Source: Sulfuricurvum sp.
Lineage (GTDB): Bacteria > Campylobacterota > Campylobacteria > Campylobacterales > Sulfurimonadaceae
Direction of reading: 5' to 3'
Length of the DNA: 64,000 nucleotides
Assembly: GCA_030696775.1 (NCBI GenBank)
Contig: JAUYRN010000026.1
Location: 1-64,000, forward strand
Positions 1-64,000 of this stretch are shown here, one piece after another. Numbering within the stretch: the stretch's first letter is position 1; each line of letters begins with the position of its first letter. The translations under genes were made by a program, and so were the position numbers. Under the pieces are notes generated by a model that worked only from the letters and a program-made list of their open reading frames with translations, had not been told where the DNA came from and did not search any database.

Positions 1-166
1 GTACAACATCCGGAGAATACTCTATCAGTGAATGTTCCAGATTCTTCACTGTCCCTGAAATAAAAGAAAGCTGATAACCATAGCAATCAAGAGACTGCTG
101 GAACGATGAAATCTCTGTTTCGTCGTTCCCTAGTATAAGAATGTTCGTGATGCTCAATATGTCCAT
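1..166 (-). CDS. Response-regulator-like protein, N-terminal part (runs off window)
   Basis: Reading leftward from an ATG at 166 the frame is open to the window edge and gives about 55 residues beginning MDILSITNILILGNDETE. The hydrophobic first strand, the acidic loop after it and the spacing to the next helix and strand look like the start of a receiver domain, although the usual acidic pair is replaced by Asn-Asp. No output domain is visible. The gene has its own promoter of the shared GCTATNT type at 197-228, so it probably belongs to the alcohol-oxidation regulon and may be a second regulator. Family assignment is tentative because only the first third of a receiver is present. Confidence 0.55.
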   Translation of the reverse strand, partial: MDILSITNILILGNDETEISSFQQSLDCYGYQLSFISGTVKNLEHSLIEYSPDVV

Positions 167-196
167 ACTTCTATAACCTTGAAAAATTAATATGGA

Positions 197-228
197 ATTA
201 TAATAAAGGTAAATAGCGATGAAATAGC
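197..228 (-). promoter_or_regulatory. Regulon box promoter 1 (partial response-regulator gene)
   Basis: Read on the minus strand this is GCTATTT-CATC-GCTATTT, then 8 bp, then TATAAT. Heptamer spacing is 4 bp and the second heptamer ends 8 bp before the -10 box, as at ten other promoters in the window. There is no good -35 hexamer, which fits activator dependence. It drives the gene that leaves the window at position 1. Confidence 0.85.
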
Positions 229-245
229 AAGATAACACAAAGCAA

Positions 246-258
246 GAGGCTAAGCCTC
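246..258 (-). terminator. Weak stem-loop after the SoxYZ-like gene
   Basis: GAGGC-TAA-GCCTC lies 35 bp after the stop of the SoxYZ-like gene on the minus strand and is followed by a T-rich stretch. The stem is only 5 bp, so it is a weak candidate terminator for the three-gene cytochrome operon. Confidence 0.4.
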
Positions 259-292
259 ACACGCTAGCTTCTTTTTGGAGTATTTATTACGG

Positions 293-1045
293 TTATTGAT
301 CTACTTGAGTTGAAATACGATACTCATTTGCATCACTGTCTTTTAATTCGATAGTGTAAGTTCCATCACCGCCCATTGTCTCAAAGGTCATCGTTGGGTT
401 TTGACTGATTGCAGAAGTGAGCTCCATGCTTGCCAGGCGTTCTTTTTTACTATACAGTTCGAGGTGTTTGATGTAAAAAGGATTCGTTCCAAACATCAAA
501 CCCGTTTCCATAGGATGAAAAATAGAAAATTTGATGCTATAGGCTTTGTTCTTTCGTACTGTTTGGCTTTTATGCTTACCTAAAAGAAGCGCGAATTTTT
601 TACTTTCTTCTGGGGAGTTTGTTGAACATCCACCGCCAAAACTTTTTATGTTAGCACTGCCGATGTGCCACAAGCCGTTTGCATCTTCTACGAGCACTCT
701 AATCGGTGTTTCTTGTGCAACACGAATACTAAAAGAAAAAATGGCTTTAAGATTTAACAGTTTGATGTCCATAATCTCAGGAATAAGGTTTAAATCAGCA
801 AATGCAATTACTCTTTTCACATCTTTTATTTTTGTTGCATCGATATATATGGGTACTTGTGCAGGGTTGTCTGCAAATTTTGGGACATTAATCGTAATGT
901 TTGCATCGTCGAAACAATAGGGTGCACCATGGAGCGTATTTTGAAGTAGATCGTCGAAAGTCGGTGAATAAATCGGATTTTTTGCTTGAGAATTGACACT
1001 CAACAGTAGAATAAAGAGCAAGGATTTGTATAGGATCGAGGACAT
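293..1045 (-). CDS. Quinoprotein dehydrogenase-associated SoxYZ-like carrier protein
   Basis: A 250-residue secreted protein with a signal peptide (residues 1-21, cut near SQA). Residues about 30-145 resemble SoxY and contain the carrier-like GGGCS motif with Cys140; residues about 155-245 resemble SoxZ. This fused SoxYZ form is known beside PQQ alcohol dehydrogenases rather than in thiosulfate oxidation; its chemical role is not established. I chose the ATG at 1045 because AAGGAG precedes it at normal spacing, while the longer reading from 1093 overlaps the upstream gene. It is the third gene of the cytochrome c550 / binding protein / SoxYZ operon, starting about 10 bp after the previous stop. 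Confidence 0.85.
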   Translation of the reverse strand: MSSILYKSLLFILLLSVNSQAKNPIYSPTFDDLLQNTLHGAPYCFDDANITINVPKFADNPAQVPIYIDATKIKDVKRVIAFADLNLIPEIMDIKLLNLKAIFSFSIRVAQETPIRVLVEDANGLWHIGSANIKSFGGGCSTNSPEESKKFALLLGKHKSQTVRKNKAYSIKFSIFHPMETGLMFGTNPFYIKHLELYSKKERLASMELTSAISQNPTMTFETMGGDGTYTIELKDSDANEYRISTQVDQ

Positions 1046-1055
1046 AGGTTCTCCT

Positions 1056-1919
1056 TTAAGGGCCATAGGAAATAGGTTTAGTATAGGTAACATGATAGGT
1101 GTCGAATATTTTTTGTAATGTGTTCTCTTTATGCAGTTTTGTAATCAGTCCATCGATATGATAGCTTAACTCACGAGCATCTGTTCGAACAGCAATACCA
1201 ATATCCCAGATGGATTTTATTCCCTGAACGTCATTGGTCATGTAGTATTGAACCTGATTCTTTTTGTAATCAAGTAAAAATTCCAGTTGAGATTTTAATC
1301 CGGCGAGAGCATCGAGTTTACCAGCTTTAAAATCTTTTACGGCATCTTCAAATTTAGCGTAGCGCTTGACATTTTTTCGTAATAACCCTCTGTTTTGCAT
1401 TGAGAGATGTTTGTCGGGTAGCGTGTCTAATTCCACACCAATGGTTTTGTAGGCAAATATACCCAGAGTATTAACTGTCGGTATAGAATCTTTGTGGGTT
1501 ACTATAACCCATTTTTCTGCATGGTACGGTGATTTTATTATCACCATGTCCGTTTGGAGTGCTCCGGTGGTAGCGTCTGTCTGTCTCATATAGTCGTAAT
1601 CGTAAGGGACTCTGAGCATGACATCAGCTCGCGTTTTATGGACGGGATTACCCTTCCATATCACATTTCTAAGATCATCATCAAGATTCTCGTCTGAGTC
1701 GGTAAAGTACCATTTTGGTTTAACGTTGAGTGATTTAGCAATTTTCTTACCAATATCCACATCAATCCCTTTGGCTTCACCATTCTCGATATACGAGTAG
1801 GGTGGAAAGTCATTGTACACAGCAATGACGATTTCCCCGCTCGTTTGTATGTCTTCAATACTCCTTGCATGCGAGCAAGTGTAAAGGAATAGACTGATGA
1901 CGATCGTTAGAAATTTCAT
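1056..1919 (-). CDS. Quinoprotein dehydrogenase-associated periplasmic binding protein (family 3, MoxJ/XoxJ-like)
   Basis: A 287-residue protein with a signal peptide (residues 1-18) and a family-3 solute-binding fold: an N-terminal VYNDFPPYSY segment, then GIDVDIGKKIA, and a second lobe ending in a KLHKENTLQKIF helix. Proteins of this type (XoxJ/MoxJ and relatives) accompany PQQ dehydrogenases. They are thought to help activate the enzyme or pass on its cofactors rather than feed a classical importer, and no permease is paired with this gene. It starts one base after the stop of the cytochrome gene, so it is translated from the same mRNA. The closest functional name cannot be decided from sequence alone. 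Confidence 0.85.
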   Translation of the reverse strand: MKFLTIVISLFLYTCSHARSIEDIQTSGEIVIAVYNDFPPYSYIENGEAKGIDVDIGKKIAKSLNVKPKWYFTDSDENLDDDLRNVIWKGNPVHKTRADVMLRVPYDYDYMRQTDATTGALQTDMVIIKSPYHAEKWVIVTHKDSIPTVNTLGIFAYKTIGVELDTLPDKHLSMQNRGLLRKNVKRYAKFEDAVKDFKAGKLDALAGLKSQLEFLLDYKKNQVQYYMTNDVQGIKSIWDIGIAVRTDARELSYHIDGLITKLHKENTLQKIFDTYHVTYTKPISYGP

Positions 1920-1920
1920 G

Positions 1921-2334
1921 TTAATATTGAACTCTAACGGAATGTAAATAAGAACGAATTGCCCACATGCCCTCTTGATTCATAATACCTTCGAATTTAG
2001 GCATGTAGACATTGCCATTACGTACGGCACCTCCACGGATTCTCTCCATAAACCATTGGTCACCTTCTGTGCCTCCATCAAGGTAGCGTAGATCCGGTGC
2101 AACACCGCCTGATACTGCATCCAATCCATGACAACGAGCACAGTTTTCTGCATAAGCATGGTTACCGATTTCAATGGCTTTTGCATTTCCGACATAGGGA
2201 TTCGCATCTAACCAAGCTTTTCCTATCGGGGCTAAACCTTTAGTATCTACTGGTTGTGGGGTTACGTTTCCGTGACTCAATAATAGTGTTGCTGATAGCA
2301 CTGCTATCGCTCCAAGTGTATGTGATTTTTTCAT
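1921..2334 (-). CDS. pedF: Cytochrome c550, PedF type
   Basis: A 137-residue secreted c-type cytochrome. A signal peptide covers about residues 1-23, the haem motif CARCH is at 65-69, and a Met in the VYMPKF segment is the likely axial ligand. The layout matches the PedF/ExaB group of cytochromes that take electrons from PQQ alcohol dehydrogenases and pass them to the respiratory chain. Here it should serve the dehydrogenase at 9607, although the two genes are 7 kb apart in separate operons; both have the same regulon box, which ties them together. It is first in its operon, with the promoter at 2367-2398. Confidence 0.85.
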   Translation of the reverse strand: MKKSHTLGAIAVLSATLLLSHGNVTPQPVDTKGLAPIGKAWLDANPYVGNAKAIEIGNHAYAENCARCHGLDAVSGGVAPDLRYLDGGTEGDQWFMERIRGGAVRNGNVYMPKFEGIMNQEGMWAIRSYLHSVRVQY

Positions 2335-2366
2335 ACTCAGTCCTTTTAATGTTTTGTGATTTGGAA

Positions 2367-2398
2367 ATTATAAAGTATAAAAATAGCCTGATAATAGC
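2367..2398 (-). promoter_or_regulatory. Regulon box promoter 2 (cytochrome c550 operon)
   Basis: Minus strand: GCTATTA-TCAG-GCTATTT, 8 bp, TATAAT. Spacing is identical to the other boxes. It lies 33 bp upstream of the cytochrome start and is divergent from the box at 2420-2451. Confidence 0.88.
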
Positions 2399-2419
2399 GT
2401 TTACTAAGAAATTATTATC

Positions 2420-2451
2420 GCTATATTCAAGCTATAAATCTGTACTAGAAT
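2420..2451 (+). promoter_or_regulatory. Regulon box promoter 3 (NitT/TauT-type ABC operon)
   Basis: GCTATAT-TCAA-GCTATAA, 8 bp, TAGAAT. Same 4-bp and 8-bp spacings as the others, upstream of the start at 2490. Confidence 0.85.
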
Positions 2452-2489
2452 AACAACTGACTCGATTTGAAATCAGGAGAATTATTCTT

Positions 2490-3461
2490 ATGAAAATCTT
2501 TATTTTGTTTGTACTCTCTTTAACACTGTTATATGGAAGCAATCCGAAACTTCATGTCGGAGTTTTGGCATATGGAACGGTCAACTGGGAATTGATGACC
2601 ATTAAATCACGCGGGCTGGATACGAAATACGGGTTTGATCTTGAGATTAAAGAATTAGCCTCCAAAGATGGTGTGGCAGTCGCTTTTCAAGCGAATAGCG
2701 TGGATATGATCGTTAATGACTGGGTTTGGGTGAATCGACAAAATTCCTCTAAACTTTCACTTTATTTTTATCCTTATTCCAAAGCATCTGGAGGGATTTA
2801 TACTAATGACCCTCGTTACCGTACTCTTAGTGATTTAAAGGGCAAAAAACTGGGGGTTGCCGGAGGAGCGATGGATAAAAGCTGGTTGCTCTACCGAGCG
2901 TATGCCATGCAAAAACTAGGGATTGATTTAACCACCTATTGTGAAATCGTCTTTGCGGCTCCTCCCATTTTGAATGCGAAATTATTGGATGGAAGTTTGG
3001 ATGCTGTACTCAATTTTTGGCATTACAATGTCCTGTTGGATGAAAAAGGGATGACCCCGATTTCATCAGTTCAAGCAGTGTTAGCCAGCTTTGGAATTGA
3101 TAACCGTGATATCCCCTTTACGGGATGGGTATTTAAGCGTCCATTTGCAACGGACAATAAGAATGTCATCAACGGTTTTTTACAAGCTTCACAAGAGGCC
3201 AATAAAATACTGAAAGAAGATGAGGCAGCATGGAATGCTTTACGACCCTTTATGCATGTTAAAGACGATGCGGCTTTTGAAGCGTTAAAAAAAGGATATC
3301 GCAATGGAATTCCTAAAAAGTTTACTCAAAATGAAATAAATGGAATTGAAAAAATATATACACTTTTGGAAAAAACGGCCGGTAAAAGTTTAGTCGGTGA
3401 CGCCAAGTCTTTCGATAAAAAGATGTTTTGGCCGTTTCCACTAAATTCTATACGGAAATAG
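2490..3461 (+). CDS. ABC transporter substrate-binding protein, NitT/TauT (SsuA-like) family
   Basis: A 323-residue secreted protein with a signal peptide (about residues 1-16). The fold markers of the NMT1/SsuA-like family are visible: an early VGVLAYGTVNWELM strand-loop, the DLKGKKLGVAGGAMD segment, and the LDGSLDAVLNFW segment near residue 170. It should deliver a small solute to the permease and ATPase encoded next. The substrate is unknown; control by the alcohol-oxidation box suggests a cofactor, metal or substrate linked to quinoprotein metabolism. AGGAG precedes the ATG. First gene of a four-gene operon that ends with a DUF411 protein. Confidence 0.8.
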   Translation: MKIFILFVLSLTLLYGSNPKLHVGVLAYGTVNWELMTIKSRGLDTKYGFDLEIKELASKDGVAVAFQANSVDMIVNDWVWVNRQNSSKLSLYFYPYSKASGGIYTNDPRYRTLSDLKGKKLGVAGGAMDKSWLLYRAYAMQKLGIDLTTYCEIVFAAPPILNAKLLDGSLDAVLNFWHYNVLLDEKGMTPISSVQAVLASFGIDNRDIPFTGWVFKRPFATDNKNVINGFLQASQEANKILKEDEAAWNALRPFMHVKDDAAFEALKKGYRNGIPKKFTQNEINGIEKIYTLLEKTAGKSLVGDAKSFDKKMFWPFPLNSIRK

Positions 3462-3463
3462 TG

Positions 3464-4204
3464 ATGTCTAATACTCTCACCTGGCGCATAGGATCTTTTT
3501 TCTTGCTTATTGCGCTTTGGCAAGGAATTGCATTTCTTGCTGATTCTTCTGTATTTCCGCCGCCGACAAATGTGTTATCAAGTTTGATAGAACACATCTC
3601 AAACGGAGAACTTCTCCATCATCTGGGTATTACTTTGTACCGTGTTTCTATGATTTTTCTCTTTGCAATGCCTATTGGCATCGCTTTTGGTCTACTGATG
3701 GGTAACTTCAAAAAAGTTGATGCAGCGCTTGATACACTTCTTGTGTTAGGCCTCAATATGCCGGCATTAGTGGTCATTATGCTTTGCTATATCTGGCTGG
3801 GCTTGAGTGATTTTTCAGCGATTGTAGCTGTTATCATCAATAAAGTACCAATGGTCATCGTCAACATACGAGAAGGGGTAAAAGCTCTGGATAAAAGACT
3901 GATAGAAGTTGCTTATGTCTACAAAGTATCGCGCTACAAACTGCTATTTACGTTTTATATTCCGCAACTCTATCCCTACATCATCGCCAGTGCTAGAAAC
4001 GGTCTCTCGCTGATCTGGAAGATTGTCCTTGTTGTAGAACTTTTGGGAAGAAGTGATGGAATAGGATTTCAGCTCAGCATGTTTTTCCAGTTTTTTGATA
4101 TCACTTCGATACTCGCATATTCCTTTTCTTTCATTATTATCATCATTTTGATTGAGAATTTTATTTTCAGACCTATTGACGCACAACTGTCGAAGTGGAG
4201 ATGA
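3464..4204 (+). CDS. ABC transporter permease, NitT/TauT type
   Basis: About 246 residues with six predicted membrane segments and the inner-membrane permease loop around EVAYVYKVSRYKLLFTFYIP, which matches the EAA loop that docks on the ATPase. It follows the binding-protein gene by two bases; the ATG at 3464 is preferred to the upstream in-frame ATG at 3428, which would overlap the previous gene by 34 bases. The protein belongs with the SsuC/TauC-like permeases. Substrate unknown, as for its partners. Confidence 0.8.
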   Translation: MSNTLTWRIGSFFLLIALWQGIAFLADSSVFPPPTNVLSSLIEHISNGELLHHLGITLYRVSMIFLFAMPIGIAFGLLMGNFKKVDAALDTLLVLGLNMPALVVIMLCYIWLGLSDFSAIVAVIINKVPMVIVNIREGVKALDKRLIEVAYVYKVSRYKLLFTFYIPQLYPYIIASARNGLSLIWKIVLVVELLGRSDGIGFQLSMFFQFFDITSILAYSFSFIIIIILIENFIFRPIDAQLSKWR

Positions 4205-4205
4205 T

Positions 4206-4910
4206 ATGTTAAACATAGATATCAAAAATAAAAAATATGCGGATAAAAATATACTTCAAAATATAGGTTTTAATCTCAAAGCAGGGGACTTTCTCTCCAT
4301 TATTGGTCCTTCCGGATGCGGTAAAACGACCTTGCTTAGACTCATCACTTCGTTGGACAAAGATTTTGAGGGAACCATTGACATTGATTCTAATTCAATT
4401 GGGATGATGTTTCAAGAACCACGACTCTTGCCATGGCTTACGGTTCGAGAAAACATTGCTATTGTTGACAAAACCGGCGATCTCGAGGATATGCTTAAGC
4501 TTTTACGCATGGTGGGAATGGAGAATACTCTGGATATGTATCCAAAAAACCTCTCAGGCGGGATGGCTCGACGAGTATCTCTGGTAAGAGCTTTTATCAA
4601 CAGACCCAAACTTATTTTATTGGATGAACCGTTTGTTTCTTTGGACAGACCTACGGCTCTATCCCTGCAAAATGATCTTATGCTCTTTTGTAAAAGTTTC
4701 AATCCTGCTGTGATACTGGTCACACATGATTTTGACGAGGCAATTTCTCTCTCGCAAAAAATACTCTTTTTAGGCGGTGAAGTTACCGGAGAAATAATGA
4801 CACATGTCAACGAGAATAACAGCTTTGAGACACTTCATCCAACATACGTACAAGAGATAAAAGAAAATATTTTATCCCTTCATCCCCATATTTTAGAAGG
4901 AAAATTATGA
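4206..4910 (+). CDS. ABC transporter ATP-binding protein, NitT/TauT type
   Basis: A 234-residue cytoplasmic ATPase. Walker A reads GPSGCGKTT (near residue 34), the signature is LSGGMARR, Walker B is LILLDEPF, followed by the SLD D-loop and VTHD H-loop, so all catalytic elements are present. I start it at 4206, after the GGAG just upstream, rather than at 4152 inside the permease gene. The last bases overlap the start of the next gene (ATGA), which supports co-translation. It should power the importer formed with the two preceding genes. Confidence 0.85.
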   Translation: MLNIDIKNKKYADKNILQNIGFNLKAGDFLSIIGPSGCGKTTLLRLITSLDKDFEGTIDIDSNSIGMMFQEPRLLPWLTVRENIAIVDKTGDLEDMLKLLRMVGMENTLDMYPKNLSGGMARRVSLVRAFINRPKLILLDEPFVSLDRPTALSLQNDLMLFCKSFNPAVILVTHDFDEAISLSQKILFLGGEVTGEIMTHVNENNSFETLHPTYVQEIKENILSLHPHILEGKL

Positions 4911-5305
4911 AAAAAACAACACTGATCCTATTGATGCTTTCAATCGCTAATGCGGAAGAGCTCAAAATGCAGATTTACAAGCCGGTAACCGGTTCATGTC
5001 CTGCATCATGGATCACAGAGATAGAAACGACCATTGCAAAACCTGAGATTATGACACTTGTTGATGTTAAAGGTCTCAAAAATAATCTAGGAGTTCCTAA
5101 AGAACTTTATTCTTGTAATACTTCTATTCTCGGTGATTATGTTTTTGAAGGCAATGTCCCCACTGAGGCTATTAAAAAATTTATGAATGAGAAACCTACA
5201 GGGGCAATCGGTCTTAGTCTTCCTGCCAGTCAAAATGATGAAGCGGTAAAAAAAGTCTATATTATCTATGCCGATAAAACCTATAAACTTTACGGAACGT
5301 ATTAA
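4907..5305 (+). CDS. Secreted DUF411-like protein lacking the N-terminal Cys-Cys motif
   Basis: A 132-residue protein with a signal peptide (about 1-16). The middle (GVPKELYSCNTS, then the GNVPTEAIKKFMNEKP segment) matches DUF411 proteins, which are usually linked to metal, often copper, handling. The family's N-terminal paired cysteines are reduced to one, TGSC with Cys31, and the C-terminal Met-rich segment is absent; Cys70 of the SCNT motif is kept. It overlaps the ATPase gene by four bases and is convergent with the DUF302 gene, their ends overlapping by four bases. It may bind a metal or a substrate of the upstream transporter; that is inference. Confidence 0.65.
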   Translation: MKKTTLILLMLSIANAEELKMQIYKPVTGSCPASWITEIETTIAKPEIMTLVDVKGLKNNLGVPKELYSCNTSILGDYVFEGNVPTEAIKKFMNEKPTGAIGLSLPASQNDEAVKKVYIIYADKTYKLYGTY

Positions 5306-5760
5306 TCCAAACCGGATGTGATGATGTTTTCTATCGTCTCGTCCAGTTTTTTTGGATCGATTTGCTCGTTGAGCTGCGGTGCTTTTAAAAATGAGATGCT
5401 AATACTTGGACTATCTTTGGCTTGAAAAATGAGCAGCTTTAAAGGGCAGTACAGAAGAGCGTCTATGTTTTTCTCCAGCATTTTATAACTGACAGACGGT
5501 TTACAAAATCCAATGTTTATTGCTTTTTCTATAAGAGGTGGTTTATCTAAACTCTTGGATACCGCTTCTAGGGATTTCGCTATGTTGATCTCGTGTACGA
5601 TGTTAAAGGCATTGACTTGCAATTCATTGCTAATACGCAATTGTACCTCTTCAAACGACATGTTACTGACGCTATAGGAGATAGTATTGGGTGTCTCGGT
5701 GCGAATCTCGGCGTAGAGAACTTCAGCAAAGAAAAGAAAGAGAAAATAGACTATTTGCAT
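5302..5760 (-). CDS. Secreted DUF302 protein
   Basis: A 152-residue protein with a signal peptide (about 1-17). The central part with FCKPSVSYKMLEKNIDAL and CPLKLLIFQ matches DUF302, a small domain of unknown function found alone or near redox genes. Its start overlaps the end of the preceding binding-protein gene by about ten bases, so the two are one operon read from the box at 6938-6969. DUF302 proteins occur in several alcohol-oxidation clusters, but no activity is known. Confidence 0.7.
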   Translation of the reverse strand: MQIVYFLFLFFAEVLYAEIRTETPNTISYSVSNMSFEEVQLRISNELQVNAFNIVHEINIAKSLEAVSKSLDKPPLIEKAINIGFCKPSVSYKMLEKNIDALLYCPLKLLIFQAKDSPSISISFLKAPQLNEQIDPKKLDETIENIITSGLD

Positions 5761-6908
5761 TTCATCTCAGATTCAGTGATGCCTAATGTGTCTAAATCGG
5801 TTATAGGATGCAAAAATCCTACTTGCGGAGAGGTAGATATAAGTGCGTTTGGCTGAACAAGAGAAATCGGCATTCTCAGTTGTCCATTGTAACTTCGAAA
5901 GGAGAGTTTCCGTCCCATGTAGGCGGCTAGTTCAAATTCATTTGAGCGAATATACGTCAAATTTGTTTTGAAATCACTTGTGTTCGTCTTCATGACGGAC
6001 GTTACAATCGTTCGAACTGCGACCCAAGCTGCAAAGTCTTCAGTCTCCATACCGCGTGATGCAAATTTTTCAAAGCGTTCTTGCATCTGTGCTGCGCCCC
6101 ACTGCTCGATACTTTTATGCCACTCTACGGGTGTCAAGCCTTGGGTTCCGGCAACAGGACGGGGCAACCATGAGTTGAAATAGACAAATTCTCCAAAATC
6201 TCCATAATAATCTGCTGTGAGAATGACATCATAGTCTCCACCTTGGGTAAAGACAGGTAACTCATCTTCTGCTTTTCTCCGAATATCTGTGTTTTTATTC
6301 CAAACTTTCTCTTGTACTATTGTGGTACCGAATTTTTTTGCCGCTCTTTTAATCGCCATGGCTATTTTTTTATCTTTAAGTGTTTTGCCTTGGATTAAAA
6401 AGATTTTTTTAAAATTCCTTTTGACCAAGAACTGCATTAATCCATCATAGAGCATTGCATCGCTTGCTATCGTGTGTAACAGATTCGGATTACAGTGGAA
6501 CATTCGAATATTAGTATCACTCAATGCGGCGTTAATTAAAAGAACATTCTTGCTTTTAGGGTGATTTATAAGTTTTAAGAAGAGGGGAACTTGAACATTT
6601 AAGATAGCATAATGCCCGCCTTTGTCTACATAACGCTCATACGCTTTTAAGAGGTTTTTTTCATCATACGATACTTCGGTCTGCATGGCGTAATGCTGAT
6701 TCATAAATTTAGCACTTTTTTCGCTATCTTCCACCGCCAGCTTTGCACCTTCTAAACCTAAATCATCTGGCTTTTCTATGACATTTGACAAGACAGGCGG
6801 ATGTTTTACCTTTTGATTCAAATACAATATGTTGACAGTAATCTCCGAAGCGTTAAGCGCCATGGTGAATAGAAGTGCTGTAATCAGTAAACGCAGTAAA
6901 GTATGCAT
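5751..6908 (-). CDS. ABC transporter substrate-binding protein of the PQQ alcohol dehydrogenase system (PedA1/LutA-like)
   Basis: A 385-residue secreted protein with a signal peptide (about 1-20). It is a type I periplasmic binding fold: EITVNILYLNQ at the start, the DLGLEGAKLAVEDSEKS helix, and the VILTADYYGDFGEF segment. It matches the binding-protein family known only next to PQQ alcohol dehydrogenases. In Pseudomonas putida and Methylobacterium the corresponding systems (PedA1A2BC, Lut) are tied to lanthanide-dependent growth, so a role in lanthanide supply is plausible here. It is divergent from the beta-propeller/ATPase/permease operon; the two promoters overlap. Confidence 0.82.
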   Translation of the reverse strand: MHTLLRLLITALLFTMALNASEITVNILYLNQKVKHPPVLSNVIEKPDDLGLEGAKLAVEDSEKSAKFMNQHYAMQTEVSYDEKNLLKAYERYVDKGGHYAILNVQVPLFLKLINHPKSKNVLLINAALSDTNIRMFHCNPNLLHTIASDAMLYDGLMQFLVKRNFKKIFLIQGKTLKDKKIAMAIKRAAKKFGTTIVQEKVWNKNTDIRRKAEDELPVFTQGGDYDVILTADYYGDFGEFVYFNSWLPRPVAGTQGLTPVEWHKSIEQWGAAQMQERFEKFASRGMETEDFAAWVAVRTIVTSVMKTNTSDFKTNLTYIRSNEFELAAYMGRKLSFRSYNGQLRMPISLVQPNALISTSPQVGFLHPITDLDTLGITESEMKCK

Positions 6909-6937
6909 ATTTTACCCCTCTAAATGGTGTTGAGACA

Positions 6938-6969
6938 ATTATAGGAAAAGTAAATAGCGTGTATATAGC
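6938..6969 (-). promoter_or_regulatory. Regulon box promoter 4 (PedA1-like binding protein, DUF302)
   Basis: Minus strand: GCTATAT-ACAC-GCTATTT, 8 bp, TATAAT. Its outer heptamer shares two bases (GC) with the outer heptamer of the divergent box at 6968, so the two sites form one continuous array. Confidence 0.88.
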
Positions 6970-6999
6970 TATTTTCGAGCTATTTATATTTTGTATAAT
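6968..6999 (+). promoter_or_regulatory. Regulon box promoter 5 (beta-propeller/ABC operon)
   Basis: GCTATTT-TCGA-GCTATTT, 8 bp, TATAAT. Perfect match to the consensus, 28 bp upstream of the chosen start at 7028. Confidence 0.9.
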
Positions 7000-7027
7000 T
7001 TTTCAACTTAGCGTTTTAGGGATGTTC

Positions 7028-7990
7028 ATGAAAAAAATAGCACTGTCAACCATTTTATTACTCGCTAGTTTAGGACAAGCGGATACTGTCTTTATCTCAA
7101 ATGAAAAAGACAATACGGTTTCCGTCATCGATTCAAAAACGCAGAAAGTAACCGATACGATACGAGTAGGACAGAGACCGCGCGGTATCCTTCTGGATAA
7201 GTCTAAGACTCAACTGTATGTTTGTGCCAGTGATGATGATACGGTACAAATACTTGACATAAAAAGTAAGAGAGTGATCGCAAATTTACCTTCGGGAGAA
7301 GACCCGGAACAGTTTGCTTTGCATCCTAATGGAAGAGAACTGTACATTGCCAATGAGAATGATGCTTTAGTCACGGTAGTGGATACCGTAAAGAGAAGTG
7401 TCTTGAAGCAAATCGAAGTCGGAATAGAGCCCGAAGGGATGGCGGTAAGCCCTGATGGAAGCCTCGCGATCGTCACAACGGAGACATCCAATTTTCTCCA
7501 CTGGATTGATACTAAAACAAAAAAAATCGTTCATACGACTCTTGTCGACCAAAGACCAAGACACATAGAGTTTAGTAAAAGCGGTGATAAAGTGTGGGCT
7601 TCATCTGAGATAGGCGGTACGGTTATGGTAGTCGATACCCAGACGAAGAAGGGAATCGCAAGAATAAACTTTAAAATACCGGGAATCTTTAAAGATCAAA
7701 TCCAACCCGTCGGTATCAAACTCACCAGTGATGGCAAATATGCTTTTGTAGCACTTGGACCTGCTAACCATGTTGCGGTTGTTGATGTAAAAACCTATAA
7801 AGTCATTAAATATTTATTGGTAGGCAAACGCGTTTGGCAGATGGCCTTTGTGGATAATGAGTATCAGCTTTATACGACTAACGGCGTTAGCGGTGATGTT
7901 TCTATTATCGATGTTAATGAACTTAAAGTACTCAAAAGTATCAAAGTGGGTCGTTATCCTTGGGGCGTAGCGGTTATACCGACTAACTAA
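7028..7990 (+). CDS. PQQ-associated YVTN beta-propeller protein (PedA2-like)
   Basis: A secreted protein of about 320 residues: signal peptide (about 1-18), then about seven repeats of the YVTN type (for example FISNEKDNTVSVID, YVCASDDDTVQILD, YIANENDALVTVVD), which build a beta-propeller. It matches the propeller family restricted to PQQ alcohol dehydrogenase loci and precedes the ATPase and permease as in Pseudomonas ped clusters. AGGGA sits before the ATG at 7028; the longer reading from 6959 would place the start inside the promoter. Likely a periplasmic part of the ABC system, perhaps a metal or cofactor carrier. Confidence 0.82.
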   Translation: MKKIALSTILLLASLGQADTVFISNEKDNTVSVIDSKTQKVTDTIRVGQRPRGILLDKSKTQLYVCASDDDTVQILDIKSKRVIANLPSGEDPEQFALHPNGRELYIANENDALVTVVDTVKRSVLKQIEVGIEPEGMAVSPDGSLAIVTTETSNFLHWIDTKTKKIVHTTLVDQRPRHIEFSKSGDKVWASSEIGGTVMVVDTQTKKGIARINFKIPGIFKDQIQPVGIKLTSDGKYAFVALGPANHVAVVDVKTYKVIKYLLVGKRVWQMAFVDNEYQLYTTNGVSGDVSIIDVNELKVLKSIKVGRYPWGVAVIPTN

Positions 7991-7991
7991 G

Positions 7992-8729
7992 ATGAAAAAC
8001 ACTATCTTAGAACTCGAAAACGTATCCCACAAATACGATAAGGAATTAGTCCTTAATGATATTTCATTTTCCATCGAAGAAGCTTCGTTTTTTGTCCTTT
8101 TAGGACTAAACGGCGCAGGTAAATCGACGATATTTTCTCTACTAACTCGACTTTTGAGCCTTCAATCCGGATCGATCAAGATCAATGGATACACCATCCA
8201 AAACTATACCAAAGCGCTCAAAGATATTGGTATTGTTTTTCAAGAACCGACACTCGATTTGGATTTGACCGTTCGACAAAACCTTTATTACTACGGTGCA
8301 TTAAAAGGATTGAGTTTTAAAGAGACTTTAGCTTCCATCAAAGATGAGCTCACCAATCTTGATCTCAACGAAAAACTGGATACGAAGGTACAAAAACTAA
8401 ATGGAGGTCACAGACGACGTGTTGAAATCGTACGCTCCCTCATCAATAAGCCGAAACTCCTTTTATTGGACGAAGCAACGGTTGGATTGGATTTAAAAAG
8501 CCGCTTTGATATTCTGGATTATTTACGTCATAAAGTTCAAAAGGGAGAAATCTCTGTTTTATGGATTACCCATCTTTTTGATGAGGTTCAAGAGAGCGAC
8601 AGTCTCGCGATTATCCACAAAGGTGAGATTCTCGCAACAGGGACAGCCGAAGAGATTATTGCCAAACACAAACAAGCAGATTTAACCGAAACCTTTAAAT
8701 ATTTGACAATGGAGAATCCTGATGCGTAA
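7992..8729 (+). CDS. ABC transporter ATPase of the PQQ alcohol dehydrogenase system (PedB/LutE-like)
   Basis: A 245-residue ATPase with Walker A GLNGAGKST (near residue 38), Walker B LLLLDEATVGLD and H-loop ITH. The signature motif reads LNGGHRRR where most ABC proteins have LSGGQ, a feature I also expect in this PQQ-linked subfamily. It begins two bases after the propeller gene stop and overlaps the permease start (ATG within its last codons). With the permease it forms an ABC-2 type transporter; its homologues in Pseudomonas and methylotrophs are linked to growth with lanthanides. Confidence 0.85.
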   Translation: MKNTILELENVSHKYDKELVLNDISFSIEEASFFVLLGLNGAGKSTIFSLLTRLLSLQSGSIKINGYTIQNYTKALKDIGIVFQEPTLDLDLTVRQNLYYYGALKGLSFKETLASIKDELTNLDLNEKLDTKVQKLNGGHRRRVEIVRSLINKPKLLLLDEATVGLDLKSRFDILDYLRHKVQKGEISVLWITHLFDEVQESDSLAIIHKGEILATGTAEEIIAKHKQADLTETFKYLTMENPDA

Positions 8730-9507
8730 ATATTTTTATTGTGCCAAAGGAATCATTTATAAAGAGCTATTACGTTTTTTAAAAGAAAAAAGCCGATTTT
8801 TTTCGGCACTTGTACGACCGTTACTGTGGCTTTTTATCTTTTCGGCTGGCTTTACATCCGCTCTTGGTTTGGCAATCATTCCTCCTTATGAGTCTTATAT
8901 AACCTATGAAACCTATATCGTTCCAGGCTTGGTAGGGATGATTTTGCTTTTTAACGGTATGCAAAGCTCTTTAACCATGATTATTGATAAAGAGATGGGC
9001 AGTATGAAAATATTGTTGACGTCGTATATCAATAGAAATTTTTTGCTGTTTTGTAAAATGTTTGCTACTGCCATCGTCTCTACGATACAAGCCATAACCT
9101 TTTTAGTCGTAGCTTACTTGTACGGTGTCGAGCTGAGTATTATTGGTATTCTTTTGACTATACCGGTCATTTTGTTTACGTCGATCATTCTTAATGCATT
9201 TGCACTTTTTATATCCTCTGTTATCAAGCAGTTGGAAAATTTTGCGGCTATTATGAACTTTGTTATTTTCCCGATGTTCTTTTTGAGCTCGGCTCTTTAC
9301 CCATTATGGAAGATAAAAGACTCTTCCATCTTCTTATACACCGTATGTTCCTTCAACCCATTTACCTATATTGTTGAATCAATCCGCTTTACGCTCTATT
9401 TAAAGTTCGATCCGTTCAACTTTTATATTATATTTTTCTATTTTATTGTGGCTCTTAGTCTCGCGTTTATGGGGTATAAAGCAAAAAAGGTTTTGAAAAA
9501 GAGTTGA
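8722..9507 (+). CDS. ABC-2 type permease of the PQQ alcohol dehydrogenase system (PedC/LutF-like)
   Basis: A 261-residue membrane protein with about six hydrophobic helices. The amphipathic N-terminus GIIYKELLRFLKEKSRFFSA and the later SSALYPLWKIK loop are typical of ABC-2 permeases, including PedC. It overlaps the ATPase gene by eight bases. ABC-2 transporters usually export, yet the Ped/Lut systems are reported as needed for lanthanide use, so the direction of transport is open. The next gene, the dehydrogenase, has its own box 12 bp after this stop. Confidence 0.82.
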   Translation: MRKYFYCAKGIIYKELLRFLKEKSRFFSALVRPLLWLFIFSAGFTSALGLAIIPPYESYITYETYIVPGLVGMILLFNGMQSSLTMIIDKEMGSMKILLTSYINRNFLLFCKMFATAIVSTIQAITFLVVAYLYGVELSIIGILLTIPVILFTSIILNAFALFISSVIKQLENFAAIMNFVIFPMFFLSSALYPLWKIKDSSIFLYTVCSFNPFTYIVESIRFTLYLKFDPFNFYIIFFYFIVALSLAFMGYKAKKVLKKS

Positions 9508-9518
9508 AATTTAGCACC

Positions 9519-9550
9519 GCTAATTTCAGGCTATTTTTCTTATGTATACT
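9519..9550 (+). promoter_or_regulatory. Regulon box promoter 6 (PQQ alcohol dehydrogenase and pqq genes)
   Basis: GCTAATT-TCAG-GCTATTT, 8 bp, TATACT. Outer heptamer has one change, spacings are exact. It gives a leader of about 50 bases before the dehydrogenase start. Confidence 0.88.
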
Positions 9551-9606
9551 TTTGGAATGACAGATTTACCAAAGTTTGTTGCTAAACAGAAATTGAAGGA
9601 GAGAGA

Positions 9607-11400
9607 ATGATAAAGAGTAAAATCCTGACTGGTACGATTGCAGTAACACTTGCTGCATTTCTTACGGGTTGTGCTTCTCATAGTACAGGTCTTACTAATA
9701 ATGTAAAAAAAGATGCAGTGAAAGCTTCGTTTGCACCCGTAACGTATAACGACATCGCTAATGATGCAGTAACTGAAGGGGATGTTGTAACGTATGGTTT
9801 AGGTCAAAAAGGACAACGTTACTCTACATTGAAAGAAATCAATAAAGAGTCAATTAAAGATCTCGTTCCTGTATGGAATTTCAGCTTCGGCGGTGAAAAA
9901 CAAAGAGGACAAGAAACACAGCCGTTGGTCAAAGACGGTGTTATGTATGTGACTGCATCGTATTCACGTATCTATGCTCTTGATGTTGCTACAGGACGAG
10001 AAATATGGAGTTATGAAGCAAAACTTCCAGACGGGATCTTGCCTTGTTGTGATGTTATTAACAGAGGTGCAGCACTTTTTGATGACCTCGTAATCTTCGG
10101 AACATTGGACGCTAAACTTGTAGCACTTGACCGAGCAACGGGAAAAGTAAAATGGAAGAAAACTATTGCAGAATATAAAGACGGCTATTCATTTACGGCA
10201 GCACCTCTTATCGTTAAAGGTTTACTTGTAACAGGTTTATCAGGTGGAGAATTCGGTGTTGTCGGTAAAGTTGAAGCCCGTGACCCAAAAACCGGAGAGA
10301 TTGTGTGGAGCAGACCAACGGTTGAGGGGCATATGGGTTACCTTAACGGTAAAGAAAATGGTATCAGCGGTACCTTAAATGCAACTTGGGAAGGCGATCA
10401 GTGGGAACACGGTGGAGCAGCTCCATGGAATGGTGTCACTTTTGACGCAGATACCAATCTCATTTATGTACCAACTGGAAATCCATCTCCGTGGAACTCA
10501 CATGAGCGCGCAGGAAACAATTTCTACTCGGCATCCAGAGTCGCTATCGATGCTGATACCGGAAAAATTGTTTGGCATTACCAAACAACTCCAAATGACG
10601 GATGGGATTTTGACGGTGCTTCTGAGTTAGTATTGTTTGACTATAAAGATGCTTCAGGTAAAACGGTCAAAGCCGGTGCAACTGCCGATAAAAATGGTTT
10701 CTTCTATGTACTAAACCGTGAAGATGGTAAATTTATTAGCGGTGTGCCGTTTGTTGACAATATTACATGGGCAAAAGGTATCGATAAAGATGGTAAACCT
10801 ATCATCAATGAAGAGAACCGCCCGGGAGTACCGGTCAATGGTGAAAAAGGTAAAACTGTTTTCTCTGTTCCGTCATTCTTAGGTGGTAAAAACTGGAATC
10901 CAATGGCGTACTCTCAAAATACAGGTCTGTTTTACATTCCTTCAAATGAATGGGGTATGGATATCTGGAATCAACCGGTAACGTATAAAAAAGGCGCTGC
11001 GTACATGGGAGCTGGATTTACCATCAAACCTGTACATGAAGATCACATCGGTGCTCTTAAAGCGATCGATCCTGTAACGGGCAAGATTAAATGGGTGCAT
11101 GAGAACAAAGCACCTTTATGGGGCGGAGTTCTTGCAACTGCGGGCGGTATCGTATTTACAGGTACACCTGAGGGTGAACTACTCGGTTTAGATGACGAAA
11201 CAGGAAAAGTATTGTATTCGTTCCAAGTAGGTTCTGGAATCGTTGGATCACCGATTACTTGGGAACAAGACGGTGAACAATATGTTTCAGTCGTATCAGG
11301 CTGGGGCGGAGCTGTACCATTGTGGGGTGGAGAAGTTGCGAAATCAATTAAACACATTTCACAAGGCGGTACGGTACACGTATTCAAATTACATAAATAA
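9607..11400 (+). CDS. PQQ-dependent alcohol dehydrogenase, lanthanide-type signature, predicted lipoprotein
   Basis: A 597-residue quinoprotein propeller that should oxidise primary alcohols in the periplasm and pass electrons to the cytochrome c550. Visible features: vicinal Cys147-Cys148 in PCCD, propeller docking repeats of the TGxxxW type, probable metal ligands Glu223 and Asn292, and catalytic Asp334 in WDFD. The second Asp, Asp336, is the extra ligand that separates lanthanide-dependent enzymes (XoxF, PedH) from calcium enzymes. The N-terminus ends in a lipobox, LTGC with Cys22, so the enzyme should be lipid-anchored, which is unusual for this family. AGGAGAG precedes the ATG. Substrate range cannot be read from sequence; the aldehyde dehydrogenase nearby suggests ethanol or other short alcohols. 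Confidence 0.9.
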
Positions 11401-11420
11401 ATAAAAAAAAGGAGTCTACA

Positions 11421-11495
11421 ATGAAATGGGAAAAACCAGTATTTACTGATAACCGCTTTGGGTTTGAAGTAACAATGTACATCTGCCACGAATAA
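11421..11495 (+). CDS. pqqA: PQQ precursor peptide PqqA
   Basis: A 24-codon gene missed by length filters: it begins MKWEKPVFTDNRFGFEV and continues TMYICHE. Glu16 and Tyr20 lie in the E-V-T-x-Y motif that PqqE crosslinks to make the PQQ skeleton. GGAG sits 8 bases upstream of the ATG. It lies between the dehydrogenase and pqqB, as expected for a peptide precursor, and is followed by a stem-loop that could reduce read-through into pqqB, giving more PqqA than enzyme. Confidence 0.95.
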   Translation: MKWEKPVFTDNRFGFEVTMYICHE

Positions 11496-11516
11496 TCGTA
11501 GCAAGAATGATAAGAG

Positions 11517-11540
11517 CGTGCAACGTTAATTCGTTGCACG
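11517..11540 (+). terminator. Stem-loop between pqqA and pqqB
   Basis: CGTGCAACG-TTAATT-CGTTGCACG followed by TTTCT: a 9-bp perfect stem with a 6-base loop and a short T tract. Because no regulon box or clear promoter precedes pqqB, this is best read as a partial terminator or an RNA-processing stem that sets the ratio of pqqA to downstream messages. Confidence 0.7.
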
Positions 11541-11601
11541 TTTCTATTATTAATTGAGTCTATATCCTATAAGTTTAGTTAAGAATAGAAAAGGATGAAA
11601 A

Positions 11602-12516
11602 GTGAAAATAGAGGTTTTAGGTTCAAGTGCTGGCGGAGGACTTCCTCAGTTTAACTGCAATTGTGATAACTGTAAGGGATACCGAGCGGGCAAACCATCC
11701 ATTAAACGCAGAACCCAATCTTCGATAACCATCAGTGAAGATGGAGAGAACTGGGTTTTGTTTAATACCTCTCCCGATATTTTAGAACAAATTCATAATT
11801 CACCGTTTTTACAGCCGACGCAGAGAAGAGAAACAAAGATAAAAGCAATTGTCTTTATTGATGGGCAGATTGATCATACGACGGGTCTTTTAATGCTCAG
11901 AGAAGGGTGCCCTCATGAAATATATTGCACCAAAGAAGTCCACGAAGAACTCAATACTTCTTTCCCCCTTTTAACGATGCTTAAGCATTGGGACGGTGGC
12001 GGAACGCATTACCATGAGGTAGCAACAGATGGGACAACCTTTGAGATTCCGGTAATGCCCAGCTATACCTTCAAAGCCGTACCCTTGATTTCAAATGCTC
12101 CACCGTATTCCAAATACCGTGACAAACCCAGAGCAGGGGACAATATCGGGATGGTGGTTATCAATAAACAAAGCGGAAAACGCCTCTTTTATCTTCCAGG
12201 ATTGGGTGTATTGCAACCGGCGATTATAGAAGAGATGCTCATAGCAGATGTTCTTTTGATCGACGGGACGCTTTGGACGAATGATGAAATGATTCAAAAC
12301 GGTTTCTCGACTAAACTTGGAACCGATATGGGGCATGTTCCGCTAAGCGGGGAGGGCGGACTTATTGAAACGCTGGATACTCTCGATAAACCGAGAAAGA
12401 TATTAATTCATATCAATAATACCAATCCGATATTGGATGAAACAACAAAAGAGTACGAAGAGCTTATGCGCCACGACATCGAGATATCTTACGATGGTAT
12501 GCATATCGAGATTTAA
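11602..12516 (+). CDS. pqqB: PQQ biosynthesis protein PqqB
   Basis: A 304-residue metallo-beta-lactamase-fold protein. The N-terminus VLGSSAGGGLPQFNCNCDNC with the CxCxxC zinc site, and the DGQIDHTTGLL and GTDMGHVP segments, are characteristic of PqqB, which hydroxylates the crosslinked Glu-Tyr intermediate. The start is a GTG at 11602 with AAGGATG upstream. It is followed 31 bp later by pqqC. Confidence 0.93.
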   Translation: MKIEVLGSSAGGGLPQFNCNCDNCKGYRAGKPSIKRRTQSSITISEDGENWVLFNTSPDILEQIHNSPFLQPTQRRETKIKAIVFIDGQIDHTTGLLMLREGCPHEIYCTKEVHEELNTSFPLLTMLKHWDGGGTHYHEVATDGTTFEIPVMPSYTFKAVPLISNAPPYSKYRDKPRAGDNIGMVVINKQSGKRLFYLPGLGVLQPAIIEEMLIADVLLIDGTLWTNDEMIQNGFSTKLGTDMGHVPLSGEGGLIETLDTLDKPRKILIHINNTNPILDETTKEYEELMRHDIEISYDGMHIEI

Positions 12517-12547
12517 CGTCAAAACAAACTCAATTTAAAGGACAACA

Positions 12548-13291
12548 ATGAAAAATCTACTCAGCAAAAAAGAATTCGAAGAAAAACTAAGAGCGATGGG
12601 GAGTATGTACCATATACACCATCCTTTTCATGTGCGTATGTATGAGGGAAAATGCACCAAAGAAGAGATACAAGGATGGGTAGCAAATCGATTCTATTAC
12701 CAGACCATGATACCGATCAAAGATGCGGCGATTATGTCGAACAACCCACCTATCGAAGATAGACGAAAATGGATCGATAGAATTACTGATCATGACAGTG
12801 TCGGGGGCGGTATTGAAGCATGGCTGGATTTGGGAACTGCTGTAGGGCTCAACAAAGAAGATCTTCTGAGTCACAAATACGTTTTACCGGCAGTACGATT
12901 TGCGGTTGATGCGTATGTAAATTTTGCTAAACATGCACCTTGGAAGGAAGCTGCAATGTCTTCGTTAACCGAGATGTTTGCACCTGAAATACATCAGCAG
13001 CGTCTTGATACGTGGCCAAAAAATTACCCATGGATCGATCAAAACGGTCTACGCTATTTTCAAAAAAGGCTCACAGAAGCACGACGTGATGTACAACACG
13101 GCTTGGCACTGACATTAGAGGAATTCAATACCGTAGAACTACAAGAAAAAGCTTTTTCTATTCTGCAGTTCAAATTAGATATCTTGTGGACCATGGTAGA
13201 CGCACTTTATTTAGCGTATGAATTGAAAAGACCACCGTATTTTAATATAAAGGATTGTCATGCAACGCGAAAAATTTCTTGTAGTGAATAA
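12548..13291 (+). CDS. pqqC: PQQ synthase PqqC
   Basis: A 247-residue protein of the PqqC/haem-oxygenase-like fold that carries out the final eight-electron oxidation and ring closure to PQQ. The [22 protein letters not shown]-terminal helix region, the RITDHDS segment and the [10 protein letters not shown] segment are family hallmarks. AAAGGAC precedes the ATG. Its last 32 bases overlap the start of pqqD. Confidence 0.95.
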
Positions 13292-13532
13292 TCACTTCCA
13301 GCTGCAATATGAAGAGAAGCAAAGCTGTTATGTATTGCTCTATCCTGAGGGTATGGTACAGCTAAGCTTTTCAGCCGGTGAGATTATGAATCTATGTGAC
13401 GGGACAAAATCCTGCGATGATATCATTATGGCATTGACTGAGAAGTTTTCGGATGAATCCATTGAAAATGATATAGTGGAATTTCTTGATGAAGCGATGA
13501 ATCGTGACTGGATAATTTATCATGAAGCTTGA
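13260..13532 (+). CDS. pqqD: PQQ biosynthesis chaperone PqqD
   Basis: A 90-residue protein of the RiPP recognition type that binds PqqA and presents it to PqqE. The pattern [16 protein letters not shown], then the [16 protein letters not shown] helix, matches PqqD. It overlaps both neighbours (pqqC by 32 bases, pqqE by 11), which indicates tightly coupled translation. The ATG is inside the end of pqqC. Confidence 0.9.
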
Positions 13533-14655
13533 AAAAAAAATCATTAAGCCCCCATTATGGATATTGCTGGAGTTGACACATAAATGTCCTTTGGAATGTA
13601 CCTATTGCTACAATCAGCTTGATTTTGCCAATACAAAAGATATGATGTCCAAAGAAGACTGGTTTAAAGTTATGGAGGAAGCCCGAGCTATGGGAGCTGT
13701 CCAGCTTGGTATTTCTGGTGGTGAACCTCTACTTAATAAGGATCTCCTCGAGATCGTCAAAAAAGCCAATGATCTGAAATTTTATACAAACCTGATTACC
13801 TCCGGTGTCGGCGCAGATATTTCCATCGTTCCCAAGCTAAAAGAGGCAGGACTTAAGACGGTACAGTTAGGTATTCAGTCACCCGATGAGCATACCACGA
13901 CACTTATTACCAACAATAAAACTGCTTTTAATGACAAAATGGCTTTTGCAAAATCCTGCAAAGACAATGGTCTCCAGTTGATCATCAATACCTGTATAAC
14001 ACGCCAAAACATTCATCAAATCGGTGAGATCATTGAGATGGCAGAAAAGTTAGGGGCAAACTATCTGGAAATCGCCAATATCCAGTATTACGGATGGGCA
14101 CTTGAAAACATCAATGCACTGCTTCCCACTAGAGCGCAGTTGGATGAGGCTAAGGCGATTACCAACCACTACAGAGAACATCGAAAAGACATGAAAGTAT
14201 TTTTTGTCGTACCGGATTATTTCGCAACACGCCCCAAAGCATGTATGAACGGATGGGGTTCGACATTTTTAACCATTAATCCTGACGGAGTAGCACTACC
14301 ATGTAACACCGCAAATACTCTGCCGCTCACCTTTCCCAATGTTAAAGAGCATTCTGTTGAAGCGATATGGAATGATTCGGAAGCATTTAACTATTTTCGC
14401 GGGGATTCATGGATGAGGGAACCGTGTAGAACCTGCGATGAGAAAGAAAAAGATTTCGGAGGATGCCGATGTCAGGCTTATGCATTAACCAAAGATATGC
14501 ATGTAGCGGATCCGGTCTGTGATAAATCCAGTTTCCATCATGTAGTAACGGATAAAGTAGAGGAGAGCCTCTCCTCCAGTCAGGAACCCATCTACCGAAA
14601 TAAAATCAACTCGATGAATATCATAGCCGGGCGATTGGCTAAGTCATGCAAATAG
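13522..14655 (+). CDS. pqqE: PqqA peptide cyclase PqqE (radical SAM)
   Basis: A 377-residue radical SAM enzyme that forms the carbon-carbon bond between Glu and Tyr of PqqA. The CPLECTYCYN motif (CxxxCxxC) near residue 24 binds the SAM cluster, GISGGEPLL follows, and the C-terminal cysteine-rich SPASM region (CMNGWG, then CRTCDEKEKDFGGCRCQ) holds auxiliary clusters. It overlaps pqqD by 11 bases and the aminopeptidase gene by 10. Confidence 0.95.
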   Translation: MKLEKKIIKPPLWILLELTHKCPLECTYCYNQLDFANTKDMMSKEDWFKVMEEARAMGAVQLGISGGEPLLNKDLLEIVKKANDLKFYTNLITSGVGADISIVPKLKEAGLKTVQLGIQSPDEHTTTLITNNKTAFNDKMAFAKSCKDNGLQLIINTCITRQNIHQIGEIIEMAEKLGANYLEIANIQYYGWALENINALLPTRAQLDEAKAITNHYREHRKDMKVFFVVPDYFATRPKACMNGWGSTFLTINPDGVALPCNTANTLPLTFPNVKEHSVEAIWNDSEAFNYFRGDSWMREPCRTCDEKEKDFGGCRCQAYALTKDMHVADPVCDKSSFHHVVTDKVEESLSSSQEPIYRNKINSMNIIAGRLAKSCK

Positions 14656-16070
14656 CATTTTCAAACAAACAGCCAAATGAGAGTCTTGAGCTTTGTTTTG
14701 TAACGAGTTTACCCGTAAAATCGGAGCAGACTAAGATGTTGGCAAAAGCGGGCTTCACTCTTAAAGAGGGAACGACGTATTTGGATATTCATCATAATGT
14801 TTTGTATGTGGCTAGCCGTTCACTCCAAGGCGAAGATTTAAAAATCAGTGCGGCAAAAGCGATTCAATCTCTACAAAAGAGCAGTTTTACAACACTGTTT
14901 ATAGCTCTCAAGCACTATCATGATAAACTGGATGTAAAGGCCTTGGCAGAAGGGCTAATTCTGGGTGATTACTATTTTCATCAATACAAACATGAAGCAA
15001 AAAAACATCAGGAACGAAAAATATTTATTGCTTATAGCGGCAGTTTATATACACAAAAGAAACTCGAAGAGATACTCCATGATGTTGAAATAATCAGTCG
15101 AAATGTCAATCTTGTCAGAGACATCGTTAATACTCCTCCGCAAGACTATTACCCGTTTATCATGGCATTGGATGCTAAATATTTTGCTAAAAGAGATGGA
15201 TTAGAGTGCACGATATTTGGCGAACATCTGATGCAGGAAATGGGGATGCATGCAATGCTAAGCGTAGGGAGGGCATCGGTTCATGAATCACAACTCATTC
15301 ACCTAACTTACCGTCCCGAAAATCCAAAGGGCAAAATTGTACTGCTGGGCAAAGGGCTTACTTATGACAGTGGAGGATTGAGTCTTAAATCGGCTGATTC
15401 GATGGTCTCCATGAAGTGTGATAAAGCAGGGGGGAGTGCAGTATTGGGTGTTATGTGTTCATTGAAGGCATTAAATATCGAATGTGAAGTGCATGGAATT
15501 ATTGGTGCAGTAGAAAATATGATAGGCGGTAATGCTTATAAACCCGATGATGTACTTCGGGCTAAAAACGGAATGACCATCGAAGTTAAAAATACGGATG
15601 CCGAAGGTCGGCTAGTTTTAGCTGACTGTCTTTGTTATGCTCAGGATGAGGTTAAAACTTTTGATTATATTTTTGATTTTGCCACGCTTACAGGGGCATC
15701 AATTGTCGCATTTGGTAATCATACGATGGCAGTGATGGGTCACAATGAGAGTCTCAAGAAAAAAATAAATGCAGCAGCCATAGAAAGTGGCGAGTTGGTG
15801 GGATTTTTACCTTACAACCGATACTTTGAAAATGAACTCGACAGTGAGATTGCCGATATGGTGAACACTGCGTCCACAAGACAAGGCGGTGCGATAACAG
15901 CAAGTCTCTTTTTGGATCGGTTTATCAAAGAAGAAAACAAGAAAAAATGGTTGCATTTCGATATAGCAGGACCCGCTTACGCCCACAAACCTTGGGGGTA
16001 TAACCCTTATGGTGCAAGCGGTGCAGGTGTCCGATTGATCTTACAGTTTTTAAAAAATATTACAAAATAA
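14646..16070 (+). CDS. M17 leucyl aminopeptidase-family protein, last gene of the pqq operon
   Basis: A 474-residue two-domain M17 metallopeptidase. The C-terminal catalytic part has the full set of metal and active-site motifs: GKGLTYDSGGLSLK (about residue 235), MKCDKAGG, and NTDAEGRLVLAD (about residue 315). The N-terminal domain is short and divergent. It overlaps pqqE by ten bases, so it belongs to the pqq operon. Classical pqq loci use M16 proteases (PqqF/PqqG) to cut PqqA; none is in this window, and an aminopeptidase could trim residues around the crosslinked Glu-Tyr. That role is inference; it could also be a housekeeping PepA relative. Confidence 0.85.
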   Translation: MQIAFSNKQPNESLELCFVTSLPVKSEQTKMLAKAGFTLKEGTTYLDIHHNVLYVASRSLQGEDLKISAAKAIQSLQKSSFTTLFIALKHYHDKLDVKALAEGLILGDYYFHQYKHEAKKHQERKIFIAYSGSLYTQKKLEEILHDVEIISRNVNLVRDIVNTPPQDYYPFIMALDAKYFAKRDGLECTIFGEHLMQEMGMHAMLSVGRASVHESQLIHLTYRPENPKGKIVLLGKGLTYDSGGLSLKSADSMVSMKCDKAGGSAVLGVMCSLKALNIECEVHGIIGAVENMIGGNAYKPDDVLRAKNGMTIEVKNTDAEGRLVLADCLCYAQDEVKTFDYIFDFATLTGASIVAFGNHTMAVMGHNESLKKKINAAAIESGELVGFLPYNRYFENELDSEIADMVNTASTRQGGAITASLFLDRFIKEENKKKWLHFDIAGPAYAHKPWGYNPYGASGAGVRLILQFLKNITK

Positions 16071-16162
16071 GTCCAACCATGAGTTATAAATAATTTAGAT
16101 AAATATAAAATATTTATTATATTAATTTCTTATATCAAAAAAATGAGAAAATAATATAACTT

Positions 16163-16183
16163 TATAATCTTTTTTGATATAAT
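16163..16183 (+). promoter_or_regulatory. AT-rich promoter of the FIST kinase operon, possibly leaderless
   Basis: Two TATAAT hexamers lie at 16163-16168 and 16178-16183, just before the ATG at 16190. No Shine-Dalgarno sequence is present. If the nearer -10 is used, transcription would begin at the start codon. There is no GCTATNT box, so the sensor genes seem to be outside the regulon they are proposed to control. Confidence 0.45.
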
Positions 16184-16189
16184 AATTGA

Positions 16190-18094
16190 ATGAAAACATA
16201 CACCTTCGAGTATAAAGATTTAGACCGACAAGATTGGTTAAATGAGATTAAAAATCATACTCAAACTTTAGTACAAATTTTTTGCGGAAATGGTCAAGAG
16301 CCCTTACGCGAGGCATCCGCTCAGATCAAAAAAAGACTTCCTCTCAGTGTCATTATCGGCACAACTACAGATGGAGAAATCAACAACAGCAATATTCTTA
16401 CCAACTCCACGATTATCGCCATTTCTACCTTTGCCATGTCCGAAGTGACCAGTGCTTATGTTGATAGTGCAGACTGTTTTCAAAACGGTGTTGAGCTTGC
16501 AAAAAAGCTTGTTAAACGCGATACTAAATTACTGATACTTTTTACAGACGGTTCTACCAGCAACGGCGAAGCATTTTTAAAGGGTATTGAATCTGTTGAC
16601 AATCAGGTCATTGTGTGTGGCGGGATGGCTGGTGATAACGGTCAATTTGTGCAAACATACATCTGTGAAAACGATAATATTTTAGAGCATGGTGCTGTGG
16701 GTGTTGCCCTGAATTCAAAGATGCTCAGTGTGTACAATAATTATAAATTTGACTGGTCTCCGATTGGTATCGAACACACTATCGATGAGATTACAAATAA
16801 CAGAGTTTATAAGATATCCGGAATGCCGGCTGTCGAATTTTACGAAAAATATTTAGGAACAGAAGTAGCAAAAGCTCTTCCTAAAACGGGGATAGAATTT
16901 CCATTGATTATGGATAAAAATGGTTTTAAAGTTGCACGTGCAGTCATTGCCAAACATGATGATGGCAGTATGAGTTTTGCCGGGAATCTAAAGGTTGGCG
17001 ATAAGGTCCGTTTGGGCTTCGGAAATGCAGAAATGATCATAAAGCAATCGTTTGACTCCTCTTATCAAGCACCTTGTAAAAATATGCAAAGCTTTTTTGT
17101 CTATTCCTGTATGGCAAGAAGACGGTATATGCCAAGTCTGATCAACATAGAAATAGATCCTTTCGTAAAAAGTGCGCCGACGGTAGGATTTTTTTCTTAT
17201 GCGGAATTTTATCATCATAAAGGGCATAATGAACTTCTTAATCAGACGTTCACCGTCATCGGACTGTGTGAAGCTGAGTGCGTAGAGTGCCTTTCACTTG
17301 AGAATAAGACAAAAGAAAATCCCTTAGAAAAGGATGAATATGCGATTACCATCGGCGCACTTGCGCATCTTATTGAACAGTCAGCAAACGATTATGAAGA
17401 GCAGAAAAAGAGGCTCGAAGAAGAACAGCGATATTCCCAAAGTTTATTAAAATCGCAAGATCTTTTTATTAAATATGCCGTACATGAAACCAATACTCCT
17501 TTGAGTATTATGATGTGTAATATCGAACTTTATGAGGTGGAATTTGGTAAAAATCTCTACCTTTCCAATATCGAAGCTGCGATGAAAAATGTGTGTACTA
17601 TTTATGATGATCTATCGTATTTGCTCATTAATAAGACGATTGAATACACGAAGCATACCATCGATTTAGTGGACTATGTGCGAAGCCGGATAGATTTTTT
17701 TAATATTGTGGCTAAAAAAAGGAATGTCAGTTTTATTTTTAGAAGTCCAGAAAAAGAATTTATAATCTATTTTAATGAAGCACAACTACAACGGATAATT
17801 GACAACAATCTTACCAATGCCATAAAATATACCAAAGAAAATGAACCAATCTATATTGTGATCGAACATAATCAGATCACCTGTAAAGTTATCTTTAAAA
17901 GTAAGTCTTCCGAGATAGAAAATCCACAAAAGATATTTGATCAATTTTACAGAGAGAGTTCCCAACAAGAAGGTTTTGGGCTGGGGCTAAATCTTGTAAA
18001 AGAGATATGTAACAATGAGAATGTCGCTTTTGAATTGCACTCTACGAAACAAGAGACTTCTTTTACCTATGAATTCAAGGAGGCTTACCTTTGA
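16190..18094 (+). CDS. FIST-domain sensor histidine kinase
   Basis: A 634-residue soluble kinase without membrane segments. Residues about 30-200 are a FIST_N domain and about 215-365 a FIST_C domain, followed by a coiled coil (about 390-425), a histidine box HETNTPLS with His432, and an ATPase domain with the N box near NNLTNAIKY and a GFGLGL glycine box. FIST domains sense small ligands; in Pseudomonas aeruginosa the FIST protein NosP sits beside the kinase ErcS'/NahK, a member of the ethanol-oxidation regulatory network, so this looks like both functions in one chain. It overlaps the OmpR-type regulator gene and is its likely partner. Confidence 0.85.
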   Translation: MKTYTFEYKDLDRQDWLNEIKNHTQTLVQIFCGNGQEPLREASAQIKKRLPLSVIIGTTTDGEINNSNILTNSTIIAISTFAMSEVTSAYVDSADCFQNGVELAKKLVKRDTKLLILFTDGSTSNGEAFLKGIESVDNQVIVCGGMAGDNGQFVQTYICENDNILEHGAVGVALNSKMLSVYNNYKFDWSPIGIEHTIDEITNNRVYKISGMPAVEFYEKYLGTEVAKALPKTGIEFPLIMDKNGFKVARAVIAKHDDGSMSFAGNLKVGDKVRLGFGNAEMIIKQSFDSSYQAPCKNMQSFFVYSCMARRRYMPSLINIEIDPFVKSAPTVGFFSYAEFYHHKGHNELLNQTFTVIGLCEAECVECLSLENKTKENPLEKDEYAITIGALAHLIEQSANDYEEQKKRLEEEQRYSQSLLKSQDLFIKYAVHETNTPLSIMMCNIELYEVEFGKNLYLSNIEAAMKNVCTIYDDLSYLLINKTIEYTKHTIDLVDYVRSRIDFFNIVAKKRNVSFIFRSPEKEFIIYFNEAQLQRIIDNNLTNAIKYTKENEPIYIVIEHNQITCKVIFKSKSSEIENPQKIFDQFYRESSQQEGFGLGLNLVKEICNNENVAFELHSTKQETSFTYEFKEAYL

Positions 18095-18750
18095 AAATAT
18101 TATTAGTCGAAGACGATGTTATGCTGGGAGAAGCTATATCGAAATATATAGAGGCTACCGGTCATGTTGTTGAGTTGGTTAAAGACGGAACACGAGCATT
18201 GCAGATGATTCATGATTGCAATTTTGATCTTCTGCTTCTGGATATTAATATTCCAGGTTTAGATGGTTTGACTTTATTAGAGACAACTCATAATGAAAAA
18301 ATACAAATTCCTACTATTTTTATCTCTGCGCTTATCGATATAGAAGATATTTCAAGAGCCTTCAATCTAGGTTGTTATGATTATTTGAAAAAGCCTTTTC
18401 ATCTAAAAGAGTTAAGCCTAAGAATCGATAAGATACTGCAATCCAGACAAGTCCCCCAATCCCACAAAAGACTGTCAAAATCGTACAGTTTTGACAGTGA
18501 AACGATGACACTGCTGTTCAATAATGAACCGCATATTTTACCAAAAAGACAACTTCAAATCATAGAACTTTTGTCCCAGAATAGAAGCAGAATCGTCACG
18601 TATGACATGTTCAGAGACTATGTATGGAACGATGATATGATCGATAATGCTACCATCAGGGCAGAATTGAACCGAATTAAAAATGTGTTAAAAGAAGACA
18701 TGATCATTAATATTCGATCGATTGGCTACATGGTCGAACGACCAAAATAA
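18091..18750 (+). CDS. OmpR/PhoB-family response regulator
   Basis: A 219-residue protein: receiver domain (1-115) with acidic pair Asp8-Asp9, phospho-acceptor Asp51 in LLLLDINIPG and the conserved KKPF Lys; then a winged-helix output domain (about 125-217). The start is TTG at 18091, overlapping the kinase stop by four bases. OmpR/PhoB-family proteins bind paired direct repeats spaced 11 bp apart, the exact layout of the eleven boxes in this window, so it is the best local candidate for the regulon activator. The partial regulator at position 1 is the alternative. Confidence 0.9.
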   Translation: MKILLVEDDVMLGEAISKYIEATGHVVELVKDGTRALQMIHDCNFDLLLLDINIPGLDGLTLLETTHNEKIQIPTIFISALIDIEDISRAFNLGCYDYLKKPFHLKELSLRIDKILQSRQVPQSHKRLSKSYSFDSETMTLLFNNEPHILPKRQLQIIELLSQNRSRIVTYDMFRDYVWNDDMIDNATIRAELNRIKNVLKEDMIINIRSIGYMVERPK

Positions 18751-18783
18751 TTAAGATGAATAGTAGATATTATTCATCTTAAT
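18750..18783. terminator. Bidirectional terminator between regulator and chemoreceptor genes
   Basis: A perfect 13-bp inverted repeat, ATTAAGATGAATA and its complement, with an 8-base loop, fills the 36-bp gap between two convergent genes. T/A-rich arms allow termination from both sides. Confidence 0.75.
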
Positions 18784-18786
18784 CAT

Positions 18787-20787
18787 TCATCCATTTAATA
18801 TATCCAATGTTTTTTCATATACGTGAAGTTTATTAAGCTCATTATTGAGTTCTTGGGTTAAAAGAGATTGAGAGCGAAGTTCACCGGAAATGCTTTGGCT
18901 CTCATGCGCAAGCTCTTCCATCTCATTAGAGAGTTGCAAACTTTTTGATGACATTGTTGTAAGACCTGCGCTCACATTGTTCATCGTTTCACTGATTCCT
19001 TCCACTGCTTGAATAATCGTATTAACGGATACATTCGTTTCTGAGAGACTCTTTTGGGTTCGCTCTGCCAGTTTACGGACTTCATCAGCAACCACAGCAA
19101 ATCCACGGCCGTGTTCTCCCGCACGTGCCGCTTCGATTGCTGCATTTAGCGCAAGAAGATTGGTCTGATTGGCGATATCGGAAATAACGCTTAGTACCGT
19201 ACGTATTTCACGAACATTGTCCGTAAGATTGTCTATATCCGACGAAAGATTGGTATTATCATCACTGCTTTTTTCCATGAGGGTTGAAAAAATGGAAAAC
19301 TGATCTTTTACAGAGGTGAGTTGACTGCCTATTGTATCGATAGAGTCAACAGCGTTATGGATGGAATTTCCTATACTGTCGATGACGGGCATACTCTCTT
19401 TCATCTGACTCAACATCGCTTTATTGATGTTGTCGATCATTCTTTGACGATTAATTTTACGCAAGAGAAAATAGCTTTTAAATCCGGCGTATTTTTGTAC
19501 AAAACGGTCGATGTATTCATCATTGAACGAGTCGTTATCGATTCGGTAAAAAAAGATAGCGGTCAACGTTTGGTTGATATTAACACCCAAAAGTTCACCG
19601 AATGTTGAAAAGCCTGCTACGGGAATATCTTGAAATGTACGAAGGCTATTGAGCTCATTGGAATTAAATAATCGTCGTAAAATACAGTCGTTTAAGATGG
19701 CTCCGATTGCTTTAGGTTTGTTGCGGCTGAATTCAGCATAATTATCAGAAGTTGTTTGGACGAAGTTCGTTTTTTCTAGCAGAATAAGTTCTTCACCGGC
19801 TTCTATATCGCAGTAAAAATGGATTGCACCGGCAGTCGTATCGATCGAAGCAATGGAACGAACATAGATTTCGTCGTCGATTTCTATTCCAAACGTATAA
19901 TTTACAAGCTTTCGATCAAGCTGTTGAGGCGAGCATGAAAAATGAGTCGTTAATGCTTCGATAATATTGATACGAGAGTTTGTTTTGGTGTCCATAAAAG
20001 CGGTAATAACCCTTTTGATCGGGTCAGCGGCCAAAACGGTAAATTTTGTAGCAGTTTTTCGGAAGTTTTGACTTTTGAAAATTCCGAATCGATAGGACGG
20101 TGTAAATTTGATAAAGGTGATGAGGGCATGATGTCGTAATGCGCGAGTTCCATCAAAAATATAGGTATCTTTAAAGTCAAGTTTACCGCCAGCGCTCCCA
20201 CCGACGAGTAAGCAGGGGAAGCTTCCAACATTATAAACGGCTTCCATAAAGAAACTTTCACTGCCCGAAAGCCCATCGATAAGTGTGTAGCCAAGGGTAT
20301 CTTCATGGTTCATTTTAAACGGTACACGGATTTTTTTAAGCTCATCAGAAATAGCCGAAACTCTGGCTGCTGCATTTTTGGAGCTTAATCCTATATCTTC
20401 GCTTTTAAGAGGGATAGAAGCAACATAAACATCACTAATCATCTCTTTTGAAAACAGCATCAAAATGATATTATCGCCTGTGCCTGCATCGGTTTGTGAG
20501 TAGAGATTGGAAATTTTGGTCGACTTGTCAAAGCTGCAAAGCTCTCCTGCGGTAGTTGAGAGAATAAGAGTGACATCATTTGGTAAAGCTTGTTTGAGCC
20601 GTGAAGATACTAAAGCAAAATCAAGGGCAGGAGAGACAAAACCGATAACTACTTTAGGCGTAATATGGAGACGTTCTAATTTACCGTTACTAATGTCACT
20701 CTCTTTTAATCGTATTGAGATCATAGGCATTTCGACTTGTTCACTCATTTCGCGTCGCATCGCAGCTGATTTAAAAAATTCAAACAT
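18787..20787 (-). CDS. Soluble chemoreceptor with FIST sensor domain
   Basis: About 666 residues with no membrane segment. The N-terminal part (about 30-380) is a FIST_N/FIST_C pair, for example [13 protein letters not shown] and the LVGGSAGG segment; the C-terminal part (about 450-660) is a methyl-accepting chemotaxis domain with the conserved hairpin tip [19 protein letters not shown] begin it at 20787, where AAAGGAAT precedes the ATG; a longer in-frame start at 20817 lacks a ribosome site. It has a regulon box at 20842-20873, so taxis receptor and alcohol-oxidation genes are switched on together. It may sense the same ligand as the FIST kinase. Confidence 0.88.
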
Positions 20788-20841
20788 ACTATTCCTTTGG
20801 TGACTTTTCTTGAACACATAACAGGTTCATCTATAACTTCA

Positions 20842-20873
20842 AGTATATAAAATTAATATAGCATCAAAATAGC
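20842..20873 (-). promoter_or_regulatory. Regulon box promoter 7 (FIST chemoreceptor)
   Basis: Minus strand: GCTATTT-TGAT-GCTATAT, 8 bp, TATACT. Exact spacing; 55 bp upstream of the chemoreceptor start. Confidence 0.87.
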
Positions 20874-20936
20874 CTCATCTTAAAGAATGATGAGCAAATA
20901 TCCTAGACATAATGAACCCTTTTATAAAATTATTTC

Positions 20937-20968
20937 GCTATTTTCAAGCTATAGACATAGTATAGAGT
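20937..20968 (+). promoter_or_regulatory. Regulon box promoter 8 (aldehyde dehydrogenase)
   Basis: GCTATTT-TCAA-GCTATAG, 8 bp, TAGAGT. The -10 is the weakest of the set; an overlapping TATAGA two bases earlier is an alternative. Confidence 0.8.
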
Positions 20969-21040
20969 TGTGTCAGAGAAAATAATTGCTGGAAAAGACT
21001 CCATCAACTTTCTTCACGAAAATTGAATAAAGGAATATAA

Positions 21041-22537
21041 ATGACATACGTAAAACCAACGTACAAACCTCAATATGAAAATTTCATTGGTGGCGAGTGG
21101 GTAGCTCCAATAAGTGGAGAATATTTTGATAATATTTCTCCTGTTGATGGTGAAGTTCTAACAAGAATTCCAAGATCAAATGAAGCAGATGTTGAGCTGG
21201 CTATTCAAGCAGCAAATAAAGCTTTTCAATCCTACAAACATACTTCTGTTGTTGAGAGAAGTTTGATGCTCAACAAAGTAGCAGATGCAATTGAGGCAAA
21301 TTTAGAAGCTTTGGCGATTGCAGAGACGTTAGATAACGGCAAAACGATCAGAGAAACCTTATATGCGGATGTTCCTTTAGTGGTTGATCACTTTAGATAT
21401 TTTGCTTCTGTCATCAGAGCTGAGTCCGGTACTGTTGCGGATATCGATGAAAATACGATTTCACAAGAAATTTTTGAGCCTTATGGTGTTGTTGCTCAGA
21501 TTATTCCTTGGAATTTTCCATTGTTGATGGCTGCATGGAAATTAGCACCAGCATTAGCAGCAGGTAACTGTATCGTGATGAAACCGGCATCTGCTACTCC
21601 TATGTCGATTTTACTCTTAATGGAAACTATCCAAGATGTTCTTCCAAAAGGTACTATCAATATTATCAATGGAGCAGGCGGAAAAATCGGTAAATACATC
21701 TCAACGCATCCGGATGTTAAAAAAGTCGGATTTACCGGTGAGACGACAACAGGTCAGTTGATCATGCAATATGCAACAGAGAATATCATTCCTACGACAT
21801 TGGAACTTGGCGGTAAATCTCCAAATATCTTCTTTGAATCGATTATGGCTGCTGATGATGAATTCTTTGACAAAGCGATTGAAGGGTTGATCCTGTTCGC
21901 ATTTAACTCAGGAGAAGTCTGTACGTGTCCTTCACGCGCATTAATCCAAGAATCAATCTATGAGCCGTTTATGAAACGTGTTTTAGAGCGAATGGAAGCG
22001 ATCAAATTAGGCAATCCTTTGGATGTAGCCAACATGATGGGTGCACAATGTTCACTTAATCAAAAAGAAAAGATTCTTGAATACATCAACATCGGTAAAG
22101 AAGAGGGTGCAGAGTGCCTAATCGGTGGAGAAGTGTATGAATCTGAGACGTATCCAAACGGATTTTATATCAAACCGACCGTATTCAAAGGTCATAATAA
22201 AATGAGAATCTTCCAAGAAGAGATTTTTGGACCTGTTCTTGCCGTTACAACTTTCAAAGATGAAGATGAAGCGTTAGCAATAGCAAATGACTCGATCTAT
22301 GGATTAGGTTCTGGGGTATGGTCAAGAGATGCTCATCAATTGCATAAAATCAGCCGTGGAATCGAAGCAGGCCGTGTTTGGGTTAACTGTTATCATGCAT
22401 ACCCATCTCATGCGTCATTTGGCGGATATAAAAAATCTGGTCTCGGTAGAGAGACGCACATGATGATGCTAAATTCTTACAGACACACGAAAAATATTCT
22501 AACTTCTTACAACAAAAGTGCTATGGGATTTTTTTAA
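21041..22537 (+). CDS. NAD-dependent aldehyde dehydrogenase, ExaC/AldB type
   Basis: A 498-residue cytoplasmic aldehyde dehydrogenase. Cofactor and catalytic motifs are intact: IPWNFPLLMAAWKLAPAL, the ELGGKSPNIF glutamate, and catalytic Cys294 in GEVCTCPSRA, the form seen in acetaldehyde dehydrogenases of ethanol-oxidation loci. It should convert aldehyde that enters the cytoplasm to the acid and make NADH. AAAGGAAT precedes the ATG. A DUF779 gene follows, a common partner of this subfamily, and the promoter carries the regulon box. Confidence 0.92.
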   Translation: MTYVKPTYKPQYENFIGGEWVAPISGEYFDNISPVDGEVLTRIPRSNEADVELAIQAANKAFQSYKHTSVVERSLMLNKVADAIEANLEALAIAETLDNGKTIRETLYADVPLVVDHFRYFASVIRAESGTVADIDENTISQEIFEPYGVVAQIIPWNFPLLMAAWKLAPALAAGNCIVMKPASATPMSILLLMETIQDVLPKGTINIINGAGGKIGKYISTHPDVKKVGFTGETTTGQLIMQYATENIIPTTLELGGKSPNIFFESIMAADDEFFDKAIEGLILFAFNSGEVCTCPSRALIQESIYEPFMKRVLERMEAIKLGNPLDVANMMGAQCSLNQKEKILEYINIGKEEGAECLIGGEVYESETYPNGFYIKPTVFKGHNKMRIFQEEIFGPVLAVTTFKDEDEALAIANDSIYGLGSGVWSRDAHQLHKISRGIEAGRVWVNCYHAYPSHASFGGYKKSGLGRETHMMMLNSYRHTKNILTSYNKSAMGFF

Positions 22538-22555
22538 TCGATAGTTAAAAAAACC

Positions 22556-22584
22556 AGTGGAATCAAAATGATTTTGATTCCACT
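22556..22584 (+). terminator. Strong hairpin between aldehyde dehydrogenase and DUF779 genes
   Basis: A near-perfect palindrome, AGTGGAATCAAAAT then its complement around a single central base, forms a 14-bp stem. No T tract follows directly, so it is more likely a processing or attenuation stem between two co-transcribed genes than a full terminator. Confidence 0.6.
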
Positions 22585-22608
22585 CATAGTGTATCTTAGG
22601 AGTATACG

Positions 22609-22989
22609 ATGAACGTAGAAAGATTGACGGTTACACCCAATGCGGTAGAAGTGATTGAAAGATTAAAAAAAGAAAACGGTGAGTTAGTCTTTAATCAAAG
22701 TGGCGGCTGCTGTGACGGAACAGCTCCGATGTGCTATGAAAAAAGTGATTTTTATGTCCCCAGCAGAAATGTAAAAATGGGTGAGATATGCGGTTGCGAG
22801 TTTTTTATCGATAAAGACCAATATGAATATTTTAGACATTCTCAAATTATTATTGATGTAAGAGAAGAAGCAAGTGCGTTTGGAAACTCATTTTCATTAG
22901 AGATCGATATAGGGTATCAATTTATAACCCGGTCAAGAATCTTTACCGATGAAGAATATACGTATATAAACGAACACTCGCAAGAGTAA
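22609..22989 (+). CDS. DUF779 protein
   Basis: A 126-residue cytoplasmic protein with the family motif QSGGCCDGTAPMCYE (Cys34, Cys35, and a third Cys) and a later ICGCEFFID segment. DUF779 genes are regularly found directly after aldehyde or alcohol dehydrogenase genes; a role as an accessory or maturation factor is suggested by that context but not proven. TTAGGAG precedes the ATG. It is convergent with the MocA-like gene, with six bases between the stops. Confidence 0.85.
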   Translation: MNVERLTVTPNAVEVIERLKKENGELVFNQSGGCCDGTAPMCYEKSDFYVPSRNVKMGEICGCEFFIDKDQYEYFRHSQIIIDVREEASAFGNSFSLEIDIGYQFITRSRIFTDEEYTYINEHSQE

Positions 22990-22995
22990 AGAATC

Positions 22996-23583
22996 CTAGA
23001 ATAATTTAGCTGCTATTTCTTCCCAATCTTCTTGTGTATCAATATCTCTTGAGTCATTGTTACTCAGAAGAATATATTGATAAATATTGGTATCAAGCAA
23101 GGCTTTGGCTCCTTTATCTCCTTTTAATTCTCGGAGTGCAGGTAGATACTGCTTTGGAAATACTGCGGGTACACCTGATTTTTTATCATAGTGCGATGCA
23201 ATGATCAATTCAGGAAATTCCTTCGATGTCTTTATCAATGACGCATAGTGCGTTCGTGGAATCAATGGCTGATCACAGAGCATAATCAAAACTGAATCAG
23301 AGTCCTTTAATGACGAAACCCCATAAGAAATGGAGCTTCCAAGACCCTCTTTATAATCGGAATTCACCACTATTTTGACAGGTAGATCTTTAATAGAATC
23401 ACGGCATTGCTGATGTTCATGACCTAAAACAACGGTGACATGAGGCGTAAACTCAAGTGCTCGAGTCGCTGCATGCCATAAAAGTGAATGATCATTTAAT
23501 TCTAAAAGCTGCTTAGGCTGACCTAAGCGACTCGATGTTCCTGCTGCCATAACAAGTATGTCAAGTTTATGGTTTGTTGGCAT
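22996..23583 (-). CDS. Molybdenum cofactor cytidylyltransferase-like protein (MocA/MobA family)
   Basis: A 195-residue nucleotidyltransferase with the N-terminal MAAGTSSRLGQPKQLL motif and the LCDQPLI motif of the MocA group, which makes the cytosine-dinucleotide form of molybdopterin. It is last in a four-gene operon with an XdhC-like protein and the two aldehyde-oxidase subunits, and overlaps the XdhC gene by 17 bases. It should prepare the cofactor inserted into the large subunit. Confidence 0.85.
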   Translation of the reverse strand: MPTNHKLDILVMAAGTSSRLGQPKQLLELNDHSLLWHAATRALEFTPHVTVVLGHEHQQCRDSIKDLPVKIVVNSDYKEGLGSSISYGVSSLKDSDSVLIMLCDQPLIPRTHYASLIKTSKEFPELIIASHYDKKSGVPAVFPKQYLPALRELKGDKGAKALLDTNIYQYILLSNNDSRDIDTQEDWEEIAAKLF

Positions 23584-24583
23584 GAATTATTACCCTTTTT
23601 TTCTCTCTAAGTGACATGGGAGTTGCACGATTTCGATTGGCTTCAATTTCGGCACAGATAGACAGTGCTATAGATTCAGGGGACTCTCCTCCCAAATCTA
23701 ATCCTATTGGATTATGTAACCGCTTATCCATTAAAACAGTTTCGCTGTCTTGACTAAAAGAATCTATAATATTTCTCGTTCTTTTTTGAGGCCCCATAAT
23801 ACCGATATAGGAGACATCAGAAGCAAGCAACGCTTCTAAATAGATGGCATCACTCGTAAAGTTATGACTCATGACAACTGCCGCATCAAAATGTTGTTCT
23901 AAAATTTGATGAACTTCTTCATGGTTGTTTAACAAGTGTGTCTCATCTGCAGATCGTACGTGATTTAAATTCGATGTTCTTGAGTCACAAATTGAGGTTT
24001 GCCATCCAAGTGTATTGGCCATCGTAAGTAACGCTTCACTCCCCGGTCCTGCCCCTAAAATCAGTAACCGATATGGGGCGTTGATTTTTTGATAAATGAG
24101 ACTGGAAACTTCATCGAAAATTATCTCACCTTGTTGTTCTTCGGATGAAAACCCATAAAATCCTTCTGTCTCTGTTGAGCGGATCAGTGTTTTTTTGATA
24201 CCGTTTAACGCATGATCAAGTGCGATACCTATTGAGCCATAGTTTTCGCTGCAATAAAATGGTTCCATCCAAAGTTTGATCAGTCCGTTGCATCCTACTC
24301 CTTTCCCCCAGCTGTCTAATGTGTTATCTTTCATCCGTAAATCATGGACGACATATTTGCCTTTATGTTTTGAGAGGAGATCCTTTGCACAATGGACGAT
24401 GTCTTCTTCAAAACACCCTCCGCTGACGACACCGATAAATTCGCCATCCGAGTTTACCATCATGGTCGCACCGCTTTTACGGTACGCTGAACCTTCTGTA
24501 TCCAAAACATTGATACAGACGATATCTTTTTTATCGACTTTAGATTGTTGTAGAAAATTGATAAAATCTTTATGCGCAAACAT
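23567..24583 (-). CDS. XdhC/CoxI-family molybdoenzyme maturation protein
   Basis: A 338-residue protein with the XdhC N-terminal domain (VSGGCFEEDIV near residue 55) and a Rossmann-like C-terminal domain (LLILGAGPGSEALL near residue 172, then IGIMGPQKRT and HNPIGLDLGGESPESIALSI). XdhC/CoxI proteins bind the molybdenum cofactor and help sulfurate and insert it. It starts seven bases after the large-subunit stop. Confidence 0.88.
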   Translation of the reverse strand: MFAHKDFINFLQQSKVDKKDIVCINVLDTEGSAYRKSGATMMVNSDGEFIGVVSGGCFEEDIVHCAKDLLSKHKGKYVVHDLRMKDNTLDSWGKGVGCNGLIKLWMEPFYCSENYGSIGIALDHALNGIKKTLIRSTETEGFYGFSSEEQQGEIIFDEVSSLIYQKINAPYRLLILGAGPGSEALLTMANTLGWQTSICDSRTSNLNHVRSADETHLLNNHEEVHQILEQHFDAAVVMSHNFTSDAIYLEALLASDVSYIGIMGPQKRTRNIIDSFSQDSETVLMDKRLHNPIGLDLGGESPESIALSICAEIEANRNRATPMSLREKKRVIIHANKP

Positions 24584-24590
24584 GATAAGC

Positions 24591-26729
24591 CTAACTTATT
24601 TTAATTGGCAGTGAGTGGTATCGTTTTCCGGTTGCATCAAATATGGCATTCGCAACTGCTGGAAAAATAGGAGGAACCGCTGTTTCTCCGATACCGCCGA
24701 TTTTATCTCCAGAATTGACGATGCTTACTTGGATATCAGGAGCATCGGAAATTCGTGTCACTAAATAATCATAAAAGTTGTTTTGTTCTGCTTCACCATT
24801 TTTGATCGTTATTTCGCTGTATTTCGTTGGTGCAAGACCGAAATTGATTCCACTGATCATTTGATTTTCAATGTTAAGAGGATTAATAGCAAATCCGCAA
24901 TCAACACTGCACCATACTTTTAGTACTTTAAAGTCATTTTTTGAGACTTTTACTTTTGCAACTTGCGCCACAATACTGCCAAATGATTTGACGAGTGCAA
25001 CACCATAACCGATATTTTTTTCTTTTTTACGATTTTTCCAATCGGAAATTTTTGCGACATCCTCAAGCAATTTTATGCATCGTAAGTCTTCTAGCATACT
25101 GATTCTATAAGCGATAGGGTCAACACCCGCTTTATATGCCGCTTCATCTACGATCCCCTCCACGAGAGGTGCTGTTTGCGTATGTCCTACCGAACGCCAC
25201 CATAATACGGGAATAGGGGAGCTGGGTGAATGTGCTTGCATATCATGATTGGCAATCGAATAAGGATGATCGGTAAGTCCATCCCATTGCGCCCAATCGA
25301 CACCATCTTTAAATAAAAATCCAAGAATCGTATCTTTTACAACAGGCTGTCCGACGACTTTCGCTTCAAATGCGGTAATGTCACCATGTTTGTTAAGAGC
25401 AACACGGGCTTTATTTTTGTACATCGGACGATAGTTACCCATACGGATGTCATCTTCTCTTGTCCAAAGGGTCATAATTGGCCACGCTTCATTTTTTGCG
25501 TTATACACTGCATCATTGATATAATCGGCGTTTGCTGCAGCTCTGCGTCCAAATCCTCCACCTAAAAAGGTATTGTTATATTCAACCGCCTCAGGTTTCA
25601 GACCCAATATGTCTGCACAAACTTTTTGATAGACCGTTTGTACTTGTCCACCGGTCCACATTTTTGCGCTGTCACCTGTATGATGAACCGTACAATTGAG
25701 AGGTTCCATCGGTGCATGAGCTAAAAATGGGAATTCATAATCTGCGGAAATGATGCTGTGAGCTTCTTTAAAGGCTTTAGCCGTATCCCCATCACGACGC
25801 ATCGAAGCGCCTGGTGTATGTAAAAGAGCATCGTATTCTTTACGTATATCTTTCGTACTGATTTTGGCAAATTCTCCCTTGTCCCATACAACGTCAATAT
25901 AATTAAGCGCCTCTTTTGCCTGGAACCAGTGCTCTGCAATGACAGATATACCGTTAGGGATTTGTTTGATTTTTATAATCCCATTTCGTTTGAGGGCTTT
26001 GGAAGCGTCAAAACTTACGATTTTTGCACCGAAAACGGCAGGGTGTAAAACTGCTGCATATTTGAGATTTTCCATTCTCACATCAACACCGTATTCTGCT
26101 TGTCCCGTCACTTTTGCCCATGCTTCGCTAGGATGTCTTTTCGTAGGTTTTCCTATGAGTGAACAATCTTTAAGTGCTTTCAGCTCAGGATCTTGAGGAA
26201 TACTCATGGTCTTGATATCAGATACCAGATCACCGTAGGTAAATTTATCTCCTGTTTTTAGGTTCATTACCTCGGCATTATGGGTTTTGATATTGGATAG
26301 ATCGGTGTTCCATCTAGCTGCTGCGGCTTTTTTGAGCATTAGGTTTACTGCAGCACCGACTTGACGCATTTCAAGCTGTTTGGTACTGATCGAGGTAGAA
26401 CCTGCTGTCAGCATCCACGGTCCAAAAACCGAGTTATAGACAGGGTCAATACCCGATGCTTTAAAATGAACTGCTTCCCAATGCGCATCCAACTCATCCG
26501 CTATACACATGGCTAGTGCGGTATAGGTTCCCTGACCCATTTCTGCTTGTCCCATAAAAAATGTGATAGTGTTATCAGCATCAATCTTGATAAAGGCATT
26601 CGGCTTTAAACGGTTTGTCTCTTTTGTATCTTCAGCTGCACTTGCTTTTACCGGTAAATAAAATCCAACAATAAATGCACTCGTAACAAGTGCAGTGTTT
26701 TTAAGAAAAGTTCTTCGAGAGAGTTCCAT
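24591..26729 (-). CDS. Molybdenum aldehyde oxidase, large subunit (Tat-exported, IorB-like)
   Basis: A 712-residue xanthine-dehydrogenase-family subunit. The twin-arginine signal SRRTFLKN (residues 4-11) marks folded export. Molybdopterin-binding and catalytic segments are visible: GQAEMGQGTYTAL, LGGGFGRRAAA, and the C-terminal GGIGETAVPP with the catalytic Glu. It resembles isoquinoline-1-oxidoreductase-like and membrane-associated aldehyde dehydrogenases. With the 2Fe-2S subunit it should oxidise aldehyde in the periplasm, next to the PQQ dehydrogenase that makes it. No cytochrome subunit is encoded nearby, so the electron acceptor is not clear; the PedF-type cytochrome is one option. Confidence 0.87.
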   Translation of the reverse strand: MELSRRTFLKNTALVTSAFIVGFYLPVKASAAEDTKETNRLKPNAFIKIDADNTITFFMGQAEMGQGTYTALAMCIADELDAHWEAVHFKASGIDPVYNSVFGPWMLTAGSTSISTKQLEMRQVGAAVNLMLKKAAAARWNTDLSNIKTHNAEVMNLKTGDKFTYGDLVSDIKTMSIPQDPELKALKDCSLIGKPTKRHPSEAWAKVTGQAEYGVDVRMENLKYAAVLHPAVFGAKIVSFDASKALKRNGIIKIKQIPNGISVIAEHWFQAKEALNYIDVVWDKGEFAKISTKDIRKEYDALLHTPGASMRRDGDTAKAFKEAHSIISADYEFPFLAHAPMEPLNCTVHHTGDSAKMWTGGQVQTVYQKVCADILGLKPEAVEYNNTFLGGGFGRRAAANADYINDAVYNAKNEAWPIMTLWTREDDIRMGNYRPMYKNKARVALNKHGDITAFEAKVVGQPVVKDTILGFLFKDGVDWAQWDGLTDHPYSIANHDMQAHSPSSPIPVLWWRSVGHTQTAPLVEGIVDEAAYKAGVDPIAYRISMLEDLRCIKLLEDVAKISDWKNRKKEKNIGYGVALVKSFGSIVAQVAKVKVSKNDFKVLKVWCSVDCGFAINPLNIENQMISGINFGLAPTKYSEITIKNGEAEQNNFYDYLVTRISDAPDIQVSIVNSGDKIGGIGETAVPPIFPAVANAIFDATGKRYHSLPIKIS

Positions 26730-26731
26730 GA

Positions 26732-27187
26732 TTAAGCTCCTGCATTTATTTTTTTAATAGCGTTTTTGATACGGTTATACGTACCGCATCGGCATATATT
26801 GCCATTCATTCCAGCGACGATCTCTTTTTCGCTAGGATTATGATTGGCTTTTAGTAAACCTGTCGCATTCATGATTTGCCCTGACTGACAGTAGCCGCAT
26901 TGAGGAACATCCTCTTCAACCCAAGCTTCTTGCACTTTTTTCAGCAGAGGATCCGTTTTATTCGCGATGGTCATTATCTCTTTATCGCCGATTTCTTTTA
27001 AATTTGTTGCACAGCTTCTTACCGCTTTTCCGTCTAATAAAACGGTACAGGCACCGCATTGAGCAACACCGCATCCATATTTGGTTCCGGTTAAATTTAG
27101 GTACTCTCTAAGTACCCACAATAAAGGTGTTTCTTCATCAACAGTAACATCATAGGTAGTACCGTCAATTTTTAATTTAGTGGTCAT
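26732..27187 (-). CDS. 2Fe-2S subunit of the molybdenum aldehyde oxidase
   Basis: A 151-residue ferredoxin-like subunit. The plant-type 2Fe-2S motif (YGCGVAQCGACTVLLDG) lies near residue 40 and the second cluster motif (CGYCQSGQ ... CRCGTY) near residues 97-135. It has no signal of its own and should be exported by attachment to the Tat-bearing large subunit, as known for this family. First gene of the operon, controlled by the box at 27218-27249. Confidence 0.9.
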   Translation of the reverse strand: MTTKLKIDGTTYDVTVDEETPLLWVLREYLNLTGTKYGCGVAQCGACTVLLDGKAVRSCATNLKEIGDKEIMTIANKTDPLLKKVQEAWVEEDVPQCGYCQSGQIMNATGLLKANHNPSEKEIVAGMNGNICRCGTYNRIKNAIKKINAGA

Positions 27188-27217
27188 GGATATCCTTTTT
27201 AATCTTATCTTTTAGGA

Positions 27218-27249
27218 AGTATATAAAATGTAAATAGCGGTGATATAGC
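27218..27249 (-). promoter_or_regulatory. Regulon box promoter 9 (aldehyde oxidase operon)
   Basis: Minus strand: GCTATAT-CACC-GCTATTT, 8 bp, TATACT. The two heptamers and 4-bp linker are identical to those of box 10. Confidence 0.9.
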
Positions 27250-27383
27250 GATAAATTTGAAACTTTTAGGATGAATAGTAAATTTACAGATAAACCTTTA
27301 ACTATAATTAATTGATATGTAATAAAAATTCCTTTCATTAATATATATTATAAGCATATTGGCAGTTAAATTTGAGTTATATC

Positions 27384-27415
27384 GCTATATCACCGCTATT
27401 TATATTCTATATACT
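27384..27415 (+). promoter_or_regulatory. Regulon box promoter 10 (porin 1)
   Basis: GCTATAT-CACC-GCTATTT, 8 bp, TATACT. It gives a leader of about 80 bases to the porin start at 27503. The rest of the 315-bp gap between the divergent genes is AT-rich without further visible signals. Confidence 0.9.
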
Positions 27416-27502
27416 TATCCCAAGGTTTTGAATTGTATTAATAATACCTATATATATTAGGTCTTATTTATAATGAAAATCAATAGGATTGAAGGAAATG
27501 AA

Positions 27503-28780
27503 ATGAAAAAAGTAGTAGGAATGAGTCTAGTGACAGCAGTATTGCTGGGAGCAAGTGCATTCGCAGTTGACAATGTAAAGGTAAGCGGTGATGCTAAGCT
27601 TTACTACTATACGGATGATAAAAATACAGGTGATCTTTTTAGTAAAACAACAAGTGTAGCAGATACTGCTCTTCGTCTTGGCGTCACTGGAAATCTTGTT
27701 AACCATGTCTCTTTTGGTGTAACCGGATATGCGGTCAGTACCCTTGGTCTTGAAAATAATCTTGTCAGTAATACGTGGTCAAGCGCTCACACTTCTACTA
27801 ATCCAGGTGATGTTTCTGATGAAGCATGGATTGGTGAATTATGGATTGCTGCAACGTATGGTAAAACTACGGTTAAAGCAGGACGTATGCTACTCGATTC
27901 ACCACTATCATTTAGTGAAACATGGTCGGTTACTCCAAACAGCTATGAAGCTTTTGTTCTGATCAATCAAGATATTCCTGATACAACTTTGGTTGGTGTT
28001 TATGCAGGCCATAGCAATGGTGTAAATGCTGTTGGTTATACGGATGGTCCAGGCGGAGTAGCTGATAATACTTCTGGTCTTGGACTTGATGGTATTGTAG
28101 GTGCAGGTGGAAAATTCGGAACCCATGGCGCAAAAGGTGCTAATGTAGCTGGTATTATTAATAACTCCTACAAACCATTGACTGCACAAGCTTGGTATTA
28201 CAATGTTGTGAATGCTGCGGATGCTTTTTGGTTGCAAGGTGATGTTAATTGCCAATTGCTAAAAGGTCTAAAATTGGGTGCTCAATATACCGAAATTAGT
28301 CCAAAAGGCATTTATGCAGGTGTTCATGACTCTAAAGGTTATGCATTTAAAGTTGGATATGAAGGTATCGAGAATCTTAAAGTATCTGCTGCGTATTCTG
28401 ATGTAGATAAAGACAGTGTCTTTAAAGTTTCTAACCTTGCAACCAATAACACTGTAAAATCTCAATCAAAATTGTATACGGAAGCATTTTGGAACTATGG
28501 ATATGTAGGTGCTCCAGATGCGAAAACTGTTAATTTAACTGCTGAATATAAGCTGGATATTGCTAAATTTGGTGCTTATTATACAAATGTAAATAATGGC
28601 ATTTTTGCTACGCTCGCAGCACCGAGAGTCGGGGTTGATATGCAAGAACTTGCATTGACTGCAACAAAATCTTATGGTGCATTAGATACGACTTTGGCAT
28701 ACGTTTCCACAGATGCTGATGACCAAAACAACGGATCACAATCCAATTCTATCCAAGCACGTTTGACTCTTAATTTTTAA
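27503..28780 (+). CDS. Outer-membrane porin 1
   Basis: About 425 residues: a signal peptide (about 1-21, cut after AFA), then alternating hydrophobic/polar beta-strands and a C-terminal aromatic end (ARLTLNF, final Phe) typical of outer-membrane barrels. It resembles the OprD-like porins of Campylobacterota. GAAGGAAATGA lies before the ATG at 27503, better placed than the longer in-frame start at 27473. The regulon box suggests it admits alcohol, PQQ or a metal complex; that is inference. Confidence 0.8.
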   Translation: MKKVVGMSLVTAVLLGASAFAVDNVKVSGDAKLYYYTDDKNTGDLFSKTTSVADTALRLGVTGNLVNHVSFGVTGYAVSTLGLENNLVSNTWSSAHTSTNPGDVSDEAWIGELWIAATYGKTTVKAGRMLLDSPLSFSETWSVTPNSYEAFVLINQDIPDTTLVGVYAGHSNGVNAVGYTDGPGGVADNTSGLGLDGIVGAGGKFGTHGAKGANVAGIINNSYKPLTAQAWYYNVVNAADAFWLQGDVNCQLLKGLKLGAQYTEISPKGIYAGVHDSKGYAFKVGYEGIENLKVSAAYSDVDKDSVFKVSNLATNNTVKSQSKLYTEAFWNYGYVGAPDAKTVNLTAEYKLDIAKFGAYYTNVNNGIFATLAAPRVGVDMQELALTATKSYGALDTTLAYVSTDADDQNNGSQSNSIQARLTLNF

Positions 28781-28796
28781 GAATCATTGTGTTAGT

Positions 28797-28816
28797 CTCA
28801 TCCCTTCGGGGTTGAG
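28797..28816 (+). terminator. Terminator after porin 1
   Basis: CTCATCCC-TTCG-GGGTTGAG: an 8-bp stem with one mismatch and a stable TTCG loop, followed by a T-rich stretch, 17 bp after the porin stop. Confidence 0.7.
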
Positions 28817-28898
28817 TTCTCCTTTTATAAAATTTTTGAACCTGTAGTGGAGTTTCGTCGACGTCAGTAAGGTGATGAAAAGTAAAAAAAAAAGACTG

Positions 28899-28920
28899 TT
28901 ACCGTAATTTTTTACGGTAA
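28899..28920. repeat. Short inverted repeat between the porin genes
   Basis: TTACCGTAA-TTTT-TTACGGTAA, preceded by a run of ten A. As RNA from the minus strand it would be a hairpin followed shortly by a U run, so it may block antisense transcription. The 321-bp gap also holds the porin 1 terminator and box 11; nothing else is evident. Confidence 0.5.
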
Positions 28921-29037
28921 TTTCGATCAGGACTTGAATTTCCACTAGGTTCTCTTTCTTTCGTAACACTCTTAAAATTAAAATTACACTTCTCCTACAA
29001 TCACTAGATTTTTTCATTAACTTTAACTGTTTTGGTA

Positions 29038-29069
29038 GCTATTTTAGCGCTATTTGAATTCTATATAAT
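29038..29069 (+). promoter_or_regulatory. Regulon box promoter 11 (porin 2)
   Basis: GCTATTT-TAGC-GCTATTT, 8 bp, TATAAT. Perfect consensus, 33 bp upstream of the porin start. Confidence 0.9.
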
Positions 29070-29101
29070 TTTCTTATAATCAGAAAATGACAAGGAATGA
29101 T

Positions 29102-30295
29102 ATGAAAAAAATAGTAGTAATAAGCTTCGCAGCTATAGTGGCATTGAATGCAGCAAGCATTGATGAAGCGTTTGTTGATGGGAAAGTAAGCGGACAGATT
29201 CGAGCCGCATATGTAAGTCAAAATAACAAAGTTGATACCGATACGTATGGAACCTCAATTGGGGGTATTTTGAAATACGAAACAGACTCTTGGAATGACA
29301 TTAAACTGGGTGTCGGAGCCTATCTATCACAAAAATTAAACTTTGCAACCGGTGATTTTGATGAGGGCAAAGCAAATTCTGATTTATTTGGAGATGATAC
29401 AAAATCGTACGCGTATATTGGTGAAGGCTATATCGATTACAGTGCTAACGATATTGCTGTACGAATAGGGCGTCAACTGATCGATATCCCTTTTGCGGAT
29501 GCTGATGATATTCGTATGCACCCGAATACTTTTGAAGCAGCGATAGCTACGTATAAGGGAATAGATGAGACGACTCTCGTCGGTGGATACATTACACGAT
29601 GGGCAGGATACGATTCAGGCAATGATATCTCTAAGTTTAAAAAACTTGCTCCCGAAAGTAATGGTGCAACTGTAGCAGGTATCATGAATGAAAGTATTGA
29701 AAACCTTGAACTGCAAGGGTGGTATTACGGTATCGATAAACTCGCTAATATTTTTTATGCGGATGCAAGTTATACAATAGCTTTCGATGAAACCAATGAG
29801 TTGGAATTTGTAGGACAATTCGCACGCTTCAGCGAAAAAAACTACAGCAACGTAGACGGTAATATTTATGGTATTGGAGTAAATCTTAATATCGGCATGC
29901 TCACCCTAGGCACAGCGTATAACGAGGCTTTTAACTCATCAGGGAAGCATATAAGCAGCGGCTTTGGAAACGGACCATATGTGGTTGATACGGATGAGGT
30001 AAATCTTGATGATTTCGAAGATGTAAAAGCCTATCAACTCAATGCACAACTGGATATGGAAGATGTAGGTTTAAAAGATGTGACACTAATAGCCAGCTAT
30101 ACAAATTTTAAAAGTGCTCCTACAAATATGAAAGTAGACGAGATTGATTTAATTGCGATGTATAGAATAACTGAAGCACTCAATGCAGAAGTGAACTATG
30201 TGATTGTGAATGATAAAAACAGCAATACATCAGAAGATGGACTTTATAACGGTGGATATGATCGTTTCCTCGTTCGTATGAACTATAACTTTTAA
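29102..30295 (+). CDS. Outer-membrane porin 2
   Basis: About 397 residues with a signal peptide (about 1-18), repeated amphipathic beta-strands and a C-terminal LVRMNYNF end with a final Phe. It is related in type to porin 1 but clearly divergent, with a more acidic set of loops. AAGGAATGAT precedes the ATG at 29102. Like porin 1 it is under a regulon box, so two outer-membrane channels are induced together with the dehydrogenase. Confidence 0.8.
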   Translation: MKKIVVISFAAIVALNAASIDEAFVDGKVSGQIRAAYVSQNNKVDTDTYGTSIGGILKYETDSWNDIKLGVGAYLSQKLNFATGDFDEGKANSDLFGDDTKSYAYIGEGYIDYSANDIAVRIGRQLIDIPFADADDIRMHPNTFEAAIATYKGIDETTLVGGYITRWAGYDSGNDISKFKKLAPESNGATVAGIMNESIENLELQGWYYGIDKLANIFYADASYTIAFDETNELEFVGQFARFSEKNYSNVDGNIYGIGVNLNIGMLTLGTAYNEAFNSSGKHISSGFGNGPYVVDTDEVNLDDFEDVKAYQLNAQLDMEDVGLKDVTLIASYTNFKSAPTNMKVDEIDLIAMYRITEALNAEVNYVIVNDKNSNTSEDGLYNGGYDRFLVRMNYNF

Positions 30296-30384
30296 AGATT
30301 CATTTAAATCTTTCCTATCGTGGTGAACGATCAATGATTTCATTTTTGATATTAATGCTGTTAATATTGGGTTAAATGATCTGC

Positions 30385-30418
30385 TTCTCTTGAGTGATAT
30401 ACTGCTTGTATAAGAGAA
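30385..30418. promoter_or_regulatory. Promoter and inverted repeat of the copper operon
   Basis: TTCTCTT and AAGAGAA (7-bp arms) flank a TATACT -10 element and a TATAA sequence. The arrangement looks like an operator around the promoter, or a short 5' leader hairpin. There is no GCTATNT box, so this operon is regulated separately. Confidence 0.4.
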
Positions 30419-30429
30419 AAGGAGAATAT

Positions 30430-30771
30430 ATGAAATCAAAAATTCTTAGCGCTGTATATATCAGCGTATTGGCAGTGAGTCCAATGGTATGGGGTATGGA
30501 TATGGGTGAAAATCATTCACATCCTAAAAATACGGTGATATCTGAGCAAACCATCCATGCCAGCGGAACAGTAAAGCAGCTTGCCAATAACCACGAAAGT
30601 TTACGCATTTTTCATGATCCGATTCCTGCACTAAATTGGCCTTCTATGAATATGCCGTTTGATGTAATTGATCATGAGTTGACTCATCCTTTGAACGTGG
30701 GAGACAGAGTTGATTTTGAATTTATACAAAAAGACGGAAAAAATGTAATCGTTCGGATGAAAAAGCAATGA
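30430..30771 (+). CDS. CusF-like periplasmic copper-binding protein
   Basis: About 113 residues: signal peptide (about 1-20), a His/Met-rich stretch (MDMGENHSHP), then a CusF-type small barrel with the key WPSMNMPFDV segment, in which Trp and Met residues bind Cu(I). AAGGAG precedes the ATG at 30430. It leads an operon with a small secreted protein, a TolC-type protein and a multicopper oxidase, and should deliver or buffer copper in the periplasm. Confidence 0.83.
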   Translation: MKSKILSAVYISVLAVSPMVWGMDMGENHSHPKNTVISEQTIHASGTVKQLANNHESLRIFHDPIPALNWPSMNMPFDVIDHELTHPLNVGDRVDFEFIQKDGKNVIVRMKKQ

Positions 30772-30965
30772 AGCGTTCGGCTTTTCTCCTTATCGTAATC
30801 ATGACCTCCCTTGGTGCTGATGAAGGGATGAAGTCACCTGTATCCGTACATGTAAGGGAAGGGAAAAGCGTCTACATTCCGATACAACCTCCAATAGATG
30901 TCCGTGCAGAGATCCGTATTCAAGAAAGCGATCAAAACGTAACGCGTAACGGACGACAAAAATGA
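30768..30965 (+). CDS. Small secreted protein of the copper operon, unknown function
   Basis: A 65-residue protein with a signal peptide (about 1-17) and a short mature part without cysteines. I do not recognise a family. It overlaps the CusF-like gene by four bases and the TolC-like gene by four bases, so it is a genuine operon member; a role in copper handling is suggested only by position. Confidence 0.6.
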   Translation: MKRSAFLLIVIMTSLGADEGMKSPVSVHVREGKSVYIPIQPPIDVRAEIRIQESDQNVTRNGRQK

Positions 30966-32317
30966 AAATAAAGATACTATCCTCATTTTTTGTAATATTG
31001 GCATTATCGGGCTGTTCGACTATGTCTCAAAAGGATGTATTTGATTCTATGAATCAGATGACAAAAGAGAGAGGAACGGGCGAACTGACGTGGATTAAAA
31101 CACTGCAAGAAGAAGATGAAGTCCAAATGCGTGTTAATACGTTATTGAAAGAACCTCTGAGTGAAGAGAATGCCGTTCGTATCACCCTCATTAACAATCG
31201 CGCGTTACAGCAAACATATGAAAAGATAGGAATCGCCCAAAGCGATCTTGTGCAGTCAGGATTGATGAATAATCCATTACTTGGCTATTCAGTCGGACAT
31301 GGTGGTGGTGTAAGCACATCGGGTGTGACATTGGAATTGGCATTTTTGGATTTGCTCTGGATTCCGCTACGTAAAGAACTCAGCGGATTGGCTCTTGAAG
31401 AGACAAAATTGAGTGTCGGTGATGAAGTTCTACGCAGTGTTCGGGATGCGAGAAAGTGCTATATCGATGCACATGTTGCACAAGAGGCAGTTCGTTTAAA
31501 TGCTGAGGTGCTCAAATCGTATGAAGTGTCTTTGCAACTGGCCATTCGGCAACATACGGCAGGTAATCTTTCCAAACGGGATTATTTGAAAATTCAGGAT
31601 GAATACGCCCATGCACGGCTTGAATCGATTCGCCTTCGCAGAGATGATGCCACAGCACGCGAAACTCTCAATAAAATGATGGGAGTGTACGCAGAACAAA
31701 CCGCGTATATATTGAGCAATGAGCCATTACGTCTATCTGCAACATTTCCAAAAAGTGACGGGTTAGAACAGTTGGCTATGGCCAATCGCCTCGATGTTGC
31801 TGCAGCAATGAAAAGTGTTGAATATGCGGCAAAAGAGGCAGGATATACCCAAAATACACGATTGCTTTCTGAGGTCACCTTGGAAGGCGGCAGTGAAAAA
31901 AGCAGTGATGCTGCACGTTTTAATACAATCGGACTCAAAATCCCCATTCCTATTTTTGATATGGGACAGGGACGACTAAGCCGTACTCAAGCCTACTATA
32001 ATCAAAATGTGCAACGGCTCTATGAAACGGCAGTGAACGTCAGAAGCCAAACACGTGAAGCTTATGCTCTCTCGCATTATGCGTATGATACTGCACAAGA
32101 ATATCAAACAAATATTGTAAAAATAAATCAAAATATTATGGAAGAAACACAGCGATACTATAATGGCATGCTGGACGGTATCTATGAGCTTCTTACAGAT
32201 CAGCGCCGCTACAGTGAGGTCAAGATACAAGAAGTAATGGCGATAGGGGAATACCGGAAATCACAGGCGGATTTGGTTTATACGATTGGTGGCAAGAATA
32301 TTAAGGACATACAATGA
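30962..32317 (+). CDS. TolC-family outer-membrane lipoprotein (copper operon)
   Basis: A 451-residue outer-membrane efflux-type protein. The signal ends in a lipobox, ALSGC with Cys near residue 19, followed by two long helical repeats typical of TolC/CusC proteins, with the RNALQQTYEKIGIAQSDLVQSG helix start. No inner-membrane pump (CusA) or adaptor (CusB) is encoded beside it, which is unusual: it may pair with a pump elsewhere. Overlaps both neighbouring genes by four bases. Confidence 0.82.
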   Translation: MKIKILSSFFVILALSGCSTMSQKDVFDSMNQMTKERGTGELTWIKTLQEEDEVQMRVNTLLKEPLSEENAVRITLINNRALQQTYEKIGIAQSDLVQSGLMNNPLLGYSVGHGGGVSTSGVTLELAFLDLLWIPLRKELSGLALEETKLSVGDEVLRSVRDARKCYIDAHVAQEAVRLNAEVLKSYEVSLQLAIRQHTAGNLSKRDYLKIQDEYAHARLESIRLRRDDATARETLNKMMGVYAEQTAYILSNEPLRLSATFPKSDGLEQLAMANRLDVAAAMKSVEYAAKEAGYTQNTRLLSEVTLEGGSEKSSDAARFNTIGLKIPIPIFDMGQGRLSRTQAYYNQNVQRLYETAVNVRSQTREAYALSHYAYDTAQEYQTNIVKINQNIMEETQRYYNGMLDGIYELLTDQRRYSEVKIQEVMAIGEYRKSQADLVYTIGGKNIKDIQ

Positions 32318-33654
32318 AACATGACAGAAGAGATTTTTTAGGATTGGGTGCAGCATTGATTGCATCTGCGGCAGTTGCTTCGACCTCTCATGCAGGGGAA
32401 AAAAATCATTGTGAAACACCGTCTAAAAATCGTCAACTCACTCTGGTCAAAGATCCGAAACGTGTCCTCTCGCCTGCTACGCTTATCACGCCGCAAGAAG
32501 GTAAAAATTATAATCCCATCGTAACACTGAACGGATGGAGCCTTCCCTATGAGATGAAAGAGGGAGTAAAAGAGTTTCGCATCATTGCTGAACCCGTTGT
32601 ACGAGAGTTTGCTCCCGGTATGGTGGTGAATTGCTGGGGATACAACGGTACCTCTCCTGGACCGACGATCGAGGCAGTTGAGGGAGACCGTGTACGCCTA
32701 ATCGTCACCAACAAATTACCGGAACACACGACAATCCATTGGCACGGTCTTATCCTCCCCAACGGTATGGACGGTGTCGGCGGTTTGACGCAGAGTGCTA
32801 TCGCTCCGGGTGAAACCTATGTCTATGAGTTTATCCTTCGCCAAAGTGGAACATTCATGTATCATCCTCACGCCGATGAGATGGTTCAAATGGCATTAGG
32901 GATGATGGGGATGTTTATAATCCATCCGAAAAAACCGCAAGAGTATCGTGTAGATCGTGATTTTTGTTTTCTACTTGCCAGCTATGACGTTGCACCCGGA
33001 ACCTATACCCCAAATCCCTCAACAATGACTGAGTTTAATCTGTGGAGCTTTAACAGTCGTGTCTTTCCGGGGATTGATTCTATGAATGTGCGAGTAGGGG
33101 ATCGTGTCCGTATCCGCGTGGGAAATCTCACTATGACCAACCATCCGATCCACATGCACGGACATCCATTTGAGGTAACCTGCACCGATGGAGGCTGGGT
33201 TCCGAAAAGTGCAAGATGGCCAGAGGTAACAGCAGATATACCTGTCGGGGCGGTAAGGGCTATCGAGTTTATAGCAACACAAGAGGGAGACTGGTCCTTT
33301 CACTGTCATAAATCGCATCATACAATGGGACCTATGGGGCACGCCGTACCCAATATGATCGGAGTAAAACAAGATGATCTTACCGAAAAGATTAGTGATC
33401 TGATGCCTGATTATATGTATATGCCTATGGGAAAAAATGGGATGGCAGAGATGCAGGACATGGCCAATATGGGGATGACACTACCGGAAAATACCCTTCC
33501 GATGATGACAGGACAAGGACCTTTTGGACCCATTGAAATGGGCGGAATGTTTACGTTAGTCAAAGTACGTAGAGATCAACCAAAAGGCGATTATACTGAT
33601 CCAGGATGGTACAAACATCCAGAGGGGACAGTTGCAAAAAAAATTATACGGTAA
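32314..33654 (+). CDS. Multicopper oxidase, Tat-exported (CopA/CueO-like)
   Basis: A 446-residue copper oxidase. A twin-arginine signal (RRDFLGLGAAL) lies at residues 5-15. Copper motifs are complete: TIHWHG, MYHPHADEM, HPIHMHGHPF and the FHCHKSHH motif followed by a Met ligand region. A Met-rich tail (about 365-410) resembles copper-tolerance oxidases. It should oxidise Cu(I) in the periplasm and protect the haem and Fe-S enzymes there. It overlaps the TolC-type gene by four bases and ends the operon. Confidence 0.88.
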   Translation: MKHDRRDFLGLGAALIASAAVASTSHAGEKNHCETPSKNRQLTLVKDPKRVLSPATLITPQEGKNYNPIVTLNGWSLPYEMKEGVKEFRIIAEPVVREFAPGMVVNCWGYNGTSPGPTIEAVEGDRVRLIVTNKLPEHTTIHWHGLILPNGMDGVGGLTQSAIAPGETYVYEFILRQSGTFMYHPHADEMVQMALGMMGMFIIHPKKPQEYRVDRDFCFLLASYDVAPGTYTPNPSTMTEFNLWSFNSRVFPGIDSMNVRVGDRVRIRVGNLTMTNHPIHMHGHPFEVTCTDGGWVPKSARWPEVTADIPVGAVRAIEFIATQEGDWSFHCHKSHHTMGPMGHAVPNMIGVKQDDLTEKISDLMPDYMYMPMGKNGMAEMQDMANMGMTLPENTLPMMTGQGPFGPIEMGGMFTLVKVRRDQPKGDYTDPGWYKHPEGTVAKKIIR

Positions 33655-33660
33655 AAAAGT

Positions 33661-33757
33661 CTAGCTGATTGATCCAGTTTTACCCTATGAAGTCATTGCG
33701 ATTGCCGTGCGTGATGAGATGGCGGTATATCGTGAAGCATCGCGAAGGTTAAAGTAG
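33661..33757 (+). pseudogene. C-terminal gene remnant
   Basis: After a stop at 33661 a frame of about 28 codons (LIDPVLPYEVIAIAVRDEMA and onward to RRLK) ends at a stop near 33757. It has no start codon or ribosome site and reads like the end of a real protein. I do not recognise the parent. It marks the beginning of the debris zone between the copper operon and the YobI-like gene. Confidence 0.3.
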
Positions 33758-33845
33758 CTATAACACAAAATTACATTCTATGCGTGTTCAGCTCGGATGA
33801 GACTGTAAAACGAGAGATGCTTAACATTTAACGCCTGACCCATAG

Positions 33846-33965
33846 CTAAATCTTACTACTTGACTTTAATTGAAGCTTGATGTTTGGTTGAGAACCATCT
33901 ATAGTTGCTATCTTAGATGTTTCGTCTATTCCATCACGCAAGATTAAATATGTGTTTTCATCCAT
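33846..33965 (-). CDS. Short hypothetical ORF, possibly a truncated gene
   Basis: A 39-codon frame from an ATG at 33965, beginning MDENTYLILRDGIDETSKI. The composition is like a real protein start, but it ends early and no family is recognisable. It may be the 5' remnant of a lost gene. The rest of 33655-34102 shows no other gene. Confidence 0.25.
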   Translation of the reverse strand: MDENTYLILRDGIDETSKIATIDGSQPNIKLQLKSSSKI

Positions 33966-34102
33966 AAAGTTTTATATTTCCCTTAATTTATTAACACTCT
34001 GATCATCGCCAGTGTATCAACATGTTTTGTGAAAAAGTAAAGATTAAATACTCGTTCCATGATTTGTTTAAAATGAGGTGTATTTTATTTAAAATTTCAA
34101 TT

Positions 34103-37100
34103 CTATTTTTTGCTTTTTATAAAGAGTCTAATCTGATCTTTTTTCTCTGGCTTGTCAGATGTTATAAACTTCCGTGAATGTAATAGTTTGATAATTTTTT
34201 TATTATAATCTTTATCAGAGATTACTGTCTGCGTTCCATCAAGTTTAGCGATTTGACTATACTTATCAGGCATTAACTTTAACATCTCAATTAATTCTTC
34301 ATTATTTAACACACTTTCCTGTTCTACCAACAAATTAACTTTTGATTCTGTAGATTCAAGTTGTGAAATCATATTTTTTATATATGAATAAGATCTAATA
34401 ATAGTTTTGTCAATATTTGAATAAATTAATTTTGCAATTTTTGGAGTACTGATTAAATCGTAATCTATGAGTTCAATAATCTCTTTTTTATATTTATCAG
34501 AGATATTTTTTGATTCTAATAACTTTGTAATATCATCGCTATCAATACTAAAATCAGAGTGATTTTTAATGAATTCTTCAATGTATTTCTCTAAAAATAC
34601 AATATGTTGTGAAGGGAAATATTCTTTTAAAGAATTAAAATTATTTTGATTAAATTTAAATTTGTCAAACTTAATCATTAAGTCAATTTTCTGAGAATTT
34701 AGATTTTGAATATTGAGTGTTAGATAATTAATAAACCAAATACTTTTTATTAGATAATTATAGGCATCATTGTTTATTCCTGCACAAAGCATTAGCTCTT
34801 TATTAAAACTTTCTAAAGTTGTATCTTTATCAAAATCTTTTACATTATTGATCTTTGACGTAGATAATGCTGTGTAATGTTTCTCTACATTTAAATAATC
34901 AATTAAAACTGAATCTATATTATTTTCTCTATAAATATAGTAGTGAAGTACATTATTCCAAGTAGGTAATAAAAAATTGTATTTAAACAAAAGAGACCAC
35001 AATTCTTGAGAGCTTATAAAATTTATATCTGATATCTTATTTTCTTGCTTTTGGATAATTTTTTCTTTTAACTCATCTTCAATTCTATTATTGTTAAGTA
35101 GATCGACAATTGTTTTTTCTGTTTCTTCAACATTTGTATCAATATTCAAATTTACATTTTCAATATATTCATTAATGTTGTTTGCAATATACTGCTTTAG
35201 TTTTTTAGCTTTTGAATTCATTATTACTGTATAGTGCGCATTTTTTAGTCTGTTATATACTGTATTGTCATAATCGCTTTCAACATACAAAATATAATCT
35301 ATCATCTGCTGGTTAAGCTCGTAAAAGTTATTTTCATAAATAAATTTGTATGGTGTTATTTTGTCTTGATCTTCTTGGAAAAATTTGAAGCTAATATTTA
35401 AATCTTTAATTAGACTTGTAAGCCTATTATTAAAAATTTCATTTGGACTCTCAAACTTTTCGAAAGAGCCAATATAGGTTTTTAGGGAGTTGTTTACATT
35501 TAAATCGACAATATCTTTGTATTCCAAGTTATGTAGGAACATATAAAAATATTTACTTTTTTCTTCATCTGTTTTGTTCATTGCAATGTATTGCCAAACT
35601 GATGGATAATGTCTAACTAAGCCTTGGATAAAGGCTTTTTTCTTTTTTTGTGTATTTAGATACTCAAAAATGAACTCCATTGAAACTTCACTTTCATTTG
35701 ATAACTGTTTCAATATTTGAATATACTGCCTAATGTATTTCTTTTGATTATCAATAATATAGTCAAACAATTTAAAGTTTAAAATAGCCTCTTTTTTATA
35801 TTCCCCAATCTCAAGTCTTTCTTTTTTAAGAATCTCTTCTAAGTTTTTTAGATCATAATTAAAATCAAAATGTGTACCATTGTTTTTAATATTTAATAAA
35901 AAGTCATTATCATTTTTTGAAATGCTAATCCCAAAGAAATTTGACATATAGATATCGTAATCTTTATTTATATGTCCATAACTAATTAAATATTTTAAAA
36001 GTGGTTTCTTTTTAAATTTGTCATCAAATATCTTAATATCTTGATATGTATTTATAATCTTTTGAACAGAGTAATTCTCTATTTCATTGATTTCATCTTT
36101 TAGCTTATTAATTTGCTTTAGTAATTCATTTTTTGTATTGTTTGTTTTATCTAAAATAAATTGCTCTCTTTGCTTGTATGAATATTTTTGATTAACTTCT
36201 TTTTCGATATTCTTAAAAACTAATTTTCCATTGCGACTATCATAAGTTATTTCTTGACTCTCTTTCACCAATTCAAAGTTTTCATCTTCCAATGCTGTTG
36301 TTAAATTAAAAGCTACTCTTGAAACATAGATATTACCATTAAAATTAGCAGAAAATTTTTCAACTATTTTAAAAAGGTAAACTTTTCGTAGCTCAATTAT
36401 TGCTTCTTGTGGTTCTTTATCTATCTCTTGAATTTTGTCTTCAATTTCTTCAATTTTACTTTTTAACTCATCAATCGCAGTTTTTATATATTCAGGTTTT
36501 TTATTAAATACATCATAGACCAATCCTTCATATTTATGTAATTTTTCAAAATCTTGTGGCTCAAAATTTTTATAGATAATCATTGCCAACAATGCGGTTT
36601 TATCCAGCCTCTCATCAAGACTTATGCTATATATTTTATATTCGTTGTAAATATTCTTTAAAAGTCTCATATCCGAAATATATAGTGAAACATCATATAA
36701 AAAACTAGACTTAACTTCATCTTGAAAAAATTCTAATAATTTCTCTTTTGAATTTGTTGCGTTGATATAAGGGATAATAGGGATAACGAAATCAAAAAAT
36801 TTCGTCCTCTCATGTGAATCACAAAACATTTCATCTTTTACTGCATATATAAACTTTATGTTTCTGTCAATTTGCTCTGAATTGTTTATAAAATTATTGA
36901 GTTCTCTTAATTTTGTAAAAATATCTAAGTTATCGAACCTATCTAAATCTTGAAAAACAAGCACATTAAAAGAAGTTTTTTCAAAAAAATATAAAATTTC
37001 ATCCAAATGTTTGTTTAGTAAAGATTCATTGTTTTTGTCATTAGAAACTAATTCTAAATCTTTTAAATTGAGTTTATCAATCCTTGTATTACTGATTATG

Positions 37101-37735
37101 AACAAAAACTTTTGTACAAAAAAATAAGCGCCTATCAATAAAATTAAAGCAGGTATATATTTAATATAGTCCAATTGAAATAATGCGAGAATATCTTTAA
37201 AAAAGATTACCTTTGATAAAAGTTCTGCTTTAAAGACTATAAAAAAAGATAAAACAACAGATAAAATGGAAATAATTTTTATAGGTAAAAATCTCAATCT
37301 ATTGATTTTATTTAACCGTGATTGAGGGATTTTTTTACTTTTGACCTTATAAAACATTTGCTCTAAAATACTTTTTTCGATAAGCGATGGATCGATAGCG
37401 CTTGTTCCATTATTTTTATTAAATCTTGCTAACGATATATCTAAAAATTCATATACACTATTTTCATTATTTTTTTCAAATGTTTTTATAAAACTACTTT
37501 TGCCCGAGCCATAAGAACCTGATACAGCAATATTTCTTACTTTTTTTTCGTTTAGTGCATTTTCTAAAGCTATTGAATACTCTCCAATGTGTTCAGCTTC
37601 ATCATTAGGAGTTAAAAATTGATATTTGCTTTTCGTTTTGTTATATTTACTCTTTATGTAATGGTGGTAAACATTTAAATTTTTTAATAAAAAGACAACT
37701 ATATTATCTATAATTTTTTCCAGTTTTAAATTCAT
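34103..37735 (-). CDS. YobI/KAP-like membrane-anchored P-loop NTPase
   Basis: About 1210 residues. Walker A SGSYGSGKSS is near residue 72, two membrane helices lie at about 150-215, and a Walker B-like FQDLDRF is near 285, the layout of KAP and YobI-type NTPases in which membrane helices interrupt the ATPase. The remaining 900 residues are largely helical without a recognised domain. It is very AT-rich compared with the first 33 kb, which suggests transfer. The ATG at 37735 has GAGG upstream; a longer start at 37807 would overlap a different gene remnant. Large NTPases of this kind are often part of anti-phage islands, but no activity is known for this one. Confidence 0.72.
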   Translation of the reverse strand: MNLKLEKIIDNIVVFLLKNLNVYHHYIKSKYNKTKSKYQFLTPNDEAEHIGEYSIALENALNEKKVRNIAVSGSYGSGKSSFIKTFEKNNENSVYEFLDISLARFNKNNGTSAIDPSLIEKSILEQMFYKVKSKKIPQSRLNKINRLRFLPIKIISILSVVLSFFIVFKAELLSKVIFFKDILALFQLDYIKYIPALILLIGAYFFVQKFLFIISNTRIDKLNLKDLELVSNDKNNESLLNKHLDEILYFFEKTSFNVLVFQDLDRFDNLDIFTKLRELNNFINNSEQIDRNIKFIYAVKDEMFCDSHERTKFFDFVIPIIPYINATNSKEKLLEFFQDEVKSSFLYDVSLYISDMRLLKNIYNEYKIYSISLDERLDKTALLAMIIYKNFEPQDFEKLHKYEGLVYDVFNKKPEYIKTAIDELKSKIEEIEDKIQEIDKEPQEAIIELRKVYLFKIVEKFSANFNGNIYVSRVAFNLTTALEDENFELVKESQEITYDSRNGKLVFKNIEKEVNQKYSYKQREQFILDKTNNTKNELLKQINKLKDEINEIENYSVQKIINTYQDIKIFDDKFKKKPLLKYLISYGHINKDYDIYMSNFFGISISKNDNDFLLNIKNNGTHFDFNYDLKNLEEILKKERLEIGEYKKEAILNFKLFDYIIDNQKKYIRQYIQILKQLSNESEVSMEFIFEYLNTQKKKKAFIQGLVRHYPSVWQYIAMNKTDEEKSKYFYMFLHNLEYKDIVDLNVNNSLKTYIGSFEKFESPNEIFNNRLTSLIKDLNISFKFFQEDQDKITPYKFIYENNFYELNQQMIDYILYVESDYDNTVYNRLKNAHYTVIMNSKAKKLKQYIANNINEYIENVNLNIDTNVEETEKTIVDLLNNNRIEDELKEKIIQKQENKISDINFISSQELWSLLFKYNFLLPTWNNVLHYYIYRENNIDSVLIDYLNVEKHYTALSTSKINNVKDFDKDTTLESFNKELMLCAGINNDAYNYLIKSIWFINYLTLNIQNLNSQKIDLMIKFDKFKFNQNNFNSLKEYFPSQHIVFLEKYIEEFIKNHSDFSIDSDDITKLLESKNISDKYKKEIIELIDYDLISTPKIAKLIYSNIDKTIIRSYSYIKNMISQLESTESKVNLLVEQESVLNNEELIEMLKLMPDKYSQIAKLDGTQTVISDKDYNKKIIKLLHSRKFITSDKPEKKDQIRLFIKSKK

Positions 37736-37760
37736 TTGAACCTCAAGTTTTGATTTTCTT

Positions 37761-37872
37761 TCATAATTCCACCATTCTCTCAAACATCTCTTTAATCTCC
37801 GTTTCATGAGAGATCAAAAATATCTGCCGATACGATTCGCTGATGGTATTGATGAAATAGTTTGAGACTAGA
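37761..37872 (-). pseudogene. C-terminal remnant of an SbcC/Rad50-like ATPase gene
   Basis: A minus-strand frame ends ...SESYRQIFLISHETEIKEMF and then a few residues before a stop at 37761-37763. The FLISH-E-I pattern is the end of SbcC/Rad50-type ATPases (switch His and last helix). The rest of such a gene is missing; upstream the frame no longer looks like that family. It overlaps the alternative N-terminus of the YobI-like gene in another frame, which is a further reason to use the shorter start there. Confidence 0.4.
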
Positions 37873-38054
37873 AAAGAAATCGCTAACATCAAGATGGATA
37901 TCGGAAAAATGGAGTATCCTCAATGAATGCCTTTTAGATAAAAAATATTATTTTACGTACAGTAGTTGTTTTTTACTTAAAAGATGGAATTGGTAGTATA
38001 TATTTAATTACAATAGATATTTTATTTTCAAATCATCAAGTATGGAAAATTCTT

Positions 38055-38282
38055 ATGACAGAACTCGCACACTTTACTTTAGGTCATACCAGCGACAGCG
38101 AAACAACAAAAGACGTCAAAGAGCAAGAAGCTGAAACGCTAACAGCTCTAATATGTGCAGAATTTGGGATTGATCGTAAAAGCGAATTCTATTTAAAAGG
38201 GTGGGGCACTAAAAATATTCTCGCGGCTATGTCAAAAATGTCCAAAGCTTACGCCGAAATCAAAAAGGTTTTGGCGGCTTGA
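38055..38282 (+). pseudogene. Truncated ArdC-like zinc-peptidase domain
   Basis: A 75-residue frame starting MTELAHFTLGH and ending in a WGTKNILAAMSKMSKAY helix. It matches the C-terminal metallopeptidase part of ArdC-type anti-restriction proteins from plasmids and integrative elements, where the zinc motif is HELAH. Here the first His is Thr (TELAH), and the N-terminal DNA-binding domain is missing. The acidic EQEAETLTALIC segment is retained. It is probably a decayed gene from an older mobile element. Confidence 0.55.
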
Positions 38283-38450
38283 AGGAGGGTGGAAAAGTTG
38301 GAATTTTTTTCTAGGGTGGAATCCTATTTTGGACTCAAACCTTAAACGGGCACTATTTAGAGCATGAAAAATTCAAAAAATGTAAGATTAAGGGAAATAT
38401 TTTTAAAAGAGTTTGTAAAGGGCTTGAAAGTGAATATTTAAGGGGATTTT

Positions 38451-38497
<47 letters not shown>

Positions 38498-38757
38498 TAG
38501 TGAAATAACGTTATATAACATATATTGTAAAAGTGGTGTTTTTGACTTGAAAAGCCAGTCATTAGTGTGTTTACAGAAGATTTAATTGAACATTTTTTTT
38601 GAATTTTTGGTTAGCCATTATCTAGAATAATCGAACTTTATCTACATATATCGAATGCATTGCTATAAAAATGCTATAAATTTTATAGCACGAATTTAAC
38701 TATAAAACTATTCGTTCAATCATTTTTTAAAGAGTTGATTTTTTTTGTTTTTTTGCT

Positions 38758-38820
38758 ATTTTCCTCATTTACTTGTTTACTACATGGCAAATGAGGAAAA
38801 TCTTGTTTTTCGTTTTTTTT
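38758..38820 (+). repeat. Stem-loop element A of the island family
   Basis: Arms ATTTTCCTCATTT and AAATGAGGAAAAT (13 bp, perfect) around an 18-base loop, then the conserved tail with CTT, TTTTT and a T run. It lies before the convergent end of the amidoligase module. The 594-bp gap 38283-38876 otherwise holds only the attachment repeat and AT-rich DNA. Confidence 0.7.
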
Positions 38821-38876
38821 CTTTACAGTGAGCGCATAAGGGTTTGGTAACGATTGAGAAAAATCATATTCCTTTC

Positions 38877-39704
38877 TCATTGTATTCCAGCTTCCTTAAC
38901 TGCTATTGCAAATTCTTCTAGTGTTGTTTTGTCAGTAGACGAAACGAGTTTATTGTGCTCTTCTATAAGCTTAGACCGATATTGTGTATCAGTATTTTTA
39001 TACACTTGATCAAAGCATTGAGTATATTGATTGAATTCTTCTAAAATTTTATTAAGCTTACGATGATAATCAATTCCACCCATCGACTTGATTTCAATAT
39101 GATTGGATTCAAGTTTTTCAAGATTCCAAATTGTCCCTTTTTTAGTTTTGATAACTCTTGCTTTGGATTTGGTATTTGATAATAAGATATCCATCACATT
39201 CTGACTATACTCTAGCCGTGGTTCCCATGATGAGAGTAGGTTCTTGTCATGACACATGAGCATAAAAACGTAAAATGGAAAATTCACTCCATCATTTTTG
39301 ATCGTCGAAATATGAAAGTGTAATCCGGTATCTTCATTCGTATAACCGAATTCTTCTATGAGGGGCAATATATGGCAAATGTAGTGATTTACACCCGCTT
39401 GTGAAGTAATTGGTATTGAAATTTCGATACCATTACTTTTCAACGATTGATCTGGTTTGATTTGAATACAATGATTCTTATCATCTTCGATGGGTAGATT
39501 TGACAAATCAACCAAAATATCGGCATTGGTAAATGCTTGTAGCTTATTTTTGATTCTCTCTATGGCATCTTTAAAATCGTATTTTTCAATATCAATATAA
39601 AATTCGAATTCACAACCAAATTGGTACTCATCGGTTTCTGTAACATTATAACTATCAACCGTACTATTGGATATAGCCTTGTATCTTTGTGTTGTACTTG
39701 ACAT
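38877..39704 (-). CDS. Amidoligase-family protein (COOH-NH2 ligase, glutamine-synthetase-like fold)
   Basis: A 275-residue protein. FGCEFEFYID near residue 30, the LVDLSNLP and GIEISIPI segments, TGLHFHIST near 140 and the SMGGIDYHRKLNKI segment follow the pattern of the amidoligase_2 family, whose members are predicted to use ATP to join an amine to a carboxyl group on peptides or proteins. The acidic and His residues of the active site appear to be present. It starts three bases after the stop of the winged-helix/GGCT gene; amidoligases and GGCT-like enzymes are known to co-occur, one making and one removing gamma-glutamyl-type bonds. The true substrate is unknown. Confidence 0.65.
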   Translation of the reverse strand: MSSTTQRYKAISNSTVDSYNVTETDEYQFGCEFEFYIDIEKYDFKDAIERIKNKLQAFTNADILVDLSNLPIEDDKNHCIQIKPDQSLKSNGIEISIPITSQAGVNHYICHILPLIEEFGYTNEDTGLHFHISTIKNDGVNFPFYVFMLMCHDKNLLSSWEPRLEYSQNVMDILLSNTKSKARVIKTKKGTIWNLEKLESNHIEIKSMGGIDYHRKLNKILEEFNQYTQCFDQVYKNTDTQYRSKLIEEHNKLVSSTDKTTLEEFAIAVKEAGIQ

Positions 39705-39707
39705 TTT

Positions 39708-40310
39708 TTAATGCAACTTTTCTAAAAAACTTTTCAACTGTTCCACTTTGTAATCGGTATTGTTTTCCCAAGATTTTAACGGTGTTTGATCTTCAGGTGT
39801 TTCAACGCCTTCTCGAATATATGCATATGCAAACTGGACACCATGATGTGTTTTTACTTTGATTTTTTTTCTTTGATAATAATCCGGTGCACCTTCAAAC
39901 TCATCGATTTGGTCTAAAAGTTCTTTACGTTGAATTTCATATAGTTCCCCGATTATACGGTTGATTGGTTTTTTGATCAAATAAGGGTAGTTGCCAAAAC
40001 TATCCTCAAACATACCAAACTTACCAACCGTTAAAGCTTTACCTAGTCTTCTCGTAGATTTTTCTAAAAGCTTATCGTTATCAAAACCTTTTTTTAGTGA
40101 TCCATAGACAAATAAAAATTCATGGAAGGGTTCAATTCTTTTAAAATAGCCTCTTTTTACAATCGAGATCATTCCACGTTCATGGAGTCTATGTAAATAT
40201 TTTCGGATAGTATCCTTTGAAATACCATCCATGTCTACAAACGAGAAAGGAACAATTTGATCTATCGCTAAAGTATTAATTTTACGTTCAAGTTTATCAA
40301 TAGTTTGCAT
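39708..40310 (-). CDS. Winged-helix (AbiEi-like) fused to gamma-glutamylcyclotransferase (GGCT/AIG2) domain
   Basis: A 200-residue two-domain protein. Residues about 1-60 form a winged helix (GISKDTIRKYLHRLHERGMI, then a KRGYFKRI wing) like AbiEi-type antitoxin N-termini; residues about 65-195 are a GGCT/AIG2-like domain with the FVYGSLKKGF entry motif and the IDEFEGAPDYYQR segment. The fusion suggests a protein that both regulates its own operon and reverses an amide linkage made by the amidoligase encoded next. AGGAGG precedes the ATG, and the promoter carries an inverted repeat that could be its operator. Confidence 0.75.
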   Translation of the reverse strand: MQTIDKLERKINTLAIDQIVPFSFVDMDGISKDTIRKYLHRLHERGMISIVKRGYFKRIEPFHEFLFVYGSLKKGFDNDKLLEKSTRRLGKALTVGKFGMFEDSFGNYPYLIKKPINRIIGELYEIQRKELLDQIDEFEGAPDYYQRKKIKVKTHHGVQFAYAYIREGVETPEDQTPLKSWENNTDYKVEQLKSFLEKLH

Positions 40311-40326
40311 TTATTCCTCCTTTTAT

Positions 40327-40370
40327 AACGTGACTTAATTATACAATATTTTATATAAAACTGTCACGTT
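40327..40370 (-). promoter_or_regulatory. Promoter with inverted-repeat operator of the GGCT/amidoligase operon
   Basis: On the minus strand GTGACA (40362-40367) and TATAAT (40338-40343) are 18 bp apart. AACGTGAC at 40327-40334 and its complement GTCACGTT at 40363-40370 flank the promoter, one over the -35 and one just after the -10. Binding at both would block RNA polymerase, which fits autoregulation by the winged-helix protein. Confidence 0.65.
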
Positions 40371-40490
40371 TATAAGTAAAGGATTTGATAGGATAGTTGG
40401 GCTTAAGTTGGAAATATAAAATTTTAACGAATGACAAAAACTTTTATCGTGGTAATATTGAATTACATTCTTTAAAATGGGATTTATATT

Positions 40491-43307
40491 TCATTTATTA
40501 TCAGTGATAGTAATGATTTTCTTAACATCGTGGATCTTCGATGCTATAGTCTCATTGTAAAAATTATTAAATTTTTTTAAATTTGTCAATGTTTTATCAA
40601 TTTGAATTCCAGGATGTTCTTGATTCCATATTTCTATACACTTTTTGTCAATGTTATGCAATTCAGCACGTACTTGATTGGCAAAATTTAATATTGATAC
40701 TTCTTCTTTTTGATCAGTATAGATTTTCTTCCCTGTATTCAAATATTCGGCCAATGATGAAAATAACTGCATAATTGCTTGAAAATTTTCGAATGAAAGA
40801 TAAGTAAAGCTATCAGTCCATATCCCAAATTTTTTAGCTTCAAATGCTACTTTATTAAGTTGTTGCAATATTTCTTTATGAACGTTTTTAATTTTTGCAT
40901 TTTTTGTTTCTGACTCAATAATGTGTTCAATTTCTTCAAATATCATTTTAAAATTGTCAATATGGTCAGATTCATATGCTTCAATAGCTAAATTAATAAA
41001 TTTCATTGTAACTTCAGGATTTTTAATAAATCTACCTTCAGTATAAACTATTTCTGATATTTTTGGATAACTAGACTCAAATATTCTTTGTTCAACTATT
41101 TTTGTATTAGTATCAGCAATTGTTGAAAGTTGCGTTGTATTTTCTAAATCAGGTTGCAGTATTGAATAAACTATAATTTCAAATAAATCATCTATATCAT
41201 CGTCGGCTATTTTTAAAATTTTTGCAATTTTTCTTATTGTTTTTTCAATCTCTTCATTAAAATTAAATATCAGATTTATATCATTTTTTATTTTTTGTGA
41301 AATGATTTTATTTGTTTTATTAGTAGTAATTGTAAGAACAGTTAAATGTAAATTTTTAAGACTGGTCTCTATTAATTCATGAAAATTTTTTAAGATTCGT
41401 TTTTCTTGTATCTTTTCTTGTTCGAAAAATGAATTTTCTACATAATCAAGTATTTTAGTCATTCGTGCAACAGCTAATAAGTTTTCAATTGATAAAAAAA
41501 TAAATCCATCTTGCCATAACTTATCGATAAATAATTCTAATATTGCATCATTGCCTTTGCGCAGAGGATTCATCATATTTGACTTATGTGTATCATCAAA
41601 AGTGAATTCGTTTTTAATTCCTAAATGGGTTGATTTTAAATCATCTGATTCTTTATATTTTTGACTTATAAATTTCAAGGTATTTATAGTTGATAAAGTC
41701 AATTTATCTGATGATTCACCTATTTCATTTATATTCAAAGAAATTTTTATTTTAATATTTTCATTTTCATTCATAAAAATTTTGTCAAAACCAAAAAACT
41801 TATTTTCTGATGAAATGAATTTTTCTAAATCAATGCTATAAAATCGCTCTGGATTCTGTTTAATTGCATATCTAAGTTCTTTAATATGAGTTTGTATTTT
41901 TGTATTTTTTAATTCTTCAATACCAAAATATTTGACAATAAGGGATTCGTATTGATTAATAAATCTTTTTGTAACTAACTCAATACGTTTTGGATCAAAT
42001 ACTTGCGTCAAGACTTCATTACATTGTGGAGTAGATATAACGGTATGGTGTCCACATTCGCAAATAAGAGTTAATGCTTGATCATCTAAATGTAGTTTTG
42101 CATTATGTCCATAATTTTTTTTGCAAGCTTCACATCGATATAAACGAGCTTCTTTAGCTTCTTTTTTATACCCACAAACTGAGCATATCCAAAAGATTTT
42201 TTCACCATCTTTTTTTGGATAAAGTTTATTGCTTCCACAAGACGAACATAAATGTTTTCCATTTACTTCATTTGACTTTATCCTCTCTTTAATAGGATCA
42301 GTTGGATTACCAAGATTTCCTATTACATTTCCACAATCCAGTAATGTACCATGCGTTTTTCCTGGAGATAACCGCATGATTCTACCAACCATTTGTTTAT
42401 ACAAATTTTGACTTTTTGTAGGTCTTGCGATTACTGCGGTATCCGTATCGGGGACATCAAATCCTGTCGTTAGCATCAAGACGGAAACTAGGATTTTCAA
42501 ATGTCCTTTTTTAAAATGCTCGATAATATTTTTTTGTTCTTGCTTGTCTTGCTCAGAATGTAAAACATTAGTCATTAAACCAGCTTGTTTATAAGCTTCT
42601 GTAAGTAATTTAGCGTGATTTATATCTACGGCAAATACAATTGTTTTCTTTGATTTTGCAATTTGTTCTTTCGTCGCATTTACAACTTCTAAAACGGCAT
42701 TACGGTTACCCATCAATTTTCCAAGTTCGGCTTTATCGTAGTCACCTGCAACAATTCTAATGTTGCTTAAATTTTGACGAACAGATGTAAATGCTTCTAT
42801 ATGTACTAAATACCCATACTCAATCATGTAATCAACATCATAATCATCTAATACAATATCAAACCCTTTGAGTAATACACCATCTTTATCGTATGGAGTT
42901 GCTGATAATCCAATGATACGGCTATTTGGATGGGCGAGTTTGAGTTCTTCTAGATTTTTACCTGAATAACCATGATGGACTTCATCTACTATGATTACAT
43001 CAGGATTTAAATCTTTTCGATTTACAGCTGTTTGTATTGTGCTAATCAAAATATGATGATTCGGATCATATTTATTATTTCCATGGACAATATGAGGTTT
43101 CATACCCTTAAAAACGTCTGCGGTTTGATCCATAAGAATAATTTTTGGAGCTATAAAAAGTACGTGTTGATCTCTTGCCGTTAGCGTCAATGCAATTTCT
43201 TTAGCAATTACAGTTTTTCCACCACCTGTAGGTACTTGAATTAATGTTGAAGCATTAGTTTGAATTGTTTGATTGATAATATCTATCTGATAAGGTCGTA
43301 ATTCCAA
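40491..43307 (-). CDS. SF2 DEAD/DEAH helicase with zinc-ribbon region
   Basis: A 938-residue protein. Residues 1-330 are an SF2 helicase core: Walker A PTGGGKT, IVDEVHH (motif II), LSATPY (motif III) and QMVGRIMR (motif VI). Residues about 350-430 hold three or four CxxC pairs (CSSCGSNK, CSVCGYKK, CEACKK, CECGHH), zinc ribbons of the Res/SSL2-type helicases. The last 500 residues are helical and unassigned. It is separated from the GGCT gene by 180 bp but points the same way and may be part of the same defence-like module. It lacks a nuclease domain I can see. Confidence 0.75.
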   Translation of the reverse strand: MELRPYQIDIINQTIQTNASTLIQVPTGGGKTVIAKEIALTLTARDQHVLFIAPKIILMDQTADVFKGMKPHIVHGNNKYDPNHHILISTIQTAVNRKDLNPDVIIVDEVHHGYSGKNLEELKLAHPNSRIIGLSATPYDKDGVLLKGFDIVLDDYDVDYMIEYGYLVHIEAFTSVRQNLSNIRIVAGDYDKAELGKLMGNRNAVLEVVNATKEQIAKSKKTIVFAVDINHAKLLTEAYKQAGLMTNVLHSEQDKQEQKNIIEHFKKGHLKILVSVLMLTTGFDVPDTDTAVIARPTKSQNLYKQMVGRIMRLSPGKTHGTLLDCGNVIGNLGNPTDPIKERIKSNEVNGKHLCSSCGSNKLYPKKDGEKIFWICSVCGYKKEAKEARLYRCEACKKNYGHNAKLHLDDQALTLICECGHHTVISTPQCNEVLTQVFDPKRIELVTKRFINQYESLIVKYFGIEELKNTKIQTHIKELRYAIKQNPERFYSIDLEKFISSENKFFGFDKIFMNENENIKIKISLNINEIGESSDKLTLSTINTLKFISQKYKESDDLKSTHLGIKNEFTFDDTHKSNMMNPLRKGNDAILELFIDKLWQDGFIFLSIENLLAVARMTKILDYVENSFFEQEKIQEKRILKNFHELIETSLKNLHLTVLTITTNKTNKIISQKIKNDINLIFNFNEEIEKTIRKIAKILKIADDDIDDLFEIIVYSILQPDLENTTQLSTIADTNTKIVEQRIFESSYPKISEIVYTEGRFIKNPEVTMKFINLAIEAYESDHIDNFKMIFEEIEHIIESETKNAKIKNVHKEILQQLNKVAFEAKKFGIWTDSFTYLSFENFQAIMQLFSSLAEYLNTGKKIYTDQKEEVSILNFANQVRAELHNIDKKCIEIWNQEHPGIQIDKTLTNLKKFNNFYNETIASKIHDVKKIITITDNK

Positions 43308-43663
43308 AATATCACCATCAATTTATATATGTTAAATGATAATAGTATTCTGAGGCTTTAAAGGTGATAAAGCAAAATTAAATTATTTCGCCACATTATT
43401 TTATTTTCACTAATATGCTCATAGTCTTTGTTTGTAAAGAAATGAGATAGATGTGATTACTTTTATCACATTCAAAATTTGACTATACCTTATTGCCCAC
43501 CAATCCATTTCAATACCAAGTCCCATTTTAACTACCTAAACCTGTACCCCTTTTACCTAGTGTGATTTAATTTGACCTAACAAATATTTATAAGATATAG
43601 ACTTACCGACGTTTATGTTGATTGAGCTTTATGTCTTTGTACATTTATTTAAAAGGAAAATCG
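43308..43663. other. Divergent intergenic region with a 21-bp palindrome
   Basis: The 356 bp between the helicase and excisionase-like genes are AT-rich. ATGTGAT-N7-ATCACAT at 43451-43471 is a perfect interrupted palindrome and a candidate operator. A sequence around 43414-43445 weakly resembles the island stem-loop family. No gene is visible. Confidence 0.45.
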
Positions 43664-43909
43664 ATGGAAGAGTTTAATGGAATTTTACAAATGTTAAAAG
43701 ATTTATTTCCTAACCAAATGACTCTTGATAAAAAAGAGGTTTCTGGCGTTATGGGTATTAGTTTATCAACGCTAGATAACTATATAGCTAGAGGCTATAA
43801 GTTACCGAAATACATAAAAATGGGCAATTCAAAGAATTCGGTAGTCCGATTCAATATAGTTGATGTCGCTAAATTTTTAGCTAATGCCCAAGTTAAAGTG
43901 TATGAATAG
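43664..43909 (+). CDS. Excisionase/AlpA-like helix-turn-helix protein
   Basis: About 81 residues from an ATG at 43664 with AAAGGAAA upstream (a longer TTG reading begins at 43622). The middle (TLDKKEVSGVMGISLSTLDN) is a helix-turn-helix of the AlpA/Xis type, followed by the KYIKMGNSKNSVVRF wing. It lies 65 bp before the integrase gene, the usual position of a recombination directionality factor. Confidence 0.7.
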   Translation: MEEFNGILQMLKDLFPNQMTLDKKEVSGVMGISLSTLDNYIARGYKLPKYIKMGNSKNSVVRFNIVDVAKFLANAQVKVYE

Positions 43910-43974
43910 TCTTTGTTATTCATATGTGATGGAATGAAACTTATAATCAATAATGCAATAGAGGAGGGGAGGAA

Positions 43975-45078
43975 ATGAGCAAATTCAAGATTTCTAAAAA
44001 ATTTAGTGGTGTGTATAGTTACGAGCTGAAAAATAAAGATACAGCCTATTACATTGGTGTGAATACGTCTGATAAAAAATATATCAAAATCAAAGTTGGT
44101 AAAAAGTCGGAAGGTATTACCGAGCAATATTGCCATATGAAACGAATTGAATATCTCAATAAACAAAGGCTTGGTGAAAATCCTATATTGGGAGCAAACA
44201 AGAAACGAGAGATTGTACTGTTCGATACGTTTGCACAAGAATATTTGAGTTATCTGGATGCTGAAAAGCGTACGGGATACTGTGAACGTAATAAATATAA
44301 TGTTCATTTAAAAGATCGTTTTGGATCGATGGATGTACGTAAAATTACTCCTGAACATATTAATGAGTTAAAAAAAGAACTCAAAGAGGGTGGAAAAGCG
44401 GATGCTACAATTAGACATATTATGTCGTTTATATCGTTTGTCTATAACTATATGATCAAGAATGAATTATATGATGGGTTGAATCCAATGAAATCACCCA
44501 AAGTCAAATTACCAAAAATAAATAATGCAAGAAATAGATTTCTAACTCTTAGTGATATTGAGATACTACTAGCAACAATCAAAGATGAAAAGCTTTTGGA
44601 TACATTTGTACGCTTTGCCCTTTCTACTGGTGCAAGGGTAAGTGCATTACTAGCGATTCAAAAAAAAGATATTGATAGAGATAATAGAGTTGTCGTATTA
44701 AACGATTACAAAAGCTCATCAACCTATTTTGGTCACTTGAATTCAAAACTATTTCCAAGTTTAGATTTTTTAAATGAACTAAAGCCTAATGACTATGTGA
44801 TCGGGATAGATGGTAAAAAAATAAATCCAACAACCATTCAATTACCATTACGATTTATCTTTAATAAACTATTCAATCAAGGTCTTGATCGTAAAGATAT
44901 AAAAAATCGGGTTGTAGTGCATACGCTTAGACATACTTTTGCTTCGCTATTAGCTATCAATGGTACACCTATTTACAGTGTACAACAACTCATGAATCAT
45001 AAAGAAATCAAAATGACCATGAGATATGCGAAGCTATCTCCAGACTCTTGTAAAACCTATGTCGATAATTTATTTTGA
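43975..45078 (+). CDS. Tyrosine-type integrase
   Basis: A 367-residue phage-type integrase with an N-terminal arm-binding region, a core-binding SAM-like domain (about 85-185) and a catalytic domain with Arg in STGARVSALL, HTLRHTFAS and the final Tyr in TMRYAKLS. A strong purine-rich GGAGGGGAGG precedes the ATG. It is the most complete recombinase in the island and the likely enzyme for integration at the tRNA. It lies 5.5 kb from the left repeat. Confidence 0.9.
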   Translation: MSKFKISKKFSGVYSYELKNKDTAYYIGVNTSDKKYIKIKVGKKSEGITEQYCHMKRIEYLNKQRLGENPILGANKKREIVLFDTFAQEYLSYLDAEKRTGYCERNKYNVHLKDRFGSMDVRKITPEHINELKKELKEGGKADATIRHIMSFISFVYNYMIKNELYDGLNPMKSPKVKLPKINNARNRFLTLSDIEILLATIKDEKLLDTFVRFALSTGARVSALLAIQKKDIDRDNRVVVLNDYKSSSTYFGHLNSKLFPSLDFLNELKPNDYVIGIDGKKINPTTIQLPLRFIFNKLFNQGLDRKDIKNRVVVHTLRHTFASLLAINGTPIYSVQQLMNHKEIKMTMRYAKLSPDSCKTYVDNLF

Positions 45079-45098
45079 AAAAAAGTAAAAATTGACAA

Positions 45099-45175
45099 TT
45101 ACCTCATTTCCCCTGTAACTATTAAATAGATAGTTCAATAAGGAAATGAGGTAAATAGGTATTTTTCAAAAAAAA
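45099..45175 (+). repeat. Stem-loop element B of the island family
   Basis: Arms TTACCTCATTTCC and GGAAATGAGGTAA (13 bp, perfect), 30-base loop, then the tail AGGTATTTTTC and a run of eight A. It sits 21 bp after the integrase stop. The tail is nearly the same as that of element D. Confidence 0.75.
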
Positions 45176-45219
45176 CAATAATGAAATCAATAATAGTAAA
45201 TTAATATTAAGGGGTTTCA

Positions 45220-45537
45220 ATGAAACTAGAAAAATTTGTCCATCATGGAAATTATAATTGTTCCATGATTTATAAGGACGGTCAAATCAGATCGTGTAAT
45301 TTTAAGAAAGTATTTAAAGATAGGTATCGCTTTAGTACACAGGATGTAGATAGATGTGAAGTAGATGAATATGGGTGTAGTTTAATATGTCCCAGTCATT
45401 TTATTTTACTAGATATAGGTTTATTTCAAGAATGTTGTGAACCAATTGAAGTTGTAGAAAATGAAAAAGTAGAAGAAATACCCGTTTCCCCATTTATTCT
45501 TTTATATAGGATAATGAGAAGAATCCTAAAAATTTAA
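45220..45537 (+). CDS. Hypothetical cysteine-rich protein
   Basis: A 105-residue protein with seven cysteines (near 14, 26, 46, 53, 57, 72 and 73) and a short hydrophobic, basic C-terminus (PFILLYRIMRRILK). I do not recognise the family. The ATG follows a purine-rich AAGGGG site. It is monocistronic in appearance, between stem-loop B and another inverted repeat, and could be a small accessory or regulatory protein of the island. Confidence 0.5.
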   Translation: MKLEKFVHHGNYNCSMIYKDGQIRSCNFKKVFKDRYRFSTQDVDRCEVDEYGCSLICPSHFILLDIGLFQECCEPIEVVENEKVEEIPVSPFILLYRIMRRILKI

Positions 45538-45562
45538 ATTTTTCATTATGGATTTATACTCG

Positions 45563-45611
45563 TTATTTCTATCCTAGCAAAAATAATTATTCCCCTGTCC
45601 CATAGAAATAA
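45563..45611. repeat. 10-bp inverted repeat before the DUF2958 gene
   Basis: TTATTTCTAT and ATAGAAATAA with a 29-base spacer. It is not clearly a member of the conserved stem-loop family. It may be a terminator for the upstream gene or an operator for the next one. Confidence 0.4.
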
Positions 45612-45648
45612 AAATATTGAACTACAACCTATACAAGGAGTTTTCAAT

Positions 45649-45954
45649 ATGAAATTGATGACAGAAGAACTACAACAACAAATACCGTTGCTCTATGCAA
45701 CGGAAGATATACCATTAGAAAAGAAGATGGTTTATGCCAAATTCTTTACACCTAATGCTAACTGGACATGGTACATAACCGAATATGATCCAAATGAGAG
45801 ATTATGTTTTGGTTATGTCATTGGACACGAAAGTGAATGGGGCTATTTTAGCCTCGATGAACTAGAAAGCGTTCATGGTCCGTTAGGACTATCTATAGAA
45901 CGTGATATACACTTTGAACCGATAACGTTCAAGGAATTAAAGAAAGAGCTATGA
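45649..45954 (+). CDS. DUF2958 protein
   Basis: A 101-residue protein with the family pattern YATEDIPLEKKMVYAKFFTP, then WTWYITEYDP and WGYFSLDELESV. DUF2958 proteins are common accessory proteins of plasmids and integrative elements; function unknown. CAAGGAG precedes the ATG. It overlaps the next gene by four bases. Confidence 0.75.
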   Translation: MKLMTEELQQQIPLLYATEDIPLEKKMVYAKFFTPNANWTWYITEYDPNERLCFGYVIGHESEWGYFSLDELESVHGPLGLSIERDIHFEPITFKELKKEL

Positions 45955-46238
45955 AGATCATTAAAGAGGTCAAAAATGGAACGTCATATACACGGTTTGT
46001 CGAACACAATAAAAATATGTTCAGACTGACCTATGATAACCGTAATGGAGTACCGTTAGGATTTGACTACCGATTTCAAGCACAAATTAAAGATGCTGAA
46101 AATCTATGGCAAGTCATAGCAGGTAAAAACGATATCGGGTTTAACCCGATCATCTATGTATCCTCGCAAGAACAGAGAGAAAGAGATGCAATGGCATTTT
46201 TCAAGCTAATGCAGGATCATATAGAACTGATTTACTAA
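45951..46238 (+). CDS. Hypothetical island protein
   Basis: A 95-residue protein with mixed alpha/beta composition and no recognised domain. It is translationally coupled to the DUF2958 gene (four-base overlap), so the two probably act together. A hairpin follows. Confidence 0.5.
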   Translation: MKIIKEVKNGTSYTRFVEHNKNMFRLTYDNRNGVPLGFDYRFQAQIKDAENLWQVIAGKNDIGFNPIIYVSSQEQRERDAMAFFKLMQDHIELIY

Positions 46239-46239
46239 A

Positions 46240-46298
46240 TCACATTGAGCCACAGGCTCTTTGTGTCTTAAATAAGTGTTTTTTTTCTAAACCATATA
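46240..46298 (+). terminator. Terminator after the DUF2958 operon
   Basis: CACATTGAGCC-ACA-GGCTCTTTGTG forms a stem of nine pairs with two internal mismatches; an uninterrupted run of eight T follows about 15 bases later. Confidence 0.55.
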
Positions 46299-46396
46299 AA
46301 ATATAGTAATTTCTCCGCTTCCGTGAGGGTTATGTGAGTTTAAAGCCCATAAAATATACTCATTAGAGATATTTTAAGCGCGGGGGGAATATAACG

Positions 46397-46993
46397 ATGG
46401 AAAAAGCACCAAAAAAGAAGCCAATCAAGCAAATCAAAGAGTACATTACAGAGATCGAGTACCAAAAGTTGATGACATATCTAAAAGGTAAGGAAAATTT
46501 GCATTCGTGTACAAAATCGAATCTTGCTAGAACATTTACGTTGCTTTACTTTACAGGATGCAGACTCAACGAGATCAAGCAACTAAAAGTTAGAAATATT
46601 AAGACAATTATCGAAATGACCGAGTTTATCATCGTTACCTATAAGACTCATAAAGAGCGCAAACTCTTTTTTTCCAAAAATGCGATTAAAGAGATTCGAA
46701 AACATTTTGACTTGGGTAAAGAGAAGAACGATAGCTATATTATTGGTGTTAAAGGGGATTACTCAAAAACTCCTTCAGTCTCTACATTTATTGGTATCGT
46801 GAATCAATTTATTCAAGAGGTACTAGGTAAACGATATAGTTCACACTCTTTTCGAAGTGGTTTGATAACTGAAATGAGCAAATCGGTCAATCCAAAGTTT
46901 ATACAAAAATTTATTGGACATGCTGACATAAATACAACGATGCGCTATATTAAGCCAACGGACGAGGATTTACGGGAATGTATGGTGCGATAG
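46397..46993 (+). CDS. Short tyrosine recombinase (catalytic-domain type)
   Basis: A 198-residue protein that is little more than a tyrosine recombinase catalytic domain, similar in size to FimB/FimE. Arg in FTGCRLNEI, the HSFRSG motif, the HADI His and the terminal Tyr in TMRYIKP are present, so it should be active. No core-binding domain is seen. GGGGG lies ahead of the ATG. It could act on inverted or cassette-like sites; a partial inverted member of the stem-loop family begins 11 bp after its stop. Confidence 0.85.
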   Translation: MEKAPKKKPIKQIKEYITEIEYQKLMTYLKGKENLHSCTKSNLARTFTLLYFTGCRLNEIKQLKVRNIKTIIEMTEFIIVTYKTHKERKLFFSKNAIKEIRKHFDLGKEKNDSYIIGVKGDYSKTPSVSTFIGIVNQFIQEVLGKRYSSHSFRSGLITEMSKSVNPKFIQKFIGHADINTTMRYIKPTDEDLRECMVR

Positions 46994-47003
46994 ACATAGT
47001 TAG

Positions 47004-47040
47004 TAAAAAAACAAAAAAACTCAATTTATCTCATTTTATA
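47004..47040 (-). repeat. Partial stem-loop element G (inverted orientation)
   Basis: Read on the minus strand it matches the right arm and tail of element D over 37 bases without gaps (AAAATGAGATAAA, then T runs, ending ACTA). The left arm is degenerate, replaced by the palindrome CATTTTATAAAATG. The rest of 46994-47322 is AT-rich leader DNA with an AAGGAT site before the VapE-like gene. Confidence 0.55.
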
Positions 47041-47322
47041 AAATGTTGCGTAGTAAAGTACAATATTTTAAGCTTCCTTTTATTTATTTTCAGACTAAAT
47101 TAAGCAAATATATAATATAATTCCCTCAATAGTTATTTCTTCGTTTAATATTTCTTTAATAATTTCCCCAGTATAATGCCGTCATATTATTGTTATGCAG
47201 CCGCAATAGCAGTATGTTTTTTGAATTCCCATTGTTAAAGATTGCAATACATTGTCCATATGTAATATGTGATTCTGTCCTGATGTTGTTTCAAACTAAA
47301 CAATTTTAATCAAGGATACAAA

Positions 47323-49869
47323 ATGGATTACAGTTATATTAAAATGGATACCAAAGATGCTTTCGAGCAAGTTGTAGAAATTACGAATCATGATGAAGCT
47401 AGTATTTATAATGCTCAACCTGTTATAGCTCAGTTCTCGAAACAAGATTTCGAGCCAAAATATATGCTTATAAAAGATTTGGTTGATGGTCGACCACGTC
47501 TCCTAAGTCACAGTGAATTTCCTAATGGATACCAATATCATTTCAATAAGCCTCCGCATAATGAATTCCCAGAACATGATGATTTCTATAAGCACAATGA
47601 TTATATAAATTACTATTTCAAGGAAAATGTTGGTAATAACCATTTTATTATTGATTTGAAAGATGATAATTTTGAATCAGCTATTGAAAGTATTAAACAT
47701 TGTCTCCCGAGTGAGTTATTTACTGAAGTGGAGCACTACGTGATTACACAGGTAGGTGTAGGCACTACTATAGTTCTTAAGCCGTACCTTTATGGGAATA
47801 ATACTTTATACAATAATATGTATGGACTTATTCTGGACAGTTTGGTGAAAAGTGGTGAAGCCGCTCTTTCTCTTGATCTTCATGGTAATATCAAGATCGA
47901 GCATGATCAAATTAGTTGGATGACTAGTTTAGATTACATTCTCCCTATTTCGTTGAGCTACGATCCAGAGAAAATAGACATATATTCTTATGATTTTCAA
48001 AACCAACATGGATTACATGCACCATACCCTTGGCCTGACAACACTCTCTATATTGATTTAATGGAGACTTTTCGCAATGAGCATGTGGATGAAATAGTTA
48101 AACTCAAACACAAGCATAAATCTGAAATGATCGTTAACAGTTTTGGATATAGCAAGCAAGCCGATATTGAAAGTGCAATTGCACTTTTCGATATGTATTC
48201 TGCTAAAGGCATGATTATGCCAGGGCTCAAACTTAAATCTCCCGACAAGGTATTTACTTATCGGGACGTTTTGAATGACCCTGAAGCTTTTGATAATGTG
48301 GCTATTGAAAACCCCTTCAACCCAGTTGATGGGGTTTATGATACATTTATCTTTAGTAGTAATTTGAACACTATTCACTGTGTCAGATACACTAACTTTA
48401 TCACTAAGCGGTTTGAATTTGTTTTGGACTCCAAAACCTTTCTAGCACAGCTTAAGATTGATAATGGTGATAGATTTAACAGTCATCAAGAGTTCGATCG
48501 TGTATTCGCTCAAGTCGAAGGGAAAATGGATTTTGAAGATTATAAAGCTGTACAAGCACTTTATGCTAGAAATCCATCTGCTCCAAATCTTAAGAAGCTC
48601 ACAAGTAGATTTTATGAAGACAATGGGCTTGAACATGAAGGATCTACTTTGGTTCAGTCCAAAGCTAACTTTGAAAAAGTTCTGTCTATGCGTGGTTGTC
48701 GTATTTTCTTTGATCGAGTCAAAAAAGTGAGTGGAATAGTTAATTTCAATCACTTAGAGAAGGAATCAAGACATCTCTGGAATATGCTTGATGTGGATTT
48801 ATCCGATATTGGATTTACGGATAAAAAGCTAATAAAGCGATATATTGATGAAGTAGTAAATGAGGTTGTTGATAGTGGTTTCTTTTTAAGACGTAGCAAC
48901 CATATCCCAAAAACAGATGGCTATGAACAGTTTGAGCAGTTCATTAGTGCTTTTGAGATTGACCACAAGTTTGGTAAAGAATATTTTGCGCAGTTGATTG
49001 AGTTGACATTGATTGCCATGGTAGCCGCTTCAGATGGTGCTACGCGAAGTCCAAGGGCGGATAAATTAAACTGCTATGAGAATATATTAGTGTTTTATGG
49101 TGAAGGTGACTTGTATAAGTCGAAGATGTGGAGAAGAATGTTTAATGGTCTCAAAGAAAGTGACCACTTTTTAGGTGAGACTAGTCCAGATATTAAGCCT
49201 GAATCGAAAAATAAGGCTTCATTCTTGACCTATCTTGTTTATGAAATATCTGAAATTAATAAGATAACCACTAACCCAAAACTCGAAGATGCTTTCAAAA
49301 GCTTCTTTTCATCTACAGAAGATGTTCTTTATACTACTGGTCCCAATAAGGGGAGAAGTTATGAACGAGCAAGCATTGCAGTTGGTTCAACCAATAAATC
49401 TGTTTACCTGCAAGACGACAACACAAGGCGTGTTAACAATATTGATCTTATCAGTATTGATGATGCAATAATAAGAGAGGTTGATTATGAAAGTCTCTTT
49501 AAATACATTGCAGATAAGTATCTGGCTGGAGCGAAATGGTGGTTAACCAAAGAAGATTCGAGCTTGAAAAAAGCTCTTCATGATTCAAATCTGAAGCATC
49601 ATAAGAATGGCAAGTTCAAGCTATTGGCAAATGAGTTATTGAATATTATCTCTCAAAACAGAGATGGTCGCGTGAGTATGAATACTAAGAAAATATATAT
49701 CGCTCTGACAGGAGTAGAACCTGATACATTCGAAAATAGTCGCTTTGCTGATGCTCTTAAAGATAAAGAGGTATTGGCGTACAACGAAAAAGGTTGTATG
49801 TTTAAAGTATCTAATATCATTCAATCGATGTACGATGAGAATATTGTCAAACTAGTTAAATCTGCATAA
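47323..49869 (+). CDS. VapE-like protein with degenerate Walker A
   Basis: An 848-residue protein. The C-terminal part (about 540-740) follows the order of VapE/phage-primase helicases: FYGEGDLYKSKMWRRM, a LTYLVYEISEINK stretch, AFKSFFSSTEDVLY, SIAVGSTNKSVYLQDD and a NTRRVNN arginine pair. The Walker A position reads GDLYKS rather than GxxGKS, so ATP binding is in doubt. The N-terminal 500 residues are unassigned and could hold a divergent primase domain. Proteins of this family replicate or mobilise satellite elements; here it may be an inactive or altered form. It stands alone between elements G and C. Confidence 0.55.
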   Translation: MDYSYIKMDTKDAFEQVVEITNHDEASIYNAQPVIAQFSKQDFEPKYMLIKDLVDGRPRLLSHSEFPNGYQYHFNKPPHNEFPEHDDFYKHNDYINYYFKENVGNNHFIIDLKDDNFESAIESIKHCLPSELFTEVEHYVITQVGVGTTIVLKPYLYGNNTLYNNMYGLILDSLVKSGEAALSLDLHGNIKIEHDQISWMTSLDYILPISLSYDPEKIDIYSYDFQNQHGLHAPYPWPDNTLYIDLMETFRNEHVDEIVKLKHKHKSEMIVNSFGYSKQADIESAIALFDMYSAKGMIMPGLKLKSPDKVFTYRDVLNDPEAFDNVAIENPFNPVDGVYDTFIFSSNLNTIHCVRYTNFITKRFEFVLDSKTFLAQLKIDNGDRFNSHQEFDRVFAQVEGKMDFEDYKAVQALYARNPSAPNLKKLTSRFYEDNGLEHEGSTLVQSKANFEKVLSMRGCRIFFDRVKKVSGIVNFNHLEKESRHLWNMLDVDLSDIGFTDKKLIKRYIDEVVNEVVDSGFFLRRSNHIPKTDGYEQFEQFISAFEIDHKFGKEYFAQLIELTLIAMVAASDGATRSPRADKLNCYENILVFYGEGDLYKSKMWRRMFNGLKESDHFLGETSPDIKPESKNKASFLTYLVYEISEINKITTNPKLEDAFKSFFSSTEDVLYTTGPNKGRSYERASIAVGSTNKSVYLQDDNTRRVNNIDLISIDDAIIREVDYESLFKYIADKYLAGAKWWLTKEDSSLKKALHDSNLKHHKNGKFKLLANELLNIISQNRDGRVSMNTKKIYIALTGVEPDTFENSRFADALKDKEVLAYNEKGCMFKVSNIIQSMYDENIVKLVKSA

Positions 49870-50060
49870 TTATAGGGTGTCGTGAGGCACGATACCAAGA
49901 GCGGAAGCTCTCAACCTTCCTCCAATATCGAGGATGGAATCGCAATAATATGGATAGGTCTTGCAATCTTTAACAATGGGAATCTAAAAACGATCACGCT
50001 ATAACTATTACTTCATTGTAGTGGATATAGCATTTTTCCTGCGTTGAATAAAATCTTTTC
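49870..50060 (+). other. Series of stem-loops after the VapE-like gene
   Basis: Three hairpins follow in order: GGTGTCGTG-AGG-CACGATACC (49875-49895), AGAGC-GGAA-GCTCT, and TTCCTC-N7-GAGGATGGAA. The first may terminate the VapE-like mRNA, but three in a row suggest a structured RNA. No reverse transcriptase is encoded nearby. No T run follows directly. Confidence 0.4.
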
Positions 50061-50104
50061 GTATAAACTTATTACCTTCTAAATTCAATTTTTATAAAAA
50101 CTCG

Positions 50105-50164
50105 AATTATCCCACTAGCTTATATGATTGAGCGAATGGGATAATTGGCTATTTTGGTTTTTTT
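50105..50164 (+). repeat. Stem-loop element C of the island family
   Basis: Arms AATTATCCCA and TGGGATAATT (10 bp, perfect), 22-base loop, then CTATTTTGG and a T run. The arm sequence differs from the others but both arms changed together, so pairing is kept. The rest of the 633-bp gap 49870-50502 has no gene apart from these signals and the promoter below. Confidence 0.6.
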
Positions 50165-50419
50165 ATAATTCAGCGACAGGAAATGCGGGGCGTTGCTTTG
50201 TTTATATGTAAAGTGAGCCAAAATCTAGTTTCGGACTCCTTACTGATCAAAAGAAAATAGTATCCAGTAGCCTGTACTTGTAACGGCAACCATCAAAGTG
50301 GTTCTACGTATCGTGGAATAATTTTCTCTTTTGTAATAATTTGTTGGCCTAAGTAGTTAAGATCGATTAATATTGAGATTAATTAATAAGTACGGTTTTA
50401 AATGAAATTATATTTAGTC

Positions 50420-50485
50420 TGCTCCAAACTATTGACAAGTATTTTAAAAACTGTTATACTGCCAACAAGAAAAAGGTTTGGAGCA
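50420..50485 (+). promoter_or_regulatory. Promoter with flanking inverted repeat, type I RM operon
   Basis: TTGACA (50432-50437), 17 bp, TATACT (50455-50460): a near-ideal housekeeping promoter. TGCTCCAAAC at 50420-50429 and its exact complement GTTTGGAGCA at 50476-50485 lie on both sides, an arrangement for repression by a dimeric protein. The RM operon is probably kept under self-control; the DUF4258 protein encoded first is one candidate regulator. Confidence 0.75.
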
Positions 50486-50502
50486 AACAGAAAGGATTTT
50501 AA

Positions 50503-50763
50503 ATGGTAACTACACAACATAGTTTGGCTAGAATGTCTCAACGAGGTTTACCAAAAAGATTAATTGATTTGGTATGTGAATTTGGAAAAGAACAGGGTGA
50601 TAAATTTATATTAAATAAAAAATCTACCCAAAAGATGATAAATGAGCTTGACAGTATGAGAAAAGAGTTACTAAAGATAATGGATAAGGGTGGGATAACT
50701 GTAGTGGTTAATGATGATACGTTGATTACTGCCTATAACACCAATAGCTATAAAAGAAACTAG
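50503..50763 (+). CDS. DUF4258-like small protein
   Basis: An 86-residue protein with the pattern HSLARMSQRGLPKRLIDLV, then KGGITVVVNDDTLITAY, typical of DUF4258 proteins, which resemble the small barrel of RelE/MqsR-type toxins. AAAGGAT precedes the ATG. It is the first gene of the RM operon, ten bases before the methylase-like gene. It could be a regulator of the operon or a toxin-like guard; the sequence does not decide. Confidence 0.6.
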   Translation: MVTTQHSLARMSQRGLPKRLIDLVCEFGKEQGDKFILNKKSTQKMINELDSMRKELLKIMDKGGITVVVNDDTLITAYNTNSYKRN

Positions 50764-50772
50764 GAGGATATC

Positions 50773-52527
50773 GTGAACGAAAAACAGATCATGGCAATTT
50801 TGCAAGAAGTACACAGTAGTCTTAGAGTTGAACATACCGCTAAATTTCTATATTTGCTAAAAGCATGGAAAATATTATCAGATGCTAATGCTATTAATCC
50901 AATAGATGTAACCTTTGAAGAATTTTACAATCAAAAGATAGATGCAAAAAAACTTCAATTAGTAATCGAAAAACTATCAAAAAGTATAAAAATTTTTGAA
51001 TTATTTTTAAATCAATCTATCAATATTTCAAAAATCAATGATGATAGCTTGATAAAACTATTCACAGTTATAAATGATGGTCAAGATCTCTTGCAAGTGA
51101 ATGACATGTTTTATTCTTTACTTGAAGGACAGTCCGATTTTTCAGTTGCAAATCAAATAGCCGAGCTTGGAGTTAAGTTACTCGACAGTGAGTGTAAAGA
51201 GTTGTATGTTCCTTTTAGTAATGGTTTTAATTTTGCATACTACACAGATAAGGTGATCTTTGCAGAATCCTTATCTGATGAATATATTCTTGAATTAATG
51301 CGTGTCATAGAATCTGTAAATATAAACTTTAAACGTATTGACCCTTTAGAACAACCATCATTCAAAAATGATAATGCCCCACATTTATTGAAGCAGTTTG
51401 ATTGTGTTTTATCTTTTCCACCTATGGGAATGACTACAAGTAATAGGTTTCTTGATGCGGATAAGTTTAACAGGTTCAAATTTCATAAAGCTAAATCAAG
51501 TAGAGATATTGCTCATTTTGAGCATATTTTAGCCCAGACTAAAGGCAAGGCTGTTGTGTTGATGTCTGTAGGTTTTACTTACAGAGCTATGCACGAAGAA
51601 GCTTTTAGAAAAAGTATCGTAGATGAAAATATTTTAGAAGCTATTGTTCAATTACCACCAAATCTACATAATGCAACATCGATAGAAACGACATTTTTTA
51701 TTATTAATAAAAATAAAAAAAGTGACAAAGTGCTCTTTATAAATTTAAAAGATGAGCAATTCATTAAAAGAGATGGTAGAAAATTAGTTCTAAAAGATAT
51801 AAATGACATTGTAAATATTTACAACAATCAAGAAGAAATAGAAAACATATCTGCCCTTGTTTCAAATGAAGAGATAGCGAACGGTAATTACTCTTTGGCA
51901 ATTGATAGATATGTTTTATCAAAAGAAGCAGCTAGGCTGAAAAAGCTTTTATCAAATTATGATTTAGTGCAATTAGATAGCTTGGCTGAGATAAGACGAT
52001 CTCAATCTTTTAAAGATGAAGAAGAGGGAAAAGAAGTCTATGAGCTTTCACCATCAGATTTAGCAGAAGCAGGTTTTACCGTAGAGTCGGGAAAATTAAA
52101 GCAGATAGGGACACAATACAAAAAGCTTGAAACCTATAAAGTTCAACCTTATGATGTATTGCTAAGTACAAAAGGTACTATAGGTAAAGTAGGAATCGTT
52201 GGTGAAATAAGTGATTCAATTATAACCTCTCAAGCACTGCAAGTAATAAGGGTAAATGGTGACAATAAAAAAGAAACAGCAATCGAACTGTATATGTTTT
52301 TTAAGTCTAATCTAGGACAATCACTACTGAAACAACTCGTTGCAGGTGTAGCAATGCCTTTGATTTCTACGGCTGAGATCAAACAACTACAAATTCCAGT
52401 TTTGACAGAAATTGAGCAAAAAGAAACTATTTTAAACTTTCATAATGAAGTTAAAATGTATAATGAAATCAATAAAATCTATGCAGATATAGAAAAAATT
52501 CACAATAACTTTTTAGGGACAAAATAG
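50773..52527 (+). CDS. Degenerate N6-methylase domain fused to a specificity (TRD) domain
   Basis: A 584-residue protein starting at GTG with AGGAGG upstream. Residues about 120-370 follow the HsdM fold, but motif I is lost (VPFSNGFN where active enzymes have DPACGSGG) and motif IV reads SFPPM in place of NPPF/Y. Residues about 385-575 resemble an HsdS target-recognition half (YDVLLSTKGTIGKVGIVGE, AGVAMPLISTAEIKQLQIP). So it is a pseudo-methylase joined to a DNA-recognition domain, encoded directly before a complete hsdM-hsdS-hsdR set. It may change specificity or control activity of the system. Confidence 0.7.
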   Translation: MNEKQIMAILQEVHSSLRVEHTAKFLYLLKAWKILSDANAINPIDVTFEEFYNQKIDAKKLQLVIEKLSKSIKIFELFLNQSINISKINDDSLIKLFTVINDGQDLLQVNDMFYSLLEGQSDFSVANQIAELGVKLLDSECKELYVPFSNGFNFAYYTDKVIFAESLSDEYILELMRVIESVNINFKRIDPLEQPSFKNDNAPHLLKQFDCVLSFPPMGMTTSNRFLDADKFNRFKFHKAKSSRDIAHFEHILAQTKGKAVVLMSVGFTYRAMHEEAFRKSIVDENILEAIVQLPPNLHNATSIETTFFIINKNKKSDKVLFINLKDEQFIKRDGRKLVLKDINDIVNIYNNQEEIENISALVSNEEIANGNYSLAIDRYVLSKEAARLKKLLSNYDLVQLDSLAEIRRSQSFKDEEEGKEVYELSPSDLAEAGFTVESGKLKQIGTQYKKLETYKVQPYDVLLSTKGTIGKVGIVGEISDSIITSQALQVIRVNGDNKKETAIELYMFFKSNLGQSLLKQLVAGVAMPLISTAEIKQLQIPVLTEIEQKETILNFHNEVKMYNEINKIYADIEKIHNNFLGTK

Positions 52528-54084
52528 ATGAATAATCAACAGATAAAAGATTTAGAAACACAATTATGGGATGCGGCAGATAATTTGAGAGCTAACTCTA
52601 AACTTACCGCTGCGGAATATAAAGATCCTGTTCTAGGTTTGATCTTACTTCGTTTTGCCCAAAATCGTTTTGAAGATGCTAAAAAGAAGATTGAAGAGAG
52701 TCTTCCTATTAATCCTCGTACAAATGCAAAAAGAGAGATGGCAAAAGAGGACTTTATCGGTGCAGGAGCGATCTATCTTCAAGAAGAATCTAAATATGAT
52801 CACCTCGCTAATTTACCTGAAGGTGAAGATATTAGTGAAGCATTGAATAATGCAATGCGTTTGGTAGAGGAAGATTATGCTGATCTGGCTGGGATTCTTC
52901 CTAAAAACTATCAAGAGCTTGATGGTGATCTATTAAAAGGCTTGATTCGTGTTTTTAATACGGAAGCTGTACGAACTATCAAAGGTGATGCTTTTGGACG
53001 TATCTATGAGTACTTTTTGATGAAATTTTCTATGAGTGGAGCAGGTGCTCAAGAGGGTGGGGAATTCTTTACGCCACCATCTTTGGTGCAGCTTATCGTT
53101 AATTTTATAGAGCCAGATCATGGTATCGTACATGATCCTGCTTGTGGTTCGGGTGGTATGTTTGTTCAGACAGGGCACTTTGTAGAGGAGCATACAAACA
53201 AGTCTGTCAATGAAGCAATCACCGTTTATGGAACAGAGCTTAAAACCAACAATGCAAGACTGGCTAAAATGAACCTTGCTATTCACGGTATAGAAGGTAA
53301 GATCATAGAAAATAATAGTTTCTATTCTAACCCTCACAATCTCACGGGTAAGTGTGATTTTGTTATGGCAAATCCTCCTTTTAATGTAAGTAAGATTGAT
53401 AAAGATAAAGACTTTGTTAAAAATGATCCACGATTACCTTTTGGATTGCCAAGCACTGACAATGGAAATTATTTATGGATACAGTATTTTCACTCTTTTT
53501 TAAATGAAAATGGACGTGCAGGTTTTGTTATGGCTTCCTCTGCAACTGATGCGGGCAATAGTGAAAAGCTAATTCGACAGAAGCTTATAGAAACAGGTAA
53601 TGTAGAAGCCATTGTCGGTGTAAGCAATAACTTTTTTTATACACGAAGCCTTCCGTGTCATGTTTGGTTTTTTAATAAAGGTAAAAAAGATAAAAATACA
53701 ATTTTGATGATCGATGCAAAAAATACATTTAGAAAAGTCAATCAAACTATTAATGATTTTTCTCCTGATCAGTTAGAGGGGATGACAGCTATAATCAAAA
53801 ACTATCGAGGTGAAGCAGTTGACTTTAGTGCTAATGAGTGGCTAATAAAAACTTTTACAAATAATAAGTATGAAGATAAAGAGGCATTATGTAAAATTGT
53901 CACTCTTGAAGAAATTAAAGAAAATGATTATAGTCTTACTCCTGGACGGTATGTAGGATATAGTCTAAAGATTGATGACAATTTTGATTATCAAAAACGA
54001 ATGCAAGAGATTCATGATGAGTTAGTAAAATTAACCGCTGAGAGTCTTGAAATAATGGATGCTATACAAAAGAATAGGTGTTAA
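52528..54084 (+). CDS. hsdM: Type I restriction-modification methylase HsdM
   Basis: A 518-residue adenine-N6 methylase. Motif I DPACGSGGMF (near residue 206) and motif IV NPPFN (near 285) are intact, and the N-terminal helical bundle that contacts HsdS is present (residues 5-150). It starts one base after the stop of the pseudo-methylase gene. It should methylate one strand position at the site chosen by HsdS. Confidence 0.93.
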   Translation: MNNQQIKDLETQLWDAADNLRANSKLTAAEYKDPVLGLILLRFAQNRFEDAKKKIEESLPINPRTNAKREMAKEDFIGAGAIYLQEESKYDHLANLPEGEDISEALNNAMRLVEEDYADLAGILPKNYQELDGDLLKGLIRVFNTEAVRTIKGDAFGRIYEYFLMKFSMSGAGAQEGGEFFTPPSLVQLIVNFIEPDHGIVHDPACGSGGMFVQTGHFVEEHTNKSVNEAITVYGTELKTNNARLAKMNLAIHGIEGKIIENNSFYSNPHNLTGKCDFVMANPPFNVSKIDKDKDFVKNDPRLPFGLPSTDNGNYLWIQYFHSFLNENGRAGFVMASSATDAGNSEKLIRQKLIETGNVEAIVGVSNNFFYTRSLPCHVWFFNKGKKDKNTILMIDAKNTFRKVNQTINDFSPDQLEGMTAIIKNYRGEAVDFSANEWLIKTFTNNKYEDKEALCKIVTLEEIKENDYSLTPGRYVGYSLKIDDNFDYQKRMQEIHDELVKLTAESLEIMDAIQKNRC

Positions 54085-54086
54085 TT

Positions 54087-55334
54087 ATGGAATATTTATT
54101 AGGTGATGTCTGTGATTTTATAAATGGTGGTGCATGGAGTGAATCGGAATATGTGGAAGATGGTATTCCTGTAGTCAAAGTTTCCAATTTGAAGGGCGAG
54201 AGGATAGGATCTGAAAATTTGAATTATATTTCAGTGGAGAGTTTAGAAAAATATAGTAAAAATTTATTAGTAGAAGGTGATTTAATTATTGCGACTGTTG
54301 GATCTCACCCTTCTTTAGAAAGTTCTGCAGCAGGAAGATCAGTAATCACTTCTAAAGAAAATGAAGGCTTTTTACTTAATCAAAATGCAGTATGCATTAG
54401 AACAAAAGATAATAATTTATTAGATCAAAAATATCTAGGGTATGTTGCTAAAACTCAGCTGTTCAAAAATTTCATTCAAAATAGAGGTGCAGGAGCTGCG
54501 AATCAAATGAGGATACCCATAGGTGCCATAAAATCTTTTAAAATTAACATTCCTGTGGAACAAAAGAAAATAGCTAAGACCCTATCAAATTATGATGACC
54601 TCATAGAAAATAACCTCAAACGAATAAAGCTTCTCGAAGAGACAATGCGACTCATCTATGAAGAGTGGTTTTTTTCCTTTAGAATTGAAGGTGAAGAGTT
54701 GGAATTGGATAGTGAAACTTGTTTGCCTTTTGGATGGAGGAAAGAGACAGTCGAAAGTCTTGTTGATTTTAAGAGCGGATATTCTTTTAAAAGTGCATTG
54801 TACGAGGTTAATAAACGATATAAAATTGTTACTATTAAAAATGTTCAAGATGGCTTATTTATTCCTAAAACTACTGACAGTATATCCATGCTTCCTACTA
54901 ATCTTCAAGAGCATCAGATACTTAAATCTGGAGATATTATTATGTCTTTAACAGGAAATGTTGGTCGTGTATGCTTAGTCTATGGGGATAGCTATTTATT
55001 AAATCAGCGCGTAGTTAATCTAATTCCCAAAAATAAGTTAGATTATGGATATTTGTACTCATTATTTAGACATGCTGGTATGACAAGACAATTGGAAAAT
55101 ATATCTAATGGTGCAGCACAACAGAATTTAAGCCCAGTGAACGCTTCAAAGATTAAATTAACAATACCTACTAGAGAGACTCGAGATAAATTCCATTACA
55201 TTGTAAAACCAATGATTGATTTAATTATCAAATTAAATTTACAAAATCAACTCCTTAAAGAAGCCAGAGATATTTTACTTCCTCGACTTATGACTAGTGC
55301 ACTCGATATAGAAAATCTAAAGGTTGCTGTATGA
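54087..55334 (+). CDS. hsdS: Type I restriction-modification specificity subunit HsdS
   Basis: About 415 residues with two target-recognition domains (about 1-150 and 210-365), each followed by a conserved helix (KKIAKTLSNYDDLIENNLKR and the C-terminal LLKEARDILLPRLM). The repeat architecture gives a bipartite recognition site. I use the ATG at 54087; an in-frame GTG at 54078 inside hsdM is possible. It overlaps hsdR by four bases. Confidence 0.9.
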   Translation: MEYLLGDVCDFINGGAWSESEYVEDGIPVVKVSNLKGERIGSENLNYISVESLEKYSKNLLVEGDLIIATVGSHPSLESSAAGRSVITSKENEGFLLNQNAVCIRTKDNNLLDQKYLGYVAKTQLFKNFIQNRGAGAANQMRIPIGAIKSFKINIPVEQKKIAKTLSNYDDLIENNLKRIKLLEETMRLIYEEWFFSFRIEGEELELDSETCLPFGWRKETVESLVDFKSGYSFKSALYEVNKRYKIVTIKNVQDGLFIPKTTDSISMLPTNLQEHQILKSGDIIMSLTGNVGRVCLVYGDSYLLNQRVVNLIPKNKLDYGYLYSLFRHAGMTRQLENISNGAAQQNLSPVNASKIKLTIPTRETRDKFHYIVKPMIDLIIKLNLQNQLLKEARDILLPRLMTSALDIENLKVAV

Positions 55335-58300
55335 GCTTTGAATACAATGAAGACAACTTAGTTGAACAAGCCACAATTGATGTTTTAGAATCTTTAGGTT
55401 GGGCAATCAAAACAGCATGGAAAAATGAAAGTTTCGGAAAAGATGGACTTTTAGGTCGCGAAAATAAAAGTGAAGTGATCTTACAAAAATATCTATTACC
55501 AAAACTAAAAAAATTCAACCCTGATCTTCCAGAATCTGCCTACCGTGATGCCTATCTCCAGATAGCCCAAAAAGTGGCAGACAAAACACTTGACCGTATC
55601 AACAAAGAGAAGTATGAACTGATCAAAAATGGTGTAGAGGTTAGTTTTACGAATGAGAAAGGAGAGCTAACTAAAAAGCGTCTAAAAGTTTTTGATTTTA
55701 AAAATCCTACAGAGAATGATTTTTTAGCAGTGCGTCAATTTGAAGTGGTTGGAGACCTTTATAGTCGCAGACCGGATGTAGTTGGTTTTGTGAATGGGAT
55801 ACCCTTGGTGTTTCTTGAGCTAAAAGCACACCATAGAGACCTGCAACATGCTTATGATGACAATCTAAAAGACTATAAAGATACGATTCCACATTTATTT
55901 CACACCAATGCGCTAATCATCCTTTCTAATGGATTAGATAAAGAAAATAATAGTGGCACAAAGATAGGCACAATAACCAGTCCTTTTAAGTTTTTTAATG
56001 AGTGGAAACGTATAGAAGAGGGTGAAGAGGGGATGGTTAGTTTAGATACGACTATCCGTGGAACTTGTGCAAAAGATAAGCTGCTAGATATTTTTGAAAA
56101 CTTTTTACTGTTTGATGATGCTGGTGGTGAAGTAGTCAAAATTATGGCAAAAAATCACCAATATATCGGTGTAAATAAAGCATTAGAGAATGCTAAGAAT
56201 ATAAAGGATCTAAAGGGAAAACTTGGAGTATTCTGGCACACTCAAGGAAGTGGTAAAAGTTACTCTATGGTCTTTTTATCACAGAAGGTACATCGTAAGT
56301 TTGAAGGAAGCTATACTATTCTAATCGTAGTAGATCGTGGCGAACTGGAAAATCAGATATATGACACATTTACAGCAGTGGGAGCGGTACGAGAACAGGG
56401 TGTGGTTGCAGAGAGCAGAGAACATCTCAGAAAACTGTTAAAAGAAAATCATCGTTATATCTTTACCCTAATTCACAAATTTTCTATTAATCCTAAAATA
56501 GAGAATGAGTATCCCGAGTTGAGTGATCGTAACGACATTATCGTCATATCGGATGAAGCTCATAGAACCCAAGGTGGAGTGTTTGCAAGAAACATGAGAT
56601 TTAATGCATTACCGAATGCCTCTTATCTTGGATTTACGGGAACACCTATTTTTAAAGGCGAAGAAGAATTAACAAAAAATATTTTCGGTGAGTATGTATC
56701 GGTATATGATTTTAAATCAGCTATTAGTGATGGGGCTACTTTACCTCTTCTTTATATCAATAAGGGAGAAAAGCTAAAGCTTGAAAATCCAAAACTCAAT
56801 GAAGAGATGGCAGCTATAGTTGAAGATGAAAATATGGATGAAGATCAGAGAAAAAAGCTAGAGAGAGCTTTTGGTACGAACTATCCTATACTTACTTCTA
56901 CGGATAGACTAAGGGCTATTGCAAAAGATCTCGTTTGGCATTTTAATGAACGAGGGTATCAGGGCAAGGGAATGTTTGTTGCCTTGGATAAACCAACTGC
57001 CGTTCGAATGTATGACTATATCATGGAGTTTTGGCAAGAATATTTAGTAGACTTAAAACAAAAAATGGCTGCAATCGAAGACGAACAAGAACTATTACAA
57101 TATCAACTTAGATACAAAAAAATTGAAGAGACGGAAGTTTGTGTAGTTGTAAGTAGTGAACAAAATGAAGTTGATAAATTTAGAAAGTATGGACTAGATA
57201 TATCAAAACATCGTAAAAAAATGGTAGATAGAGACTTAGAAAAAGAGTTTAAAGACTCCAATAATCCTTTTAGATTAGCTATTGTTTGTGCTATGTGGAT
57301 TACGGGTTTTGATGCACCATGTGTTTCTACTGTCTATCTTGATAAGCCAATCAGAGGTCATACCCTAATGCAGACTATAGCGAGGGCTAACCGAGTTTAT
57401 GATGATGAAAAAGAGAATGGTCTAATAGTTGATTACGGCAATGTGTATGAACAATTAAAAAATGCATATGGTGTATATGGAGAAAGTGGAAAAGGAAAAG
57501 GCTCCACTGGTGGAGGAGATGACACACCGACCAAAACAATGGACGAATTAGCTAGAGAGCTTGAAGTTTCTATTGATGAAATCACAATATATTTAAAAGA
57601 ACTAAAATTTGATGTTTTAAAATTACTGGAAGCCACGCCACTTGAAAAACTAGCATTTATTACAGAAGCTATCAATGCAGTTTGTTTAAATGAAATCTCA
57701 AGAGCTAAATTTGAGGTTTTGGCTAGAGATATGTTTAGAAAATACAAAGCTCTATTTCCAGAAGATGAAGTAAAACCATTTATAAAAAGTTTCAATGCAA
57801 TAGAAGCCATATATAACGGTTTAAATCAAAAGGTAAAGCAAGCAGATATCATAGAACTAATTGTGAAATTACAAAACGTAGTAGATAAAAATATAGCAAT
57901 TGATGTTGATGATGAAAAAGAAGATGTATATGTGGATCTTAGTAATTTAGATTTTGACAAGCTCAAAAAAGCGTACGAAAAAGTAAATAATAAAAATAAA
58001 GTCGTTTTTGATTTACAAAAATCTATAGATAAAAAACTCAAAATGATGCTGTCAAATAATCCCACCAGAATAGAATTTTATGAGAAGTATCAAAAGATAA
58101 TAGATGCCTATAATAGTGGTAAAGATGCAGAAACTACAAAGAAAGCATTTGAAGATCTTGTGAAGTTTTTATCTGACTTAAATGAAGAAGATACTCGAGC
58201 AGTAAGAGAAGGATTAGATGAGGAGACTTTAGCGATTTACGATCTTCTCGTAAAAGATACTTTAACTACAAATGAGTCTGATGCAGTTAAAAAAGTTGCA

Positions 58301-58531
58301 AAAGATACACTGGCAAAACTAAAGGCAGAAAAACTAAAAGTTGAAAGATGGAGAGAGAGCACACAAATAACTGCTCAAGTCCAGACAACCATACATGACA
58401 CATTACTTTATCTACCGCAGGAGAACTATACAGATAATGAAGTTGATGATAGGTCTGTTGCCGTCTATCAGCATATTTATAGTAACTATTACGGCGGTGG
58501 CATGAGTAGTTATAATAGTTTTTCAGCATAG
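55331..58531 (+). CDS. hsdR: Type I restriction-modification motor/nuclease subunit HsdR
   Basis: A 1066-residue protein. The N-terminal nuclease domain has the PD-(D/E)xK signature around RRPDVVGFVNGIPLVFLELK (Asp, Glu, Lys near 150-165). The motor has Walker A TQGSGKSYSM (near 310), SDEAHRTQ (motif II), GFTGTP (motif III) and QTIARANR (motif VI). A helical C-terminal part contacts the methylase. All three subunits are intact, so the system should be active. Confidence 0.93.
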   Translation: MSFEYNEDNLVEQATIDVLESLGWAIKTAWKNESFGKDGLLGRENKSEVILQKYLLPKLKKFNPDLPESAYRDAYLQIAQKVADKTLDRINKEKYELIKNGVEVSFTNEKGELTKKRLKVFDFKNPTENDFLAVRQFEVVGDLYSRRPDVVGFVNGIPLVFLELKAHHRDLQHAYDDNLKDYKDTIPHLFHTNALIILSNGLDKENNSGTKIGTITSPFKFFNEWKRIEEGEEGMVSLDTTIRGTCAKDKLLDIFENFLLFDDAGGEVVKIMAKNHQYIGVNKALENAKNIKDLKGKLGVFWHTQGSGKSYSMVFLSQKVHRKFEGSYTILIVVDRGELENQIYDTFTAVGAVREQGVVAESREHLRKLLKENHRYIFTLIHKFSINPKIENEYPELSDRNDIIVISDEAHRTQGGVFARNMRFNALPNASYLGFTGTPIFKGEEELTKNIFGEYVSVYDFKSAISDGATLPLLYINKGEKLKLENPKLNEEMAAIVEDENMDEDQRKKLERAFGTNYPILTSTDRLRAIAKDLVWHFNERGYQGKGMFVALDKPTAVRMYDYIMEFWQEYLVDLKQKMAAIEDEQELLQYQLRYKKIEETEVCVVVSSEQNEVDKFRKYGLDISKHRKKMVDRDLEKEFKDSNNPFRLAIVCAMWITGFDAPCVSTVYLDKPIRGHTLMQTIARANRVYDDEKENGLIVDYGNVYEQLKNAYGVYGESGKGKGSTGGGDDTPTKTMDELARELEVSIDEITIYLKELKFDVLKLLEATPLEKLAFITEAINAVCLNEISRAKFEVLARDMFRKYKALFPEDEVKPFIKSFNAIEAIYNGLNQKVKQADIIELIVKLQNVVDKNIAIDVDDEKEDVYVDLSNLDFDKLKKAYEKVNNKNKVVFDLQKSIDKKLKMMLSNNPTRIEFYEKYQKIIDAYNSGKDAETTKKAFEDLVKFLSDLNEEDTRAVREGLDEETLAIYDLLVKDTLTTNESDAVKKVAKDTLAKLKAEKLKVERWRESTQITAQVQTTIHDTLLYLPQENYTDNEVDDRSVAVYQHIYSNYYGGGMSSYNSFSA

Positions 58532-58614
58532 TGAATAATACAATGTTGAAGAATGGATAGGATTCATATTTCAAAATATTAACCATGCCAAACAAAAAAA
58601 TTGAATTTCTCGAA

Positions 58615-58681
58615 TTACCTCATTTTCTTATCGGTTTGGATAGATGAGAAAATGAGATAAAAGGGATTTTTAGATTTTTTT
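58615..58681 (+). repeat. Stem-loop element D of the island family
   Basis: An 18-bp stem with two changes (TTACCTCATTTTCTTATC against GATGAGAAAATGAGATAA), 10-base loop, tail AGGGATTTTTAGA and seven T, 84 bp after the hsdR stop. The gap 58532-59171 holds this, element E and AT-rich DNA with no gene. Confidence 0.75.
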
Positions 58682-58876
58682 ACTAATAATAGCAATGGGA
58701 AATATTCTAAAGCTATAAGAACGGTCTTAGCATCACATAACACATGCTATAGACCAAAGTTTATAAGTATCAATATCTTTTAATGGCAAAATGAAATTTT
58801 CGTTTATAGAGCTTTTATAGTTACTTTTAGATAGTTGATCAATTCTAGAAATATTAAAAATTTTAATTTTCATAGA

Positions 58877-58943
58877 TTACCTCATTTCCTGATAAGATTA
58901 AGCAATATGAGTAAATGAGGAAAAGCTTATTTTTATAAAAAAA
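58877..58943 (+). repeat. Stem-loop element E of the island family
   Basis: Arms TTACCTCATTT and AAATGAGGAAA (one mismatch), 25-base loop, tail AGCTTATTTTTAT and a run of seven A. The right arm and first eight tail bases match element F exactly. Located 230 bp before the RloC-like gene. Confidence 0.7.
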
Positions 58944-59171
58944 TATTTGCTAACTCCTATTATATATTTACAATTGAACTTAAGGCTATTCTAATATGCA
59001 TATTATTTGTATTGATGTAAAATAAAACATTAAATATTGTTAAGAATAATCATCAAAATGTGAATGAGATAGAGCTATAGTGCATAGTGATAAGTTGAGG
59101 TTCTTTATAGATAAAGTACTTGTCGATCTAAAGTATTAAGACTTGTGCTAATGATACATTAAAGGAAAAGT

Positions 59172-61859
59172 ATGACCAATGCAGTTGATCATTTAAAAAT
59201 ATTGAGTTTTGATAATATTAAATGGATAACAGATTTAAAAAATAAAATATGTTTAAATGGTATATATACTGACGAAGACATTAAGAATGCAGTTAGTAAT
59301 TTTTTATCTATAGAAATACCAGAAACAATAACTTCACAAATCACTTCAACACCAAGAGAAGACAAAAAAAAGCTAATTTATAAATTATATGAAAATAAAA
59401 ATATTGGAGGACTAATTAATGATCAAGTAATTGAATTTAGCCCTTTTTTTACATTGATTTATGGAAAGAATGGAAGCGGAAAGAGCTCATATTACAAAAT
59501 ACTTAAGAATATATTTCTAGAAGCACAAAACTTAAAGTCAAATATCTATTCAAGTGCGGATACTATGATGACGGCTAAAATAGATTTAATTACGGAAAAT
59601 CAGTTCAAAAAATATCAAAGAAAAGGACATAATGATTTTCCTCAATCTGTACAAGAAATATCATGGAGCCCTAATGAACATATTCCAAGTAAAGTAAAAT
59701 TTTGTGATTCCATTATACTTAATGAATCGTTATCCAAAAAAGAAACTGGATGGTCTGTAGATAGGTATAAATTAGATTATTATGAAATATTTAGAGAAGC
59801 TATTGATGCAGTAGAAAAAGAAATATCACTTGAAATTAACAAACTTAATGCAGAAGCAACTAGTTTATTATCAATATTAAATAGGAATTTGAAATCTAGA
59901 GAAGATACGTCAATCTATATCAAATTAAATAATACGCAATCAATAAATAGTGAATTAAATAGATTAATAGAACATGAAATCATACCTTCTAAAATTGAAG
60001 AAAAAAAAGAAGAGTTAAATGTATTAGTCAATCAAAATGCTAAAGATATAAGTGATAGTATTACTATCAATAATACAAAAATTGATTTATATACTAGTTA
60101 TGTTCAATACCTTAATGAAAAAATATCAATTTATGAAGAATTAAATAATGTAGAAAAGGTTGTTGTACAACTTATAGAGTTAAAGAATAAAAGAGATTAT
60201 TCACTATTTGATAAATATGATTTATTATTTAGCCTAGAGAATGAGTATAAAGATATTTATATTGAATTACTAAAAAGTGTAGTAAAAACTGCTCAAAAAT
60301 ATGAGATTGATAATTATCCAATAGGTATAGAAAAATGTTTTTATTGTAATCAAGATTTACCAGATGAGAATAAAAATTTAATACAAAAGATACATCAAAC
60401 TATAGATGATGAAATTGAAGTAAACATTCAAAGTATTCAAAAAACGATTGACCATTTGATACTTAAAATTGAAAAATTTATTGAAAAGACAATAGGAGTA
60501 TATTCTACAATTACCGTATTAGAATCATCATCATTAGAATTCAAAAAATTAAATAATTTCAATAGTATATTGGATAATAATATTCTCAGGTCTTTTATTC
60601 TGTATCTTAAAAGTTTGGGCTTAGCAAATACAGTATCTTATAAAAATGAAATATATCAATTAAAAAATCATAAAGAGCTAGTTGAGTCTAATATAAAAAT
60701 TTTCAAATTAGAGGTAATAACGTATCAGACTCAACTATCCAATTTAGAAATAATAAAGAGTCAAGCTAAGAGGGAGTTGGCTTCTGTACTTGACGAAGAA
60801 TATTGCTTTGTTAATAAGGAAAGCATAATTAAATTGCGGGATATAACATCTGGAATATCTCAATATACTTTGCAAAGTAGTAATTTTACATCTTATAAAA
60901 GTAAATTATCAAAAGATAAATCAAAAGTCGAAGAAGAGTTATTAAGGAGAAACTATATAGATAGATTTAATGCACACTTAGTAGATTTTAAATTACCAAA
61001 TAGAGAGAAAATAAATAGGAAATTTTCTGTATCTTCAGGACAGACAAAAATAGAAGGTAATATTACAGGTAATAGCACTGAATACAAAATTGATGATATA
61101 TTAAGTGAAGGGGAAGCTAAAGTATATTCATTGTGTGATTGGTTTACAGAATTAGAATTTGACGATATCAATACTATTGTATTTGATGATCCTATTACAA
61201 GTTTAGATCATAATAATATTGCGAAACTTGCAAAAAAAATATGTAGTTTAGCAAATACATATCAAGTAATTATTTTTACCCACAATATGGAATTTTATAA
61301 ATATTTGGTTGATTATTCTTTAGGAAATAATGCTTTAGAAAATAAAACATGTAAAATTTGTAAAGATTTAGAAGGACAATTTCAATGCGAAGGATTTAAG
61401 AGTAATGAAAATAAAGTCTATAAATGTGGAAATTATTTAAAAGTGGAATACTTTGTTCAGCCTGGGAGTGTTGAAAAAGGAATAAACTACAATACACTTA
61501 ACTACATCAATAAATTATTGTCAATAAAAACTCGTATAGAAATTCGTGATATGAGCAATGTTGTTGTAAACTTGAGAAGTGTAATAAATGATTTTATTGA
61601 GCAGTACCGATTTAACAATATTAAAAGAAATATATATAAAGGAGAAGATTTAATTCATTTTGAAATTAGAGATATTTCTAATGATTCATTATCTTCCTTA
61701 CAACAATTGCATCACACATTATCAAGTTCTTCTGGACTACTACATTCACAAGATGATGAAATTACGACAGAGCTAGATGCCTCAGATTATATACACATAT
61801 ATAATCAAATAATTGATATTGTTAATATTGAAGCTAGACAAAATTTACAAAAAATTTAA
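59172..61859 (+). CDS. RloC/PrrC-like ATPase with zinc hook (AAA_13 family)
   Basis: An 895-residue protein. Walker A GKNGSGKSS is near residue 97, long coiled coils flank a zinc-hook CFYCNQDL near residue 393, a LSEGEAK signature is near 638, Walker B with DDPITSLDHNN near 670 and a TH switch at 697. A second Cys cluster (CKICKDL ... C) lies near 722. The layout is that of AAA_13 proteins such as RloC and PrrC, anticodon nucleases that act when phages disable restriction. PrrC is classically linked to type I RM, as here, but the nuclease residues cannot be confirmed. AAAGGAAA precedes the ATG. Confidence 0.75.
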   Translation: MTNAVDHLKILSFDNIKWITDLKNKICLNGIYTDEDIKNAVSNFLSIEIPETITSQITSTPREDKKKLIYKLYENKNIGGLINDQVIEFSPFFTLIYGKNGSGKSSYYKILKNIFLEAQNLKSNIYSSADTMMTAKIDLITENQFKKYQRKGHNDFPQSVQEISWSPNEHIPSKVKFCDSIILNESLSKKETGWSVDRYKLDYYEIFREAIDAVEKEISLEINKLNAEATSLLSILNRNLKSREDTSIYIKLNNTQSINSELNRLIEHEIIPSKIEEKKEELNVLVNQNAKDISDSITINNTKIDLYTSYVQYLNEKISIYEELNNVEKVVVQLIELKNKRDYSLFDKYDLLFSLENEYKDIYIELLKSVVKTAQKYEIDNYPIGIEKCFYCNQDLPDENKNLIQKIHQTIDDEIEVNIQSIQKTIDHLILKIEKFIEKTIGVYSTITVLESSSLEFKKLNNFNSILDNNILRSFILYLKSLGLANTVSYKNEIYQLKNHKELVESNIKIFKLEVITYQTQLSNLEIIKSQAKRELASVLDEEYCFVNKESIIKLRDITSGISQYTLQSSNFTSYKSKLSKDKSKVEEELLRRNYIDRFNAHLVDFKLPNREKINRKFSVSSGQTKIEGNITGNSTEYKIDDILSEGEAKVYSLCDWFTELEFDDINTIVFDDPITSLDHNNIAKLAKKICSLANTYQVIIFTHNMEFYKYLVDYSLGNNALENKTCKICKDLEGQFQCEGFKSNENKVYKCGNYLKVEYFVQPGSVEKGINYNTLNYINKLLSIKTRIEIRDMSNVVVNLRSVINDFIEQYRFNNIKRNIYKGEDLIHFEIRDISNDSLSSLQQLHHTLSSSSGLLHSQDDEITTELDASDYIHIYNQIIDIVNIEARQNLQKI

Positions 61860-61869
61860 ATTTCAACTA

Positions 61870-61936
61870 TTTGCTCATTTCATTATTGATTAGTCTTGAT
61901 AAGCAAATGAGGAAAAGCTTGATATTCAAAAAAAAT
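61870..61936 (+). repeat. Stem-loop element F of the island family
   Basis: Left arm TTTGCTCATTT and right arm AAATGAGGAAAA, imperfect, then the tail AGCTTGATATTC and a run of eight A, directly after the RloC-like gene. The remaining gap to 62295 holds only a 32-codon frame (61983-62081) of doubtful meaning and AT-rich DNA. Confidence 0.65.
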
Positions 61937-62295
61937 TAGAAAATCAATGACATGGTCTTTAAAGCGATATAGTATGATCGTTATGAAGAGATCGATACAA
62001 AGGGTAGGGGATATAAGGTTGCGTGCTGTTCACGATAGCTATATCAATCAAGAAGAGATAGAAAAAATTGTATTGCTATAAATAGGCTATAAAACGAAAA
62101 ATTTAGGTACTGTAAAAAGTGTTAAAGATAGAAAATTATAGAGGAGTTTTCGAAGTAATTTTGATAGAAATGGTTTTGTAAATTTGAAGTAATTTATTGA
62201 GATCAAAGTTAAAATATTTATGTTATGCTTGATAGATTCGTAGAGGTATTAAAATAGACAAAGTAGTGATAAAGTGGCTATTTAAGGGGGTTGAT

Positions 62296-62372
62296 TGGTT
62301 GCGGAAGCAGGATTTGAACCTACGACCTACGGGTTATGAGCCCGTCGAGCTACCGGGCTGCTCTATTCCGCG
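62296..62372 (-). tRNA. Initiator tRNA-Met (CAT), copy 1
   Basis: 77 nt including CCA. The acceptor begins CGCGGAA and ends TTCCGCAACCA, leaving the C1-A72 mismatch, and the anticodon stem has the three G-C pairs (CGGG-CTCATAA-CCCG) of initiator tRNA. It differs from copy 2 in a few positions of the D arm and anticodon stem region. Confidence 0.93.
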
Positions 62373-62430
62373 ACGCTTAAATTGTTGTTAAAAAAAGTAT
62401 TTTAAATATTAGAAGAAATAATATCTAGGG

Positions 62431-62509
<79 letters not shown>

Positions 62510-62517
62510 GTATAAAA

Positions 62518-62592
62518 TGGATGGGGTGGAAGGACTCGAACCTTCAATCTACAGTACCAAAAACTGTTGGCATACCATTTGCCTACACCCCA
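62518..62592 (-). tRNA. tRNA-Gln (TTG)
   Basis: 75 nt with CCA. Acceptor TGGGGTG pairs with CACCCCA, the anticodon loop reads TTTTGGT with anticodon TTG, and the T arm GGTTCGAGTCC is standard. Nine bases separate it from initiator tRNA copy 2, so they are probably one transcript. Confidence 0.95.
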
Positions 62593-62751
62593 ACGTTCTC
62601 GTTGTGAGGCCGAAATTATAGACTCTTTTTCTGAATTTGTCAAGAGTTTTTCAAAGCTTTTAAAAAATAAATCGTTTCATTTAGAATGTGATGCTTTTTT
62701 AATCCTTTTTGATTATAATCTCTACTAATATATTAATTAAAAGAGATATTC

Positions 62752-63789
62752 ATGTCAGCAATACTTCGCGTACAAGCAGCAATAGAAGAGTTTAAAAAAG
62801 GACGCATGGTCATCATGGTCGATGACGAAGATCGTGAAAATGAGGGTGACTTGGTTTATGCGTCTGTTTTTTCGACTCCGGATCATGTAAATTTCATGGC
62901 TACACATGCTAAAGGGCTTATTTGTGTTGCTATCAATCCAAGCATCGCTAAACGTCTAAATTTGGAGCCTATGGTAAAAACCAATTCATCTATGCATGAG
63001 ACAGCCTTTACGGTCTCTGTGGATGCTACAGCGGCTACTACAGGTATTTCTACACATGAACGAGACATGACGATCAAAATTTTGGCAAATCCGGTAAGTC
63101 ATGCGACTGAGCTTGTGATGCCGGGGCATATTTTCCCTTTGATTGCAAAAGAGGGTGGAACGTTGGTTCGTATCGGTCATACGGAGGGATCAGTTGATTT
63201 GTGTCGTTTGTCCGGTTTGGCAGAATCTGCGGTTATTTGTGAGATTATGAAAGAAGACGGCTCAATGGCGCGACGGGATGATCTGGATGTTTTTGCCCAA
63301 AAGCATTCACTTAAAACGGTTTATATTTCAGATATTGTTGAGTATCGTCTCGCCAATGAAATATTGGTCAAAGCAATTTCAGAAGAAGAGATTGAGTTTT
63401 TTGGTGTTCATGTCAAAAAATATTGCTTTGAAGATCATCAAGGCGATCAGCATACGGCGATTGTTTTTTATAAAGCAGGGGAAACCGCTAACGTGAGAGT
63501 TCATAATGTCATCCCTGATATTGATCTTTTACTCAATCAAAATCGTTATTCTCAACTTATTGATTCGATACACTACTTGAAACAAAACAGCGGGGTCTTA
63601 TTGTTTATTAACAAACCACAGCATCATTCAGCAAATATGAAAGAATACGGCATTGGAGCACAAATACTCAAAATTTTAGGTGTTCGTCATATGCGACTTA
63701 TCGCCGATTCAAAAAATGTTGAGTTTGCTGCGTTAAGCGGATTTGGTTTGGATGTTGTTGAAGTGATCAACCCTAGCGAGGGGATATAG
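62752..63789 (+). CDS. ribB: 3,4-dihydroxy-2-butanone-4-phosphate synthase with degenerate GTP cyclohydrolase II-like domain
   Basis: A 345-residue protein. Residues 1-205 are a complete DHBP synthase (VDDEDRENEGDLV near 24, GHIFPLIAKEGG, RIGHTEGSVDL), which makes the four-carbon unit of riboflavin. Residues about 210-345 have the length and outline of GTP cyclohydrolase II but lack its zinc cysteines, so that activity is unlikely. This hybrid form is common in Campylobacterota, where a separate RibA does the other reaction. A TATAAT-type promoter lies at about 62713-62720. Confidence 0.9.
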   Translation: MSAILRVQAAIEEFKKGRMVIMVDDEDRENEGDLVYASVFSTPDHVNFMATHAKGLICVAINPSIAKRLNLEPMVKTNSSMHETAFTVSVDATAATTGISTHERDMTIKILANPVSHATELVMPGHIFPLIAKEGGTLVRIGHTEGSVDLCRLSGLAESAVICEIMKEDGSMARRDDLDVFAQKHSLKTVYISDIVEYRLANEILVKAISEEEIEFFGVHVKKYCFEDHQGDQHTAIVFYKAGETANVRVHNVIPDIDLLLNQNRYSQLIDSIHYLKQNSGVLLFINKPQHHSANMKEYGIGAQILKILGVRHMRLIADSKNVEFAALSGFGLDVVEVINPSEGI

Positions 63790-63794
63790 TAGGC

Positions 63795-64000
63795 TTACCA
63801 GCCTACTGAAGATTTAGAAGTAACTTTGCGTATTTCTTTTTCATCTGCCCAGACTATCTCTCCCGTTTGCGGATTAACCAATTCAAGTGAAACATTGTAA
63901 TAGACATCTTTTACACTGTCATTTGCCTTTTTAATAGAACGCACATTCCCGGTTACAATATAATTAGCCTCTTCAATATTTTTACTGTTTTCTTTTACTG
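63795..64000 (-). CDS. LpoB-like penicillin-binding protein activator, C-terminal part (runs off window)
   Basis: A minus-strand frame of 68 codons ending at 63795. The segments EEANYIVTGNVRSIKK, VYYNVSLELVNPQTGEIVWA and DEKEIRK match the LpoB family of outer-membrane lipoproteins that stimulate peptidoglycan synthesis. The start and lipobox are outside the window. Convergent with the ribB gene, five bases between the stops. Confidence 0.75.
   Translation of the reverse strand, partial: VKENSKNIEEANYIVTGNVRSIKKANDSVKDVYYNVSLELVNPQTGEIVWADEKEIRKVTSKSSVGW

Follow-up and report, generated by a model that had tools for sequence, protein, structure and literature searches.

Activators of the PhoB/OmpR family bind 11-bp direct repeats in place of the −35 element, as in the Pho box. 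A promoter site of this kind recurs in an alcohol-oxidation gene cluster of Sulfuricurvum sp. that we analyzed within a 64 000-nucleotide stretch of DNA (the window). As with the Pho box, the repeats are direct and have an 11-bp period, and the local regulator combines a receiver with a winged helix; in contrast, the letters of the box and the regulated process are different.

A nearer case is PceP, an OmpR-type regulator of Sulfurospirillum which, according to PMC7755780, binds CTATA repeats at 11-bp steps in gel shifts, has the consensus CTATW-N17-CTATW (22-bp period), and is accompanied by PceS, described by the authors as a membrane kinase. The PceP/PceS tetrachloroethene regulon resembles the alcohol regulon in having a Campylobacterota OmpR-type regulator and 11-bp-step repeats that overlap the −35 region at several promoters of one metabolic region. 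It differs in its CTATW-N17-CTATW sites, with a CCTATA triple repeat at PceP's own gene (L237), whereas the alcohol cluster has a GCTATWT pair with N8 to the −10, and in its kinase, which is membrane-bound in PceS and of FIST type in the alcohol cluster (gene at 16190). The boxes of the window are spaced 11 bp apart and not 22; a third GCTAT 11 bp further upstream of the pair is absent from all 11 window sites, and CTATA at +22 occurs in only a few (27384, 29038), where it falls inside the −10 region. PceP is 26–31% identical to its best-matching compared regulators and is not orthologous, lying on a long, unsure branch outside the clade (support 100/100) that holds the 18091 regulator. The first-pass annotation, made from the letters alone, knew of no described site with this sequence, a statement that does not survive comparison with PceP: its CTATW repeats were already published, so the alcohol site is a variant of a known sort of site, while the regulon related to it is new. 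Among the papers listed in our searches of the open-access literature, we found no account of this set of regulator, site and targets.

A homologous gene set is known from the Pseudomonas ped/exa cluster, for which PMC12997753 lists a PQQ-dependent alcohol dehydrogenase (PQQ-ADH), PedF, PedC and other ABC parts, pqq genes, a porin and a NosP protein, with local activators of the LuxR type (AgmR/ErbR, PedR2/ExaE) and hybrid kinases. In the Sulfuricurvum cluster, by contrast, the candidate control proteins are an OmpR-type regulator and a kinase with FIST fused to it; no local LuxR-type activator was found among the subset of window ORFs scanned, where the local regulator is a receiver plus Trans_reg_C. 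NosP is itself a FIST protein (family listing and Pfam). The model of this nitric-oxide sensor matches kinase 16190 at 73 bits and the chemoreceptor of the cluster at 118 bits, both far under its cut-off of 450.

A constant promoter layout confined to one cluster

The sites and principal genes, in window coordinates, are as follows.

197..228, − strand: box pair and −10, exact, before the gene of a partial Trans_reg_C protein (1-166, −); the same 32-mer occurs in G012:C71
2367..2398, − strand: box pair and −10, one mismatch, before a pedF-moxJ-like-SoxYZ-like operon; also present in G010, G011, G029 and G035
2420..2451, + strand: box pair and weak −10, two mismatches, before an SsuA-like/ABC permease/ATPase operon
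6938..6969, − strand: box pair and −10, exact, before a PQQ_ABC_bind gene
6968..6999, + strand: box pair and −10, exact, before a beta-propeller/PQQ_ABC_ATP-like/PedC operon; arranged back to back with the preceding site
9519..9550, + strand: box pair and −10, one mismatch, before the PQQ alcohol dehydrogenase-pqqBCDE genes; layout shared by 9/9 Arcobacteraceae ADH promoters
20842..20873, − strand: box pair and −10, exact, before the FIST-domain chemoreceptor gene
20937..20968, + strand: box pair and weak −10, two mismatches, before an ExaC-like aldehyde dehydrogenase-DUF779
27218..27249, − strand: box pair and −10, exact, before Mo/Fe-S oxidoreductase (IorA/IorB-like)-XdhC-MobA-like genes
27384..27415, + strand: box pair and −10, exact, before porin 1
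29038..29069, + strand: box pair and −10, exact, before porin 2
1..166, − strand: P0001, N-terminal piece at a contig end; its G012 relative has Trans_reg_C; read as a target, not an activator
9607..11400, + strand: PQQ-dependent alcohol dehydrogenase (TIGR03075)
16190..18094, + strand: FIST_N-FIST_C-HATPase sensor kinase, the proposed partner and sensor (domains, co-occurrence)
18091..18750, + strand: OmpR-type response regulator, receiver and winged helix, the proposed box reader (Pfam, clade tree, structure model)
18787..20817, − strand: chemoreceptor with FIST and MCP signal domains (profile matches)
21041..22537, + strand: ExaC-like acetaldehyde dehydrogenase, 823 bits, below the cut-off of 900

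A motif scan of the window sequence recovered all eleven sites where the first-pass annotation had placed them, strands included. Against the literal 32-mer GCTATNTNNNNGCTATNTNNNNNNNNTATANT, i.e. GCTATNT-N4-GCTATNT-N8-TATANT, seven sites are exact (197−, 6938−, 6968+, 20842−, 27218−, 27384+, 29038+), two have one mismatch (2367−, 9519+) and two have two mismatches (2420+, 20937+), the −10 being weaker at the last two (TAGAAT and TAGAGT). The rigidity ascribed to this layout applies to the N4 and N8 spacings, which are invariant at 11/11 sites, with the linker, the spacer and the 11 bases upstream of the boxes differing from site to site; it does not extend to every letter, as GCTATNT appears literally in both boxes at only 7/11 sites and GCTAT-N6-GCTAT at 10/11 (exception 9519, with GCTAA). 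No −35 hexamer is evident at these promoters, and the −10 ends 17–72 bases before the same-strand start codon (54 bases before the ATG at the 20842 site).

A role in alcohol oxidation or in sensing it, which had been claimed for all targets, fits ten of the eleven; the remaining site, at 197, precedes the partial regulator-like gene P0001. PedF, PedC, PQQ_enz_alc_DH, PqqB, PqqC, PqqD and PqqE are matched above cut-off in the cluster by NCBIfam models, PQQ_ABC_ATP just under it (298.7 versus 302.25) and MoxJ_2 far under it (41.6 versus 212.15). As the annotation had noted, the layout is missing elsewhere in the neighborhood: the island contains no full pattern at ≤3 mismatches, and none precedes the copper operon or the sensor operon at 16190. 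With no box of its own, the sensor operon gives no sign of autoregulation.

The genome-wide scan that the annotation proposed yielded no crowd of random matches, all seven exact matches of the 2.55-Mb genome falling in this one 29-kb cluster. At ≤2 mismatches the genome has 14 matches, 12 of them in the cluster and two on contig C35, where they lie within an ORF or overlap a start codon. Positions 1-30000 of the window contain 7, 3 and 2 matches at zero, one and two mismatches, one of the one-mismatch matches, at 29049, being the 29038 site read with an 11-bp shift; 100 dinucleotide shuffles gave 0 matches at ≤2 mismatches and 16 at three. Only the ≤2-mismatch level is informative, because up to three mismatches the reversed-pattern control is commoner in the genome than the pattern (26 versus 18); the 18-base core alone at ≤3 mismatches barely exceeds chance in the window (88 versus 75 expected).

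Among 41 genomes of the genus, seven have the exact layout. Five of these are the ADH-bearing ones, with 3–7 exact sites each, and G033 has two, at the IorA and porin promoters; G012, in which no ADH was matched, has one exact site together with the P0001 gene, a combination that counts against the regulon reading. Alignment of the boxes in related genomes, another proposed check, covered 37 orthologous promoter pairs with none dropped, and found identities of 98.9% for box letters, 95.5% for the −10 and 66–69% for upstream flanks, figures that are biased because the sites were picked by pattern. The 20937-type box is retained in G010, G011 and G035, where the aldehyde gene sits on another contig, and also in G015; the G011 orthologue of the FIST chemoreceptor gene has no site at ≤2 mismatches. 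No orthologue of 18091 was found in the searched part of G029, a negative that carries no weight because of this partial coverage.

The box and the FIST kinase–regulator pair across Campylobacterota

The survey comprised 72 kinase loci, reduced to 70 unique upstream regions by excluding L104, whose upstream region is short, and the duplicate L125, and eight control FIST proteins lacking the kinase–regulator pair, reduced to seven by leaving out L171 (25-base upstream); the window's own locus was left out of one cross-family comparison. Of the 72 loci, 70 have a regulator after the kinase; in L113 and L166, both at contig ends, none was seen. A box on the divergent strand upstream of the kinase gene is present in 52/70 regions at ≤2 mismatches and 38/70 at ≤1, versus 7/70 and 1/70 on the kinase strand and 3.4% and 0.2% in Markov shuffles. 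In the controls, it occurs in 0/7 on the divergent strand and 1/7 on the gene's own strand. Chance alone would account for about two of the 52 positives, and L099 and L127 look like such cases.

The box follows the identity of the divergent neighbor, being found in 36/36 loci where this is an aldehyde dehydrogenase, in 12/12 where it is a Mo aldehyde oxidoreductase-like gene, and in 4/22 where neither was found at the divergent position; in two of these four, the contig ends just past the box. The 18 of 70 upstream regions without a box count against the association, and an aldehyde gene is present at 0/18; 13 have a core match with ≤1 mismatch at another place in the locus, although some of these matches do not resemble promoters, and five have none. 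All nine Arcobacteraceae genomes with an ADH have the pair nearby and an N4/N8 box before the ADH. TANNNT lies at gap 8 in 32/45 promoters, compared with 9/45 for the runner-up, gap 10, and the former count is likely low because a decoy ‘last box’ was taken in some rows. When 22 whole genomes were scanned with GCTATNTTCANGCTATNT at ≤2 mismatches, the 16 in which a FIST kinase was matched over nearly its full length totaled 307 matches versus 92 for the reversed pattern, and the remaining six totaled 54 versus 33, a suggestive difference to which we gave no further weight.

Regulator groups and residue 194

Pfam assigns the 18091 regulator a PF00072 receiver and a PF00486 Trans_reg_C domain, the OmpR/PhoB architecture. 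Its AlphaFold2 model (mean pLDDT 88.7) served only to place the recognition helix, at residues 186–199. The phospho-acceptor D51 and the active-site K101 are invariant in 36 aligned regulators. One clade, with support of 100/100, holds three groups (FIST-paired, RR60 and RRx), in all of which members adjoin a box of N4/N8 geometry, with altered letters in the two paralogous groups, RR60 and RRx. The RR60 loci, 13 in number, gave 13 boxes; of 16 RRx loci, four (L253–L256) have no box after the regulator, and three of these fall among FIST-group tree rows as second copies. Paralogue boxes were counted as distinct sites only, with GCTA-N7-GCTA plus A and T in the −10 required, so letters 1–4 and 12–15 are fixed by the selecting pattern.

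Residue 194 was read from the alignment, 12 RRx proteins included. A wider generalization, which we offer tentatively and regard as somewhat doubtful, is that the roughly 100 sampled Campylobacterota regulators of this one clade share a single grammar, GCTA box-N4-GCTA box-N8--10, in which residue 194 (Asn/Ser) would set letters 5–6 (TA/TT versus CG/CC), letting paralogues split an ancestral switch into an alcohol/aldehyde regulon under the FIST kinase and an acetate-uptake regulon. If this is true, targets of the clade's regulators would be readable from sequence across the phylum. The fixed grammar and the residue-194/letter-5–6 association make it possible to test directly how paralogues among response regulators keep their targets apart.

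Candidate readers and the proposed regulon

The boxes are very probably binding sites of the 18091 regulator, which would be phosphorylated by FIST kinase 16190 and activate the alcohol-oxidation genes. The regulator's role as reader, already suggested in the first-pass annotation, is well supported by its travel with the box across families, by the 9/9 Arcobacteraceae PQQ clusters and by G343, which keeps the box and in which the 18091-type regulator is the sole clade member (next match 39%). The lack of an RR60-type paralogue in G343 also speaks against the strongest competitor, in which RR60, the acetate-operon regulator encoded in the same genome (G000:C35) and 62% identical to 18091, reads the boxes alone or jointly with it. 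Cross-binding is possible since the two recognition helices are nearly identical, and RR60's own boxes share the N4/N8 geometry. Yet their first box is GCTACGT in 12/12 distinct sites, versus GCTAT/GCTAA in the alcohol cluster, and a 59–62% RR60 match is present in 32/37 genus genomes, compared with the exact alcohol layout in only 7/41; we consider this reading unlikely. Repression is less likely still: 18091 or another factor bound to the boxes could block polymerase across the −35 region, with alcohol relieving the block, but the N8 distance to the −10 is fixed across families at promoters with no evident −35 hexamer. In addition, the −35-overlapping PceP sites accompany PCE-induced genes, and the authors argue against repression (PMC7755780).

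P0001, named in the annotation as the alternative activator, has a box before its own gene and a relative in G012 with a Trans_reg_C domain. However, no match was found in G010, G011, G029 (searched in part) or G035, all of which share boxes; its recognition helix differs, no receiver domain was found in the G012 relative, and it falls outside the regulator clade on a long, unsure branch. We rejected this very improbable candidate on its absence from box-sharing genomes, its different DNA-binding domain and its tree position; P0001 is a boxed target or a bystander. In Campylobacterota, a −35 box is often missing from promoters, so upstream motifs are easily over-read. One further reading therefore dispenses with a regulator and takes the motif for a repeat that has spread, or for a common promoter element of sigma-70 or of the lineage. 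This is the least credible of the alternatives, given the 7/7 exact genome matches in one 29-kb cluster, linkers and flanks that differ between sites, and the way in which the motif accompanies, in different families, a single regulator pair with its aldehyde genes.

With 18091 as the activator, the cytoplasmic FIST-domain kinase 16190 would respond to an alcohol- or aldehyde-derived cue by phosphorylating the regulator, which may then sit as a head-to-tail dimer on the two GCTATWT boxes, which share one face of the DNA at a spacing of 11 bp and span about −38 to −21. From there it would contact RNA polymerase at a promoter with a −10 and no evident −35. The genes switched on would be those for alcohol uptake (porins, ABC systems), PQQ alcohol dehydrogenase and PQQ synthesis, c550, aldehyde oxidation and the FIST chemoreceptor. 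For Campylobacterota, this provides PQQ alcohol oxidation with a proposed regulator, a site and a list of targets. As the enzyme set is under LuxR-type activators in Pseudomonas, one metabolic module would be under different control proteins in the two lineages.

Box layout and gene targets in the window

All eleven sites that the first-pass annotation had reported for the layout box-N4-box-N8-(-10), in which the box is a GCTATNT-type repeat unit, are present as described, and the four-base and eight-base gaps are kept in 11/11. The sequence proposed as common to them is less uniform: the 32-mer is exact in seven, while two sites deviate from it at a single position and a further two at two positions. 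In a scan of the complete 2.55-Mb genome, the only exact matches were these seven, all in the first 29.1 kb of the window contig. Allowing up to two mismatches gives 14 matches, with 12 within the cluster, one internal to an ORF and one spanning a start codon. The 12 matches in bases 1-30000, which count site 29038 a second time in a shifted frame, compare with none in 100 dinucleotide shuffles. The bare 18-base core at 3 mismatches was uninformative in the window (88 versus 75 expected). GC content falls to 29-34% in bases 32000-64000, where no full layout was found at up to three mismatches; box pairs with two core mismatches and no correctly spaced -10 occur in the low-GC part at 38662 (+) and 62075 (+). 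The regulatory genes and the targets of the sites are as follows.

1-166 (-), P0001, partial regulator-like gene cut by the contig end, downstream of site 197
16190-18094 (+), FIST sensor kinase
18091-18750 (+), OmpR-type response regulator (18091), proposed reader of the box
Target: PedF cytochrome c550 with MoxJ-like and SoxYZ-like proteins
Target: SsuA-like ABC system
Target: PQQ_ABC_bind
Target: beta-propeller/PQQ_ABC_ATP-like/PedC
Target: PQQ alcohol dehydrogenase with pqqBCDE
Target: FIST chemoreceptor
Target: ExaC-like aldehyde dehydrogenase with DUF779
Target: Mo/Fe-S oxidoreductase gene set
Target: two porins

A second copy of P0001, with 98% identity across the 55 residues available, lies at 2-166 of contig C32 in the same genome; both contigs thus end in this two-copy gene, which probably marks a break in the assembly. 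The second copy had no layout site in the scan. Among eight genomes searched, the P0001 gene occurs only in this genome and in G012, another member of the genus.

Conservation in the genus and the Arcobacter family

The exact layout was found in 7/41 genomes of the genus to which the window belongs, Sulfuricurvum. Five of these bear the alcohol dehydrogenase (seven exact sites in the window's own genome, five each in G035 and G011, four in G010 and three in G029); G033 has two, at the IorA and porin promoters, and G012 has one, upstream of its P0001 gene. The dehydrogenase search took in 37 of the 41 genomes, with no match in G012, plus G062 separately, also with no match. The remaining genus genomes have 0-6 layout matches each, all with one or two mismatches, versus 0-9 for a reversed control. 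Across 37 orthologous promoter pairs, identity is 98.9% in the box letters and 95.5% in the -10, both inflated because the sites were found by pattern, and 66-69% in the flanks. The aldehyde dehydrogenase pair retains its box even in G010, G011 and G035, where it is on another contig. Both porin genes adjoin the PedF operon in three relatives (L034-L035, L037 and L045), whereas in the window they adjoin the IorA operon at the opposite end of the cluster; the boxed units have therefore been rearranged. A 6.8-kb contig of G012 (C71, L050) carries the same box with the P0001 gene, a GGDEF/EAL protein and a SoxYZ-like ORF that has 96% identity over 181 residues with its window counterpart.

Among 398 genomes of the order, 11 have a PQQ alcohol dehydrogenase, two in Sulfuricurvum and nine in the Arcobacter family; that of G385 is a more distant enzyme (60% identity). 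In all nine Arcobacter-family clusters, both members of the FIST kinase-regulator pair are present within about 12 kb, and several of the same genes as in the window are preceded by boxes. Their dehydrogenase promoters all show box-N4-box-N8-(-10) with one to three core mismatches, the -10 being TATACT in eight and TAGAAT in one.

Association of the box with the FIST kinase-regulator pair

The FIST-kinase gene was matched in 168/398 order genomes (threshold 1e-60). Among the best 29 other kinase loci, 26 have a full-layout site at up to three mismatches, directly 5' of the kinase on the opposite strand in 24 of the 26, as compared with 18/290 Markov shuffles. For the main count, the 80 best of 213 relatives were taken as named loci; 72 of the 80 have kinases of the FIST-kinase class, and 70 of those a usable unique upstream. 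On the divergent strand, a box was found in 52/70 at up to two mismatches and 38/70 at up to one, versus 7/70 and 1/70 on the kinase strand and 3.4% and 0.2% of shuffled upstreams. FIST proteins without the kinase-regulator pair had no divergent-strand box (0/7).

Sorted by the gene opposite the kinase, boxes occur in 36/36 loci with an aldehyde dehydrogenase, 12/12 in which its product is related to the 907-residue Mo aldehyde oxidoreductase-like protein of G055, and 4/22 with neither. Two of these four loci (L110 and L115) end just beyond the box, and the boxes of the other two (L099 and L127) look like chance occurrences. The box thus accompanies the aldehyde gene, which in turn accompanies this kinase-regulator pair. 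Several promoters have 3-6 tandem boxes in 11-bp steps. In two Arcobacter-family genomes, six lie upstream of a 399-residue ORF (L197 621-682 and L203 7799-7860), for which no Pfam match was found in L197.

Related regulators and the proposed switch

In a tree of 128 regulators, 18091 falls in a clade of 100 rows (support 100/100) with two paralogue groups, RR60 and RRx. P0001 and PceP, an OmpR-type regulator of Sulfurospirillum, fall outside it, with a long-branch warning for both. RR60 adjoins a porin, ActP, acetyl-CoA synthetase and three further genes; in the window's genome, this sister two-component pair lies beside the porin-ActP-Acs acetate operon (C35 260000-279999, L052). GCTACGT-type boxes with the same spacing occur at all 13 oriented RR60 loci (12 distinct). 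In the main RRx branch, 12/12 loci carry paired boxes with no more than two core mismatches, lying about 70-110 bases 3' of the regulator gene. Box letter 5 is C in 22/24 distinct paralogue sites versus 3/47 FIST-associated sites, and letter 6 is G or C in 23/24 versus 0/47. Residue 194, within the predicted recognition helix (186-199), is Asn in 67/70 FIST-group regulators and Ser in 28/28 others; columns 143, 171 and 173 of the DNA-binding half likewise separate FIST from RR60. Because these differences are clade-level, a tie between residue 194 and letters 5-6 is a hypothesis. When 13 Arcobacter-family genomes were searched with RR60, G343 proved to have the FIST regulator as its sole clade member (next match 39%) and to have kept the box array; paralogues are therefore not needed for box retention.

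PceP has been shown by gel shift to bind CTATA repeats in 11-bp steps overlapping the -35, with the consensus CTATW-N17-CTATW (PMC7755780). Using a published primer, we located pceP in 5/5 Sulfurospirillum-group genomes, four with a CCTATA triple repeat. The Pseudomonas ped alcohol-oxidation cluster is described as controlled by LuxR-type activators and includes a NosP protein and a porin (PMC12997753). The present regulon was not found described in the accessible portions of the literature on FIST kinases with alcohol or aldehyde genes, or on PQQ or alcohol dehydrogenase in Sulfuricurvum, Arcobacter and Epsilonproteobacteria.

In the mechanism we propose, an alcohol- or aldehyde-derived signal would most likely reach the cytoplasmic FIST kinase, which would phosphorylate 18091, a partnership suggested by gene adjacency. 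A dimer of 18091 would then occupy the paired boxes, roughly from -38 to -21, and bring in polymerase at promoters that have a -10 but show no evident -35; judged by this geometry and by the precedent of PceP, activation is its most likely role. In the simplest history, aldehyde oxidation would have been the first role of the switch, as in many relatives, and the boxes before PQQ operons would have come later.

Follow-up and report, generated by a model that had tools for sequence, protein, structure and literature searches.

A mobile two-gene locus of Sulfuricurvum sp. encoding a predicted glutamine-synthetase-fold ligase and a winged-helix-GGCT fusion protein: a candidate self-regulated toxin-antitoxin-type module

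Introduction

Toxin-antitoxin systems built from an enzyme and its eraser are exemplified by DarT/DarG, in which one protein adds ADP-ribosylation to DNA and its partner removes it. The type IV system AbiE (AbiEi/AbiEii) is a two-gene operon with the antitoxin gene first, and the N-terminal wHTH domain of the AbiEi antitoxin represses the operon through inverted repeats in its own promoter (PMC7319586). Genes for ligases of the Amidoligase_2 family (PF12224) lie near AIG2/GGCT genes in phages LUZ24, UFV-P2, CW02 and RIO-1, in Tn6164 of C. difficile, and in prophages of C. clostridioforme (PMC3890496, PMC3485107, PMC11318856). Pairs of this kind have been recognised through genome annotation in phages and mobile elements; no paper assigning one of them a tested function as a module was found.

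The locus reported here resembles each of these systems in part. As in the PF12224 neighbourhoods, a gene for a predicted glutamine-synthetase-fold (GS-fold) ligase lies near a GGCT gene on a mobile element, but the GGCT protein, which stands alone in the records compared, is here fused to a winged helix, and the ligase falls below the PF12224 cut-off. In the phages compared, the GGCT genes belong to bigger clusters that also encode GATase, ATP-grasp and COOH-NH2 ligase proteins, whereas this locus has two genes and a dedicated predicted operator. The proposed antitoxin gene comes first in a two-gene operon, as in AbiE, and autorepression is likewise predicted from the sequence; unlike AbiE, a GGCT domain takes the place of the AbiEi C-terminal antitoxin domain, the partner is a GS-fold ligase and not the AbiEii DUF1814 nucleotidyltransferase, and the spacing of the half-sites differs. 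The add-and-remove logic of DarT/DarG is proposed here by analogy, with gamma-glutamyl amide chemistry in place of DNA ADP-ribosylation and with different folds. The Campylobacterota pair is the smallest version among those compared (two genes, their own operator and a fused repressor), and this compactness brings the module question within reach of a test that needs two clones and one promoter.

Gene organization and mobile setting

The window, that is, the whole stretch of DNA analysed, comprised 64,000 nt of Sulfuricurvum sp. (GCA_030696775.1, contig JAUYRN010000026.1, positions 1-64,000, forward strand). The ligase ORF (39704-38877, 275 aa), the winged-helix-GGCT ORF (40310-39708, 200 aa) and a helicase ORF (43307-40491, 938 aa, TTG start) were all on the minus strand, with 3 bp between the GGCT and ligase genes and 180 bp between the helicase gene and the GGCT gene downstream of it; the ORF check matched exactly the positions, strand and gaps given in an earlier note on this DNA. 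A ribosome binding site of the fusion gene, AGGAGG, was read from the sequence at 40316-40321 (minus strand).

The pair is carried by an integrative element of 24 kb, on which the helicase and type I restriction are found as well. The element is bounded by a 47-bp perfect direct repeat, with an attL-like copy of the tRNA-Met end at 38451-38497 and an attR-like copy at 62431-62477 inside tRNA-Met (62433-62509). Across loci, the settings of the pair included plasmids, integrative elements and a Mu-like prophage. A Tmn locus adjoins the pair in the window and lies outside the integrative element.

The winged-helix-GGCT fusion protein

The fusion protein (39708-40310, minus strand) consists of an N-terminal wHTH at about residues 1-58 and a GGCT domain at residues 64-182. 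The GGCT assignment of the earlier note was borne out by PF06094, which matched the window protein with 77.6 bits (gathering cut-off 22.8 bits, E 1.5e-21) and also matched 25/25 fusion homologues. The AlphaFold model (pLDDT 85) agreed with it and showed the winged helix, in line with the claim that a DNA-binding domain is fused to the GGCT part. Foldseek with this model returned gamma-glutamylamine cyclotransferase (1vkb/3jub/3juc) at the top, with E 2e-8. In the alignment, the invariant E139 corresponds to the catalytic Glu E82 of human GGACT (3jub/3juc), and the YGSL motif (Y69-G-S-L) is invariant across the fusion homologues. Sequence and model thus indicate that the GGCT part is closest to the gamma-glutamylamine cyclotransferases, with the catalytic Glu kept; human GGACT shares the GGCT fold and this type of subfamily, but is without a DNA-binding domain and acts in metabolic isopeptide breakdown. 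The AbiEi-like label given to the winged helix stands as a weak sequence likeness, as AbiEi models matched the window protein with E 2.7e-4 and 21/25 homologues at E<=0.01 (best 1.7e-6).

The glutamine-synthetase-fold ligase

The ligase (38877-39704, minus strand) had been called an amidoligase. On Pfam search, the window ligase itself had no match and did not reach the gathering cut-off of PF12224 Amidoligase_2 (22 bits), so that its membership of this family by score was rejected; 11/22 ligase homologues gave sub-threshold PF12224 matches (E<=1), the best with E 5.7e-4. The structure model (pLDDT 85, pTM 0.86) matched glutamine synthetases in the PDB on Foldseek (E ~1e-4, probability 0.97-1.0), and also YbdK, Dop and gamma-glutamylmethylamide synthetase, while phage amidoligases in BFVD were matched with E 2e-12. 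Global TM-scores were low (0.3-0.6), in line with the reduced size of the core. Residues E32, E34, E94, H129, H131 and E204 were invariant in the 22 homologues, and the metal-binding Glu/His set of GS-fold COOH-NH2 ligases is present, as mapped by motif and not by superposition. On hhalign, the ligase gave a weak match to phage amidoligases (probability 5.8%, E 0.0065) over the D-x-SL...E and H-x-H motifs and no match to phage PF14395-type COOH-NH2 ligases. The modelled ligase has the fold of the GS catalytic domain, and the amidoligase fold call holds through the model, Foldseek and the sub-threshold PF12224 matches of homologues. Structure prediction, in which a failure of the fold assignments would have refuted the earlier note, left both assignments standing.

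Promoter and operator of the pair

The 180-bp gap between the helicase and fusion genes contains the promoter and predicted operator of the pair, a new finding beyond the earlier note. The inverted-repeat operator TATCGTGACA-25/26-TGTCACGATA surrounds the promoter. On the minus strand, its left arm, CGTGACA (40362-40368), holds the -35 hexamer GTGACA (40362-40367), and its right arm, GTCACG (40329-40334), is inverted relative to the left arm and lies just downstream of the -10 hexamer TATAAT (40338-40343); the two hexamers form an 11/12 match with an 18-bp spacer.

The operator was present with constant spacing in 24/27 upstream regions. With up to 4 mismatches allowed in 20 positions, it was found in 23 upstream regions against 13/8100 shuffles. 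The exact operator-promoter pattern occurred once per genome in only 4/397 genomes, exactly those with a near-full-length winged-helix-GGCT gene, and the controls gave no hits. Among 2.9 million viral contigs, the pattern occurred once, upstream of the pair. In one locus (L027), the GGCT protein is without the winged helix, and the operator is missing too. The operator thus follows the fusion gene and disappears together with the winged helix. Like AbiEi antitoxins, the fusion protein is therefore most likely an autorepressor of its operon.

Conservation and distribution of the pair

The pair was found in 29 loci, with the fusion gene first and the ligase second in 29/29, and the distance between them ranged from an overlap to 10 bp. 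The fusion gene adjoins the ligase gene in all 29 ligase loci, as in a tightly coupled two-gene operon; since the pairing is kept in 29 loci, it is not due to chance. From locus to locus, ligase identity is correlated with GGCT identity (Spearman 0.89 over 231 pairs). Distribution is very patchy, with 3 intact pairs in 397 genomes, and as far as can be told all pair loci are from Campylobacterota. A copy assigned to Flavobacteriaceae (L011) was rejected as evidence of another host, as its contig is probably mis-binned because the adjoining ung gene is 73% identical to one in the window's own genus.

Ligases were interrupted by an IS in L030 and L031, truncated in L026 and without the usual start codon in L025, and in L039/L069 the ligase was absent while the operator and fusion gene were retained. 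As against these broken or lost ligases, no broken fusion gene was found in the loci examined. The difference is slight (5 to 0, or about 0.07 when breaks are assumed to scale with gene length), and draft MAGs supply part of the counts.

Proposed mechanism and alternative explanations

The reading that we favour, and to which we give an even chance, is that the pair is a self-regulated mobile toxin-antitoxin-type module, with the ligase forming and the GGCT domain removing a gamma-glutamyl amide. With ATP, the ligase would link a carboxylate (most probably the gamma-carboxyl group of glutamate) to an amine of some cell component, and unchecked ligase would slow or stop growth. As the antidote, the GGCT domain would cut the gamma-glutamyl amides with release of 5-oxoproline, and the winged helix would bind the two inverted half-sites around the -35 and -10 hexamers and repress the operon. 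Loss, diversion or titration of the fusion protein, for instance when a phage infects or the element is lost, would let the ligase product build up and arrest the cell, while derepression would refill the operon; a role in addiction or defence may follow. That the GGCT domain would reverse the ligase is argued from the matched chemistry of the two families. The toxin-antitoxin-like logic of the earlier note gained from the conserved predicted autoregulatory operator and the asymmetric ligase loss, and lost its helicase trigger; the winged helix may, as that note suggested, sense the balance of the two enzymes. Points against the favoured reading are the weak AbiEi likeness of the winged helix, the many flanking genes of an ordinary chromosomal kind, and the lack of recurrence among defence-like neighbours.

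A metabolite-responsive metabolic operon is another setting to which the gene order and the autoregulation would be suited. Here the ligase would make a gamma-glutamyl amide of an amine for detoxification, nitrogen storage or as an osmolyte, GGCT would recover the amine and the winged helix would be a metabolite-responsive repressor, all without toxicity. The chemistry of both families agrees with such a switch, with gamma-glutamylmethylamide synthetase and gamma-glutamylamine cyclotransferases among the Foldseek matches. However, the pair has no recurrent neighbour among transporter, oxidase or biosynthetic genes, its patchy distribution and carriage on plasmids and integrative elements argue against such a switch, and synthesis and breakdown in one transcript would be a futile cycle unless separately controlled. 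We regard this explanation as unlikely, though deserving of weight.

An anti-phage role, by abortive infection or protein tagging, would have the ligase modify, once a phage infects, a protein of the phage or of the host, with GGCT holding the ligase off in uninfected cells. The type I restriction of the element, the adjoining Tmn locus and the toxin-antitoxin-like anatomy are in keeping with this, and the amidoligase/GGCT clusters of phages make conflict over such chemistry plausible; yet defence-like neighbours are not recurrent and the pair is not present as a system in PADLOC, and we consider this role improbable.

Descent from phage auxiliary genes, by which the pair would be a reduced LUZ24/CW02-type ligase-GGCT cluster that serves phage takeover or alters the surface and has persisted in bacteria by chance, is very doubtful. 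The phage clusters do hold COOH-NH2 ligase, amidoligase, ATP-grasp and GGCT genes, and the ligase fold matches phage amidoligases, but the profile comparison with these was weak, ligase homologues were found in 0 of 50,697 phage records, and the pair was present on just one viral contig, which also encodes Mu-like transposition functions. The dedicated predicted operator and long co-inheritance in bacteria also speak against it.

Within the favoured toxin-antitoxin reading, a more specific version is put forward tentatively, at somewhat less than an even chance: the toxin would be a GS-fold ligase gamma-glutamylating an essential amine, with a small molecule, an RNA-bound amino acid or a protein as candidates, and the antitoxin its matching eraser, a gamma-glutamylamine cyclotransferase, fused to the operon repressor. 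If the toxin-antitoxin reading is true, amide ligation and cyclotransferase erasure join the known toxin-antitoxin chemistries and give a handle on the role of the related phage clusters.

The helicase and other neighbouring genes

The helicase (40491-43307, minus strand) has ResIII and Helicase_C domains (Pfam) and a weak zinc-ribbon match at residues 354-385. It matched NF053632 over residues 1-485 only (E 1.2e-39, 136 bits) and did not reach the equivalog cut-off of 720 bits; by sequence it is RadD-like, not RadD. The earlier note had proposed a three-gene system with the helicase as a trigger of the pair that responds to invading DNA. Despite the shared strand, 180-bp distance and integrative element, this proposal is largely refuted and keeps next to no probability. 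The search for conserved three-gene neighbourhoods placed the helicase next to no other copy of the pair (0 of the 24 other loci that extend 1 kb or more upstream), the gap holds a promoter and predicted operator belonging to the pair itself, and the closest helicase homologue with an annotation, encoded on a plasmid of Arcobacter, does not adjoin the pair. The helicase was rejected as third member on these grounds and is a bystander, outside the module.

The Tmn/YobI NTPase was likewise rejected as a partner, as it adjoins no other copy of the pair and lies outside the integrative element. No conserved third gene was found among 62 flanking proteins in the sampled loci, where no Pfam domain occurred more than twice and no PADLOC family more than once. 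The flanking genes of the pair are often ordinary chromosomal genes.

Gene pair and predicted folds

All three genes described in the earlier note were found on the minus strand: a helicase gene (43307-40491), which ends 180 bp upstream of a winged-helix-GGCT fusion gene (40310-39708), and a ligase gene (39704-38877), which follows the fusion gene after 3 bp as the second gene of the pair. The GGCT domain of the fusion protein gave an unambiguous PF06094 match. Its predicted structure (pLDDT 85) comprised a GGCT barrel preceded by a winged helix at the N-terminus, and the best solved-structure matches of the barrel model were gamma-glutamylamine cyclotransferases (1vkb, 3jub, and 3juc), in agreement with the fold proposed previously. 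Residue E139, invariant across all fusion-protein homologues, aligned with E82, the corresponding catalytic glutamate of human GGACT. Likeness of the winged helix to AbiEi was weak in the window protein itself but consistent over the family, with AbiEi matches in 21 of 25 members (best E 1.7e-6).

The window ligase had no Pfam match of its own, and 11 of 22 ligase homologues matched PF12224 below the cut-off. In the PDB, the ligase model (pLDDT 85, pTM 0.86) matched glutamine synthetases (GS), YbdK, a gamma-glutamylmethylamide synthetase, and the depupylase Dop; its BFVD matches were to phage amidoligases (E 2e-12). These matches bear out the amidoligase fold. E32, E34, E94, H129, H131, and E204 were invariant and form the Glu/His set expected for the superfamily; mapped by motif, they would correspond to GS residues.

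Distribution and conservation of the pair

A search of 84,980 species genomes, plus viral contigs, plasmids, and phages, placed the pair in 29 loci including the window (26 from genomes, 1 viral contig, and 1 plasmid entry), the near-identical Aliarcobacter butzleri plasmid pair being entered as one locus. The hosts were Sulfuricurvum, Sulfurimonas, Sulfurovum, Arcobacter, and their kin and, as far as can be told, all loci belong to Campylobacterota. The one Flavobacteriaceae MAG with a copy is probably mis-binned. Only 3 of the 397 sampled genomes carried the pair, and 1 more carried the fusion gene alone. The GGCT gene directly preceded the ligase in every locus, with an overlap of up to 4 bp or a gap of at most 10 bp, and ligase and GGCT identities across loci were correlated (0.89).

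The helicase, proposed earlier as a third member, was absent from all other pair loci, 24 of which include 1 kb or more of sequence upstream of the fusion gene. Its resemblance to RadD covered residues 1-485, and the C-terminal half was unrelated. Flanking genes varied by locus (dihydroxy-acid dehydratase with tRNAs, flagellar genes, rseP, tRNA synthetases, glycan genes, and IS elements), and no recurrent third gene emerged: across the 62 flanking proteins, any given Pfam domain turned up at most twice.

Operator and predicted autoregulation

An inverted repeat was found upstream of the fusion gene, with the consensus TATCGTGACA - 25 or 26 bp - TGTCACGATA. The -35 (GTGACA) falls within the left arm of this operator and the -10, mostly TGCTATAAT, within the spacer; in the window, these two hexamers form the region's top promoter match (40367-40338, 11/12). 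Of 27 upstream regions, 24 had the operator, its spacing constant, and 23 of these showed no more than 4 mismatches in 20, versus 13 of 8100 shuffled controls. The three regions lacking it belong to the most divergent members, one of which (L027) has wholly lost the winged helix. When one arm differed, the other often carried the corresponding change (AAACGTGACA/TGTCACGTTT in locus L021, AACGTGAC/GTCACGTT in the window), as a palindrome bound by a protein would predict. Genome-wide, the exact pattern occurred as one copy per genome in 4 of the 397 genomes, precisely those with a near-full-length fusion gene, while a reversed control pattern gave no match in the same search. Among 2.9 million viral contigs it occurred once, in the pair-carrying contig. 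The simplest reading of these sequences is that the fusion protein binds the operator and acts as repressor of its own operon. Autorepression of this kind, through a pair of inverted promoter repeats, is known for AbiEi antitoxins (PMC7319586).

Unequal loss of the two genes

Five breaks were observed in the ligase: insertion sequences interrupted it in L030 and L031, it was truncated in L026, its normal start codon was lost in L025, and in genome G264 it was gone, with the fusion gene and operator kept and adjoining a vsr-type gene. No broken fusion gene was found among the loci examined. Given lengths of about 830 bp (ligase) and 600 bp (fusion gene), the chance of all five falling in the ligase is about 0.07; the asymmetry is suggestive, not proof.

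In G264 (locus L069), where the vsr-type endonuclease takes the place of the ligase, GHKL- and Z1-like genes follow, and the locus is a tRNA-flanked hotspot with cargo turnover. A second GGCT fusion architecture was seen in genome G219 (L068:4511-5167), in which another N-terminal domain is joined to this GGCT subtype; the gene adjoins a relaxase-like gene, and there was no ligase within the 10 kb read.

Possible function

GS-fold ligases of this type couple a carboxylate to an amine using ATP, and gamma-glutamyl amides are the substrates cleaved by gamma-glutamylamine cyclotransferases. The ligase would be the maker and the GGCT domain the eraser, both on one transcript, with the eraser gene first and fused to the operon's own putative repressor. 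This is the layout of an enzyme-eraser toxin-antitoxin pair and makes poor sense as plain metabolism. A metabolic switch is the main rival and a rather unlikely one. An enzyme-eraser module of the toxin-antitoxin type has about an even chance of being correct; the anatomy of the pair and its operator are much firmer and are held with high confidence.

Iyer et al. 2009 is reportedly the source usually cited for the predicted amidoligase and GGCT functions. Proximity of the two genes in phages and mobile elements is already known, having been reported in LUZ24-like phages (PMC3890496), C. difficile Tn6164 (PMC3485107), and C. clostridioforme prophages (PMC11318856), and was also observed here in phages LUZ24, CW02, and RIO-1. 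No report of a toxin-antitoxin function for such a pair was found in the open-access literature.

Mobile setting

The pair lies at the left end of a 24-kb integrative element bounded by a 47-bp perfect direct repeat (38451-38497 and 62431-62477) that matches a tRNA-Met end. The element also carries the helicase, two integrases, a VapE-like primase, a type I restriction system, and an SMC-like ATPase. Further copies of the pair were on plasmids and beside Mu-like transposition genes; in IMGVR_UViG_3300010965_000219 (L034/L105), the pair has MuA/MuB-like transposition genes and a cI-like repressor close by and is possibly prophage cargo.

Just left of the attL-like repeat, outside the element, was a YobI/Tmn-type NTPase gene (34103-37807; PF20693 E 2e-105; PADLOC Tmn E 7e-83) with a GC content of 24-26%. 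Tmn is a known phage-defence protein; as a partner of the pair it was rejected, being missing from every other pair locus. A 75-aa ORF (38055-38282) with no Pfam match, probably a relic, resembled the C-terminus of an ArdC-type antirestriction metallopeptidase. A single ORF at 50773-52527, with an N6-methylase domain followed by a type I specificity subunit-like stretch, is an unusual extra methylase-specificity fusion adjoining a complete set of HsdM, HsdS, and HsdR genes. An HTH_17 excisionase-like gene (43622-43909) directly precedes an integrase and had a weak PADLOC mad1 score (1.2e-4).
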